Of a stretch of DNA of 64,000 bases, positions 1-64,000 are shown one piece after another; the first letter of the stretch is position 1, and every line of letters starts with the position of its first letter. The DNA comes from Lophium mytilinum (taxonomy: Eukaryota; Ascomycota; Dothideomycetes; Mytilinidiales; Mytilinidiaceae). Made by a program: the position numbers and the translations under genes. Where the stretch lies: contig MU004191.1 in assembly GCA_010093605.1 (NCBI GenBank), forward strand, positions 737,832 through 801,831, given 5' to 3'. The notes under the pieces were generated by a model, which had not been told where the DNA came from, ran no database searches, and saw nothing but the letters and a program-made list of their open reading frames with translations.

Positions 1-46
1 CATTGGCGAGGGTTTGGTTGGTGAAGGTGAGATTTTTGGGATACAT
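1..46 (-). CDS. Possible N-terminus of a gene leaving the left edge
   Basis: On the minus strand an ATG at 46-44 opens a frame without stops to the window edge, reading MYPKNLTFTNQTLAN. The context is good (AACA before the ATG), and a TATATAA-like sequence lies on the same strand near 310-320, suiting a leader of roughly 200-250 nt. Only 15 residues are visible, so no family can be named. It could also be chance. Confidence 0.3.
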   Translation of the reverse strand, partial: MYPKNLTFTNQTLAN

Positions 47-1398
47 TGTTGCGGCTTTTGAGATTGTTGATATAGGGAAAAGGTAGATAGGGTGAGTGGT
101 GCAGATGAGTGGTGATTGGTTGTTGGCCTCGAAGGATGAGTGTATAGATCTGGATCGCGAAGGGGTATATGGGTATAAGAAAAGGACTCGTAGAGATCTA
201 GATATCTCAAGAAACTGTGGAGAGATGTAAACACCGAGAGCACTGACGAAGAACTGATGAATGATGAAGCTGTCTGAATACCCTCTGTCCTCCGCTCCAC
301 CCTTTCCATTATATACAGCTACTCGCCATTACTGCCCTGACTACTCCGACTTTAGCAGCGCACCGCACAGCCTCCTAATACCCGACCCCCTGCAATTGCG
401 AGCTCCGCGCTTCGCTCGCCGCGTGGTGTAGCAGGGTGTAGGCCAACTTGGCGGGTCGGTAGATCTTGCTCAGCCCTAGTCGGCTATGTCGGTAGAAGCT
501 CCTCTACCGATGATCTACAATGATTCGCCCTCAAAAGGTAACATGCGGCGACTGTCTAGCAGTTCCATGGAACACACCGACTATTTTCGTACAGCCTCCT
601 ACGGAATAAATGTTTGAAAGATGCTGAGATGATATCCAAAGATCACGTGTACGGGTTTTGGGTACTAACCCTACGGACGGAGTAGTGCTTAGTCCGACCG
701 CTCCTCCATCACTCAACACCAAGAACCACCACGATCCTAGTCCACTGCGGCTATTTCCAAGAAATTGGTCGTATCAAGGCTCAAGCACTGGTAATGAGAC
801 TCAGTGATTAGCTCGATCATGCTTCCTGATCCGTAGGGCCTTTGGCGTGCGTTGTGCATGCATAGAACTAGAGGACCCAGCCACGCTGGGCTGCGAACTG
901 CGAGTCTCGCAGCGAGTTCGCGCTGCTTGTATCGCACGTAGTTTGGAGCATAGCACCGATCTGCGCGCCATGATAACGGCTTCAAGGAGCTTAATAGTAT
1001 GCGGACCAATAACGTTACAAGGTTGATAGGTAAATGTAGAATTAGATGTGTACCGTGCGTCGGTGCTTGTTGTCAGCTTGGTAGCCTGTAGGAATGGCTC
1101 CGTTTCAGGGACACGGAGTAGGCATTTACTCCTCGCAAGGCTGAGGGACTTGCCTATGGGGTAGGTCAACAAATTGTTTGAGAGGCAGTGCTGTGGAAAG
1201 GATGCTTGAGATGAAGAGTAGAACATATATTCTGAGGTCGTATACTGCCAACATGTCTCCTTCGTTCCAGGTTTATCCATCTCTTTCTCGGTGTATATTC
1301 GACCATAGTCTTGGGCCTTCTTGTGATACCAACGCAGAGGCCGATCTCCCAAAAATCCGGGGTCTCCAAATACCGACATCGAGGTCAGCAGCGCCACA
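47..1398. other. Intergenic, no convincing gene
   Basis: Normal-composition DNA. Open frames here (the longest on the minus strand, about 801-1397) have erratic composition and no family resemblance, so I do not call them. The left part (about 47-330) is the presumed promoter and leader of the minus-strand gene at the edge. A CACGTG site lies at 644-649. The right end is the promoter of the gene at 1399. Confidence 0.6.
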
Positions 1399-2124
1399 AT
1401 GGCGACTCAAGTGCTGCAGCGACTTTCGCTGTTCAACATCTGGACCGTCATGCTTTATACTCTCCTAGTGTTGTCATCTTCTGCATTCTCCACTCCATCT
1501 ACCACGAACACAATGCCGCCAATCATTGTCCTCCGAACATCCACAACGGGCACGGTCCCTCTTAACAAAGCGCTCACCCTCCTGGGTTACGAACAACTCG
1601 CCATCTCAACATTTACCGAAAAGTCAACGCGGCAGCAATCCTACGATACTAAGGGCGAGAAATTATTCGCAGAGCTCGACTGGGCCATTGACGACGACTT
1701 TGAAACCTTGGCCTCATCCTGTCCCTCCACGAAGTTTATCCTCCCAGTTCCGGAACATCCCTCACAGTCAAGCCGAGCGAAGAAGTGGGCTCGTCAAGCG
1801 ACAAGAGCCAACGTGTTGAATCTGGTGGAGGAACTGGAGAAATACCAATACGCCGTTTCGGTGCGCAATTATTTCCACGATCGGGGCGAGGAAGGGCGGT
1901 TACTCGAAGTGGTAAATGGGTGGCATGGAGATCGCAGCGGAGATTCTTGGGTGCGGTTATGCGCATTCTTAGAGATGGGATACAGCGTCGTAGAGCGCAA
2001 GAAGCTGCGGAAGTTCCCTGATGCTGCGGGTGGAGCTGCTGGCGGGTCGGATTGGAAGGTTGTCTTCCAGGGGCTGCACCGGAGCGGATGGGACTTGGCG
2101 AGTCGTAAGAGGCGGAGTCGGTGA
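1399..2124 (+). CDS. Divergent sulfotransferase-like P-loop protein, possibly membrane-anchored
   Basis: A single-exon 241-residue frame; the start has good context (CACAATGG). Residues about 12-30 are hydrophobic, suggesting a signal anchor. From about residue 40 it follows the layout of the fungal Sulfotransfer_4-type family: a beta strand and loop (IIVLRTSTTGTVPLNKALTL) where family members have a P-R-T-G-T-x-S loop, then KALTLLGYE, a 'P-x-x-KFIL' strand near 110-117, and a C-terminal 'W-x-x-LC-x-FL ... FP' segment near 182-205. The phosphosulfate-binding loop is altered (RTSTTGTVPL), so catalytic activity is uncertain; it may be a sulfotransferase-fold protein with another role. The family call rests on motif layout seen by eye. 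Confidence 0.65.
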   Translation: MATQVLQRLSLFNIWTVMLYTLLVLSSSAFSTPSTTNTMPPIIVLRTSTTGTVPLNKALTLLGYEQLAISTFTEKSTRQQSYDTKGEKLFAELDWAIDDDFETLASSCPSTKFILPVPEHPSQSSRAKKWARQATRANVLNLVEELEKYQYAVSVRNYFHDRGEEGRLLEVVNGWHGDRSGDSWVRLCAFLEMGYSVVERKKLRKFPDAAGGAAGGSDWKVVFQGLHRSGWDLASRKRRSR

Positions 2125-2205
2125 TCGAAGCCCGAATGTACAGTACGTGTCTCTGTGTCCATACCCTCTTTTCTTTTTCATCGTGTGCCTATCAGGAAAG
2201 GCATT

Positions 2206-4447
2206 TCAATAGGTACCACCAATAGTGTCTGGCATCCAACCTCCCATCATCTCGTCAAAAGTCGCATCAGAGTAAAAGTTTGCGAATTGCAGATCATACA
2301 TGCCATCCATCAGTACAGAATCTGGGACCGTTAGGCCGACGATAGTGCTGGTGTTGAAAACACCATCCGCCATTGGCTGAGCCATCGGAGAGAACTGCGT
2401 GTTATATTGAGCGTTGGCATGTTGGAAATTGGAGTCTACACCCTCGGAGCCCCTTTGATCTGGGACTACCGCTGGTTTCGCGAAATGCCACTCATACCAT
2501 TTTTGGATCCTCTGGACACGTTTGATGTAGTGAACAAATACGTCTTGGTCACCGGCGGCATCTACGTGGCCAGTCACTAACGCTTCTAGCCTAGCAATGC
2601 ACTCTCTCAAAATGCCCGACATGTCAAGAACTGTGCCTAGGTTTCTCGACTGCTGATTGACCAAGCTGCTTCCTGCAACTAGGGACAATTTCGTGGACAC
2701 AGTGAGAGCAAATCCAATCTGTATGAGCTCCGTGTTGTTAAGCAGCTTCTCGGCACCTAACGGCATCGTGATATAAAACCCTAGGAGAGATTTCGCAGAG
2801 ATCAGACCCGCCGAAAGCATTTCTTGCCGCCAGGGAGACCAAGGTATGGATCGAGTCGCGTTCGGACCACAGTGCTTGTCAAGTAGACTGATTTGGTAGA
2901 GATACAACTCAACCGTATGGTAGAGCATTCCAAGCAAGTCTAAATTCGCGATTAGCTTCTCAGAATCTGAATCATCATGCGGGTTACGTACGATTCTCAG
3001 ACATCGGGAAAGGGAGTCGCTCTTGGAAATTATCAAGTTCGGCTCGAAGTTTGGTAATGTGCAACTCGACAGCAGCGTCTGGGTTGATCAAGTTGAAATG
3101 TCCAGACGTCTGGTGGCTGATGTTGCCGAGGACCCGTTGAAGCCTGATGATATAGACAAGATACTTGTCGGTGGCGTACTCGGATTTTTCTTTGAGTGAG
3201 ACGCAAGTATCCTCGATGTATGGAGAGTATGGGAATGTGGTCAACTTCTCCAGCATGACGGCGACGCTATGTAGAGTCAGAACTCACGCACTTTATAGAA
3301 AAGGGCAAGCTTACGAGGAAGACAAGTAGTAGCAACCAGCCACAGCTCTCTGTACGTCGCGGCCCCACGAAGATTTGGCCCCGTCCGCCGCTCTTGGATT
3401 TGGGGAGTCTTCGGATACAAGACCGGGTGCCGATTTCCACGATGACAAGGTTTGTGGGTACCTATCTAACCTCAAGTCGACGATGATAGAGATGGCAATT
3501 CCAAGAAGCTGTGAGTACCTCCGAGGGCGACTATGATATTGGCACCTGGTGTCGATCAGTAATGTAAGGTGGAAAGCGTGATTAGGGAAGGAAATACCAT
3601 GCTAAATGAACGAGCAAGCCCTGCAATAGCTCGAAGGAGACTTCTCCGCCGATAATGATGCGAGCGCTAATATACTTGTTCACCTGGCTCTGTTAGTAGT
3701 CTATTGCTGTCCGTAACTTATAGAAGTAGTTTACCTCTTTCCCTAAAAGCCGTTGTAGGGGCATGTCATCGTACGAGCTAGCTGCTAGAAGTACCAAAAA
3801 CAGGAACGGCTTTTGTAAGCGGAGCTCCTCGGCGGGCATGTGGGTCGGGATAACGACGAATGGAAAATGAGGCGTCATGAACGTCTTGAACGTATGCAGA
3901 AGAGCGTTTGCATTGTCGATCGTGATCAGTCCTGAGTCAATTACATCTTCGGTGATTTTGGCTGTAAATTGTGGGCTGCTTTCGTAATCCGTAGGTCTAC
4001 CTGCTGCTGAGGGGTGCTGATGACGAAGCTCTTGCAACCCCATAGCTACAGAGGAGATGGCTGGAATGGACGCATCTGGAGACTGGGAATGTTCTCCACT
4101 CGACTGGCTCTGTGTGTTCAGAAGCTCGTTGACTTTGGCCTCTAATGCCTCAATTCGGCTGCGAAGACGATGAGCCTGGGTGCAATTGGACAACGCAACG
4201 CGGACATACTGGTCTTTCCGGTACCCTTGGATACGTCGTTTGGCTTGTCGAAAGGTGCATTCTTTTCCGAGACGGTCGCATCTAGATTTTGCTGTTAGCG
4301 TGCAAAGCGAGTGAGGAGACACGGAGTAGGCGTTACGGACCGATCACATATCGGCAATGCGGGATTTCGATGGCATTTTATTTTCGCGTGGGCACAATTT
4401 TGACAAGTTCTCGACAACGGTAAAGGGGATCGCTCACGCCCTGCCAT
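2206..4447 (-). CDS. Zn2Cys6 fungal-specific transcription factor
   Basis: Nuclear DNA-binding regulator of 661 residues. Six exons on the minus strand: 4447-4341, 4281-3735, 3689-3598, 3545-3315, 3266-2992 and 2939-2206, with introns of 59, 45, 52, 48, 52 and GT..AG borders throughout (five introns). The first join completes an exact binuclear zinc cluster, C15-x2-C18-x6-C25-x8-C34-x2-C37-x6-C44, with the intron inside the Arg codon between C34 and C37. A basic stretch and a short coiled coil (RIEALEAKVNELL) follow. The middle domain has the family's typical segments: VNKYISARIIIGGE, LLQGLLVHLAW, and an LLGMLYHTVELYLYQI helix. The C-terminus is acidic and aromatic. It is divergent from the C2H2 gene at 5272. 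The target is unknown. Confidence 0.9.
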
Positions 4448-5271
4448 AGTAGTGATGAGAGCCAAAGAAAAGCAGGTGGAACATCGAAAAGATGGTGTCT
4501 CTGTACAGGGCTTTATGAATGGCAGTTAGGACAGTGCGGGATGAGCTGTAGTGTGCTGGGACGTGCCCTGGCTACTGCAGACACCACCAGGTAGAAAACC
4601 AGGGGCCCCTTGGATGGGCAGCACTCTATGTGGCATCCTACGAGGTCTGAAACCGCGCTGCCATTTCAAACTGGACGTCACTTAGCTACGAGAGACCATA
4701 TCGGCGACTGTATCGCTGACTAAATTTACATTATTCCGAGCATAGTTGTTTTGGCAATGGTCACGTGCCGTCCAGGAGGTTTCGCGCTTCGGCTGACGTT
4801 CCCCGACGCGAAGTGAGGCTGCTCCCACTTTCAACCTTCCCACTCTACAGAGGCAGCACCACAGCACCGAGGCATCACAGTGCTCGCATCCCTTGTTGGC
4901 TTCACCCTTGACTCATCGGTGGCCCGTCGATGCTTCAATGCCCTGTTGCTCTAAGCTAGCGGCCTTTTTCGAGACAGTTGATCGTGACACGGTTGGCTGA
5001 GCTTCACGACGTTACTCCTCCTTCAGACGCCTTCTCTACTCCTACACAGCCTTCCCTCCCGCTTTCGTTTTATAAGCCCATTTTCTTTTCTTTTTGTTAA
5101 GCTGCGCCAGTGGCAATAGACCAAGGGAAGCTGCTTGGGACAGGATCCCCTGTATACACCCCACGAGCTGCACGAATTCGCAGGCATCGCCGACCCGCAT
5201 ACACGTATGCAACCCTATCTTCGTTCGGCACCTCACCCCAATTAACAGCAATTTGCCGAATTTGCTTGAGA
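4448..5271. promoter_or_regulatory. Divergent promoter between the Zn2Cys6 and C2H2 genes
   Basis: About 820 bp shared by two regulator-like genes transcribed apart. It contains one CACGTG (4762-4767) and pyrimidine-rich stretches (about 5080-5100) before the C2H2 gene. I see no coding potential. The frame leading into the C2H2 gene is open upstream of 5272 but has no in-frame ATG. Confidence 0.5.
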
Positions 5272-6562
5272 ATGGCGTTGGCTCTTGGCGGCCATATTGT
5301 CGAATATCCTCTTGGCCCTTACCCTGTCATCTACCGCAAACCACCAAAGGGTCCGACGGAATCACGCCAGCATGCTTGCTTTCGCTGCGAGTCTTGTGAT
5401 CGCAGATTCGTGGACCAGCTCGCCCTGTACCAGCATCTCGCATCCTCCAGCAAGCATAGCCTCTGCGGAAATTGTATGATCGACTTTGCCTCTGGCCAAG
5501 GACTGCGGGAGCATTGGCGCCAGGACCACTGCATGCACCTCTGCGACGGATGCGATACTGGCTTCGGCACTGCCGACGAGTTCATCGCACACGCCAATGC
5601 CTGCCACGTGTGTCCTCAGTGCCACAGACATAACTTGAATGCAAACAATCTTGAATTTGTAAGTGACGATCCTCTCTTGTCTCAACTCCTGCATGCGTCG
5701 CGAATGGGTGATCACTTTAAGCGAAAAGTCGCGTGTCTTTCCCCTCTCTCAATGGGGCTGCTGAGGTAATCTGCCTATCTTGAAGGGGACAATGTCGGTG
5801 CCTTGTTTAAGAAGGTCTCCGAAAACGCCCCCGAAAAGTCACCCACTCGATTAAGCATTCTTCCTATACTGGAAGAATTCGTATACTCAAAGTGGTGAAG
5901 AGGGCTTACAAATCCTCTGACCCTTCTCTCCGTATCTACTTTTCTCCGCCTCAGTAGATTTCGGGTCCGCGAGTGCGTATCAGACGCCACAAAGCTGCAA
6001 TCGAGGCGCCACCGACCACAGACCTGCTTTCTAGACGCCACAGAGTCACATACAAACCGTCACTAACAACGCCTCACAGCACCGCCGGACTCATCTGCCC
6101 GCCACCATCCCGTGTCTCTCGTCTGTGTGCGACCGCGTCTTCACGACCTTCTCTGGCATGATGCTGCACCTCGACTCCTCAGCCTGCCTGTCCGGCCTGT
6201 CCCCCGTCCTGCTTAACCACTCAGTCGCCACGTCTGAGGTCTGGCCACACTTCGTGCACGCCACCTGGCGTCCTTACCTGGTCGATTACGTCGACATCAA
6301 CGCCGATATCGACTACGACCTTCCCCCGTTCAAGTGTCCCGGATGCACGCAAGGCTTCGGCTTCGTGAGTGCGATGTTCCAGCACTGGGGAAGCAGCTGT
6401 TGCGATCACGAAGAGGTGATTGGCGTGATGATGGAGTTTGTGAGTTATCTGCGTGAGAGGCATGGGAGTTGGCTGGATGTGGGAGCAGAAACGGACCACA
6501 AGACGCTGAATTGCAGTGGCGAACCGCCACTGTTCATGATGTTAGCTTACAGCCACGGTTAG
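5272..6562 (+). CDS. C2H2 zinc-finger protein with six fingers
   Basis: Two exons, 5272-5658 and 6080-6562, give 289 residues. The intron (421 nt) has donor GTAAGT and a CTAAC branch site at 6063-6067, 12 nt before the acceptor. The join is decisive: finger 4 starts CPQC in exon 1 and its histidines HRRTH are the first residues of exon 2, restoring C-x2-C-x12-H-x3-H. Fingers in order: CESC...H-x6-H, CGNC...H-x4-H, CDGC...H-x3-C, CPQC...H-x3-H, CLSSVC...H-x5-C, and a degenerate CPGC...H-x4-C near residues 214-235. The fifth resembles the 'FTTFSGMMLHL' finger of a common fungal family. Likely nuclear; nucleic acid or protein binding is not decidable here. Retaining the intron would give a protein truncated in finger 4. 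Confidence 0.85.
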
Positions 6563-7798
6563 GGAGAACTCATGGCCAGCCAATGGTCTAGTTACTGCGG
6601 GCTATGGGCGTTAAGAAGAGTTGTCCTAGCTTAGGAGGGGAGATGGGTGTTAAGAAAGAGACATCCTAGGTTAGGTTAGGTTGGGAGATATAGTGTATCG
6701 TTTAGCTGCTGTATATCACCTTATTAGCCGACCGTGTAGCTTCAGAAGAAGCTTACCGCATCGCTAGAATGCAAGAGGAAGCACACTCCACGAGGGGCAT
6801 ACAAAACGCCGCATATTCAATAGGCGAATAAACCAAACTCGTCTTCTCCCAAATCCCCCCTTCAATTCGCATCAAGCATCAACCACTTTCTTGCCACCAC
6901 TGAGCATATATACAAACAAGCACATCCCTGTCCGCACCATCGCTATCCCGCACCTCCCGCCCCTCCTGCAGCCCTGAAGGATTCTCATCGCGGCGCTTAC
7001 CCCAATGCGGCCCGCGTCGGCATCGCCTCTCCACTCCCGACCATAATCCCGAATAGGGCAAATTAGCGAAAGAAGCCAAGACGCCTTTACGAAGAACGAA
7101 TCGCGCTTAGAGTTGGCATGGTGCACGGGCTAGTCATGAGTCGGTTTTCTTGGCGTGGATGAAGGATGAGTCGTTAGACTCAAAAGGAAAAGGAGAGGAC
7201 GTAGAGGGTGGGTGGGGTACGAGTTTAAAGTTAGTGTAGTCGGGAATAACGTTAGGCATGTAGATTTATGGGACGTGGGTGTGATGAATTCTTTGTTTAG
7301 TTACGTCCCAACGCACGGACTAAAAGTGATGGTTGTGGCCGGAATATGGGGAACACGTGAAAATTTTATACGTTTGTCAAACATGTGTCTTTATAGATAG
7401 CACTAATAGCAGGATATCAAGTTCGTTAAGTGAACTACTAGCTCAGTCAGGTAGGACTTCTTGCTGCTGTGAAGGGACCCTGGTAGGCTTTTAAAGTGGT
7501 AGAGACGGTGGGAAGGTTGATGCAGCGGGTAGCGGGATACTCTTTTGATTGAATGTCAATCTGCCTACTGGGGTACTCTGCACAGCGCTGGCGAGTGAGC
7601 AGGGAGAAGTCTGTGCTTTGCTCGTCACATAATACATCAACCTACACAATGCTATCCGTCTCGTAGTACCTATAGGAAGAGATTAGCAAAAGGAAAATAA
7701 CGAAGGAGAACGGGGAAGAAGGTCTTTACCAATCACTAGGGTTGTATGGAAATTTCCTATCTTTCATTAGCCTTCCTTTCCCTTTCACGCACCTAAAA
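6563..7798. other. Intergenic, 3' flanks of two convergent genes
   Basis: No convincing gene. Short minus-strand frames near 6872-7126 are low-complexity and unlikely to be coding. Two imperfect copies of a GTTAAGAA...TCCTAG.TTAGG unit lie at about 6609-6680, the second ending in TAGGTTAGGTTAGGTT. CACGTG is at 7354-7359. Confidence 0.5.
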
Positions 7799-10796
7799 TC
7801 AGTTAGTCACGTACCTGATAACCACATCACCCTTGTACTCTCCCAAATTCGGTTCGATCGGCTGGAAGTCTAGAGCGCAAACAGGTTCCTTCTGCCCGAA
7901 CTCCTCCACTTCACCTACGACGCCGTCTTTGTAGTCGATGCGGACCATGTTGACGGTTTCGCGACTCGGATCGCCTTTTAGGTAGTTCAGAGGCGTGATC
8001 TGGATTCCACTGTGAGCGGTAGTGAAGACAGTGTTAGGGAGGTCGCCTGTGTGAGGAATATGGTGCATGCCTATGACACGATTAGAAGACTCTGAAGGCA
8101 GTATTGAGAAATTTAATGCTCACCGAGATTAAACCACACCACCAGATCCTCCTGCATAAGTGACTCCCCATCAAAGAACTTGCTGAAATCAATAGGTGGG
8201 TCGAACACATCCTGTGAGTTGAAAGGGTGCGCAGAGCGAGGCTCCGAGTCTTTCTGCTTCGTGACCATCAGATCGTAGCCCGCCCAATTCGCAGCGTTGA
8301 CTAGATTACTAGAATTTTGCACCGTCAAGTGGATAGTGCCTTCAGAAGGTAGAATTCGATAACCTCGATACTCGCCGAAGGCATTCGGCTTATCGGTGTT
8401 GACGACGGAGAATTGAGTTGCTCCGTTCGCAGCCCAGAAGAGTTTACTGTCGTTCTCTGACTCTACGAAGGAACGCTGAAGCTTCATCGTGTTGCGAGCC
8501 TTGCCGTGGGACCAGGGGTAGGTCTCGGTCGTGGCGACGGGAGTTGTCATTTGCATGGTGTTCGCTGTTCCAAGGACGTCCATGTCTACTTTGTAGTTCA
8601 AGACGTGGTCATGCATGCTGAAATATAAGTTAGCAGCTATTGATTACTTTAGAGGCATTTCTAACGAGCAACCCACCTTCCGGAGAGAGCATCGTGGATG
8701 TGGTACCCGTAGTCTCCGTTTTTGGCATAGTACGTTGATTGAATGTATCCGGAGGCTCGCACTTCGACATGGATTGAACCATCCATGTAAAACTGGTACG
8801 AGAACATGTAATCGTAATTTCCAACGGTGCTCACGGTCCTGACAGTGAAGAAGATATTCTTAGTGGCAGAAACGTAGTTCATAGTCGAGTGGCGTTGTAT
8901 AGGGTATCCAGCATCCATTTCAAAGAGACAGATACTATCAAGATGCGTGTGTGTGGTTTCTGCCGTATAAAATGAGCTGTTGAGATATGTCGCATATGCT
9001 GGGCAGTCGATTCCCTTGACAAGTTCGAATGCGTAGGGACCGAAGCCATAGAAGCTGTCTAGATAGGAGGTACCGGATGCTACTGGATCATTTCCAGCGT
9101 AATGAGCTAGCGCTTCCTGCAAGCCGAGTTCATATATGATGCGTTCGCCTTTGTACCGTATGTTGAAAAGTCGCAAGCCCGTATCACGTGTAAATGATAG
9201 GTAGAAATCGAAATCCATCCATTTCACGTATTGCTCCTTCACGTCTACCCTGAAGCGAGGTCCAGCTGGAGCAATCAAAGAAGGTGGATAGAGCTTGTCG
9301 GCCGGTGGAATAGTACCCTGCTGATCCGAATCGGCCCATGTATCTTCTACATTGGCTGGCAATTTTTGGAATCCCGGAGACCAATATGCGCGTCTGAACT
9401 CCTCTGTAGTGGGATAGAAAATATCATTGTAGAGGAATCCTTCGAGCGACCACTTAGACGGGTCTCGGCCTGTGACATTTGACATGAAGTAGAGGCCTAG
9501 AGGTAGAAGAGTCTCGGCATCAAAGTTCGTTTTCGGATAGCTCCAGAACGTGTCCCATCGAATGATCCCGTCATCCTGCCATCTATCCCATAGTGAGCAA
9601 AGGGTAAGTTTTGGACGTCAAGCAGCTACACGTACAACGGGTCAATTCCCCACACGTCTATCGTGTCGTTATCTAAGCCCAGACAAGTGCCGTTCCACAA
9701 GTCCAAGGTAATATCTTTGATGGAGGCGCTGACAACGTAGAGCCACTCGGAGTACAGAGTGTCGTCATCCGCATCGAGATTACGGACTCGGCCGTTATTT
9801 TGCTTGGTGTAAGGGTATGTCAACGGTTCCCATGAAGCAGATCCATTCGTTCCGTTTTGTAGGGGCAGCGGCCCAACCAGAATGTCCGCGTAATAAGGGT
9901 TCTCATCAGCGCGGTGATCTATCATCACATGCGCATACCGTGTTGGTGGTCGCTCAACAACGCCCTCGAGAAACGCCAGAACGTCGGTTTTGTTTGGTAT
10001 CATGAGCTCAACTAGCATTATCGTGTTGTCCCTTGAAAGGTTATAAAAGACCATTAGGATGATTGATGCAGAATTAGCATACCATTCCGTTGCATTCTCG
10101 GTCTGAGTCAGATTCAGTGATGTCTGGGCGAACAGCCTGGTCGAAGTCAGTATGTAATGTTGATTTACTACAATATAGCACTAGTAAAGTGCCTCATCAT
10201 AGATGTCCATTAAATAGGGTCCCGCTGATTGAGGTGCCTCATAGAATTTTCAGCATTTCGAATGAGAGCAAGATTCGGATAACCGGGAGGCTATCCCGGG
10301 CAGCGTCAGCAGGGTGTACACAGATCGATGTATTAGGTACCGCTGGTTTCTATTATTACCTTGGAGCCCTATAAAGAGTGGCAAGAAGTGTAATATATCT
10401 CCTAGCAATGTGCGAACGTGACTTTCAGTTCACCGATCATCCGTGGGACCTCCTTAGGATACTTGCGTTCTGCCCTGGAGTCGAATGCAATCAAGGAATC
10501 TCTTAAACGCTAAATAGTAAATAAAAGACATACCATGCTGTTACGGACGCAGCTTCGCCGTTGGTGAGTCCAGCCCAGACGTTTGGTTTGGGGGCGGCTA
10601 ACGTCCCGATTTGGGTGTCAACGCAATCCGTACCACTAGGAGCTTCGCGTTTGGAATAGCCAGGAAACCCCTTCCTTTTCGCAGAGTTCCTGAGCCAAGC
10701 TGATTTGGGCTCCGGCCGTGGCCTCGACGTGACAAAGGTAACATGAAGGGTTAATAGTAGAAGCGAAAGCGCTTGAATAGCTTTGGAGAGACCCAT
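7799..10796 (-). CDS. Secreted copper amine oxidase (topaquinone enzyme)
   Basis: Oxidises primary amines to aldehydes with release of ammonia and H2O2; the signal peptide (MGLSKAIQALSLLLLTLHVT, then SRPRP) points to secretion. Six exons: 10796-10534, 10136-10083, 10031-9636, 9582-8677, 8617-8124 and 8070-7799, giving 794 residues, the usual size. All joins keep phase. The cofactor site STVGNYDYMF contains the N-Y-D-Y consensus whose first Tyr becomes topaquinone. YLDSFYGFGP carries the catalytic Asp region. Copper histidines are HIH (just before the 8676-8618 intron) and HIPHTGDLP in the last exon. Several N-x-S/T sites fit an extracellular glycoprotein. Intron 1 is 397 nt, much longer than the others (51-59 nt). 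The substrate (mono-, di-amine or peptidyl lysine) cannot be told. Confidence 0.95.
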
Positions 10797-11805
10797 CACG
10801 GGAGGTAGTACTGAGATTCAAGGTCCTGCTAAGCCTCAGGAACCGGGAGTTTGGCAAGCCTGTCGGAGGCTGACCTTTTGAACTGCATGAGAGTAGGATT
10901 TCCCCACCCTCTGTCACCGGGAGCCCGGTTCGGATGGTAATTCCTGGTTGGTATCTTGCCGGCATTTGTGCTGTGGCAGGCACCTTTGCAGGGGAGAACG
11001 CATTCTGTGCTGGGAAGCCCGGCAGTATGCGTCAGGTTCTTGTAAGCAATGAAGCACGAGTTGCACGTTCCTCTCATGACTGTACCCAATAGGCGGGAGG
11101 AAGAATTGATGACAATAAGAAGCCAGAAGAAAGCAACGATGCCAATGGATCAGCTCTCAAGTGGCTATAGATGGAGACTCCGCTGAAACGCCATTCAAGT
11201 GCCGCGGACGCACGAGATGGGGCATGTTAGTCGGCAGCAAGGATTTCAGAGTCACTATCTTGCATCAAGTAATCCAGAAGCAGTTCGTGTCGTCCGCAGA
11301 TAAGAAGTGCAGCCTTGTCACTCGGATACTCATACTTCATCGGTCCAAGCGGAGGGTCAAGGTTTGCCCGATGCCATGGCTGAGCGTGCTCGAAGGATTA
11401 GGCGCGTTGATCTTAGAGATGAGCTTAGAGATAGTAAGGGAAGAGGCGTCGAGTTTGAGAGTGGAGGCTTCGAGGTTGGGGGTCATCGTAAACGTGAGCA
11501 TTTAGCATTTCTCAGCACGCTAACTTCGAACAGAACATCAGCCCCTCTTGACCACGGCAATCCCTGGATGGAGGATGGATCCCCGCAATGCAACCTCAAA
11601 GGAACAGATGGGCAGGGAACCCGATAAGAGACCCCTCATCACAGCGCCGGCAGGTAAGTCCCGACAGCATTCATCCGATCTTGTTCTACTGCTATTTGAG
11701 CAGCGATGCCCGCTACGGCGCTACGCGTTCCAGCATCATCTTGATTGCTTAGCGTAGTACCGCAAAGGAAAGGTCTTTCTTTAGGAGCATCATATTGAAG
11801 CTAAC
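10797..11805. promoter_or_regulatory. Divergent promoter of the amine oxidase and sugar permease genes
   Basis: About 1 kb between two divergent catabolic genes. Small open frames (for example 11161-11505 +) have no family resemblance and I do not call them. No repeat or RNA gene is seen. Confidence 0.5.
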
Positions 11806-13589
11806 ATGGATTTCAAAGCCCACGATGGCGCGGTGGAAGAGCCGGAGTCGCAGTTGCAATCGCCTAAAGCTTTCGTTGACGTAATCGAGGGTGAAGTCCG
11901 TGAAGCTATCGCGGCAGAACACGAGCTGGACTTCCTCGGTGCACTGAAGTTATACCCTAAAGCTATTGGATGGTCTGCCTTCTTCTCGTTGGGGGTAATA
12001 ATGCTTGCATTTGATCCGCAACTACTTGGGTAGGAAAACCTTCGAGCTTAATCTACGCGTCCTTACGTCTGATATTAGAAATCTTTACGCTATGCCCGCC
12101 TTCCAGAAGGATTTCGGGTACCAATACAATGGCGAGGTAGGCGCTTCCTATCTTCAGTCGAGGATTGGGGATGCAGAGAAAGACTGACATGGGCGATCAG
12201 TATATAATATCCGCACCATGGCAAACTGGCCTCAGTATGGGGAACCCGATCGGGCAGGTGGTCGGTGCTATTTTTGCTGGACTCCCAATGGAGCTGTATG
12301 GACGCAAGAAAACGTTCAGCGTGTGTGTTTGCGGGACTGCGGGTATCGTGTTCATTCAATTCTTTGCCCGATCTCTCCCGGTTTTGCTTGTTGGTGAGCT
12401 ACTTGGAGGCCTGATACTTGGGATGTACGGTAGGTCGAACGGTTTTTGCAATATCCCACTCGTATAACTAATTATTGATAGTTGTGATTGCGCCCGCATA
12501 TGCGTCAGAAGTCTGTCCGATAGCAATTCGTGGAACACTCACTTCCTACATCAACCTCTGCTTTGTTATGGGCCAGCTTTTGGCGAACGGAGTATGTGCT
12601 GGTACCTCAAAGCTGTCCAATCATTGGGTGCGTAAATCTTTAAACCCTCTCCAGCTCATCTTAATTTGATATAGGCCTATTCGATCCCATTCGCTCTCCA
12701 ATGGTTCTGGATTCTGATCATTATCCCCGGGATGGCTTTCGCACCGGAAAGTCCTTGGTGGCTGGCCAGGAAGAACAGATTAGCTGAAGCCGAGCATGCG
12801 CTCTCTCGTCTAGCTTCTCCAAAGGTAAACATCAAAGCAACACTCGCTATGATTGTCGAAACGGATCGATTCGAGCAAGAGATGGAAGCTGGTAGCACCT
12901 ACTGGGACTGTTTTAGGAAGGTCAATCTTCGTCGTACGGAGATTTCTATCGGCGTATACACTATCCAAGTCTTGAGTGGCATCTACCTTATCAACTACGG
13001 TACACTATTCTTTGTTCGCGCCGGACTCGCAACCGACAAGGCCTTCGACATGGGCATCGGATTCCTTGCTGTAGGTTTCGTCGGCACGCTGTGCTCCTGG
13101 TTTCTCCTCCAGCACTTTGGTCATCGCACGATTTATAATGTCGGCCTCACAATCCTCGCTGTATTACAGCTTCTGATCGGATTTCTTGATTTGGCTCCCC
13201 ATATCGACAGACGCTCATCTATCATCTGGGCTCAGTCATCCCTGATGTTAATATGGAATTTTTTCTACGATATATCCATCGGACCCGTCTGCTTCGTTAT
13301 CTTGTGCGAGGTTAGCGCCACGAAGGTCCGCGCCAAGACTATCGCCATCTCCACTGCCGTCCAGGCCGTTCTCGGTATTGTAATGACAGTCGCGATTCCT
13401 TATTTGATGAATCCAGACCAGGCGAATGTGAAAGGGAAGCTTGGCTTCTTTTTCGGCGGGCTCGCTTGCATATCACTCGTATGGGCGTTCTTCCGCATTC
13501 CTGAGACCAAGGGTAGGACGTACGAAGAACTTGACATTATGTTCGAAAGGGGCGTGCCTACTAGGGACTTTGGAACCTACAAGATATGA
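11806..13589 (+). CDS. MFS sugar permease, alpha-glucoside transporter type
   Basis: Plasma-membrane sugar/H+ symporter of 523 residues. Five exons: 11806-12029, 12079-12136, 12201-12429, 12482-12627 and 12675-13589; introns are 47-64 nt. Sugar-porter signatures are present: GRKKT after TM2, the GELLGGLILGMY-V helix made by the third join, the EVCPIAIRGTL loop, PESPWWLARK after TM6, and PETKGRTYEELD near the C-terminus. The N-terminal cytoplasmic segment and IPFALQWFW resemble the fungal maltose/alpha-glucoside permease branch more than hexose transporters. Twelve hydrophobic segments can be counted. It is divergent from the amine oxidase. Substrate assignment is inference from overall likeness. 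Confidence 0.92.
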
Positions 13590-14441
13590 GAGTATTGAGG
13601 CTGGCGAAACCAGTGTCACAAAGACCACCATATAGCCCACTGTCTAATCATAGAGCATCCATCAACATATTGCGAAGAGTCAGACGCCACGTCATTGGGT
13701 TCTAACCAAATATCTCACTCCAGCCGGCACCCAGGCTTTTTGGAATAAAAGGTGGCAGCCCACGAGAGTCTCTGCTTTAGATTCGAGGCCTTCTATCCTT
13801 GAGGTACACACTTTTTTTTGCTTCTGTACGCTTTCCTACGACCGCTCGAGCCCTATAGAAGGCTAGTCAAAACTGTCAAAGGACGATTTTGGCAAGCCTG
13901 GGTGTTCTCCGCACAAACCTAAAGTGTGTCATAATACGATGCTAGAGGTTCAACGGAACCTGGCACCCCGGCCGTGCTCAGTATACTCCGGAAGATACAC
14001 ACCCTCAAAGTCTCACGTGGAGATATCCTAGCTTAAGCTGCATCGTCTTCACAAGCTTAATAAGTTCTAGAATCTCTATATGCACACTAGGCTCCGGCAA
14101 TAACCTCGAAACATGAATTTATTCGGGCCTTTACTTCCCCTGCGTTCTCCCCGTGTGCATTGAAGTCGACTCCCCACCTGGGGAATAACCGGAGACCCCG
14201 CAAAAGTAGAAGCTAGAGCCGCTTTTCGAGTCACGTAAATTGTTATCTGGGGCGATACCTGATCTAAAGTATTGGTTAAGGGATCCCGAACTTTCATATT
14301 GGCACACATAAAAGCTTAGCTACAACTTCTTTTATGCCGATCTTTCAGATTTCCATCAATCCTTTTTCCTTTTCTATATAGCTTAACAATGACCGAAAGG
14401 CTTAGAATCGCTCACTCTCTTACCTATAATTTAAGATCAAT
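13590..14441. promoter_or_regulatory. Intergenic and leader of the Dal5-type permease, with an overlapping upstream ORF
   Basis: Holds CACGTG at 14014-14019 and a TATATA-like box at about 14375-14380. An ATG at 14389, in another frame, opens an 81-codon ORF ending at 14634, overlapping the permease start at 14442. If it lies in the leader it should reduce translation of the permease. No other gene is seen. Confidence 0.45.
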
Positions 14442-16090
14442 ATGGGAGACAGAGCCTCACTCTCCAGTGCGATCAGCAAAAAACGCGACGGGAAATACAC
14501 AGAAGCGATTGCGACTACTGATACTAAACGCGTCAAAGACCCCCATGGCTTCGCTTTACGACCAGAGGACTGGCACGTACGTCGCTCACCTGCTTCGGCA
14601 TAACCAAAAAGACTTCCTCATCAATCCTCATTAGTACCACTTCAACAAGAAGCTCATGTGGAAGATCGACGTCCGCTTGTTGCCGTTATAATGTCTCATG
14701 TGCGGAGCAACCACCCCAGCCCCATCGTGAATGAGAGGATATATGCTAACTTCAGGGCTAGGTTCCTCATGAACTATCTTGATCGCAGCAACCTCGCTCA
14801 AGCGCGCCTCGGCGGCTTGGAAGACGATCTCGGCATGAAAGGGGTAGAATTCAACACCGCAACCTCCATCCTATTCGTCGGCTATCTTCTCATGCAACTC
14901 CCCTCCAACCTAGTCTTCACCCGCTTGAAGCCAAGTATCTACCTCCCAACTGGCATGCTTGTCTGGGGCACGATCTGCGGTTGCCAAGCAGCGTTGCACA
15001 ATTACAAGGGCCTCGTGGTAACGAGATTCTTTCTTGGTTTTGCAGAAGCCCCATATTTCCCAGGGGCTATCTATTTGATGAGCACATGGTATACAAGATC
15101 GGAACTAGCGAAGCGTTTTGCGGTCTTCTATTCTGGCCCGGCCATTGCCAACATGTTTATAGGGCTTATTGCCGCCGGCGTCTTGCAGAATCTTGATGGC
15201 GCTGGAGGGCTCGAGGGGTGGAGATGGCTGTAATTTTGGTTCCCCTCTCCCAAGTTATAACAACACTGACAGTGGCCCATAGGTTTATCATCGAGGCTCT
15301 CATGACTCTATCAATCTCGTTCGCTGCCTTGTAAGCACCCCTGTCCCTCTCTCGCTACTCCCTTTCCGTAACTCCCTGCACGCAACTGACCCCCGATCCC
15401 AGCTTCATTCTTCCCAACTTCCCTTCCGCCACCCCTTGGCTCACCGAAGAAGAGCGCGCCTACGCCAGCTGGCGCATCGAAAACGACATCGGCTCCGACG
15501 AAACCGGCTATGTCGAACCCACCATGCTCGCCGCCATCAAGCTTGCTGTCTTAGATTACCGGACTTGGCTTTTCGTTGCCATGCAGCACTGCATCCTGCT
15601 CTCACAGACCGTAACATTCTTCTTCCCCTCCGTCGTCAACACCCTCGGCTACCCACGCATCACGACCCTACTGCTCACAGCGCCAGTCTGGGTCGCCACC
15701 TTCAAATTCAATCTAGCCATTCTATGGAGCACATCGCGTACAAAGGAGCGATGTTTCCACATGATCGGCAGCATGGCCGTCACGATCATCGGGAACATCA
15801 TGCTCATCACGATCCACCTCCGCGGCCCCCGCTTCCTCGGTATAGTTTTCATGGCCATGGGTGCGCAGCCCGCATTCATGATCATGTTGACGTGGATCTC
15901 GAATACCTTCCCTCGCCCTCTTGGGAAGCGCGCGGCGATTACTGCGATTGTCAATATGATTGGGAACCGCTCGAATATCTACGGGAGTTGTCTGTACCCG
16001 AAGAGCGCGGCGCCGCAGTATGAGTTCGGCGGTGCGACGATTGCTGGAGTGGGAGGGTTGTGTATTCTACTGGCGCTGGTGTTGAGGTAG
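14442..16090 (+). CDS. MFS permease, Dal5/allantoate-type anion symporter, truncated tail
   Basis: Five exons: 14442-14576, 14635-14684, 14756-15229, 15283-15330 and 15403-16090, giving 464 residues. Motifs of the anion:cation symporter family: LMNYLDRSNLAQAR after TM1, FLGFAEAPYFPGAIYLMSTWY, GWRWLFIIEA (restored by the third join), and TEEERAYASWRIEND before the second half. Intron 2 uses a weak donor (GTTATA) but has a GCTAAC branch site. The TAG at 16088-16090 follows the last membrane segment. The same frame then runs on for 54 codons and ends FRYMY, a family-typical C-terminus (the paralogue at 19186 ends FRYVH). The paralogue has Trp where this gene has TAG. Membrane segments are intact, so it may still work without its tail. 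Confidence 0.85.
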
Positions 16091-16255
16091 GATTTGGAGA
16101 TGGAGAACAAGAAGACTGATCGTCAGGCGGAGTTGCTAGCGCAGGAGCCGGAGGTGGAGAGGCCGGAGGCGACGGGTGAGGCGGTGCATCTTAGCTTTAA
16201 AGGGGACGAGGAGAGGAGGGAGTTGGCGAGTAGGCAATTTCGTTACATGTATTGA
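16091..16255 (+). pseudogene. Orphaned C-terminal tail of the permease, beyond the premature TAG
   Basis: Frame continues without stops from the TAG at 16088 to TGA at 16253-16255. It encodes a charged cytoplasmic tail (ENKKTDRQAELL... ending RQFRYMY) that aligns in position and style with the tail of the permease ending at 20972 (ENKRFDMVE... SFRYVH). Translation would need readthrough, an unseen alternative splice, or correction of the stop. Confidence 0.7.
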
Positions 16256-17565
16256 GGGAATGGAATACCTAGATTGAAGATGGGCTTCATCAGAAAGCAA
16301 GAATGTATCATTCATAACAGGGATAGCGCAATTTCATCAAGTTCATAGACACTATAATGTTGTCTAATACAAGGACGGCAAGTATTTCAGACTGTGTATT
16401 CTGCTAAGAACTGTACAGCTAGCTCACGAGAGCAGTGGCAACAGGAGTGAGTGTTCTTCAGGGACGAGTCGTGAGTTTCAGTGGATGACCTTCCTCGAGT
16501 CGTGCTTCCCCACATTGTCTCCACGAAAGGGACCGTTCATACGCGGTGTGGCGACTACCCCGGCGCGTGTGGAGTGCTCCAGGGTAGGCATGAACGGATT
16601 TCTTCCCGATCGAAGGTTAGACAGTCAGAACTTCGGCTCTCTGGAAAATGGACTCGAGTGGGTCTCGAGTGACCCAAAGACTCGGGCAGAAATGGCTCTC
16701 TGCATAGTAAGCAGTAGGGAGAACAATTGACTACTCATGCGTCCTGTACGTACTGTAGAGCTAGTAGCACGAGAGTATTATGCTGTAAGTTCCCTCATCG
16801 AGAACTAGGGGCGTTCCGCCTTGCCCTGGCGCATCGTGCATGACGCGCCTCAGTGCACCAAAACCTGGTGATGATACTTGCTTTTTATAACTAGTGTGAA
16901 CAGGCTCTGTCGCGTGTGCTGCTTGCGGGTTGTAGTTAGAAAGCTTTGCAGTTACTAACAATGCTTTGCTGTTTGTTTCAAGATATATTTGAAGACATGT
17001 TCACGTGTAATCACGGTATTGGTGATACCTCGTAATTTTAAGCACGATTCAAAAACGACTTCAAGAGCTTAAGGTCGTCAATCGGACAGGGTGTAACTAA
17101 AAAGTTTTGGCAGGTATTTATTAGCGTAAGAGGCACCCCGATGAAACAGCCTAAAGCTATTCTGGTGTAAAGAAACCAGATTCCTAATGAAACAAGCCCT
17201 CGCTGTTATTTGTAAATGACTTAGTCTTGGAAGTATTTTTCTCCGAAGGAATTGAATTTATATTGTATATCATTATCACGTGATGCCTGTGGTCTTAGCG
17301 CATTCACGTCCAGACGACTCCAGCTTCCCGTAGCCATCACCCATCACGCTTCACTTTAACATCCCCAAAAGTCTGGCCCAACTCCACAATACCAATGGAC
17401 GACACTCCGGTGGCGCGTTTTGTTCGGCCTCACCTGAGAGTTGTGACTGCGATGCTATACCGTAGTCCTCGGCGTTCTCTCCGCGGGTCTTTAGTTCAAC
17501 ACTTCCCATTTAATGCAGCATAGAGAGAGCCTATACGGTTACGGAAAAGCCCAGATACAACCACA
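16256..17565. other. Intergenic, upstream of the hydroxyacid dehydrogenase
   Basis: No convincing coding region in 1.3 kb. Two CACGTG sites lie at 17002-17007 and, within the perfect 10-bp palindrome ATCACGTGAT, at 17275-17284, about 280 bp before the next start codon. Confidence 0.5.
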
Positions 17566-18740
17566 ATGCTTAAACCAACAGTCCTTCATATAGGAGAAGC
17601 TATCAAGTACAACCACGAGTTCTATGAGAAGGAATTCCTATCACGATTCAATGTGGTCCAAAATGAGGAGCCAGACCGAGCTTCCTTCATTGAAGCATTA
17701 AAGTCCAAGAAGTATGCTGCGTAATTCAAAGTGTAAACCTAGGATGGCACGAAGACTAACATCATATAGATATGGAGATTTCTCAGCCATCTACCGACCG
17801 CATTTCCAGACCGGAGGAGAGGTAATTAGATGCACGCTATTATCTAGGGATAAAGCTAATTATAGTTCCTCTATTCTAGATGGGACCATGGGATGAAGAA
17901 CTCATTAAGCTCCTCCCAGCGTCCGTACGAATATTCGCAAGTGCTGGAGCTGGATTCAACTGGGCTGATGTAGATGCCTTGGCTGCTCGGAAAATCTGGT
18001 ACTCCAATGGCGCCGGAGCCTCAGATGAGGCCGTCTCGGACACCGCGCTATATGGGATTCTCTCTGTCTTCCGGAACTTCACTCGATCCCAACTCGCCGC
18101 TCGCACAGCCGACCCTGAAATCTTCACTGCAACACATAAGCTGATCGCTACGATCTCGCGAAATCCCCGGGGACACATACTAGGGATAATTGGATTGGGG
18201 AACATAAGCAAGAAGCTGGCATACAAGGCGAAGACCGCCTTAGGCATGGATATACACTATTACGATGTTGTGCGGGCAAGCGAAGAGGAGGAGAAGACTC
18301 TTGGCGCGACGTTTCATGCGTCTTTGGATGACATGCTGAAGATCGCCGATTGCATATCGCTTCACTGCCCACTAAACAAGCATACACAAGATCTCATCGA
18401 CGCGAAGGCGCTAGCATTGATGAAACCAGGTTCCCGGATAGTCAACACCGCTCGAGGACCAGTAGTAAACGAAGATGCGCTGGTGGCAGCTTTGGAGAGC
18501 GGTCACATCAGCGCTGTAGCACTCGATGTCCATTATCACGAGCCTCAAGTATCGAAGAAGTTGGCTGCGATGGAGCAGTGTACTTTGACTACACATATTG
18601 CAGGCGGGGCGTTGGACACGCGGATCAATTTTGAGCTAGGGGCTATGAAAAACATCATTGCTGTTCTCGGCCCGGATGGCGAATGTATAGGGACGCCTTT
18701 AACGCCAGTAAACGCGAAAGCCTATAATGCGGCAGCGTAA
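17566..18740 (+). CDS. D-isomer-specific 2-hydroxyacid dehydrogenase
   Basis: NAD(P)-dependent interconversion of a 2-oxoacid and its D-2-hydroxyacid (glyoxylate/hydroxypyruvate reductase or mandelate dehydrogenase-like). Exons 17566-17711, 17770-17821 and 17880-18740 give 352 residues, normal for the family. The Rossmann motif is GIIGLGNIS (about residues 168-176), with Ser in place of the last Gly of GxGxxG. The catalytic triad is in place: Arg in NTARG, Glu in LDVHYHEP, His in THIAGG. The cytosol is likely; no targeting signal is evident. The adjacent permease, L-lactate dehydrogenase and aldolase suggest work on small oxo/hydroxy acids. Substrate unknown. Confidence 0.93.
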
Positions 18741-19185
18741 ATAAAACACCACTGATACTCGTTCCGGAATGTCCGAATTTCTTAGCAAATCATGGCATCA
18801 TCATAAAATAATTCCTTGGTGTGCAGATTCTTAGCCGTAGCTTAGAACTATCGTCAGAAGGCCCGTTGTAGTCAATACTTCTCTAATGCTTCGTCCCGTC
18901 TCATACGCCACTGTCGAATTTCTAGTATTAAGGTAGTCCGGGGAGGCTCCGCTAGTCATGTTCCTAGTTGTCTATATCCCCACTCCCCGCGTTCACTCCC
19001 CACGCACTTCTCGCCGACCTGGGGTATCGTGCCCACGTGAGCACCCAGCATGATTCAAGTGCGTGCGCAAGGATTTGCGCTTCCGAGCTCTTGCTATCCT
19101 ATTTGTTTAAAGCATTCTCTGTCGTTGTTGCACCATCAAACGTTCTTGATCTTTTACCTCTTTCACAACATTTTCATCTCGAATT
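18741..19185. promoter_or_regulatory. Promoter region of the second Dal5-type permease
   Basis: 445 bp between same-strand genes. CACGTG is at 19034-19039, about 150 bp before the ATG, followed by pyrimidine-rich sequence up to the start. Confidence 0.45.
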
Positions 19186-20972
19186 ATGGAAGACATCGTC
19201 ACAGCAAAGGCAGATGTTGAGGCCGTTGAGAAGGTCATCAACTCGGTAGACTATCTGCCTCTTCCAGATGAGCTGCTTCATTTGAGCGAAGATGAAATCA
19301 AGAAGTTGGAAAAGAGTCTTACTCGGAAACTGGACATGACCCTGATGCCGGTAGTTGCGTTGCTTTTCCTTCTCAACATTCTCGATCGCAACAACATTGC
19401 GAATGCGAAAATCTCTGGTCTGACGAAAACTCTGGACATCACAAACTCGCAATACAATACTTGTCTGATGATATTCTATGTTGGATGTAAGTCACTCGCA
19501 CCAGATTCGATCATATAGGTCAATACTGATGAGGATTAGATGTCATCACGCAAATACCCTCGAACATGCTCATCACGAAGATCTCCCGTCCATCCGTTTA
19601 CATATGCTGCATCACATCTGCATGGGGTGTTGTATCTATGTGTCAAGCTTTCACTAAAAGTTTCGGCGGGCTCTTTGCAGCTCGGTTCATACTAGGTCTT
19701 GTCGAAGGTAATATTCTATGAGCTACTCGGTCAATGATCAGTGATTGACTTATCTAGCACCATTTCTACCGGGCGTTTTCTACCTCATGAGCTGCTGGTA
19801 CAAGCGATCTGAGTTGCCGCCTAGGATAGCCATCTTGTACGGGTCTAATATGCTTGCAACTGCATTTGGCGGGTGTGTCATCTAAGCAGAATAACTAAGA
19901 GACATGAAGTGCTTATCAATACGCGTAGTCTTATTGCAGCTGGTATCATCTCACGAATGGACGGAAAAGCAGGTCGTCCCGCATGGGTAAGTCAGATCTC
20001 GGAGCCTTTGAACGCAAGCTAATAGTGCCCAGGAGTGGCTATTCATCATTGAGGGGTCAATGACCATTGCTATTGCGCTTCTTGTCATGCCTGTCGTTCC
20101 CGATTATCCAGGTCAGCACATTCGATCATGGACGGGCATGGACAAACAACACCACATCTACGCTGAATGGCGCATCCGTAAGGAGAATGCTGGTATCAAA
20201 GACGAAGACACCGAGTCAATTTGGTGGGGCCTGGGCCAGGCGCTCAGAGATCCAAAGCTGTATATGTTTGTGGTTATGCAAATGGCGCTCATCACGGCGC
20301 AGAGCTTCAATAACTTCTTCCCTTCAATTGTCGGAACGCTCGGCTACAACAGGACAATCACGCTCCTTCTTACCGCGCCGCCTTACATCTTCGCGTTCAT
20401 CGTCTCGCTTTGCGTTTCGTTTCATGCGGCACATAAGGGTGAGCGAGGTTATCATATCGCCATTCCCATGATCTTCGGTCTTCTCGGCAATCTTTTGGTA
20501 AGATCTCCCACCTGTCCATCAAACTCGCTTCGACATGGAGACTAACCTTTCCTAGGCCATGTTCGTACCTACACTCGGCGGGCGGTATTTCTCGATGTTT
20601 CTCATGACATCTGGCACATATGCACCATACAATCTCTGCGTGTCCTGGCTATCGTCATCTCTCCCACGACCCGCATCTAAACGCGCTGCTGTCTTCGCCA
20701 TCGTCAACCTGATGGCGGCTGGTGTTGCTCATTTCTATACTTCCTACGCTTTCCCAGACACACAGAAGCCGCGTTACTACGGTGGCGGAGCTATGATGAG
20801 TGCTGCGTGCCTTATCTGCGCCACGATGGCATTGGGCATCAAGTGGCATCTGAAGCGGGAGAACAAGAGGTTCGACATGGTGGAAGCTGGTGGAGAGGTT
20901 GCGAAGACTATCAAGGGAAGTAAGGCTGGTCATGGTGGTGAGGCGACTGTTTCTTTCCGCTATGTCCATTGA
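19186..20972 (+). CDS. MFS permease, Dal5/allantoate-type anion symporter
   Basis: Plasma-membrane uptake protein for an organic anion or vitamin-like acid; 507 residues. Six exons: 19186-19486, 19540-19707, 19758-19872, 19929-19986, 20033-20497 and 20556-20972, introns 46-58 nt, all in phase. Family motifs: LFLLNILDRNNIANAKI after TM1, FYVGYVITQIPSNM, FILGLVEAPFLPGVFYLMSCWY, EWLFIIEGS, and SFNNFFPSIVGTLGYN in the second half. Compared with the paralogue at 14442 it has an intact tail, with Trp in IKWHLKRENKR at the position of that gene's stop, and a conserved FRYVH end. It sits between a hydroxyacid dehydrogenase and a lactate dehydrogenase, so an acid substrate is a reasonable guess. Confidence 0.94.
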
Positions 20973-21608
20973 GCCCGTTATTACGCGGTGACATGGCAAA
21001 GATGTTGAGATGAGGCCGTCCCGGGCATGTTGAACGAGACACGTAAAGGCTGGAGTGATTTATGCCATGTACATACTAAATTTCGCCAAAAAGCCAACCC
21101 TAACCAACTTCGAATCTCAATCTCAGTGCTTCAATGTTATAGATCGCAATGCTATACCCTGTCTACAGATGCGCAGATGTAACCTCTAATCTTCATCACT
21201 CAACACCACCGCTAGGAGTGGCCCGGCTGCCTAATAGCCGGCTCGTGAAGGATTGACTCAATTCCCACAGCGTCAAACTTTATATTTTCCCCACGTGGCT
21301 CACCGCATAAACTGCCCTTTCCCTCAATATCGCCACCTCCTCGTCAACCACGGCCTGCTCGGGCTATCAAAGTGCCGAAAAGCCGTAAATCCTGGACACA
21401 TACGCTAAGAGATGCACGGCGAGAAATCCGAGCCTCACCCGGAGGACCGCATGGAGGGGTATATACCCTGTAGACCAAAGCTCGGGAGCTGCATGCTAGT
21501 TCCTAAGCTCGGTCTTTGGAAATGTTAACATCTCTTCAGTTATTTCTCTCCTTTCGTTCATAAGTCGGTTTCGTTCCTGCCAGTCATTTCGACGCATTTA
21601 TAGACGCA
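20973..21608. promoter_or_regulatory. Promoter of the L-lactate dehydrogenase gene
   Basis: Contains CACGTG at 21292-21297 and the palindromic TATA region GGGTATATACCC at about 21458-21469, preceded by the motif at 21447-21462 that is shared with the aldolase promoter. No gene is seen. Confidence 0.5.
21447..21462 (+). promoter_or_regulatory. Promoter motif shared with the aldolase gene (copy 1)
   Basis: CCGCATGGAGGGGTAT, 162 bp before the LDH start codon, matches 14 of 16 bases at 24028-24043 upstream of the aldolase. Both are followed by a TATATAC box. A common activator site is inferred from the likeness alone. Confidence 0.4.
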
Positions 21609-23305
21609 ATGGGGGAAAATAGAGAACTGTCACTGGCTGATGTCAGTACCCATAATACCGAGACGGATTGCTGGATAGCTGTGAGCTCGAAGGTGTGGAA
21701 TATTACGGAATTCCTTGATCTTCATCCGGGTGGTAAAGCTGGTACGTAGCTTCTTCCTTCAATTTCAAACCCATTCAATTTCTCCTCGATCGTTATAGGC
21801 TAACACTGCCTCACAGTAATACTCAAATACGCAGGCGCCGACGCAACCGCTGCCTACGAAGAAATCCACGCTCCTGGAATCCTAGAAGAGCATCTATCAT
21901 CTGAAAAGTTCATCGGGGACCTGGCCCCCAGCGCTCCGAGCAACGACGTCGCGCCCCCCTCGACAGTCCAAGAAGCTACAAAAGCAGAAGAAACTCCACC
22001 GACAGCGCCTCAAACTCAAGTCACCGTCACCGTCCAGCAACCCACCGAGCTTCCGGCACTCTACTCCCTGATCGCGGCCTACGATTTCGAAGAAGTCGCA
22101 AAACGCCACTTCACCCCGAAAGCGTGGGCGTTCTACTCCTCCGCTGCAACAGATTTAGTCACGCATCATGCGAATAAGTCTGTGCTTCGCCGTGTGATGA
22201 TTCGGCCTCGTATTTTGCGAGACGTGAAAGAGGTCTCCATCAAGCGGAAGATCCTAGGCCATGACAGCGCCGCTCCGTTCTTTATCTCGCCGGCAGCGAT
22301 GGCACGGCTTGCGCATAAAGACGGCGAGCTGGCATTAGCGAGAGGTGCCGCTGCGGAGGGAATCGTGCAGTGTATATCGAGTAATGCGTCGTATCCACTT
22401 GGTAGTATTGTGAATGCGGGTGTGGATGGGCAGACGTTCTTCTTGCAGCTTTACGTCAATTGGGATAGACCTAAGACGGCGGAGTTGTTGAAGAAGGCGG
22501 CGTCGTTGGGTGTTAAGGGGGTATTTGTGACGGTGGATGCACCAGTGCCCGGAAAGAGAGAGGCGGATGAGCGAGTGGCGGCTGAGGCAGTGGCGAGCGC
22601 GATTAGTGGTGCGGTTGCCAGTAATGACAAGAAGGGTGGCGGTATGGGGAGGCTGATGGCAGGGTACGTGGAGAAGAGTCTGATATGGAAGGATATTCAG
22701 TGGATCAAGGAGGTGTCTGGGTTGCCAGTCGTACTCAAGGGGGTGCAGAGCGCGGCGGACACGATGCTGGCGGTTGAGTATGGGGCTGCTGGTGTAATGT
22801 TGAGCAACCATGGTGGTCGGTCTTTAGACGGGTAAGTCTAACAATTCTGGGAGGGGATCATGGAGTTACTAACGATTTGCAAAGCGCACAACCTACCATA
22901 CTGGTCCTCCTAGAGCTGCACCGAGTGTGCCCGGAAGTCTTCAACCAGATCGAAATCTACATTGATGGAGGATTTGAAAGAGGATCTGATATCTTGAAAG
23001 CCCTCGCTCTGGGAGTGACGGCAGTCGGACTCGGACGTCCATACCTCTATTCGTTGGCATTTGGTTCTGAGGGAGTGGAGCATCTCACACAGAGTATGTC
23101 TAGCACCCAAAACGGGCTATTTGTTGTGCTAACCTTTTGTACAGTATTAAAAGACGAGTTGGAAACCTCTTTGCGCCTCTGCGGATTAACAGACATTGAT
23201 CAGCTTCACCCCGGACTACTCAACACGCAAGATATCGACCATATGGTCACGAACGAGGCTAATCGGCACCCGTGGATTAAATGGGAACCGAAAGCAAAGA
23301 TATGA
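21609..23305 (+). CDS. Flavocytochrome b2-like L-lactate dehydrogenase
   Basis: Oxidises an L-2-hydroxyacid (probably L-lactate) to the 2-oxoacid with FMN, passing electrons to a b5-type heme. Exons 21609-21741, 21817-22831, 22885-23093 and 23145-23305 give 505 residues. Cytochrome b5 domain, residues about 5-85: heme ligands in LHPGGKA and EIHAPG. A Pro/Thr/Glu-rich linker follows. The FMN domain has FLQLYVNWDR, VTVDAPVPGKRE, catalytic Lys in VLKGVQ, catalytic His and Arg in SNHGGRSLDG, and the phosphate-binding DGGFERGSDILKAL and GLGRPYLYS. No clear mitochondrial presequence is seen, unlike yeast cytochrome b2, so the site may be cytosolic or intermembrane. A related 2-hydroxyacid is possible. 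Confidence 0.94.
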
Positions 23306-24244
23306 AGAATTTAGACAGAACGATACCATAGATGATGATGTAGAATAGTTCTTGGTCGCAAGTGGTAGATTCTATGATTGATTGGTGTTGAGAAGAGACG
23401 ATGTCTTCGGAATGGGGCTAGTTTCAGCAAGGACTAACGACTCGGCCACTTGTTCCCAACATCCTTTTCTGGTCCATCCACATCAAACTGTAAAAGAGAT
23501 AATCAAGAACACAAGAGAATCATACCGTTCATGGACGAAGGTTTGTCACAAACCCCTGGGCTTCTCACGTGAGATACACGTGACATTTCCTGGGTTGTAT
23601 CAGTTCCATAGTGTTTGGGTCATTTGCAAGCACAGCTCAAGGTCTATTTTAAAGGCCTAATTAGGTCTTTTGATACTCAACACAAGCAAATGAACGGTCT
23701 TCATGCATCAAATAACCACATTCGTCTCTCACCTGGCCCCATCGACAATCCCTCCAACTCGGACCACCCACTCCACAACCACCACCGCATCTGTGGCATG
23801 ATGTCCCAACAAGCTCCACCCTCGCCTCCACAAACCCCACAACGCTTGACTCGACGCTGCCCGTGGCTTAGCACGGGGTGGCGGCCGACTTAACAAGCAT
23901 CGCAGTTCTCTCCGGCAACCCCTCCTCCGCATTATCCTCTGCCCCACATGCACGAGGCGTATTTCCTTCTCTTGGACACGCGAACGCGGACTTCGGCCGT
24001 CCAGGTACGCAACATGAGTGGAAGATGCCGCGTAGAGGGGTATGCGGTGGTATATACGCCGTGAAGACCGCGAGGTGAGGGGCGTATTTCAAGCTCACGC
24101 GACGCGACTTCACTGAAGTATATGTCCTCATTTGTTACCACTGCATCCTACCAAAGACCTATATTCTTGTCTTCTGAGTTCATTCATTCCAGTTCAAGCT
24201 TTCGTATATACCAATTCTTCACGCTTCATCCTCCAACCGCCAAA
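23306..24244. promoter_or_regulatory. Intergenic, promoter of the aldolase gene
   Basis: Two CACGTG sites only 11 bp apart: 23566-23571, inside the 12-bp perfect palindrome TCTCACGTGAGA (23563-23574), and 23577-23582. The shared motif at 24028-24043 and a TATATAC box precede the start by about 200 bp. Small frames here are not convincing. Confidence 0.5.
24028..24043 (+). promoter_or_regulatory. Promoter motif shared with the LDH gene (copy 2)
   Basis: CCGCGTAGAGGGGTAT, 217 bp before the aldolase start, followed by GGTATATACGCC. Same orientation and similar distance as the copy at 21447. Confidence 0.4.
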
Positions 24245-25338
24245 ATGCAAAAGTCTACCATCCCCAACAAATCGCACCCCCTTCCCCCGGGAGTCTACAC
24301 CCCCGTCCTCTCCCTCTACGAACCAAATCCCACCCAAGACATCGATCATGAAGCCATGTACAAGCACGCACAGCACCTCGTACGGGGCGGCATGCACGGG
24401 CTTGTCTACCAAGGCACAAACGGCGAAGCAGCTCTCCTCTCACGAGAAGAAAAGATCGCAGTCCTCAAGAACATCCGCAAAGCAGTCGCCGACCTCGGCG
24501 TGCCCGACTACCCCATCGTCGCCGGTGTGAGTGGACAGAGCACAAACGAGAGCATCCAACTAACCAAAGACGCCGCGGAGGCGGGCGCGAGCTTTGGATT
24601 GCTACTACCACCCAGCTTCTGGGCAAAAGCCGTTACAGAAGACGTACTACGAGGCTTCTACCGTGACGTTGCTGACGAGAGCCCCATACCCATCGTGTGC
24701 TATAACGTACGTACCCCTCTCTTCCACCCCCACCCCTTTTCCACCCTTCATTTTCGTACTTACTTCCTCTCAAACAGTTCCCCGGCGTAACCTCCGGCGT
24801 CGACCTCAACTCCGACGACCTCGCCGCCCTGGCCACGCACCCGAACATCATCGGCACCAAACTAACCTGCGGCAACGTGGGCAAAGCGATCCGCCTAACC
24901 TCGCAGTTCACACCCGCGCAATTCTCCGTCTTCGGCGGCTCCTCCGACTTCCTCTACCCCACGCTTGCAGCCGGCGGCGTCGGCTGTGTGACGGGCATGG
25001 GCAACGTGTGGCCGAAGTCCACGGCCCGCGTCTACGATCTGTATGTCGCGGGCGAGCTCGAGGAGGCGCGGCGGCTGCAGGAGGTCGTGGCGAGCGCGGA
25101 GTGGGCGTGCAAGAAGAGCCTTGCGCTGACGAAGTTCGGGGCGGGGCATTTTGTGGGGAAGAAGATTGGGTTTGAGGACCCGCGGACGTGGTATCCAAGG
25201 AAGCCGTATGCGCCAGCGGGGGAGAAGTTGCAGGCGTGGACGGTGGAGGTGATGGGGGTGTTGGAGGTGGAGGAGGCGAGGATTCCGGATAGGGTGTTTA
25301 AGGGGAAGGGGACGAATGGGGTTAATGGGAGTAAGTGA
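24245..25338 (+). CDS. DHDPS/NAL-family aldolase
   Basis: Class I (Schiff-base) pyruvate-dependent lyase of 340 residues; exons 24245-24706 and 24778-25338. Family motifs: GTNGEAALLSREEK (the G-T-x-G-E pyruvate loop), AGVSGQSTNES, the Tyr of VCYNFPG that spans the exon join, and the Schiff-base Lys of IIGTKLTCG. Fungal members cleave 4-hydroxy-2-oxoglutarate or 2-keto-3-deoxy sugar acids to pyruvate plus an aldehyde. They rarely make lysine, since fungi use the aminoadipate route. Next to hydroxyacid and lactate dehydrogenases a catabolic role is likely. The 3' half is strongly GC-rich. The exact substrate is not determined. Confidence 0.92.
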
Positions 25339-25459
25339 GTAGATTAAGGAGAAAGATAGCATTATTGGCGTTTGTGGGATTTAGATAGATTCAATGAAGT
25401 AGAATTGTAGAAGGTATTTATATGAGATTCTTGGTTGTATATACAGGGTATTTGGTGAC

Positions 25460-26926
25460 TTAACACCCTCCACCTCCTCCACCCCCATCGCCTCCCCCTC
25501 CGCCCCCTCCTCCGCCGCCATCCCCTCCGATTCCACCTCCATCTCCGGCACTCATATTCTGCAGCTGCCCTCCTAGCTCTACACCGTGGTTGAACCTATG
25601 CAACGCAGAATTCAACTCCGCATTCGCAGACTTGCCATTCTTCAAATCCTTTGCCTTAAGATACGAAATCATCCCCAGCGGTTGTGTCCCCGCTAGAGTC
25701 TCCGCATGCGCCACCTCAACCGGATTCTTCGCTTTCTCCTCTCTTAGCAAATGCCGCTCCCAGTCCCGCAAGACCTGGAGCGTCGCCGCCGCCATGCCGA
25801 TATCCAGCCCTTGCATACGTATGTTCATTGACTCATCAGGAAGCGCGCCCTTGATACGCCATGTGCAGCTCGGCTTCACAGACTGTCCGGTCTGGCGACA
25901 GGGGTTGCACACATCGTGGTCGTCGAGACACGTCTTGCATTTCCAGCGGATGCCGACCATAGGTTTCGTCTTGCACCCGTCACAGGTCGCCGTTTTATGG
26001 ATCTCCTGCTCATCCACGAAGCCGTCCCAGAAGACGTGGTCCGCAACGATAGCGTTATTACAGAAAAGCGCGTGGCGGACCGTATCCCACCTCGCACCAT
26101 TCAAACTACTCACGCGGGCCGACGAGCGCCATTCATAGCTCGTACCATCCAGATTTTTGAACGTGAGCGAAGCGTACTCTCCCGTCGCTTCGAACTTAGG
26201 ATGAATCTGGACGCCGTAGGGGTTTGTGAGGGTTTCGCTGAGGACGGCGTCGGTCTTGCGGTTGCGGGTGAGGGTGTAGCTCCATAGGCTCTTTGCGTTG
26301 GAGGAGGGCGAGGACATAGTCCAGCAGTACTTCTTGTCGCGGATGTGGCCGCCTTTCTGCTCCATCTTGATGTAGAAGAGGGGTGCGTGTTTGGGGGATT
26401 TCTGTTGCACGACGGTGCGGAGTGAGGACCACTCTTGTGCGCCGAGCGGGTCGGCCCAGTCGCTGTCGACGCAGGGGTGGAATGTGCCATATAGTGAGGA
26501 TGTTGGGGGGGGAAGGTGCCATGTTTGCGGGATTGGAGCTGTGGTATAGGTGTTAGCAGTTACCTAAAGTTGTAGGCGTGGTAGGAGACTAACGTTGGCG
26601 ATGTTCTTCAAGGTAATTGACAAGCTCTTTGGGATCTACGAGGGAGAGGTTCTGAGGTGTTGTGGGTCTTGGATGGTGTCCTGATGCTGGTAGCTCTACT
26701 GGCTGTTGTGGCGCAAGATGACTCTGGGACTGTGGTGAATAATACTGAGGCTGCATGGGTGGTGCCTGGGCATATGGGTGCTGCACATATGGTGTGTGGT
26801 GTTTGTTGGATAGGCATTGGCGAACCGGCTGGATATTGAGCCTGGGGATAACTTTGCGGAGGATAGCCTTGCTGTGATTGTTGATATCCCTGGCCTGGCG
26901 TATAGCTATTTGGTCCCCATGGCTGC
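25460..26926 (-). pseudogene. 3' part of a ZZ-type zinc-finger gene, 5' end severed by a retroelement
   Basis: Exons 26926-26594 (entering from the retroelement border) and 26538-25460, intron 55 nt. The N-terminal part is rich in Gln, Pro, Tyr and Gly, followed by a short helix (DPKELVNYLEEHRQ). The large exon encodes a folded region and a ZZ-like finger, C-x2-C ... KCKTC ... DVCNPC, whose usual final histidine pair is not obvious. It ends in a long glycine run interrupted by Asp and closing in Cys. There is no start codon on this side; the frame runs straight into the LTR at 26927. Between about 26785 and 26810 the Q-rich frame shifts by +1 (or -2) at an AC-rich microsatellite. The gene is presumably inactive. 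No precise cellular function is known to me. Confidence 0.8.
25465..25545 (-). repeat. Glycine-codon run at the 3' end of the ZZ gene
   Basis: Plus-strand CCN-rich trinucleotide stretch that reads on the minus strand as about 20 Gly with scattered Asp, ending GGGC then stop. Likely length-variable. Confidence 0.7.
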
Positions 26927-27077
26927 TGTCACGTATGAGTAGCAGGCGTACGTTGTGTACGTGATGTGCAAATTAGAATATTAATTAATTAAGTAATAAT
27001 GCTAGCTACTAGAAAGCGAAAGGGTTGTAGGAGCTCTATGGCTCCTACCTCCACGTTAGAGCGGTACGCTCCTGACA
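26927..27077 (-). repeat. Element A 3' LTR (left copy, little mutated)
   Basis: 151 bp, TGTCA...TGACA. Retains many TpG and CpA steps and an internal inverted repeat (GTAGGAGC...GCTCCTAC). It differs from the right copy at 35 sites, 34 of them C-to-T or G-to-A in the right copy. Confidence 0.92.
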
Positions 27078-28094
27078 ATTGCCCCCCTCCAAAGAGAGCG
27101 GGTGTCCTTATCCGCATGCTAGAGATTAGAAGAAAAGGTCCCTAGAAAGCGGGTGTCCTCTAATATAAACTAAAGAAAGAGGGAATTAAAAGGAAAATAG
27201 GCATATTAGGGCTATACGCCGGGTATAATAAACTAGAGCTAAGAAAAGAGTTTAAAGAAAAATAGGCATAATAGAGCTATATACTAAGTATAGTAAATCT
27301 TAGTTACTAGATATTTAAGTACTTCTAGGTAATTAAACTATAGCTAATTAAACTAGAAGGTAATACTATAGATAATTAAGTCTTTCTTTTATATTTAGAT
27401 TTACGCGTAGTATATAGATAAGAGTTCTTAGAAATAGTTATAGAAAATTTCTTTATAAGATTATATAGTTTCTACTATTATATACTTACTTAAATAGTTA
27501 TAGATAGCTACTTAGGTTTTAGTCTTATAGCTAAAAATACTATTAGCTCTAGTAGGCTATCTTTAGATAGAATAGGCGTATTTTATTATAAGTAAATATT
27601 CTATATACTTAATAATAACTTCTATATTTTATATTTATTCTTCTTTACTTATATAAAATTAAACTTAGTATTATTTAAATCTCTATTATTTATATCTCTA
27701 TTATAACTACTATAGGTTTTATATAATTATAGGCTATATATATTATTTAGAATATTATTAAGTATATTAGTAACTTTCTTTTATAGATTAAAAGCTTTAT
27801 ATTTAAGGCTACTTATTTCTAGCCTCTTTATCTATAAGTATTTATTAGAGTATATAGCTAGTATAGACTATACTTTTCTTCTATTTTTAAATATTTCTAT
27901 AAATATTTACTATAGAATAAAATTACTATATTATTACTTAACTAGTCTCTATTATACTAGGGTTAGTAGGGGTTATACTAGGCTAAATAGAGCTAGTAGA
28001 GCTAGTATAGCTACTAGGGCTAGCTATAGAGCTTATAGAGTTAATAGAGCTAGTAAAGCTACTAGAGCTAGATATAAAGCTAGTAGAGTTAGTA
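27078..28094 (-). other. Element A, left internal segment, no recognisable coding
   Basis: Starts with the polypurine tract. 27078 to about 27300 is only lightly RIP-mutated; beyond that mutation is saturating. Contains two copies of a TAGGCATA...GCTATA...GTATA-TAAA unit about 66 bp apart (near 27196 and 27263). Ends in a degenerate AGAGCTAGT minisatellite. Confidence 0.6.
27960..28094. repeat. Minisatellite AGAGCTAGTA/AGCTACTAGG, left half
   Basis: Degenerate tandem units of about 9-12 bp. The pattern resumes at 52948-52978 on the other side of element D, so D landed inside the array. Confidence 0.6.
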
Positions 28095-28272
28095 TATTAT
28101 AGTTCTATAGTTAATAGGCTCTAGTATATAGTATATAATAGATATTTATATATATATCTAGCTAGATACTAGTATTTTATATACTAATACCTATATAGCC
28201 CTTAAGGCTATATCTACTAGCTAGTAATAGAATACCTTTTACCTCTACTTTTATTACACTTAAACTATACTA
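28095..28272 (+). repeat. Element D 5' LTR
   Basis: 178 bp starting TATTATAG, preceded by TAGTA. Aligns without gaps to 52770-52947; differences are mostly transitions, this copy being the more AT-rich. Confidence 0.9.
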
Positions 28273-28373
28273 TTTAGTAGCTTAGTACTATACTAGTAGA
28301 GCTTTATTAGCTTACTAGCTTACTTATTATAAGTACTAGATTTATAGTTCTCTAAGAACCTTAGAATTATTAC

Positions 28374-28573
28374 TATTATAGCTATATAATTATATATAAT
28401 ATATAACTAGAGGTTATATAATAGAGGCTCTATAGAATAGATAAATATTACTCCGCTCTTTAGGTTATTATAATATCTATTCTAGAAACCTCTTTCTCTC
28501 TTATATTTATCTTTTATTAATATTAATACTATTTAATTTAATAATTCTAACATTCTAACCTTAAGCCCTAATA
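28374..28573 (+). repeat. Element B 5' LTR
   Basis: 200 bp, gap-free match to 36822-37021, more AT-rich than its partner; preceded by ATTAC. Confidence 0.93.
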
Positions 28574-30939
28574 TAAGATAAATACTCTTCTAGCTTCTAG
28601 AAGTAATAGAAGCACCCCTAGAAATTTTCTATAATAGAGTGCGCTTTTATAATAAGCTATAGAATACCTATACCTTTCTATATAGTAACTATTAGTAGAG
28701 TTATAGACCCCTAATAAAGACTATACTAATATAGTATTCTATTAGTAGCGCCGCAGGCCCCTAATAAAGTAATCTAACTATTATACGCAATATTAGGTAA
28801 TAGACCTTATAACTATAGTAAACGCTCTATAATAAGCCCCTATAATAGAAAAGTAGTAGTAGTACTCTAGAAAGTCTCTACTAATTATTAATTACTTTAA
28901 TAGCTCTATAACTTCTTCTTCTATTTACTATTACTATATAAAGACTAACGCCTAGAAAGCTTAGTATAGATAATAGCGCGTACACGCGCCTAGTATTACT
29001 AATTAATTACTATTACTATATAGAGACTAACGCCCGGAAAGCTTAGTATTAATAATAGCTAGCCTACGCGTATACTTAGTATTATAGAATAAATATTTAT
29101 AGACTACCTATTTTCTATATACTATCTATTTTCTATATACTACCTATTTTATAAATAGACTATCTAATACTAAACTTATTTACTATAGCCTCTAGATAGT
29201 CCCGCGGCTAGGTATAACTAGTACTACTAGTACTACCCTTTTAAACCTTCCACGCGTCTAAGAGCGCGTAGTAAATAACCTAATTTTAATAGGCTCTTGC
29301 ATATAAATTTAATACCTTACCCCTTTAAGTTTCCTTTCTTCTATACTAACTTTTTCCACCTTCTTATATAGCTAACTCTAATTACTATACTTTTAACCGC
29401 GCTAAAGCTCTATAGTTTAGTAACTCCGTCTCTAGTAAATACTCTACTACTAGACGCCTATTTAGTAATACTAATAGCATGCCTATTAACCCTCGCCGCA
29501 TTAGCATTATATTATAATAAGAAGGCGCTCTAAACCTATAGCACCTTCTTATAGAAGATAATAATAATAATATAATATAGATTAATTATAGCCTACAGCC
29601 TCCTCTTATTTAACTAATAAATCCACCCTTCTAGAGCGCTACTTAGTCTTAGTTATAGATATTAGCTACTACTTTTTAACCTCTATCTATTAGACTAATC
29701 TCTTCTATTACGCCCGCTAAGCTCTAATATTATTAAACTAAGTTTAGTACTATAGGTAAACCCCTACTAGTTACTCTAGCTCCTCTAGTAGAGATAATAC
29801 TTCTAATATCTTACGTTAGTAGTTATATACTAGGCAACTTCTATTTATCTACTATAGATAATATAACTACTAGACTTAATAATATAGCTACCGGACTTAA
29901 TAATATAGCTACCGGACTTAATAACACTACCGCCTATAATAAGGACTCCTCCTCTAACTTTAATTCCGCTGATAAATATAACTATTAAGAGGAGGAATAT
30001 TAGTTTAGTAATAATATAGATAATAAAGTTAATAAACTTAAAATAGCCTACTAAGGTATTACTATTAATACTTCTAACGCTATAGCGTACTATAATACTA
30101 TTTCTAAAATATATTAGTCCCGCAACTCTAAGTATCTAAGAATACTACTAGTTTATAGTATTCCCTTCCCTAATATATTTCTATTACGGCACTAATCTAC
30201 CCGCGTTAAATTAATTACTAGACTTAACACTTCTAACTTAGCCTAGTAAGTAGCGGGTATAGAATAAAGTAATAAGTAATATATTATAATACATATAGAA
30301 GACTATTAATAATTATATCTAGTAATTATATAGCGCGCTAGCAGCTCTATCTTTAAGATGTAGTATAGTAATAGACTATAAGAATAATATAAGCTTTAAA
30401 ACCTATAGAAGCTTATTTAAAATATTTAACTAGCACTATAATAATAGTAGAACTATATTATACTAGTAGATAAGAACTATAATAACTCTAAGTATAGAAT
30501 AAATATTACTATATAAGAATAAGACGCTACTAATACTACTATTAAGAACCTAAATAAGAAATATTTACTTACTAATAATAAACTCTCTAAGCTTTAGATG
30601 CAGGTCCGCACTCTTAACTATAAACTTAAGTTTAAGTAGATAGAGTTAGCCCGCGTATAACGCCTACGTAATAAAAAGCACGCTAACTTCTAGGCCTAAA
30701 CCCTTTAGCTTAATAACCTAGAAGCTAAATACTAATAGGCCTTAATGCGGATTACCTAGCTTAAAGCTTAAGTCTAATAGAATATATTAGCGGAATAACC
30801 TAATAATCTATATATAGATAAATACTCTAATTATAATTCTACTAATAAGGCCTTTCTACCGCTACTAGTAGAACTATACACCCTTAACCTAAATAAGTTC
30901 TAGCGTAACCGCGTTTTAGAATAATACTTTACTACTACT

Positions 30940-31860
30940 AGAGGTAGAGGTAGAGGTAGAGGTAGAGATAATCTAAATCTAAGCTAACTAGGCGGTTTTA
31001 CTTAGCTATAGGTCTATGGACCCGTCTATCCTTAATTTAGATAATAAGGCTCTTAACCTAAGTATACCTACTTATAGGACTTTAAATTAAAAGCTTTAGT
31101 ATATATAGCCTAGAAGAACTATCTAATCTACTTAGTCTAAGTAGACTAGTAGACCTATTCTATAGCTATAACCTAAATCTAACTTACTATTAGCTACTAT
31201 AAGGGGCGTATATATAAGGTTATAGAAGACTATAGTCTTCTTATATCTACTAACCTATATTAATTACTTAAGAAACTTATCTAAAACCTAGACGCTATAT
31301 TCTAAAAGAGTAACACTATTTATTATAACTGCCTTCTTAACTAGCTTAATAGTAAGGGCATAAAATAGTAATATAATAAAAAGACGTTAGACTTTCTATA
31401 ATATCTTAATATTATTCTTAATAGGCTAAAGTATAGCAAAATTAATAACAGCCTCGCGACTTAATACTGTTACCTTAAGAAAATACTACGCACTAATCTT
31501 GCTAAATATATTAACTTTAGTTTATTAACCTAGTACTAGATAAAAGATAATATCCTATATAAGAACTATTATTGCATTTAACGTAAAAAATAAGCCTATA
31601 AAGAGCTTCTTACTATATAGATCTTAGTATACTAATTAAATAATATATATATATAAGATAGCTATTATAATATAAACTGCGTCTAATATAAGTAGTTTAT
31701 TACTAAGACTAATAACTATATTATAGTTAAGAAGACTACTATAGTTCCGTTACTAAGCGTTCTACTATATATTTATTTACGCCTTAGTAAGAAAGAACGC
31801 TGCTTTAGCTACTTTAAGAAGAACTACCGTACTAGCGACTCTAAATGCGCCATGGCTAGA
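30940..31860 (+). pseudogene. Element B gag relic with RG repeat and damaged zinc knuckle
   Basis: A hexamer run GGTAGA (about 30940-30968) reads Arg-Gly repeats. A knuckle-like segment begins C at 31801 and ends C at 31846; the expected second Cys and the His both read Tyr (TAC at 31810 and 31825), the products of G-to-A in TGC and C-to-T in CAC. Confidence 0.6.
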
Positions 31861-33249
31861 AAGACTATAATAGAGGCTTAGCGCGATAAGCGCCTTACCG
31901 CCGCTAGTATTAATAGTCTAGAACTTAATGCCTTTAACTATAGTAGTAACTAAAAGTATTAGTATAAGTATAAATATAAGAATAAATAGGGATAAGATAA
32001 TAAAGAAGTTTATTCTAATAGTTTAGAAAATACTTAATCTCTAATAAAAGTTATTATTAGAGATAGTTAGAAGATACGCTAGCTTAAGCTCTTATATATA
32101 TCTAAGAGCTTAAGCTACCCCCTCTAAAACCCCCTAATATTAAACTTTTAGCTTACGCTATTAGACTTGCCCTATTATTAAGTAAATAGATAGACTTTAA
32201 CTATAGAATTAAAACTTTAACTAGAATAGCTAAATCTATAGTCCTTATAGACTCTAGATGCAGCGGATTTATATTTATTTCTATAAGCTTTATAAAATAC
32301 TATAAACTTAATATCTATAAGGCTACTCCGTGTAATATTAAACTGCTAAATAGTTCTACCTTAGTTATTAATAAAGTAGCTAAAGTTACTATGCAGATTA
32401 AAGGACACTATAATAAATTCTAGGCCCTTATCTATAATCTTAAAGGCTATAATATTATTCTTAGTATAGGCTAGCTTATAATATATAATACCTATATAAA
32501 ATTTAGTACCTAGATAATATAACTAGACTTAAATTACTACTATTCTTAGTGCCTAGTTAATTATAAACTAGTCTATATCTAGTCTAAAGACCCTATTACC
32601 TATACTAGTAAACGCCTATTCTAGTAGAAGCTTAACACCTAACTTACTACTTTTAAAGCGCTTAATATTAACATAGTATCTAGTAATAAGTATTTATATA
32701 ACTTCTAGTAGTTACTAGAGAAAGATACTATCTATATATAGCCTAAGTATTTTAAACTAACGCTTATAGATAAGAGAGAGAAAGCCTAAGCGCGCGCTAA
32801 TAGGCGCCTATATAAACTAGGTAATACTATCCTAGGTCTAGTAAATTTTACTAATAACCTAGCGGCTATTAGTCTCTACGTAATATTAAAGGACAATTAA
32901 TAAAAATTCTTTAAGAAGATAGAGCGCAAGCTAATAACTTATAATAAACTTAAAGCGCTAGTGCCTATTAAATATTATAGCTTTCTTAATATATAGAATC
33001 TAAAGAAAGCTAATAAGCTTCTACCCTATTATAAAGTAAAGGACGGCACTAATATTAACTACTATATTAATATTAAGCTAGAAACTAAGGCCCCGGCCTA
33101 TAAAGTCTATAGGCTCTTATAAGATAAAATACTAGTAGTTAAAATATTTATTAATAAAATATATAGTAAAGGCTATATTAGAAAAAGTAATAGTTAGTAT
33201 ACTACTTCTATTATTATTATCTATAAACTAGAGGGAGGCCTTTATATTT

Positions 33250-35400
33250 ATATAGACTATTAAGGCCTTAACACTATTATAATTAAAGCTTATAACGTTC
33301 CGCCGGCTATAAAAGATACTCTTGCGCTATTAAAATATGCTAGATATTACATAAAGTTTAACATTATAGCCGCTTTTAACGCTATTAGAATATAAGAAGA
33401 AGATAAGAAATACACGGCTTTTCTTATAAGATATAGCCTATTTAAGTTTACTATCTTACCTTTTAGCCTATATAACGCTCTAGCGACCTTCTAGGCCTTT
33501 ATTAATAATATTCTACTTAAATACCTTAATAACTTCTATACGGCCTATCTTAATAATATTCTTATCTTTAGTAAGACGTTAGAGGAATATATAGGCTATA
33601 TTAAGAAAGTCCTTTAATAACTTTATAAAGCCGGCCTATTCCTTAATATTATAAAATGTAAGTTCTATAAATAAGAGGTTAAGTACCTAGGCATTATTAT
33701 TAGTGTTAACAGCCTTAAGATAGATCTAGCTAAGGTTAAAATAGTTATTAACTAGCTATAACTATAGAACCTCTATAATATATAAGCTTTTCTAGGCTTC
33801 TATAACTTCTACTAGCGATTTATTATTACCTATTCTAATATTACAGGGCCGCTTATAAGACTTACTAGAGTAGAGGTCTATAAGTAGTTTACCTTTCTAT
33901 AGTAGAAAGGTAGCTTAAAGAACTTCTTCTTTAAGTAGATAAAATAAGCGTTTATTAATGCTTCTTAGATAGCCTACTTTAATCTAAATCTAAAGATCTA
34001 GGTAGAATATAATATATTTAATACTATTATAGCTACTATACTATTCTAAATATAAGCTAATAGCATCCTCTATTCTATTGCGTTTATATCTTACTAAATA
34101 AGCACAGCCTAACTTAATTATTAAATCTATAATAAAGAACTTCTAGCAATTATCCGCGCCTTTAAAGAATAGCGTATAGAACTTACTAGTTATAGCTATA
34201 GTAACCCTATTAAAGTCCTTTTAGACTACTAGACATTATAGTATTTTATAGAAACTAAGTAGCTTAACTAGAGATAAGCTAGATAGGCTAAATTCCTCTT
34301 AGAGTTTAACTTCTAGATTACTTATAGGCTAGGTAAGAATAATAGCAAGGCTAATTTACTAACTAGGCGCCCAGGCAATATACTAGATTAGGATAATAAA
34401 TGCTATAAAATCTAGCAATAAACTATCCTTAAGAATTATAATCTAGAACTAGAAATGCGTTACGCTATTAAACTAGTATATATTATAACTAACGGCATTA
34501 TATATAATATAGTCTCTCTTATAGTAATAATATATAACCTTAGTAAAGTAAAACTTAATTAGGGGGAGTTATAAAATAACTCTAATAAAGAACTGCTAGA
34601 GCTACTAAGTAGGCAGAGGGAGTTATAGAGTAGCCCTGCTAAAGATGCAGTAGATTAAGATATTATAGATTATATATAAGAAGCTCTTACTAATAATATT
34701 ATTACTAACGCCATTAAAGATGCTATTAGAGCTAAGCTTTACTACTTACCTACTAACATTATTAAGAACTACAGCGTTAAGCTTAAACTCCATAACTATA
34801 TAATTTATAATAGCCTTATCTTTATTTAAAAGGACTGTCTATATATTTCTACTAAGAAGAAACTCTAGTTAGCTATTATTAAAAGCCTATATAAATCTCC
34901 CCTAGTTAGCTATAGTAGAACTACGTCTATATATAACTAAGTTTTAATATATTACTTCTAGCTATAAATAACTAATAATATTAACTACTATATTAAGGCT
35001 TACTAACTATATAACTATATTAAGTACGCACGTAATATAAAGTAAGGCTTTCTTAAACTACTTTCTATTTCTAAGAGGTACTAGACTAAGCTTATAGTTA
35101 ATTTTATTAGTCCCCTACCTATATACTTATAATTTAGATAAGACTACTAATATATTATAGTTATTATTAATAGACTATCTAAGATGCGCAAGTTTATCCC
35201 TATAGTAATAATAGACGCTAAGAAAGTCGCCTAAGCATTTCTAGAATAGATCTAGCGTATAGAAGGATACCTAGAATTAATTATCTCTAATTAGGGTTCT
35301 TAATTTATTTCTACCTTTTAGTCTCGCCTATATAAATATATTAGTATAAAACTAAAGCTATCTACTATATTTTACTCTAAAATAGATAGATAGACTAAAA
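33250..35400 (+). pseudogene. Element B pol relic (RT, RNase H, integrase)
   Basis: All in one plus frame: IDY-stop-GLN at 33252-33272 (family VDYRGLN), YLNNIL at 33546-33563 (YLDDIL with both Asp changed to Asn), TYRLGKNNSKANLLTRR at about 34320-34370 (the end of RNase H), and SN-stop-GS-stop-F at 35286-35306 (integrase SDRGSQF). No frame change is needed across 2 kb. Confidence 0.85.
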
Positions 35401-36504
35401 TTACTAATATAGGCCTAAAGTAGTTCCTCTAAGCATATATTAACTACTAATAAGATAACTAGGTTAATTACCTTACTGTAGCTAAATTTAAGGCTAACTC
35501 TATAAAGAACGCCTCTACTAGTATAGCCTCTTTTATAGCTACTAAAGGCTATATTCTAAATACTAGCACTATACTAGCTATATAACTACCCCCTAATATA
35601 AACGCACTAATAGTTTAACTTATAGAATAAGTAGATAGGCTAGTAGATAGACTTAATAAGTTACGCGCCTTTCTCTATTAAGAACTTAAATAGGCCTAAG
35701 CTAAATAGAAAGAATATACTAATACTAGATAATGGGCAGCTTATATATATTATCTAGGTAATATAGTTATACTTAATATACGCTTTATTAAAATAACTCG
35801 CCTAAATAAGAAACTTAACTTAAGAAACTTAGCCTCTTTAAAGTTCTAACTAGCTATAAAAACGGCAGCGTATATAAGCTTAAGCTACCTAAAGGTATAG
35901 AAAACCTGCACCCTATCTTCTATTCTTAGCTACTCTACCTAGCTAACGCGGTCCCTATAAAAGGATAGTATAACCCTATACCCCTACCTATATAGATAAC
36001 GCTAACGTATTAAAAAGGTAATACTAAGAAGATTATTAACTACTATCTTAATAGAAGATAACTTAACTCTACTATAGGTAAAAGGGGTATACTTTAGTAT
36101 AAAATTAAGTTTATTAGCTATAATAAACTCTAATAGGACAACTATAAATATGCTAATAGCTACCCCCGCCTTATTATAGACTTTTACTACCGTTACCTAT
36201 ACCCTAAGAAACTAAAACCTTATCCATTATTTAAACTACTATTAGACTAGAAACTAACTTTAGCTACTATTCTTACCGCTATAGACCTCTATATAACTAA
36301 CGCTATAGAAGCTATATAATTTAATTACTAGACCGGCGGTTAAATTAATTTATTAAGAAGGCCTAACTGCGGACGTGCGCAATAATTAATATAATATAAT
36401 AATATAGATTATTATAAGTACCTAGTAGCAGGCTAGCAGCTATAAAGGCTATATAGCTCCTAATAGCTCTATTATAGCCGGCCCTAGTTTAAATAAATAA
36501 GAAG

Positions 36505-36610
36505 ATAGTAATACTATATATAGTAATACTGCGTATAGTAATACTATATATAGTAATACTATATATAGTAACACTATATATAGTAATACTACGTATAGTA
36601 ATACTACTAT
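36505..36610. repeat. 15-bp tandem repeat near the 3' end of element B
   Basis: Six to seven units of ATACTATATATAGTA type, some with unmutated GCG or ACG in place of ATA. Confidence 0.7.
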
Positions 36611-36821
36611 ACTAAAATAGTAAGGCTATAGTAGGCTATATAAAAATAGAAAGAATAAGTAATCCTCTATAAATTAATTTATTTCCTTTATTTACTTACA
36701 GCTAAAATATAATTAGGCACTTTCTTTAATAGATATTTAAGTAATTATAAATACCCTAGTATAGAAAGAACTCTCTCTTATAAAAGCTTTAATTAGGGGG
36801 CTTCTTTAGAGGGGGGAGACG

Positions 36822-37021
36822 TATTATAGCTATATAATTGCGCATAATATATAACTAGAGGTTACGTAATAGAGGCTCTATAGAATAGGTAAACGTTGCT
36901 CTGCCCTTTAGGTTATTATAACGTCTATCCTAGAAACCTCTTTCTCTCTTATATTTATCTTTTATTAATATTAATACTATTTAATTTAATAATTCCAACG
37001 TTCTAACCTTAAGCCCTAATA
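36822..37021 (+). repeat. Element B 3' LTR
   Basis: 200 bp; keeps more C/G (for example TGCGCA, AACGTTG) than the left copy; followed by ATTAC. Confidence 0.93.
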
Positions 37022-39067
37022 ATTACTATAGATATCTACGTTACTATAGTTATCTATAATATTAATAATATCTATTAACTCTACTAGCCTATATTAGTAA
37101 TAGCTTCTATAAGCTAGATATATATAATAGCTTCTATAAGCTAGATAGGCCTATCTATTAGTCTTAGATTTCTAGTTACTAATATTTTAGAACGCTATAA
37201 ATCTAGCTTCTTAAGCTTTAATTAATAAGCTATTTTTAATAACTTTCTAGAAATCTATTATAACTTTCTAGAAACCTTTAATAACTTTCTAGTAAGCCTT
37301 TTATATCTTCTAGAAGTTACTATTATACGTTCTATAGGTTTTAAGTAAGTAGTTCTATAGTATAGAGAAAATTATATTATTAATAAACTCTATCTACTTT
37401 TCTTTCTATACTTAACTTAAACTCTTCTCTTTATTAACTTCTTATTTATTAATATCTACCTTATTATATACGCTAGTAATAAGCTCTTTAACGCCTATAT
37501 AGAAGAAGACTCTTATTAGTAATATTACTAAATAAGTTAATAATACTATTAACTTAAATATCTATATTTTATAAGCCGCCTTTTATCTTTTATAGCTACT
37601 ATTAGTTTTATACGGCCGCCCTTAATCTTTTATAGCCGCTATTATTTATAGGCCGTTATTAATAACTCTAATATTAGAGATACTATTATCTATACTTTAT
37701 ATCTATAACTAGCTTAACTAGTAGTACTTTTTTTCTATAGTATATATACTCTAACCTACCTTAAAATATTATTTATCTTAGGCACTAGCTATATACTTTT
37801 AAGCGTGCTAATACTAGGTAAGTATAGAGTTAGATACTTAACACCGCTCTTAGTAGTAGGTTTCTTATCTAGTTTCTAATAGCTAAATATATACTTAGTA
37901 GTAAAGCTTACCCCTTAAAGTAGTTATTATTAGCTTATACTCTCTAAGCTAATATTAGAAACTTCTTATAATAGCTTAAGTATTATTAGGTTACTATTAG
38001 TATTAACTCCCTCTATTTAATAGATTCTAGGTATATAAACTAAATAGAGTAGATTCTATATAATAATACTTAGAATCTATTATCTAATATAGCTACTAAC
38101 TTTATAGCCTAATAGTAGGCTTAGATTATACTAATTATCTAATAATCTATTAACTAGGCCGTCTAATAGGCCTTTTAGGCTCTCTAGCTTTCTTAAGAAT
38201 AGGCTAGCCTATAGGGCCTACTCGGGCCGCTAGAAGCGCCTAGTACTTAAGGCCCTGCGGGTGTAGACAAAGCCAGTACTAGAGGCAGTAACTTCTATAT
38301 CTAAGAAGTTAGGTTCTTCTAGCTAGACTCTAATACTAATAATATATTTTATATTAGTAATAATATATATATTAGTAATATATATATCTTTATTAAGTAT
38401 ATTAAGAATATTACTAGATTATTTAGATATTCTAAAGACTTTATAAAGAATAAGCTACTCTAGTATCTATATAGTAGCGCGCTTATATAGTTTATCTTAG
38501 CCCTTATAAATCTTAAAAAGGGCGGCCTCTACTAGCTAACCCTTAAAGAAGGCTAGTATAAAGCTTTAATCTACTAGTTTAAGAAGCCTCTTATAAAGTT
38601 ACTATTAAAGCTAATATTAGTATTATATACTCTTTAGAATACTAGAATAGACTATAGCCTATCTACCTATATCTATAATATCCTCTATAATACTAGAGCC
38701 TCTAACCTAGAATAGATAGATAATAGGCTTATCTTTATCTAGAAGGGTATAGATCCGCTTCTATATAATAGCTTCTTAGCGCCTACTAAGAATATAGCTA
38801 TCTATAAATTTATCTAGATATTAGAGTTCTAATATAATAATTAGATAGACCTTACTAGTATCTACTTATAAGGCTTAGTAATAATAGCTTCTAGAAATAG
38901 TTAGTACTCTTTTTTCTCTTCTTAATAGAATTTCTAGCCGTTTTTCCGCCTAAATTAAAACTAGAACTAGTAGTACTAATAGTACCGCGGGTTCTTAAAC
39001 TAATCCGGGGGTTAATTTAATAATATTAATTCTTAATCTAATACTTACGCCCTATAATAGTAAAGCG

Positions 39068-39269
39068 TGTTATAGACTATAAAAAGTAAGGTATAAAGTA
39101 TAGTATTAAGTAAGAAATAGGGTATATTTATAAAGATAAAGTTATATAAAGATAGAGATTCTATATAGTGTAGGCTAAATATAGGCTAGAGGTATAAAAC
39201 TGCGCTAGCGCATAGGCTTATATAATATAGCTAAGAGTATATAATATATATAGAGCTAGATCTATTATA
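39068..39269 (-). repeat. Element C 3' LTR (left copy)
   Basis: 202 bp beginning TGTTATAGACTAT; preceded by AAGCG; pairs without gaps with 46761-46962. Confidence 0.92.
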
Positions 39270-40589
39270 CTACCCCCCTAAATAAAAGAAGAAAGGCTAT
39301 AGAGAAAGGAAAGGCTATATAGTAGAGCTATAGTAGACTAAGAAATAAAATACTAAGAAAATATAGTTATAAGTAATTAAATAGAAATTATATAAGAAAG
39401 GGGCGTGCTTATAGCGTTATAAAGGTAGGCGTTCCTATTAAAATAGCTTAGCTAGCTAGGTATAGTAGAGAATCTAGGTCTTAGTTAAGTTATAAATAAT
39501 ATTATAATATTACTATATAAAGTATATAAATAGAGTTAATAAATACACGTGTTATAAATTATAAGCGCGCGCTTATTAAGAACTTACTACTAGTTAGGGT
39601 TAGGCCTAAAGTCTAGGTAAGGGCCGTTAGCGTTAGAGTATTAGTAGTAGAACTCGCTAATAAGCTTATTTAAACTATACTTACTAAAGTTAGTCTAGTT
39701 TTACTATATCTATAGTTCTATATAGCCTTTATACTAGGTATAGTATTATAGTTTATAGCTATAGCCGCGTTATACCTAGCGGCTATCTATAATAAAGTTA
39801 ATTAGCTATATATTAATATAATCTTACTTATTATTAGTTATTCTATAGGGGTTAATAACTTATATAGGTAGTAGAGGAGGTAGGTTTTATTCTAGTATAG
39901 GCCTAGGCTTAAATAGGTAGAGAAGGTAAGGGTAGAAGATATTATATATATAACGTTCTTTAAGTAATATTTCTATAAAATTAAGCTAGAAGGCGTAGCT
40001 TTAGTTAATAACTTTAGTAATATAGAAGGGTCCTAGGTTTTTATAATTAAGTAAATAATTAGGGCGTTATATCTTAATATTGCGTGTATTAAGCTAGACT
40101 AGATTATCTATCTTAAGATATAGTAGCGGTTAATAATATTAATTTATAAAGTAAGCTTATATAGCTATAGCCTAAGTAATAGTATAGTAATATTCTCTAA
40201 GGATTTTATTTATCTAATTAGCGTGCTAATTAGTAAGTAGCTATTTATTACGTACTATAGCGCGGCCTATAACTAGCGTAGAAGGTTTAATATCTAATTA
40301 CGGGTAGAAACTATATATAGTAAAAAAGGGCGTAAAGCCTATTAAGGCCGCTTTATAGTTATTAACTATAAATTTACTAAGAGAAAGATAATTAATCTAG
40401 TTATCTTATTAGTATAAAATAAATTAATAGAGGTAGGCTTTTATTATAGAGTTAGTATTCTTAGTTTAGCTATTAGTTTCTAGATAGAAAGTAGTAGAAA
40501 ACTTAGGCTTAACGCTAAGGTATTTATATAGGCGGCGCCATACTATAGAAATAAATTGCGCGCTATAGTTACTAATAATAATCTTAGGT

Positions 40590-42800
40590 AGGCCGTATAA
40601 TTAGAATATTTTACGGATAAAGATATTAGTAATATCTTTAATAGTATCGCCCGTTATAGAAATATAGTAGTATTTCTTAAATAGTTAGTTAACTATAATA
40701 AGAATAAGTATATATATTTATCTATTTTATATATATAGAGGGAGATCTATAATAAAGTCTATTATAATTTCTATCTATTACTTATCTAGTGTATTAAGGC
40801 TGTAAAGTAGTTCTTACTATTTATCTTAGAAAGCCTTTACTTAGCGGCAGCTATAATAGGCGCCTATATAGCGTTTAATATTATTATAGAAATTAGGCTA
40901 AAAGTAGTAGCATTAAAGTAGCTTATAAAAGCCGTATTTACTAGAGTAACTAGTAATAGAAGTATTATAAGAGAGGCTAAGTAGCTTAGTATATAGCTAA
41001 TTATAGGCTAGCATATATAGATAATTATAATAGTATAGTTAGTTATTCTATATTTTAAAACTATTAATATTAAGGTTACTAATAAGGTTATAGAGAGCTT
41101 TTAGAAAAGATTAGGCTCTACTCTAAATAAGGTCTATAAGCTTATAGAGTATAGAATTATATAGAGATTTAAAATAAGGTAGATATATATAGGCTTTATT
41201 AATAAGGTATTATAGGTTATTATTATTATAGTTAATATTATTATTATTATTACCTTAAACTAGCTATACTATAATAACCTTATTAGTAGCTATAATATTC
41301 TTATTAGCTAATAGAGCTATAAAAATCTTATTAGCGTTACTAGGTAGCACTATAAAGTTTTTATTAGCGCTTCTATTACTATTACTATTATTATTAGCAC
41401 AGTCGTAGCTATGTAGCCTAGCGGGGGCAAGTTAAAGGGAAAAGAGAAAAAGAGAATATATTTTAAGAGAGGATTATAGTAAGGTTATTAGAAGAGGCTT
41501 AAGTTTCTTAGTATAAGGAACTAGCCTATTTTAGTAAAGTGCATAGAATAGCCTAAGGGCGCCGGGCTTACTTAGCAGCTTAGTTAGCTTAGCGTTATTA
41601 AGTAAGAGTAATTTACTATTTAGTGTAACTTCTAGTCTAAGGTTATAAGATTTAAGTATAGTTTAGCGTTAAAATTAATTTTATAAATTATTAGGCCCGT
41701 AAGGTAGGTTTTATAAATAGCGCGTAAGGCTATTAGGTTTATCTTCTAGTACGCTAGAACGGTATATAATCTTAAAGTTAAACCTAGTAAAAAATTTAGC
41801 CTAATAGGCTTAATATTAATTAAGTTTCTTAGTAGTTATAAACTACTTAAGGTTATAGTAATCTATAAGGACGTTAGTTAAGTCTTTAGAGTTAGCGCTT
41901 ATAAGCTTAGGTCTCTATTCTTTAAAGGCCTTAACTATAGTAAGAAGTTCTTTATTATAGATCTTATAGTTATACTTAGCTAGTAATATCTTAAAAGAGA
42001 AAAAGGCAACTAGATATAGAAGGCTATTAGGTCTAATTTAAAATATAACGCCGGCTATTATATAATTAGAAGCGTTTATTTTAAGAAAGACCTTTTTACT
42101 ATATTAGAAGTATATAAGAACGGGTGCCTTTATAAATACTCTCTTAAGTATATAGAAGGCTTTTTTATAGGCCTATATCTATATAAAGTAAGGTTTCTTT
42201 TATTCTTCTTAGAGCTTTATTATATTAGTAAGGGGTTTAATAATATATAAGAAGCCGTAGATAAATTACTAGTAGAAATTAGATAGCCTAATAAAGGCTT
42301 AGACGTTCTTAATATAGGTTAGAGTATTCTACTTAAGAATAGCGGTAACTTTCTCTAGATCTATATAAATTCCTTTAGTAGAAATAATTAGTTCTAAGTA
42401 GGTAACCTCTTTTTAATTAAACGCGCATTTAGATAAGTTAATATATAAGCCTACTACTTTTAAGCGCTTAAGAATAGCGGCTATATAGGCCTTATAATCT
42501 GCTTTTAAACCTTCTATATAAATAAGAATATTATCTAGGTATACTATATAGAATTTATTAAGGAAATTATATAGTATTTAATTAATAAAGAATTAAAATA
42601 TTCCGGGTCCTCCTATAATACTAAAGGGCATAATAAGAAACTTATATTTACTATAATATATTATAAAGGCGGTCTTATATTTATATTCTAGAGCTATATA
42701 GACTTTATTAAAGGCGGTAATAATATCTAGTTTAGTAAACTATTTAGCTTTTTCTAGCTAGTAAAGAGTTTCTTATATAAGTAGAATTAGGTACTATATT
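40590..42800 (-). pseudogene. Element C pol relic
   Basis: On the minus strand, RT box YLDNIL at 42541-42524 in FYIVYLDNILIYIEG, and integrase IDFIIDLP at 40762-40739 followed by ILIIVN-stop-LFKKYYYIS; the two are in the same frame. Numerous TAA/TAG. Confidence 0.82.
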
Positions 42801-45800
42801 TTAATAGTAAGTGCATTAATAGCTCTATAATTAATATAGAACTATATACCCCCGCCCGGTTTATAGATAAGAAGAATAGGGGAAGAGACTTATAATTATA
42901 AGCGTCTAATATAGCCTTTAGCTAGATTATTATTAAGCTATTTCTTAATAACTTAAAGCTTATTAGCGGATATAGAGTATAGTCTAGCCTTAGGTAGCTT
43001 ACTAAGATTAACACTATTAACCTAGTTAATTTTATAGTTAATGCTAAGTCTATATAGGGAAAGCGTATTTATATTAACTTAGTTAAAGATATAAATATAC
43101 TTATAAAGACTTAAAGAAAGCTTAGTAAATATTTTCTCTTTAGTATAGTATTACTTAACTTCTATAAACTTTTTAATATCGCGCATAGCTAGTTTATAGA
43201 GATAGATAGGTATATTACTTATCTATAAGGCTATAACTTATAGGTAATTTAAATAGAGTAGAAAATCCTTACTAGTATTAGTAAGGTTAGCTGCAATATA
43301 TTAAGGTAAGTTATTAAGCTAGTCTTCTTTTATAGCGGCTATATAGTATATAGTAAGATAAGCTATAACGCCTATATATTTCGCGGATTTATTATTAGTA
43401 TTAGATAGGTATAGAATAAAATTATAATTATATATAAAGTTAAAGGGCGCTAGTTCTTTAGTATAGGTAATAGCGCTATTAGTATTATTTATATAATAAT
43501 AGTAATAAGTATAGAAGATTCTATTATATTTTTCTTTTATAAAGTTAATCTTGCTAGTAACCTAATTAATAGCTAGGTTATAGCGCTAGAACTAGCGCAG
43601 GCCTAAAATAATATTATAATTGCTAAGGTTAGTAATATAGGCCTATTTACAGCTCTAATAGCCTTAAATAGTAATAGGGATAAAGGCTTTATAGGTAATC
43701 TTTTTAGTAATAGTAGAGCTATTAGCTAATTTAAGTATCTATAATTTAGATAGGGGGCGGGTAGAAAAGTTTATTTAGTGCGTATAAGTAGTATCTATAA
43801 ATTTATTAGTTACTCTAGTATTACTATAAAGGTATTCTTTAATTATATCTAATAGTTATCCTTTATAGAAACGCTAGACTTTAGCTAGAACTAGAAAGCT
43901 ATAGAGGGTCTTTTTATTAGTTTAACCCGCTTAAATATTATTACTAAGAGAGGCAGCTAAAATAACTAACCTTTTTATTCTTAACTATAACTATATAGAT
44001 TCCTTATTTTTATAGTATTAAACTACTTAAGTAATAATACGCCCTAGATTATAACTATAATCTAGAACTAAGTATTTTCTAAGTAGGGGTAGCTCTAGTT
44101 TTAGGTATAGAACTAGCCGTATTCTATAAATAGTCCCCTAGCGCCTCTAGATAAGATAGAAGTATTAATACCTACTTTAGTAGAAGCTAGAGTAAATATA
44201 GTAGAGGCTATATAGATAGATAGAGTATATATAGATAGGGGCGCGTATATAAATAGAGTATATATAGATAGGGCTAGAGTTATAATATTATTTAGATATA
44301 TACTAATACTATATAGGGCGAGTATAAAGCGCTTTATAGAGTACTACTAGTTAGTAGAAGTATAGCCTATAAGTTAGTAGTAAAAGTAATAGTTTTTACT
44401 TATAAGCTAACGCTTTTAATTATCTATAAGGCGGCCTAGGGTAGAATACTACTAATTAGTAGAAATATTAACGGGAAAGCTTATAGCTTTACGTAGCGTA
44501 GACATCTAGTAATTCTAGCTAGGCGCATTTATAGTATTCTAGCCTTATTCTTAGATCTAGTTATTCTAGTAGCCTTAATTCTAAGAGATCTAGTTCTAAG
44601 TAGCTTAGAACTAACCTATTAGGGTCTAGTTAGGGGGGTTCTAATTAGAAGAGTTCCACGGGTAGTTACCGCGGTAGCTACCGCAGTAACTATTATTAGT
44701 TTAGAAGTTATTAGGCTATTAACTATATTATCCGGGCTAGTTATATAGTTAGTATAGTTAGGTATAGTTAACTATAGCTTAGTCTAGAAGCTAGTTGTAG
44801 TATATATTAATAACTTTATATTCTTTTTTATAATATTTTTCTAGAACACCCGCAGGCTTAGTAATACTAGGGCGGATCTTTACTTTAAGTATAGTAATAT
44901 TCTAGTAGTATTCTTAGTTTAGAAGCTATACTATAAGTACTTAGTATTTAGCGTAGAATATATTAAGGTTATTATTACCCTATATTAGTTAGTTAAGTTA
45001 CTAGAAAGTAATAGCCTTAGGGTTATATAGGAGGTTCTTAATATTAAGGCGCTTAATAGCATTATTAAGAGTATAAAAAGGTTAATAGCTAGTTATTTAC
45101 GCTATATAGTTACTAAGAGGTGTACTAGTAAGATATATACTAAAGAAGTAGAGGCGGAAGCCTTTATTATATTAGTAGAGGTAGCTACTATAAGTAAACT
45201 TACTAAGAATCTAGTAATACTAGGTAATATATTTAGTTTTATTACTATTATACTTAGGGGGGTGTAGTATAGTCTTATTCTTATTTTAATTAGCGCATAT
45301 TCTATAGTTAATATTATATAGGGGTAGTAGAGCCCTATTAGGTCTAATAAAAGGTAGTATATATAATTAGGGGGCCTAAATTAAATTATAGGTGCGGGAG
45401 TTCTTATTATTATTACTATTACTAGAATTAGAGAGAGGTCTACCGCCACCTAAGTATATATAGGTCTATTAACTATAAAGGGGCTTATTAGAGTAGTAGG
45501 GTAGTAAGAGTTAGTATTAGTAGTAGTTATAGTTGCAGCCGCGTAACTAATTACAGCTAGGTAGAATAGAAGGGCGTTATTCTAGCTTAGCGCCTCTCTT
45601 ATCTATAATGTAGGCTATAAGCTTATATTAATAGATTATAGTAGTAGTAAGTTATATAGTAATCTTATTAGAGAGTAGGCTATTAGTGCAGGCTATAGAG
45701 CTAGAAATAGTAGTATTCTAAAAGCTATTAATATAGACCTTAGTAGTAGTAAGAGCTTTTTTAATATTCTTAATATAGGCCTTAAGCTTAGTAATATACT

Positions 45801-46760
45801 TAGCTAAAGCCTTACTATAGGCCTTAAGCTTAGTAATGCGCTTTACTACTATTATATTAATAGTATCTATTTAAATAGTAAACGCTACTATATTAGTAAT
45901 ATATTTATATATAATAGTATCTTTAGAGTTTCTAGCGTAAATAGTATTATCTCTATCTTAGATAGTATTATCGCGGTTATTATAGAGGTTAGAAAGGTTA
46001 GACTAGTATTTAAATTTTATATTAGTAATAGTCTTTCTAAGTTACTTAATATTATCTTTTACAGCTAGAAGGTAATTATCTTATTACTTAATTATACTAT
46101 AAGCTTACTTATTAAGCTTAGCCTAAGCCTCTATAGAGGCCTTATTACGTTCTAGGTAGTTATATAGTTAGTAGATCTTAGCTTTATATAAACGGGTTAA
46201 TTTAAAGACTATTACCTTATTTTTAGTAATAAAGTCTATAAAGGCTTTAGCGTTAGGGACCTTATATATAACGGGAGCTTTATTAGCGTCTTATTTATTA
46301 ATAGTAGAATAATTAATAAGTTTATTAACTTTAAGGATAGAGTTCTTAAAGGCGCCGGGCATCTTAGAGTAGTAGATATAGCCACTAGGGTTAGACTAAT
46401 TAGGGTATTTCTAAAGTTTATTATCTTTAAGGAAAGCGTTATCTTTAGTAAGGTTATCTTAGGTATTATTATAGCTACGCGCGCGCTGTAAGTTTCTAGT
46501 AATTATCTAAGATTTCTTAGTAGTAGTATTCTAGAAGTTTTAAGTTAAGGCCTAGAAGTCTAAGAGTATAAGAATAGTATACTATAAGAGAAGATTATAG
46601 AGCTTCTATATATTAGTTATACTAAGGGGTTTAGAGTTATAGTTATTAGCTATAGTATAGATAGCCGCGCGGGGTAATTATAGGGTATTATAGTTTATAA
46701 GCAGTAGATTTATAGTTTAAGAACTAGGTAGAATAGTAGCTAGGTAGAGCAACTTTATAG

Positions 46761-46962
46761 TATTATGGACTATAAGAGGTAAGGTATAGAGTATAGTATT
46801 AAGTAAGAAATAGGGTATATTTATAAAGATAAAGTTATATAGAGGTAGAGGTTCTATATAGCATAGGCTAAATATAGGCTAGAGGTATAAAACCGCGCTA
46901 GCGCACAGGCTTATATAATATAGCTAAGAGCATATAATATATATAGAGCTAGATCTATTATA
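46761..46962 (-). repeat. Element C 5' LTR (right copy)
   Basis: 202 bp beginning TATTATGGACTAT; followed by AAGCG. Each copy keeps C/G at sites mutated in the other. Confidence 0.92.
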
Positions 46963-48849
46963 AAGCGCTTCTATAATAGAAGTAAACTTTTAGCCTCTAG
47001 TAATATAGGCTCTATATTAGCTACTTATAATTATAAGTAGTAATATACCTTAGCCTTTATAAAACCTCTTTAAAGGCGGCTTTAGTAGCTAAAATCTATA
47101 TACTAGTAATAACTAGTCTAGTAGACTGCGGCTATATAAGGCTAATAATACTAGAGCTAATAATACTAATATCTAAGAATAAGAGGACTTATACTAGAAT
47201 AATATATACGCGGCTATTAAGACTACTATAGATAATACTATTAAAGAAACTATAGCCTAGCTAGGCTATATAGATAATAATAAGCCTATTCTAAATAACT
47301 AAGCCCTAGATAATAACTTAGTAGCTAATAAAAATAACCTAGTTAACGCCAGCTTTATTAATATAAGCTCTACTAACGCCTCTATATAGATTACTTATGC
47401 CTCTATATTACTAGCTATCTTATAGCTATAGTATATATACTATATATATAAGGCTACCTTTCCTTCTAATAACACCCTATTTAAATACCTTTATTAGAAC
47501 TACTAGCCCTTAGTTTAAAAGCCTAAAACGCCTATAAAGCCCCTATTAAGCTTAGTCCCTCTAAACTATAGTACTAAGGTTAGAAGCTTCTATTTTATAG
47601 AATATATTCTCTTCTCTATAAGGATACTAAATATTAGCTCTAGAGTTACCTTCTATAGTTATTACTATATAACTATAAAGGCCTTACTTATAAAGAGTAG
47701 CCTTCTAGATAATATTACGCCTAACTCTAGAAATACTATAATACTAATTAGTAAGAACTTTCTCTAGAAATAGAGAGACTTCTATAAGCTCTATAAGATA
47801 TAGAAGCCCGTTATAGTCTATAGAGTAGATAGTAGATTAATACTATCTTTAGAATTCTATATTATTACTCTCTATCTTTTAGGCCGCCTAGGTAGTTAAA
47901 AGGTTATTAGCGTTCTATAATTTAAAGCGCATGTTATTAATAACCTATATACTAATCTTCTTATTAGTATTAATATCTTAAATTCTAAAGGGGCTATAAT
48001 AGACCTACGCTAGCATTTACTATAACTAAGTAGTTATTAGGGTCTTAAAGTACCTATCTCTCTATACGCTAGCTCTTCTACTATTAGAGTTTAATAAGCT
48101 ATTTAAGCTACCTATATAATAGTAGTACCGGCTTACTTAGTAGCGCTTATATCTATTAATATATATAAGCGCAAGAGCTTATCTAAATATAATTTTATCT
48201 TTATACTAGATTTCTAGAGCGTACGCCTTAGATATAAAAAAGGCATCTATACTTATATTTTAAATACTAACGCTAGTTATATATAGATTTATAACGCCTC
48301 TAGAACGCCTTTTATAGTTACTTATTATCTATAACTTAGGCTACTCTTAGACTATCTAGAAGAGAGCTTCTTTACTATTAATAAAAATAAGTATACTCTA
48401 GCAGCCTAACGCGCTCTATTATAGTAGCCTTAAGAAGGCTTTCTAGTATATAGTATCTATAATAGTAATACTAATAAAATAGATATCTATAATTAGATAT
48501 CTATAACTCTTAGTAACTAGACTCTTCTACCTATAGCTAAACCTATCGCGGCCACCTATAAATATAAAAGTCCTTTTAGAGTTATAGTCTATAGCACCTT
48601 ACCTAATATTACCTACTAGCTAAGTAATATTATTAGGGCGTTTAAACTGCTTTTTATAGATAATAGAAAGCTTACTAATATTCTAGAAGACTAATAGCTC
48701 TAAATCCCTCTTATTAATAACCTTAATAACGCTAGCGTTAAGCTTAGCTATAGGGTCTATCTATTAGAACCCTAGAAACGTGCCCTTATTAACGCCGAGT
48801 TTAATAAACTATATAAATAGGGCTAGATATTCTAGTTAATAGCGCCTAC

Positions 48850-51060
48850 GCGCTTTAGCTTTCTAGTCTTTATAGTTTAGAAGTCTATTCTAGTTAATAA
48901 CATGCTAACTAGAAAAGGCCGCGTAGTTATTAATATATAAGGCCTTAACTATATTATAGAAAAGAACTTATACCTATTACTATATTAAGAGAACTTAATA
49001 AGTATAGTATCTAGCTATAAATATATTACTACTATAGATATAGTCTTCTTTTTCTATTAGTAGTCTATATAGTATAGTAATTACTCTAAATTTATAGTTA
49101 TCTTCTATAGGGGCTAAGAGTATTTTAATATTACTATTATAGGCTACTATAATTCGCCTCTATATATCTAAAGATAAGTTAACCGCATTATTTAAGAATA
49201 TAACCTTAAGGCTTTTTATTAAGCCTATATTAATAATCTTATTATCTATAGTAAGTTACTATCTAAGTATCTATAATATCTATACTATATATTTTTAGCG
49301 CTTTAAAATACTAATATTATATTAAAGGGCTAAAAATTATATATTAGCTATCTATTCTTAATATTACTAGGCTAGAAGGTTAATACGCTTAGTATAACTA
49401 TAACTACTAAGAAGCTTACCGCTATTTAAAATCTTAGCTTTCTATCTATACTTAGGGACCTAGAATACTATCTTAGCCTTATAGGCTAGCTACGCTAGTA
49501 TATTAGCTACTATATACAGCTCTTAAAAGCCCTCTAATAAGAGAAAATATAGCTTCTTAAAATAGCTTTAAGGGCTAGATAGGTATATACCTACTATATA
49601 TAATCTATGCATATTAATAATTCTTCTACTAAGCTCTATAACTTCTATAAGGCCTTATAGGCCGCCTTTAGATAGAAGAAGATTCTAGTTTATTTCTAAC
49701 TACGCTATTATCTATATATTAATATAGACGCCTTAAAGGTATAAGGCTTTAGTATTATAGTATATTATATACTTAGTAACTCTATAGAGCTTAATAATAT
49801 TAAGAGAAGTAAGATATAGCTAGTCTTATTTCTTAGTAAGCTTCTCTCCGCTGCTAAGTAGAACTACTAGCTAATAGAACTTAAGGTAGTATACTTAGTT
49901 TAGGCTATTTATTATATCTATTATCTAATTAATACGTTAGAATACCCTACTATTATTATTACTAACTACGCTACTACCCTTAGTATTACTAAGTCGGCCT
50001 TCTTAATATCCTTATTAGTAGATAAGCTTAATTTACACCTTATACAGGCCTTATAGTATCTCTTTTAGTTCTAGCTTAATATCTACTATAGGCCTAGAAA
50101 ATACTATTTTATACTAGACGCTTTATTCTAACTTACTATCTATAGGCCCCCTATAGATATAACTATAAATACCTTAGAGAAGCTATATATCTTTAATACT
50201 ACTATAGTTAAGCTTACTAATAACTTCTATAAATACCTTATAGAAGTATATAAAACTAATAAGTACTAGGCTAGAATATACTTTTTACTAGCTGCGCTAG
50301 ACACTAGCGTTAGCTCTATAACTATTTATAATAACTATACCTCTATAATTATATATAATACCTCCGTACTAGAGCCTATAGCTATCTAGATTATAGTTCT
50401 AGACGCCTAGATTAATATACTACCCCCTAGAATTTCTTACCTTTTATACTAGGGCCTACTCTACTATAAGAACCTATTTAATAGACGCCTCTATCTTTAT
50501 ATATCTAAAAGTCTAGAGGGTAATATATTCTATAAATACTATAATATCTACTTATATATTAGCTTCTATAGGTTCTATAAGTATATCTAGATATTCTACT
50601 ATATTTAGTACCTTACTTATTATCTATAATGCTATCTAGACTACTATCTAGTATACTAGGTTATTACTATAACGCGCTATAAGCCTTATAGTACTCTTAT
50701 ACTAGTATAGTTACTACTAATCCCTTTCTATATAGTAATATTAGACTTTATTATTAGACTTCTAGAATATAATAGCTTTAATACTATAGTTATAATAATA
50801 TATAAGTTTAGTAAGCGCGTAATAATAGCGCCCGGGAAGGAAACCTATAATACTAAATAATAGGTATATATTATTCTTAACGCGCTTATAGATTAGGGCG
50901 TTCCTGCTACTACTATTATAGATAGAGATAGAAAGTTTATTTTAGCTTTCTAGAAGGCTATATTTAAATAGCTTAGTACTAAGATATTAATATCTATAGT
51001 ATATTATTCTTATATAGATAGCTAGTCTAAGAGAACTAACTAAACTATTAAGATAGCCCT
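48850..51060 (+). pseudogene. Element D pol relic
   Basis: One plus frame carries a damaged RT (KGRVVINI-stop-GLN near 48917; FFY near 49046; YINNLI at 49226-49243) and integrase (DRDRKFI near 50921, then the STAYHPQTDGQSERTNQ-like segment ending about 51042). Stops are TAA and TAG; Asp-to-Asn and Gln/Trp-to-stop changes match G-to-A and C-to-T. Confidence 0.8.
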
Positions 51061-51225
51061 TTATTATTTTCTATTATAGCTAAATAATAGAAACTAGCCG
51101 CGATTTCTACTAGCTCTTTACGCCACGCTAAATAACTCTATTAATTAGTTAATAGGCTTATTACTAAATATAATTATCTATAGCTTCTAACTTAATAAAG
51201 GTCTTCTAACTCTCTAAGCTAAGAA

Positions 51226-51315
51226 CCTATTATCTATAAACCTATTATCTATAAATCTATTATTTATAAGCCTATTATCTATAAATCTATTATCTATAAA
51301 CCTATTATCTATAAT
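51226..51315. repeat. 15-bp tandem repeat in element D
   Basis: Six units of CCTATTATCTATAAA with transition variants, downstream of the integrase relic; a period of 15 keeps the reading frame. Confidence 0.7.
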
Positions 51316-52516
51316 TATATAGGCGTTAGAAATAGCTATAACGCTAGAAGCTTTTACCTTTATTACTACCTAAAAACTTACTTAATATAAAGCTGCTAAC
51401 GCCTTAGCTTTTATAGCTACTTAAATAAAGCTACACTTTAATAGTATACGCGCTAACTTATAGCTATAGCCTGGCAACCTTATATATATTAGGCTATATA
51501 AAGGCTATAAGCTTCTAGAGCTTATAAACTATAAATTTACTTAATAGTATATTAGGCCTAGAATAATTAAATATACTATAGAAGAGAACACCTATAAAGT
51601 AGATATTTCTTCTACCTAAAAGATTTACCCTATAGTCTTAGTTAAATAGCTTAAGCCCGTAATAGCTTCTAACTAAGACCCCTACTAATATAAAGCTTTA
51701 AGCTAGCCTACCGCTATTAAAGATAACTATAATAATAACACCGGCGCCTACTATAAGGTTAAGCGCCTAGTAGCCCGGCGTCTCTACTAGATAGGCCGCG
51801 CGAAGAAGCTATTTATAGAGTATTTAGTTAAGTAGAAAGAATATAGACTAGAAGATAATTAATAGTATTAGAAGGAGGATATTAATAAGAATCTTATAAA
51901 TATCTATAACCTAGCGCACCTACTAAATAGCTAGTTATTAACGGCCTTCTATAATATCTAGTTATCTATAAAACTATTATTCTAGGGCCGGTATTAGTAT
52001 AAGTATATCTTAAATATTATATGCCCCTATTTATTAGTACGCCGCCGTCTATTAGAAACCTCTATCTTAGCCGAGTTTAGCAAACCTATTATTAGCAAGC
52101 TAATTACTACGGCTTAATTACTTATCTATAAGCTAATTACTATAGCTTAATTACTTTTCTATAAACTAATTACTATAGCTTAATCGCGGCCGGCTATAAA
52201 GCCTTTATAGCCCTCTATAGCTTTACTAGCTATTTAAGAGTTATTCTTCTTTATAACTTACTATCTTATGCAACTTCTATAGGCCTATTATTTTATATAA
52301 CTTCTATAAATCTATCTTCTTCTATAGATCTATTTTCTTTTATAACTTATTTTTTATAAGTTTAGACTTCTTCTCTATTACCTCTATTATTATTATTAAT
52401 ACCTATAAACCTACTACTAGAACCCGTAAATACGCCTATAGAAGCCGTTATTATATACACCCCTATTATCTTACCTAGGCAGCGTCTTTTACCTACCTAT
52501 TATTATATTTATAAAC

Positions 52517-52632
52517 TATCTTCTTTTATAACTTCTATAAAAGTTATAACTTATATAAAGCCGCCGTCTTTTCTAACTTCTATAAAGCTATCTTCTTTTA
52601 TAACTTCTATAAAGCCGCCATCTTTTATAACT
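52517..52632. repeat. Degenerate tandem repeat near the 3' end of element D
   Basis: Repeats of a CTTCTTTTATAACTTCTATA type unit about 27-33 bp long, with related copies back to about 52260. Confidence 0.5.
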
Positions 52633-52769
52633 ATAAGTTTACTAGAAGCCTATAAACTTATCTTAAATATCTTATTACCTATAACCTCTTCTTATAATAT
52701 TATAATCTTAGATATAATTCTCTTAGGTACACTTATTAAGAATAATAAGATCTTTTTATTTAGGGTAGT

Positions 52770-52947
52770 TATTATAGTTCTATAGTTAATAGGCTCTAGT
52801 ATATAGTATATAACGGACGTTTATATATATACCTAGCCGGACGCCGGTGTTCTATATACTAACGCCCGCGTAGCTCTTAAGGCTACGCCTACTAGCTAGT
52901 AATAGAATACCTTTTACCTCTACTTTTATTACGCTTAAACCGTGCTA
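52770..52947 (+). repeat. Element D 3' LTR
   Basis: 178 bp, preceded by a purine-rich TAGGGTAGT and followed by TAGTA. Keeps more C and G (several CCGG, GCCCGCG-type steps) than the left copy. Confidence 0.9.
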
Positions 52948-52952
52948 TAGTA

Positions 52953-55900
52953 GAGCTAGTAAAGCTACTAGAGCCGGGCGTAGTTATTAGATAGTATTAT
53001 TCTTAAAATTCTTAAGTAGAAAGAAGTTTAATAGTAGTAGATAGATTATATTATATCTAATATTAAACTTCTTTATTAGCGCCTATATATATATAGCGCT
53101 CTACCTATTATTATATAGGGCGGAATTCTAAAATACTATATTTATATCTAAAGAATAGTTTAGTATTTTTAAGTATATATCTAGTATAGATAATATATTA
53201 ATAATAGCTACTATAGACTAATCTTTAAACTTAGTATAATAGCTCTTTAATACTTATATTATACTAGAGTAGTATAATATTATTTCTCTAAGCTCTATAA
53301 AAAGCTTCTTTATATAATTATTTTAGCGCTTAAATAAGTTAAGTATACCTAAAGTATAGTTATTTATTATATATAGTAAATAGATAGATATCTTAATAAT
53401 TACTTACTTACCCTTTTAGTTATAAAGAGGTTTTAAGGTTTATAGATATTATATATATAAGGTATTAAGCTAGGCTTTAGTTATATACGCATTAATCTAT
53501 AAAGCTTTTAACTTCTTTATAGTTTCTACTAGGCGCGTATTTTATATATTATAGTCTACTAATAGAGTATTATACTACTATTATAGATTATATATATTAG
53601 CTTATATACTATAGTTCTTTAATATATTATATTATTACTAGAGTATTTATTTCTTAGTCTATATACACTTATATCTCTTTATAGATCTCTAGTTTACCTT
53701 TAATATATTATCTAAAGTATTATAAAGAACTAAAATCTTCTAATAGTACTAGTTCTTAATATTAATAATATATACTTCTATAATTATAAGATTCTTAGTT
53801 AAATATAGATTTATTATAACTATTATTTTAAATTCTTTCTATAGGGAGTTATAGTTATTTATTATACGTAGTAAATAGGTAGATATCTTAATAATTACTT
53901 ACTCGCCCTCTTAGTTATAAAGGGGTTTTAAGGTTTATAGATATTATACGCGTAAGATATTAAGCTAGGCTTTAGTTATATACGCGTTAATCTATAAAGC
54001 TTTTAACTTCTTTATAGTTTCTACTAGGCGTGTATTTTATATATTATAGTCTACTAATAGAGTATTATACTACTATTATAGGTTATATATATTAGCTTAT
54101 ATACTATAGTTCTTTAATATATTATATTATTACTAGAGTATCTATTTCTTAGTCTATACGCGCTTATACCTCTTTATAGATCTCTAGTTTACCTTTAATA
54201 TATTATTTAAAGTATTATAGAGAACTAAGATTTTCTAATAGTACTAGTCCTTAATATTAATAATATATGTTTCTATAATTATAAGATTCTTAGTTAGATA
54301 TAGGTTTATTATAACTATTATTCTAAATTCTTTCTATAGAGAGTTATACTTATTATATAAAGTATTCTAGTTTTCTATATAAATATATATTATACTATTA
54401 TTTAGTATATTAAGTTCTTATATTTCTATTATATACTAAATAGGTATTATATAAATCTTATAGAATATTATTAATGCTAGTAGCTAGGGCTACAGCTTCT
54501 ATATAGCCTATAATTCCGGCTATACTATATATTTAAAAGCTAGAGGCTCTAGAAATTTAAAGTCTTTTACTCTCTACACCTTTAAAATCTTAGGGGCGTC
54601 TAGTTTAGCTAATTATAGTAGTCTAGCGCTAGACTTAGCTAATTTAATAGATTATAGTAGTCTAGAGGCTATACTAGAATTCTACTATAGAAATACGCGT
54701 ATATTATTTATAAGTATAGAGGGGTCTATAATTTCTATAATTATAGGGAAAGGCATCTATAGTATAGAGTTTATATAGAGTACTAATAGTATAGAGGTTA
54801 GAAAAGAAGCTATTAATATATAAATTATATAGGATATTAATAGTATAGGGGTTCTAAGTAAGAGTAGCTTAACTTAAGTTCTTATAAATAAGCTGCTGCG
54901 CCGCTTTTAACTACTAGATAGAATTTAGTTCTTAGCTTATAGCAGCCTATTACTATACCTACTATTAAGTATATTATTCTTAAGCTTACTTTATACTATC
55001 TAGTATATAACCTATAAACACACTAGAGTTATAGAGAGTAATAGATTACTAGAAGATATATAATAGTTACTTTTAGTATAAACCTTTATAAAGGTTCTTA
55101 GTAGAGAAATCTATATATAGTACTAAAATTTACTTTATAGATGCCCTATATATATTATACTTCTATTATTTCTTTATAGTATCTAATTATGCTATACTTA
55201 GAATTTCTTTATTTAGAGCTTAGTATCTCTTAAGGTCTACTTATAAGCTATATATCGGGTTTATATTTAAAGCTAGTACTAGATTAAATAGCTTAATTAT
55301 AAGCTATTAAATACTAACTCTATAGTTTTCTTTAATAGTATTAGAAAAACTATATAATACTTCTTTATTCTCTATAGTATAGTAGTTTCTATATAGCTTA
55401 CTATATCTCTATATACTATTATTATCCTTAATAAGCTAAGGGCATCCTACTAATATTCTCTATAGATATAGTTTCTTTAATCTTATAAAATCTCTAGAAT
55501 AGTTCTATATAATATAATTAATTAATATCTCGCGCGCCTTAACTAGTAATACTATCTTAACCGTAATATAGTCTAATAAATAGATAAAATATAGTAGAAG
55601 AATATCTACTATAGGTTCTATTAATATATTATATATAGTAAATCTATATACTAAAGAGCTTATATAGGCTATTTTATAGTTTTTATCTTTTATAGCTAGT
55701 AGAATGCGTTTATTACTATTGCCCGGCTTCTAGTATTAGAGGTAGATTATTATGCGCAGCGTTTATTATAATAGAATTATATAAGGGGTAGGTAGATAGA
55801 ATTTATTATATAGATTATGCGGCGGGTATAGCACCTATAGCGCGGCCGCTTTTTATTATAGTATTATAATAAAAAGTAAGGTTATAAAGTTATAAAAGTT
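52953..55900 (-). other. Element A, unassigned segment downstream of pol
   Basis: About 2.9 kb of RIP-saturated sequence between the D insertion and the pol relic of A, holding the 495-bp duplication. Both strands are full of stops and I recognise no protein motif. It may be a long untranslated region, an extra gene, or an older unrecognised insertion. Confidence 0.5.
53356..54345. repeat. Two-copy tandem duplication, 495-bp unit
   Basis: Copies 53356-53850 and 53851-54345 start ATAGTTATTT and end ...CTTTCTATAG.GAGTT. They match closely; differences are nearly all transitions, with CpG kept in copy 2 where copy 1 has TpA. Confidence 0.9.
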
Positions 55901-56899
55901 TATAATAGTTATTTTTATTATTAATATTACTAGAATAATAGTAATACTAAAGTTAGAAAAGAAATATACTAAAATACTAAGATACTAAAATACTAAAAAT
56001 AAACTTACTATTACTCTATACGCTACTTGCGGCGCCTTTTATAGTCTTCTATAATAAAAGGCATATTCTCTATAAGCTATATAACTAGTTTCTCTATTTT
56101 CTTCTTATAGCCCTTCTATTAAACTATATACTTACTACCTTATAGCGTTTACTTCTATTATATAATCTTTTCTATAATCTATTTCTCTTATTCTTTAATA
56201 AGAAGTAGTAGCGGTAGTACTATATCTTTTATTAATAGGTTTAGTATAGCTTACTCTAGATATACTATACTAATTACTAGATAAATTCTACTATAGGTTT
56301 TTAGTAGGTAAAGTTTATATGCTAGGTTATTAACCCGTCTCTTAATTTTAAAAGGTTCTACTTTAATAGTAGATAGAGCTATACTACCTAGTAACTTAAA
56401 ACTAGGTTTTATTCCGCGTACTACTTTTAGATATACTAAGCCCTTTAGGTCTAGAATTATTCTTTTTCTATTATAGTATACTACTATTTAGGCTTATACT
56501 AGCTTAAATATATTAGCTATATCCTATTATATTAATTCCCTATTAGTAAGAAAATCTAGTAATATATTATAACTACTCTTCTTCTAGAATATCTTAGGTA
56601 GTATTCTATATAGTACTTTAAATAGCGTATTCTTTATTAAATTATTAGGCGCTATATTTAAGCTATATTCTACTATTAGTAGGGCGTTCTACTATTCTAT
56701 TTTATACTTACTAATAAGTAAGTATTAAAGTATAGTTTCTACTATCTAGTTTATTTATTCTACTTAGCTATTAGCTAATAGGTAGTATAAGGTTATTATA
56801 TATAAGTTTATACTATATTTAGTAAAAACTTTCTACTAGAAAGTACTTATAAACTTAGGGTTATAATTACTAATAATAGCCTTAGGTAAGCCCTATATA

Positions 56900-59800
56900 C
56901 TATATAACCTATTAAAAAAATATTCTACCTAGACCTCTATAGAGTCTATATTAATTTCTAGAATAAGTAGTACTACTTTTAAAAATTTATCTATTACTAT
57001 TATAAGCGTATTATATTTTTATAGGGAGACTAGTAGCTCTATAATAAAGTCTATTATAAGTATATAGAATAGCCTATCTAGAGTATATACTAGTTTTAGT
57101 TTACTATATAGACGCTTTTTACTATATTTTAATATCTAGTATACTAGGTATGCGCTAATATATTTATCTACTTATTTTCTTAGTTTTAAAATATATACTT
57201 TATAATAAAGCTTCTAGTAAGTCTATACTAGTCTAGTATAGCTATATATATTATATACGGCCCTAATAGTATTATTAACTATAGTAATAGGTAAGTATAT
57301 ATACTTAGATTCTCTATCTCTTATATATAGTAGGCCTTAGTTAAATAGAAAACTATAGTAGGTTACTATTTTATCTAGAAATACTTTAATCTTATTTCTA
57401 ATATATTCTAGAATTACCCTAAACGCTTAGTTCTATAGTAAGTCTTCTTATATTCTAGTTTTATATTTATTCTTTACTATTATAGTAATTATTACTTAAT
57501 ACTATATAAGCTAAATATTAAGCTTATTCTTTTTCTATATAGTATCTCCTTCTACTAGAAGCTATAAAAGTCTATTAGCGTTATTATAGTATTTCCCTAG
57601 TTTATAGATAATAGTTATATTATTAAGATATATTACTAGATATATTTTCTACTTCTTTAACCTCTAGAACCTATAATTTTTACTATCTATCTATAATACT
57701 AACTATAGGGTATTATAATTAATATACGCAGTAAACTTATTTTCTTCTAGGTAATACTATAACTTATATAAGGCCTATACTAGTACTCTAGCTTTAAGCT
57801 CTATAGCCTAATAGTTACACTTATATTTTTTTAGTTTGCGGCTAATAAAGTATATAGGGCGCTTAACTTTCTTTATATCTATCTAGTATAGGGCGGCTCT
57901 ATAACCTTATTTCTTACTACTATTAATATATAAGATAAAGTCCTTATTAAAATCTAGAATAGCTAGAATAGGCGCTATATATAGCTTATTCTTAATCTTC
58001 TACTAGGCTTAAAGATATTTCTAGAATAGATTTTCTATATACTATTTCTCTATATAGGTTTTACACGCTCTACTCTCTAGTAGGCTATCTTTTAATTCTA
58101 TTATTTTTAACTTATATAATAGGCTAATAATTTTTATATACCTCTAGACGTACTATTTATACTATCTAAAAAAGGTAAGCGCGCTTTCTAGCTTCTTAAG
58201 TATTTTAGAAAATTATAGGTTCTATATAGCTTTAGTCTTTTCTATAGTTATTTCTAGGCCTAGCCTTAATATATAATATTCTAGGGCGTCTAGACTAGAG
58301 TAAGTAAAATAGTATTTTACTAATAATAGCGTTACTTCTAAATTATATAGAAGGTATAGAATCTTATCTAGATATTCTAGATATTCTTCTAGTATTCTAG
58401 AGTATATAAGAATATTATCTATATATACTATAATAAATTTCTAGAGGTATTTTATAAATATATACTCTATATAATATTAAAAGAAACCTAGTAAGTTTAC
58501 TAGTTCTATTATAGCTATAGTAAGCTACTTATATTCTCTATAAAAGATAAAACTAGTTTTCTATCTATCTACTATATATAGCCTTTACTAGAAGAAACCT
58601 TTAACTATATCTATACTAGAGAAAATTATAGTACTACTAAGTTAGTTAAAGATTTTATTCTATTTAGATAGTAGATATATATTAGGGTATAGCTTTATAT
58701 TAACCTTATATAGATTAACTACTACTCTTAGCTTACTATTTCTCTATACTATAAAAGCTAGCAATACAGCTACTATAGACTATTCTAGGGGAACCTTTTT
58801 AATTTATTTTTAAGTAATAAGTAAATCTAGAATTTTATCTATAGCCTTCTTATCTTTTATAGACTATTTATACGCTTTCTACTTTAGGCCTAGTATATCT
58901 ATCTTATCTTAAAATAGAATAGGTATTTTAATACTATTATTAAATAACTCTAAAGGGCTATTAAATAACCTAAAATATTTAGAAAGAAGCTTTAGTATAG
59001 AGTTCTTATATTTCTTACTAAAGTATTCTAAGATATCTATATTTTTTATCTTAGGGGTCTCTTTCTAAAGGTTTAGTATAAATAGAATTAGGGGTTTACT
59101 ATACTTATTATATACTTTTACCGCGAATACTAATATAAAATTAATATTTGCCTAGAATAATCCCTTTATCTTTTCCTTCTTAAATCTTAATAGGTATCTA
59201 AGCTATCTACCTTTATAGAGTATAAGTAGTTACTCTCTAAAGTTTATAAATAGAATAGGACTATTAGTATCTAGTAGTATAGCTTATATACTATATCTAT
59301 ATATACTATAGGCCTTATCTATAAAATCTTAATAGGGAATAAATAGATATAGGCTAATATTCTTTTATTAGGCTTATATAGGTAAATTAAGGCTATAGCC
59401 TAGTTAGATAGTAATATCCTCTATTAAGAATACTCTTATTACTACTATTCTTAGTTTCTTTATTACTAGTAGCGTGCGCGCTATTACTTTAATTAGAATT
59501 ACTATCTCCCTTTTATATAGCTAATCTAGTCTCTTTTTATCCGCCTATATAATATTTAACCTAGCTAGTTAAAGTATATTAATACCTAGTAGTAGGCCTA
59601 TATTAAGGTTTAAAATAATATATACCTTAACTTTAATATTAACTAGTTCTTCTATACTAGAGAGGAAATATACTATAATATTTATATACTATTTTATACT
59701 AACTAATTTTAAGCTAATTCTAGTTATAATAACCTTCTTTTTTTAATTTTTAATTTTTTTATGCGGGTAGTATTACTTAAGAAAAGTTTAGTCTATAAGT

Positions 59801-60100
59801 ATAATTATAGAGCCTATATCTAGATTTACTCTAAATATTAATGCACCCTCTATAGGTGCTATAGCTAAGACTTTTATATTAATATACTATAAGAACCCCT
59901 TACTAGACTTAATTTATTTACTAATTTTAATATAGTAGGTATATACTAAGATAGCTATACCCTCTATAACTAATAGGAATTTTAAGCTGTCCGGGGGTTT
60001 TATATCTAGTAGGTTGTAACCCGGTATTAATAATCCTCTTTCTTATTTTCTAAGAAGGAGGAGGAGGAGAAGTTATCTATAAGCTATTTAATATTATTAA
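56900..60100 (-). pseudogene. Element A pol relic (reverse transcriptase to integrase)
   Basis: On the minus strand the RT active-site box reads YIDNIL at 58425-58408 (YxDD with the second Asp changed to Asn, the effect of G-to-A), within VYIDNILIYSRILEEYLE. The integrase start reads IDFIIELL around 57054-57031. The distance is a multiple of three, so one frame is kept although TAA/TAG stops are frequent. RT before integrase indicates Gypsy order. Limits are approximate. Confidence 0.8.
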
Positions 60101-61398
60101 GCGTGCTAGAGAAAGTATTAAAGTTATTATTATTATCTTTATATTTATCTACTTCTATCTTATAGGCTTTTATATTATCCCGGCTTACCTTATTCTAATT
60201 TAGGTATAGGCTTTACTAGTAGAATTTAGCTAGCTTTTCTAAAGCTTTATAGTACCTATAGGGCCTTTAGAGTTTACGCTTCTAGTACTTATTATTCTTA
60301 TTATTTAAGCCTTTTATATTCTTAATACTAACTTTCTTACTATTATTTTCCCTAGTATCTAGTTTTATAGCGTATAGTCTATTTTATCTATTTTACTATA
60401 ATAAATCTAACTAGTCCCCTAGTCTTCTATTAGTTTTTTCTAGTAGTATTTATATATAGTCTATAGCTAGAAATTATTCTATATCCTTTACTAGCTTATT
60501 TATAATATACTATATCTATTCTACTACTAGAAGTTACTATTATACGCGTCTCTAGAAGTCTTATATAGTATCTCTAACTTTATATACTATAACTATATTT
60601 ATTAATACTAGTTTAAGGCCTTTCTATATATTATATATAATATTATATTTATCTATTATACTAGTATTATATAGAAGGTTAACTTTCTAAGTTATATACT
60701 CTAATAGTAATAGCTATTCTACCTTAAAAAACTAGAATTTTAACTTTCTAGCCTTTTTACGGGTAATATACCGCGGCATGCAGTATTCTTAGATTAATTA
60801 GTCTTTCTAGTGCGCGAGGCTTTTATTTATTAGCTCTCTTATTATAGTAGATAAAGCTATATACTAGTCTACTACTATTTCTTATAGATATAGTAGTAGT
60901 ATAATTAAGACTTACTATTTACTAAATACTTATATAATTTATTTAAAGCGTTAAATAAAGGTTTCTATAGTTCTTTTATTAGGGTTCTAGAGTATTATAT
61001 CTACTAGGTATAGCTTATATAGAGGTGTCTATATCTATTATAGATATATTATATTCTCTATATCTACTAATTATATCTAGTATTAGTTTTTTAGAGGTTT
61101 TTATAGATTTTCTAATAATACTTCTTATAATAGCCTTTATAGTTATATATATTTCTCTACTTTATCTTTCTATTAACTAAGATACTATACTATATAATAA
61201 TTATACTATACTAGGTTCTTATATATATTCTAATATCCGCGTTCTTATATACGCTGTTTATTTATCTAGAGGTACCTCTTATTAGGGGGGTATTTATTCT
61301 AGAAATATTATACTTTAGGCTGCGGGCATTATTTATTTATTTAAAGGCGTTATTTATTCTTAATAATCTTAAGTCTATTAAGAATATTCTATATTATA

Positions 61399-61493
61399 TT
61401 TAGTATAGTAGAATTTAGTATAGTAGAGTTTAGTATAGTAGGGTTTAGTATAGTAGGGTTTAGTATAGTAGAGTTTAGTATAGTAGAGTTTAG
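61399..61493. repeat. 15-bp tandem repeat in element A gag region
   Basis: Six units of TTTAGTATAGTAGRG (R = purine), in frame with a repeated pentapeptide on either strand before mutation. Confidence 0.75.
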
Positions 61494-62722
61494 GTTTTTA
61501 TTTAGTAGAGGGTGTATTCTAAGAAAGTCTATATTTTTATCTCTATTATCTACTTCTAGTACTTTATAAAAGTCTATAAGTAAGGCTCTCTATATAGTAA
61601 GTTTTAGATCTTTAAGTAGATACTATAGATTTTCTAGTTCTACTTATATAGCTACCTTCTAAAGATATTTTTTTTTTCTACTTCTATTAATAGATTAATA
61701 CCTTATATAGTACTATAGTTTATATCTATAATTAGTATAAATACTATAGGCTAGTTAAAGTATTACTATACTACCTTCTAGATAAGTATAGCATTATCTT
61801 AGTACTTAGTCTTTAAATATCTAAGGCCTATCTACTATTAGTAGTAGGTTTAAATTAATTTCTAGCGGAGGGGGTTAATTATTAGTCCCTTCTAGTCCTT
61901 ATATATTAGTAGTAGTAGGCTTTTAGAGGGCTTCTCTAAGAAAGAAGTATATAAAACTACCTTTCTACTTACTTAAAATATATAAGCCTAGCGTAACCTT
62001 TATAAAACTATACTATATTTCTATAGATTATCTATTAATAGCTATATCTAGTCTATATTAAAATTAATATCTAGCTCTAGAGCTATATAAATACTATTTA
62101 TAAGTATATATACTATTTTAGCTAGCTCTATATTATTTATTTTCTACTTATCTAGTACTATTAGGTTTTTATTATCTAGAGGGTACTCTTATAGGATAAT
62201 TTTAATAATCTAGAAAAGCTTATTATTATTAATATCTTTATTATTACTTCTACTTTATTATTACTCTTATTCTACTATAATACTATATATATTTACTATT
62301 ATATCTATAGAGAGCTATATAAGAAAATTAAAAAATAGAGAAAAAGATTAAGAAGCTACTATTATATATAATAATATATCCTAGTTTATTTTATTAGTAA
62401 GTATCTACTAGCTTTAAACTTTAAAGTACCTTAGTTAAGATACTTAGCTAAGGTACTAGAATAGTAGTAGAATATATATAAGTAGCTTTAACTTACTATA
62501 ATAGTTATAGTAGGCGTATAAATAGTTTCTAGAGTTTTAAGACTACTATAGTAGGCCTATATAATAAAAAGAGGCTAAAGAAATCTAGGTTTTTAATAAC
62601 TTTAGTAAGTAAATAGTACTTACTAACTATATAAGCTATTAGAGAAAAGAGAAAGTTTACTAGATAGAGTAGATAGGTAGTTAGTAATCTCTAGGTTTTT
62701 AAAATATAGCTTAGCTACTAAC

Positions 62723-62873
62723 TATTATATATAAGTAGTAGGTATATATTATATATATAATATATAAATTAGAATATTAATTAATTAAGTAATAATACTA
62801 GCTACTAGAAAGAGAAAGAATTATAGAAGCTCTATAGCTTCTACCTCTATATTAAAGTAGTACGCTTCTAATA
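62723..62873 (-). repeat. Element A 5' LTR (right copy, heavily mutated)
   Basis: 151 bp, TATTA...TAATA, aligned without gaps to the left copy. Nearly all TpG and CpA have become TpA. Followed by GCTAC, the mutated target duplication. Confidence 0.92.
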
Positions 62874-62960
62874 GCTACTATAGTTAATAATAAGCACCTA
62901 TATAGCCCTACTACTAAGCTAGTAGATATTAATAATAAGAAGTTATAATTATTTAGGATT
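62874..62960 (-). pseudogene. RIP-damaged 5' coding part of the ZZ-finger gene, right of the element
   Basis: Read on the minus strand and joined through one copy of the target duplication, the frame continues directly into the Q-rich exon at 26926. It shows Tyr, Gly, Pro-like (CTA) and Ala codons and seven stops, all TAA or TAG and never TGA. This is what CpA-to-TpA mutation of CAA and CAG makes of a Gln-rich stretch, matching the composition on the other side. The start codon is not identified. Confidence 0.65.
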
Positions 62961-63083
62961 AACTACATATATATGAAAATAGAAGCAAGAAAAGATAGAA
63001 ATATTAAACTTTTAATACGTGAGGTTCACGACGGTTAGACTTATAAGTTCGCGCAGCTTAAGCACCCCGGCCAACTACCTCAT

Positions 63084-63402
63084 AGCCTTGCTCACCGCAG
63101 CGCAAGGATACCTACGTAAACTGGCACCCCATCGCTCTCAATCTGCACTCATCCCCGGGATCTTTCGTCGATCAATTGCCGCGCTTGCTCGAGTACTGGA
63201 CGGCTGCGGACTGGTCCCCTTGCAAGGCAGAGCTGGCGTGCCTGAAATAGACTAAGTTTGTGAGATGCGGAACGGATTCGGGGGCCGATCTATCGGAATG
63301 CCGAATTAAGAAGAGATTCTCCCTGCGCGATCAGTGCGTGGCTGTCGATCCTAGGGCTGTGGGGATCGCGGCGCAGTTGGCGAGGCTGACGGTCTGCGGT
63401 TA
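63084..63402 (+). pseudogene. Possible coding remnant with one internal TAG
   Basis: A plus frame opens after a TAG at 63081-63083 and reads natural-looking protein (SFVDQLPRLLEYWTAADW, then AELACLK), stops once at TAG (about 63250), and continues open to TAG near 63400 (TKFVRCGTDSGADLSE...). The internal TAG follows AAA and could derive from CAG by CpA-to-TpA change. No family recognised; it may be one exon of a damaged gene. Confidence 0.3.
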
Positions 63403-63750
63403 GTGTTGTGTGATGTCACTGTCGGGCCGAAGCTTGAGAGCACAAGAGAGACTTCAGTTCTTGGAACTTTGAGCACGAGTCGGGGTGATGATGACATTTA
63501 CGCGCTGCATTGACTATGAGGAGGATCAGAGACGTGGAAAAGATCCAATTCGGGCGGAGAGGTGACGAGATTCGGATTGGCCCAGGACGAAGAAGCTTTC
63601 GTCAAGCATCTAGGAAGTCGAATAAATTCTGGTGTACCAGGACCTTGATATCGATCACGCTGGCAAAAGGATAGAGGAAGAGGGTTGAAATCGGGTCCAC
63701 AGTTTTAGGATCGAGAGGCGGCTCCGAGGTATCTTGGTGGACACTTTGCC

Positions 63751-64000
63751 CTCTTTAGTTGCTTTAAGTTACAGATCTAACCGCGCAAGTTATTTTTAAT
63801 AGAGCATTACTTACCTTTTGGACGAGCCTCTAAATCGCGCCCGAGGAATCAGGCTTGGATAAAGTCGCTGGGGTGACTCTATAGAGAGATTACCTTTGTT
63901 AGTTACAAGAAGTCACAGATCCAACCGCGCAAGTCATTTTTAACAGGCCCGGAGGGTACGCGGTGTCTACATATCATAGTCGCATTTCTTACCTTTTGCA
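63751..64000. repeat. Diverged direct repeat, offset 144 bp, reaching the right edge
   Basis: A segment around 63767 (AGTTACAGATCTAACCGCGC...) recurs at 63911 (AGTCACAGATCCAACCGCGC...), with the same CTTACCTTTTG about 45-75 bp further on. In the shared core every difference is C in the right copy and T in the left, each in a CpA context. Confidence 0.7.

Follow-up and report, generated by a model that had tools for sequence, protein, structure and literature searches.

A nest of four LTR retrotransposons with readable target-site duplications in the genome of Lophium mytilinum

The window (the whole 64,000-nucleotide stretch of DNA that was analysed; C11:737832-801831) contains a nested block of approximately 36 kb (26927..62873), which is composed of four long terminal repeat (LTR) retrotransposons, designated A, B, C, and D, and whose limits are exactly the outer ends of element A. 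Copies elsewhere were sought in the genome of 43.18 Mb (24 contigs). As read from their sequences, A and C run in the minus orientation and B and D in the plus orientation. The G+C content is 0.508 in positions 1-26921, falls sharply at the start of A, ranges from 0.24 to 0.29 in the elements, and is 0.506 from position 63000 onwards. No element in the window was found intact, and scans of the window with Rfam and for tRNA genes returned nothing.

Element A encloses the other three. Its left LTR, which is the 3' LTR (26927..27077, minus strand; 151 bp), is little mutated relative to its partner and begins and ends with TGTCA...TGACA, whereas the right, or 5', LTR (62723..62873, minus strand; 151 bp) is heavily mutated. 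The two align over 151/151 bp with 35 differences and no gap. The interior of A is divided into a left portion (27078..28094, minus strand), which ends in the minisatellite hit by D, and a main portion (52953..62722, minus strand), which contains a reverse transcriptase region near 58425 and a match to SH3_Tf2-1, an integrase C-terminal domain, at 56254-56487. A segment of approximately 495 bp is duplicated in tandem within the main portion (53355..54358) and is single in the copy of A found on contig C18. A is flanked by GCTGC on the left (26922..26926) and by GCTAC on the right (62874..62878); the single mismatch between these target-site duplications (TSDs) is a G-to-A change and lies on the heavily mutated side.

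The host gene to the left of A (25460..26926, minus strand), which is apparently cut upstream by A, encodes a ZZ-type zinc-finger protein whose N-terminal part is Q/P/Y-rich. The ZZ domain was identified by Pfam (E 9.5e-10) within 25460-26563 on the minus strand, and the Q/P/Y-rich frame is open from the left duplication toward this domain, with one frame switch near 26,800, downstream of the left junction. In the right flank of A, neither a continuing frame nor a recognisable 5' part of the ZZ gene was found, a DNA search of the genome detected the gene nowhere else, and a literature search on the protein gave nothing useful among the papers listed. Taken at the sequence level, the invasion of one host gene, as the original prediction held, is likely: A would have broken the ZZ-domain gene, which would thereby have lost its function. 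A possible but less likely alternative is that A landed upstream of the coding sequence, in the promoter or 5' untranslated region, and that the ZZ start codon lies within the remaining part. The right flank, with no readable 5' coding part, is compatible with such a position, as is the frame switch, on account of which the N-terminal part may not be fully coding; against it, the frame is open up to the duplication itself and reads as a Q/P/Y-rich, low-complexity protein.

Element D is situated within A and consists of a left (5') LTR (28095..28272), an interior portion between B and C (37027..39067), a further interior portion to the right of C (46968..52769), and a right (3') LTR (52770..52947), all on the plus strand. 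Its LTRs align over 178/178 bp with 27 differences and no gap, and TAGTA is present on both sides (28090..28094 and 52948..52952). This duplication is weak by itself because TAGTA is a common 5-mer, accounting for 1.2% of the 5-mers in the interval; the site lies inside a minisatellite of the TAGAGCTAGTA type.

Elements B and C lie side by side within D. B (28374..37021, plus strand; 8,648 bp) is bounded by LTRs at 28374-28573 and 36822-37021, which align over 200/200 bp with 17 differences and no gap, and by ATTAC at 28369..28373 and 37022..37026. C (39068..46962, minus strand; 7,895 bp) is bounded by LTRs at 39068-39269 and 46761-46962, which align over 202/202 bp with 13 differences and no gap, and by AAGCG at 39063..39067 and 46963..46967.

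The self-alignment of the window thus confirmed four LTR pairs that match end to end and free of gaps, together with four 5-bp TSDs directly outside them, the mismatch at A being the only one; the probability that two random 5-mers match in the AT-rich interval is 0.0054. The LTR termini were predicted to be uniformly of a TGTTA/TGTCA type. Such starts are present in the left LTRs of A (TGTCA) and C (TGTTA), and the remaining six LTRs begin with TATTA. The TG...CA ends are unchanged in the left LTR of A, and in the other LTRs transitions have converted them to TA...TA or altered them in part.

All four elements had been regarded as Ty3/Gypsy-like, and the evidence is direct for A, B, and C, although A scores below the Pfam cut-offs, and indirect for D. 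With another element of the genome as the query, B was found to contain a reverse transcriptase region (32982-33869) followed by RNase H (33993-34385), and C a reverse transcriptase region (43099-42194) followed by RNase H (42103-41720). Family-profile matches to reverse transcriptase at 33306-33701 (plus strand) in B and at 42395-42862 (minus strand) in C are among the 150 matches listed. Copies of B on contigs C3 and C11 and a copy of C on contig C14 carry Integrase_H2C2 downstream of the reverse transcriptase, which is the Ty3/Gypsy order; for B and C, the integrase in this order was read from the copies. In the family searches, all 31 genome matches to Integrase_H2C2 and all 11 to rve lie outside the window. 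On the minus strand of A, RVT_1 gave an E value of 0.027 (below the cut-off) and tblastn with a query taken from another element of the genome gave 1e-5; downstream of it, SH3_Tf2-1 matched with an E value of 6.5e-6 (26.6 bits against a Pfam cut-off of 30). The order in A, a reverse transcriptase followed by a Tf2-type integrase SH3 domain, is also that of Ty3/Gypsy elements, and RNase H was not found in A. In D, a motif at 49226 on the plus strand is presumably the reverse transcriptase active-site motif, and a relative of D has an RVT_1 match at the corresponding place (C21:88791-89240); the reverse transcriptase query taken from another element of the genome had no match in D. D may be assigned to Ty3/Gypsy on the motif and this one relative. 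Pfam searches of stop-free pieces gave no match for 5 of 7 pieces of A, 2 of 2 of B, 1 of 3 of C, and 8 of 8 of D.

Repeat-induced point mutation (RIP), a known defence of fungi, converts C:G to T:A pairs in repeats, most strongly at CpA. Paired LTRs of the nest differ at 92 positions, of which 91 show C/T or G/A transitions; across 22 LTR pairs (the four of the nest, those of 14 B and C copies and of three further C copies, and that of the A copy on contig C18; summed by hand), 395 transitions were counted versus 2 transversions. The observed/expected ratio of CpA/TpG is 0.04-0.20 inside the nest, 1.06 in the left flank, and 0.89 from position 63000 onwards; the 117 bases adjoining A on the right have an AT-rich, RIP-like composition, with a ratio of 0.39. 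On these signatures, the mutation is RIP or a RIP-like process, possibly acting during the sexual cycle. Together with the many LTR elements, RIP-like mutation suggests that the host is a filamentous ascomycete. Such a process, acting on all four elements, would have left their frames full of stops and reduced their G+C content to 24-29%. A cytosine methyltransferase (DNA_methylase) domain is present at three loci of the genome. That the AT bias reflects ordinary mutation or the native composition of the elements, with no RIP, is very improbable: the methyltransferases are known at the domain level only, not as RID, and RIP is read here from DNA, not from crosses, but the excess of transitions over the 22 pairs, the near extinction of CpA/TpG inside the nest beside normal values in its flanks, and the stops in the reverse transcriptase matches, nearly all of which are TAG and TAA, all argue against it.

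Copies of the elements elsewhere in the genome allow the nesting to be read against uninterrupted counterparts. A copy of A at C18:821616-832119 (10,504 bp, LTRs of 161 bp) lacks D and has CCTTT at either end as its own duplication. The alignment of the two A copies is gapped at the D site because the number of minisatellite units differs between them. Relatives of D of approximately 8 kb are present on several contigs, as judged from LTR matches, and include one on contig C1 with no insert at the B site and one on contig C2 with none at the B and C sites. The interiors of D relatives are mostly 65-72% alike, and the empty-site alignments for B and C are therefore patchy and not exact to the base. 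At this resolution, related copies in the same genome serve as empty sites for D, B, and C.

B and C are themselves repeated. Of the 17 further matches to B that exceed 3 kb, at least 10 span from within approximately 340 bases of the B start to its end, and at least 10 other copies of C cover at least 7,880 of its 7,895 bp; taken from match lists, both counts are lower bounds. For 8 copies of B and 6 of C, both ends were retrieved, and paired, gap-free LTRs were found in 14/14, the equal length being partly by construction because the LTRs in the window served to place these ends by alignment. A TSD of 5 bp lies directly outside the LTRs in 13 of these 14 copies (exact in 10 and differing by one transition in 3), the stretch fetched for the 14th being too short. 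Six further loci comprise three C copies, all with an exact TSD, and three B loci that lack one end, two of which had been read among the 14. TSDs that differ between copies are thus present for all four elements of the nest and, elsewhere, for 13/14 of the copies above, for 3/3 further C copies, and for the one A copy.

These TSDs and same-genome empty sites support the predicted nesting and the insertion order, with A first, D second, and B and C last, which we regard as well supported; being neighbours within D, B and C cannot be ordered relative to each other. We therefore favour, with a probability of approximately 95%, four successive LTR retrotransposon insertions, all subsequently changed by RIP. 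In the proposed sequence of events, A (own length approximately 11.1 kb) would have inserted first, on the minus strand and probably into the 5' part of the ZZ zinc-finger gene, D (own length 8.3 kb) would have entered the minisatellite within A, and B, of 8.65 kb, and C, of 7.9 kb and on the opposite strand, would later have entered D, in either order. The integrase of each element probably made a 5-bp staggered cut, giving rise to the 5-bp duplication. That part of the nesting arose from recombination or assembly joins among similar elements, with no insertion, is most improbable: related elements are abundant (150 reverse transcriptase matches scored), and D has a common 5-mer as its duplication and lies in a minisatellite, but recombination of two copies is expected to leave unmatched flanks. 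The outer duplications instead match for all four elements, apart from a single mismatch in one of them; further copies of A, B, and C share their ends but have other duplications; and the A copy on contig C18 continues through the D site.

The C-to-T and G-to-A changes are distributed one-sidedly between the left and right LTRs of the nested elements (0/34 in A, 26/1 in D, 16/1 in B, and 11/2 in C), and among 18 pairs elsewhere only 3 show such one-sidedness at p<0.05, in a post hoc comparison that mixes families, includes an edge effect at A, and draws on 18 pairs that may be nested themselves. One conceivable reading, which we hold to be doubtful, is that RIP strikes nested copies unevenly, bouts inside a nest treating the two LTRs as separate units.

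The block was also proposed to be a datable record of invasion. Its order is readable, but nearly every LTR difference is of the RIP type, and the wording is not supported in this respect. LTR divergence in the nest is 23.2% in A, 15.2% in D, 8.5% in B, and 6.4% in C, a ranking that agrees with the nesting; elsewhere, it ranges from 3.5 to 11% in 8 B copies and from 7.0 to 11.9% in 9 C copies. Because the changes are RIP-type transitions, divergence of 6-23% reflects the strength of RIP, not insertion age, and the spread among the B and C copies elsewhere likewise led us to reject it as a clock. The pair of the nested C is the least diverged of 10 C pairs, which fits a late insertion and is indistinguishable from uneven RIP.

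Transversions were considered as a clock resistant to RIP. The two A copies differ by 24 transversions in 8,426 columns (2.9 per 1000), and, relative to the corresponding nest element, three B copies differ by 15-27 and three C copies by 17-24 per 1000. If A bounds the age of its contents, the copies of B and C outside the nest must either predate them or derive from diverged sources. The LTRs of different C copies show 0-1 transversion in about 202 positions, and those of the two A copies show 4 in 148 and 8 in 151, counted across indels. In view of these LTR counts, we make no claim of age from transversions.

Nests of this kind have a counterpart in Mycosphaerella graminicola (Zymoseptoria tritici), for which the portions of the published report on this subject describe 78 nested clusters of 7.5-63 kb, one of them figured at 47 kb (PMC4522978). 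According to the same portions, LTR elements lie in an LTR base element with a drop in G+C content and CpA-biased RIP, and 5-bp duplications were verified for the base elements and, in clusters whose base is unclassified or a DNA transposon, for the primary LTR insertion (PMC4522978). LTR-in-LTR insertion, 5-bp duplications, the G+C drop, and CpA-biased RIP are common to those clusters and the present nest, in which, in addition, all four duplications are readable and an uninterrupted copy provides an empty site; the portions of the report on M. graminicola gave no equivalent of this combination (PMC4522978). The four elements resemble fungal elements of the Ty3/Gypsy group (Metaviridae), including Tf2-like ones, in their LTR ends and 5-bp duplications and also, for B and C, in the succession of reverse transcriptase and RNase H and, for A, in the SH3_Tf2-1 match, and differ from them in that the reverse transcriptase stretches of B, C, and A are interrupted by stops. 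Another LTR retrotransposon family acted on by RIP is crapaud of Podospora anserina, for which the relevant section of the source advises careful consideration of LTR ages owing to U3 diversification and gene conversion (PMC10787394). Crapaud is a different family and, unlike the argument made for the present nest, that caution, as worded in the section, is not based on RIP (PMC10787394).

On the published description of the M. graminicola clusters, RIP-mutated nests with readable duplications are already on record for fungi (PMC4522978), and the present nest is a very clean further example, which leaves knowledge of nests or of RIP unchanged. Should the doubtful reading of uneven RIP prove true, nests would constitute a natural record of separate RIP bouts. 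With four insertions, four duplications, and their empty sites in a single genome, the locus is an unusually complete teaching case, and it illustrates why LTR divergence is unfit as a clock in fungi with RIP.

In all four LTR pairs of the nest (window positions 26927-62873), which consists of four LTR retrotransposons (A-D; D is inserted in A, and both B and C in D), the changes of the type produced by repeat-induced point mutation (RIP; C:G to T:A transitions in repeated DNA) are concentrated almost wholly in one LTR of each pair. Among the LTR pairs outside the nest, one-sidedness was found in 3 of 18 (p<0.05).

Element A contains a 495-bp tandem duplication (53355-54358), the two units of which differ by 31 transitions and no transversions. 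This unit is present once in the second copy of A on contig C18 (C18:821616-832119), which lacks D. Close to the right LTR of element B, there is a tandem array of 15-bp units, in part palindromic (36505-36611), which is matched also in the reverse orientation by other B copies.

The ZZ gene, a minus-strand zinc-finger host gene apparently cut by A, has a low-complexity N-terminal part (26589-26928, minus strand) containing a single reading-frame switch near 26,800, for which the candidate causes are a small intron, decay of the sequence, and an error in sequencing. To the right of the nest (63678-63961), stretches of approximately 100-185 bp recur at several sites on C2, C7, C11, and C12 with 66-81% identity; tRNA and Rfam scans of the window returned no matches.

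The small contig C21 (614 kb) is repeat-rich and perhaps less mutated in places: it carries 28 (counted by hand) of the 150 reverse-transcriptase matches listed, several with few stops. B and C copies also lie close together at two more loci, C3:2565300-2582008 (within approximately 250 bp) and C12:199774-209870 (within approximately 90 bp), and clusters of these two families may therefore be common in the Lophium mytilinum genome.
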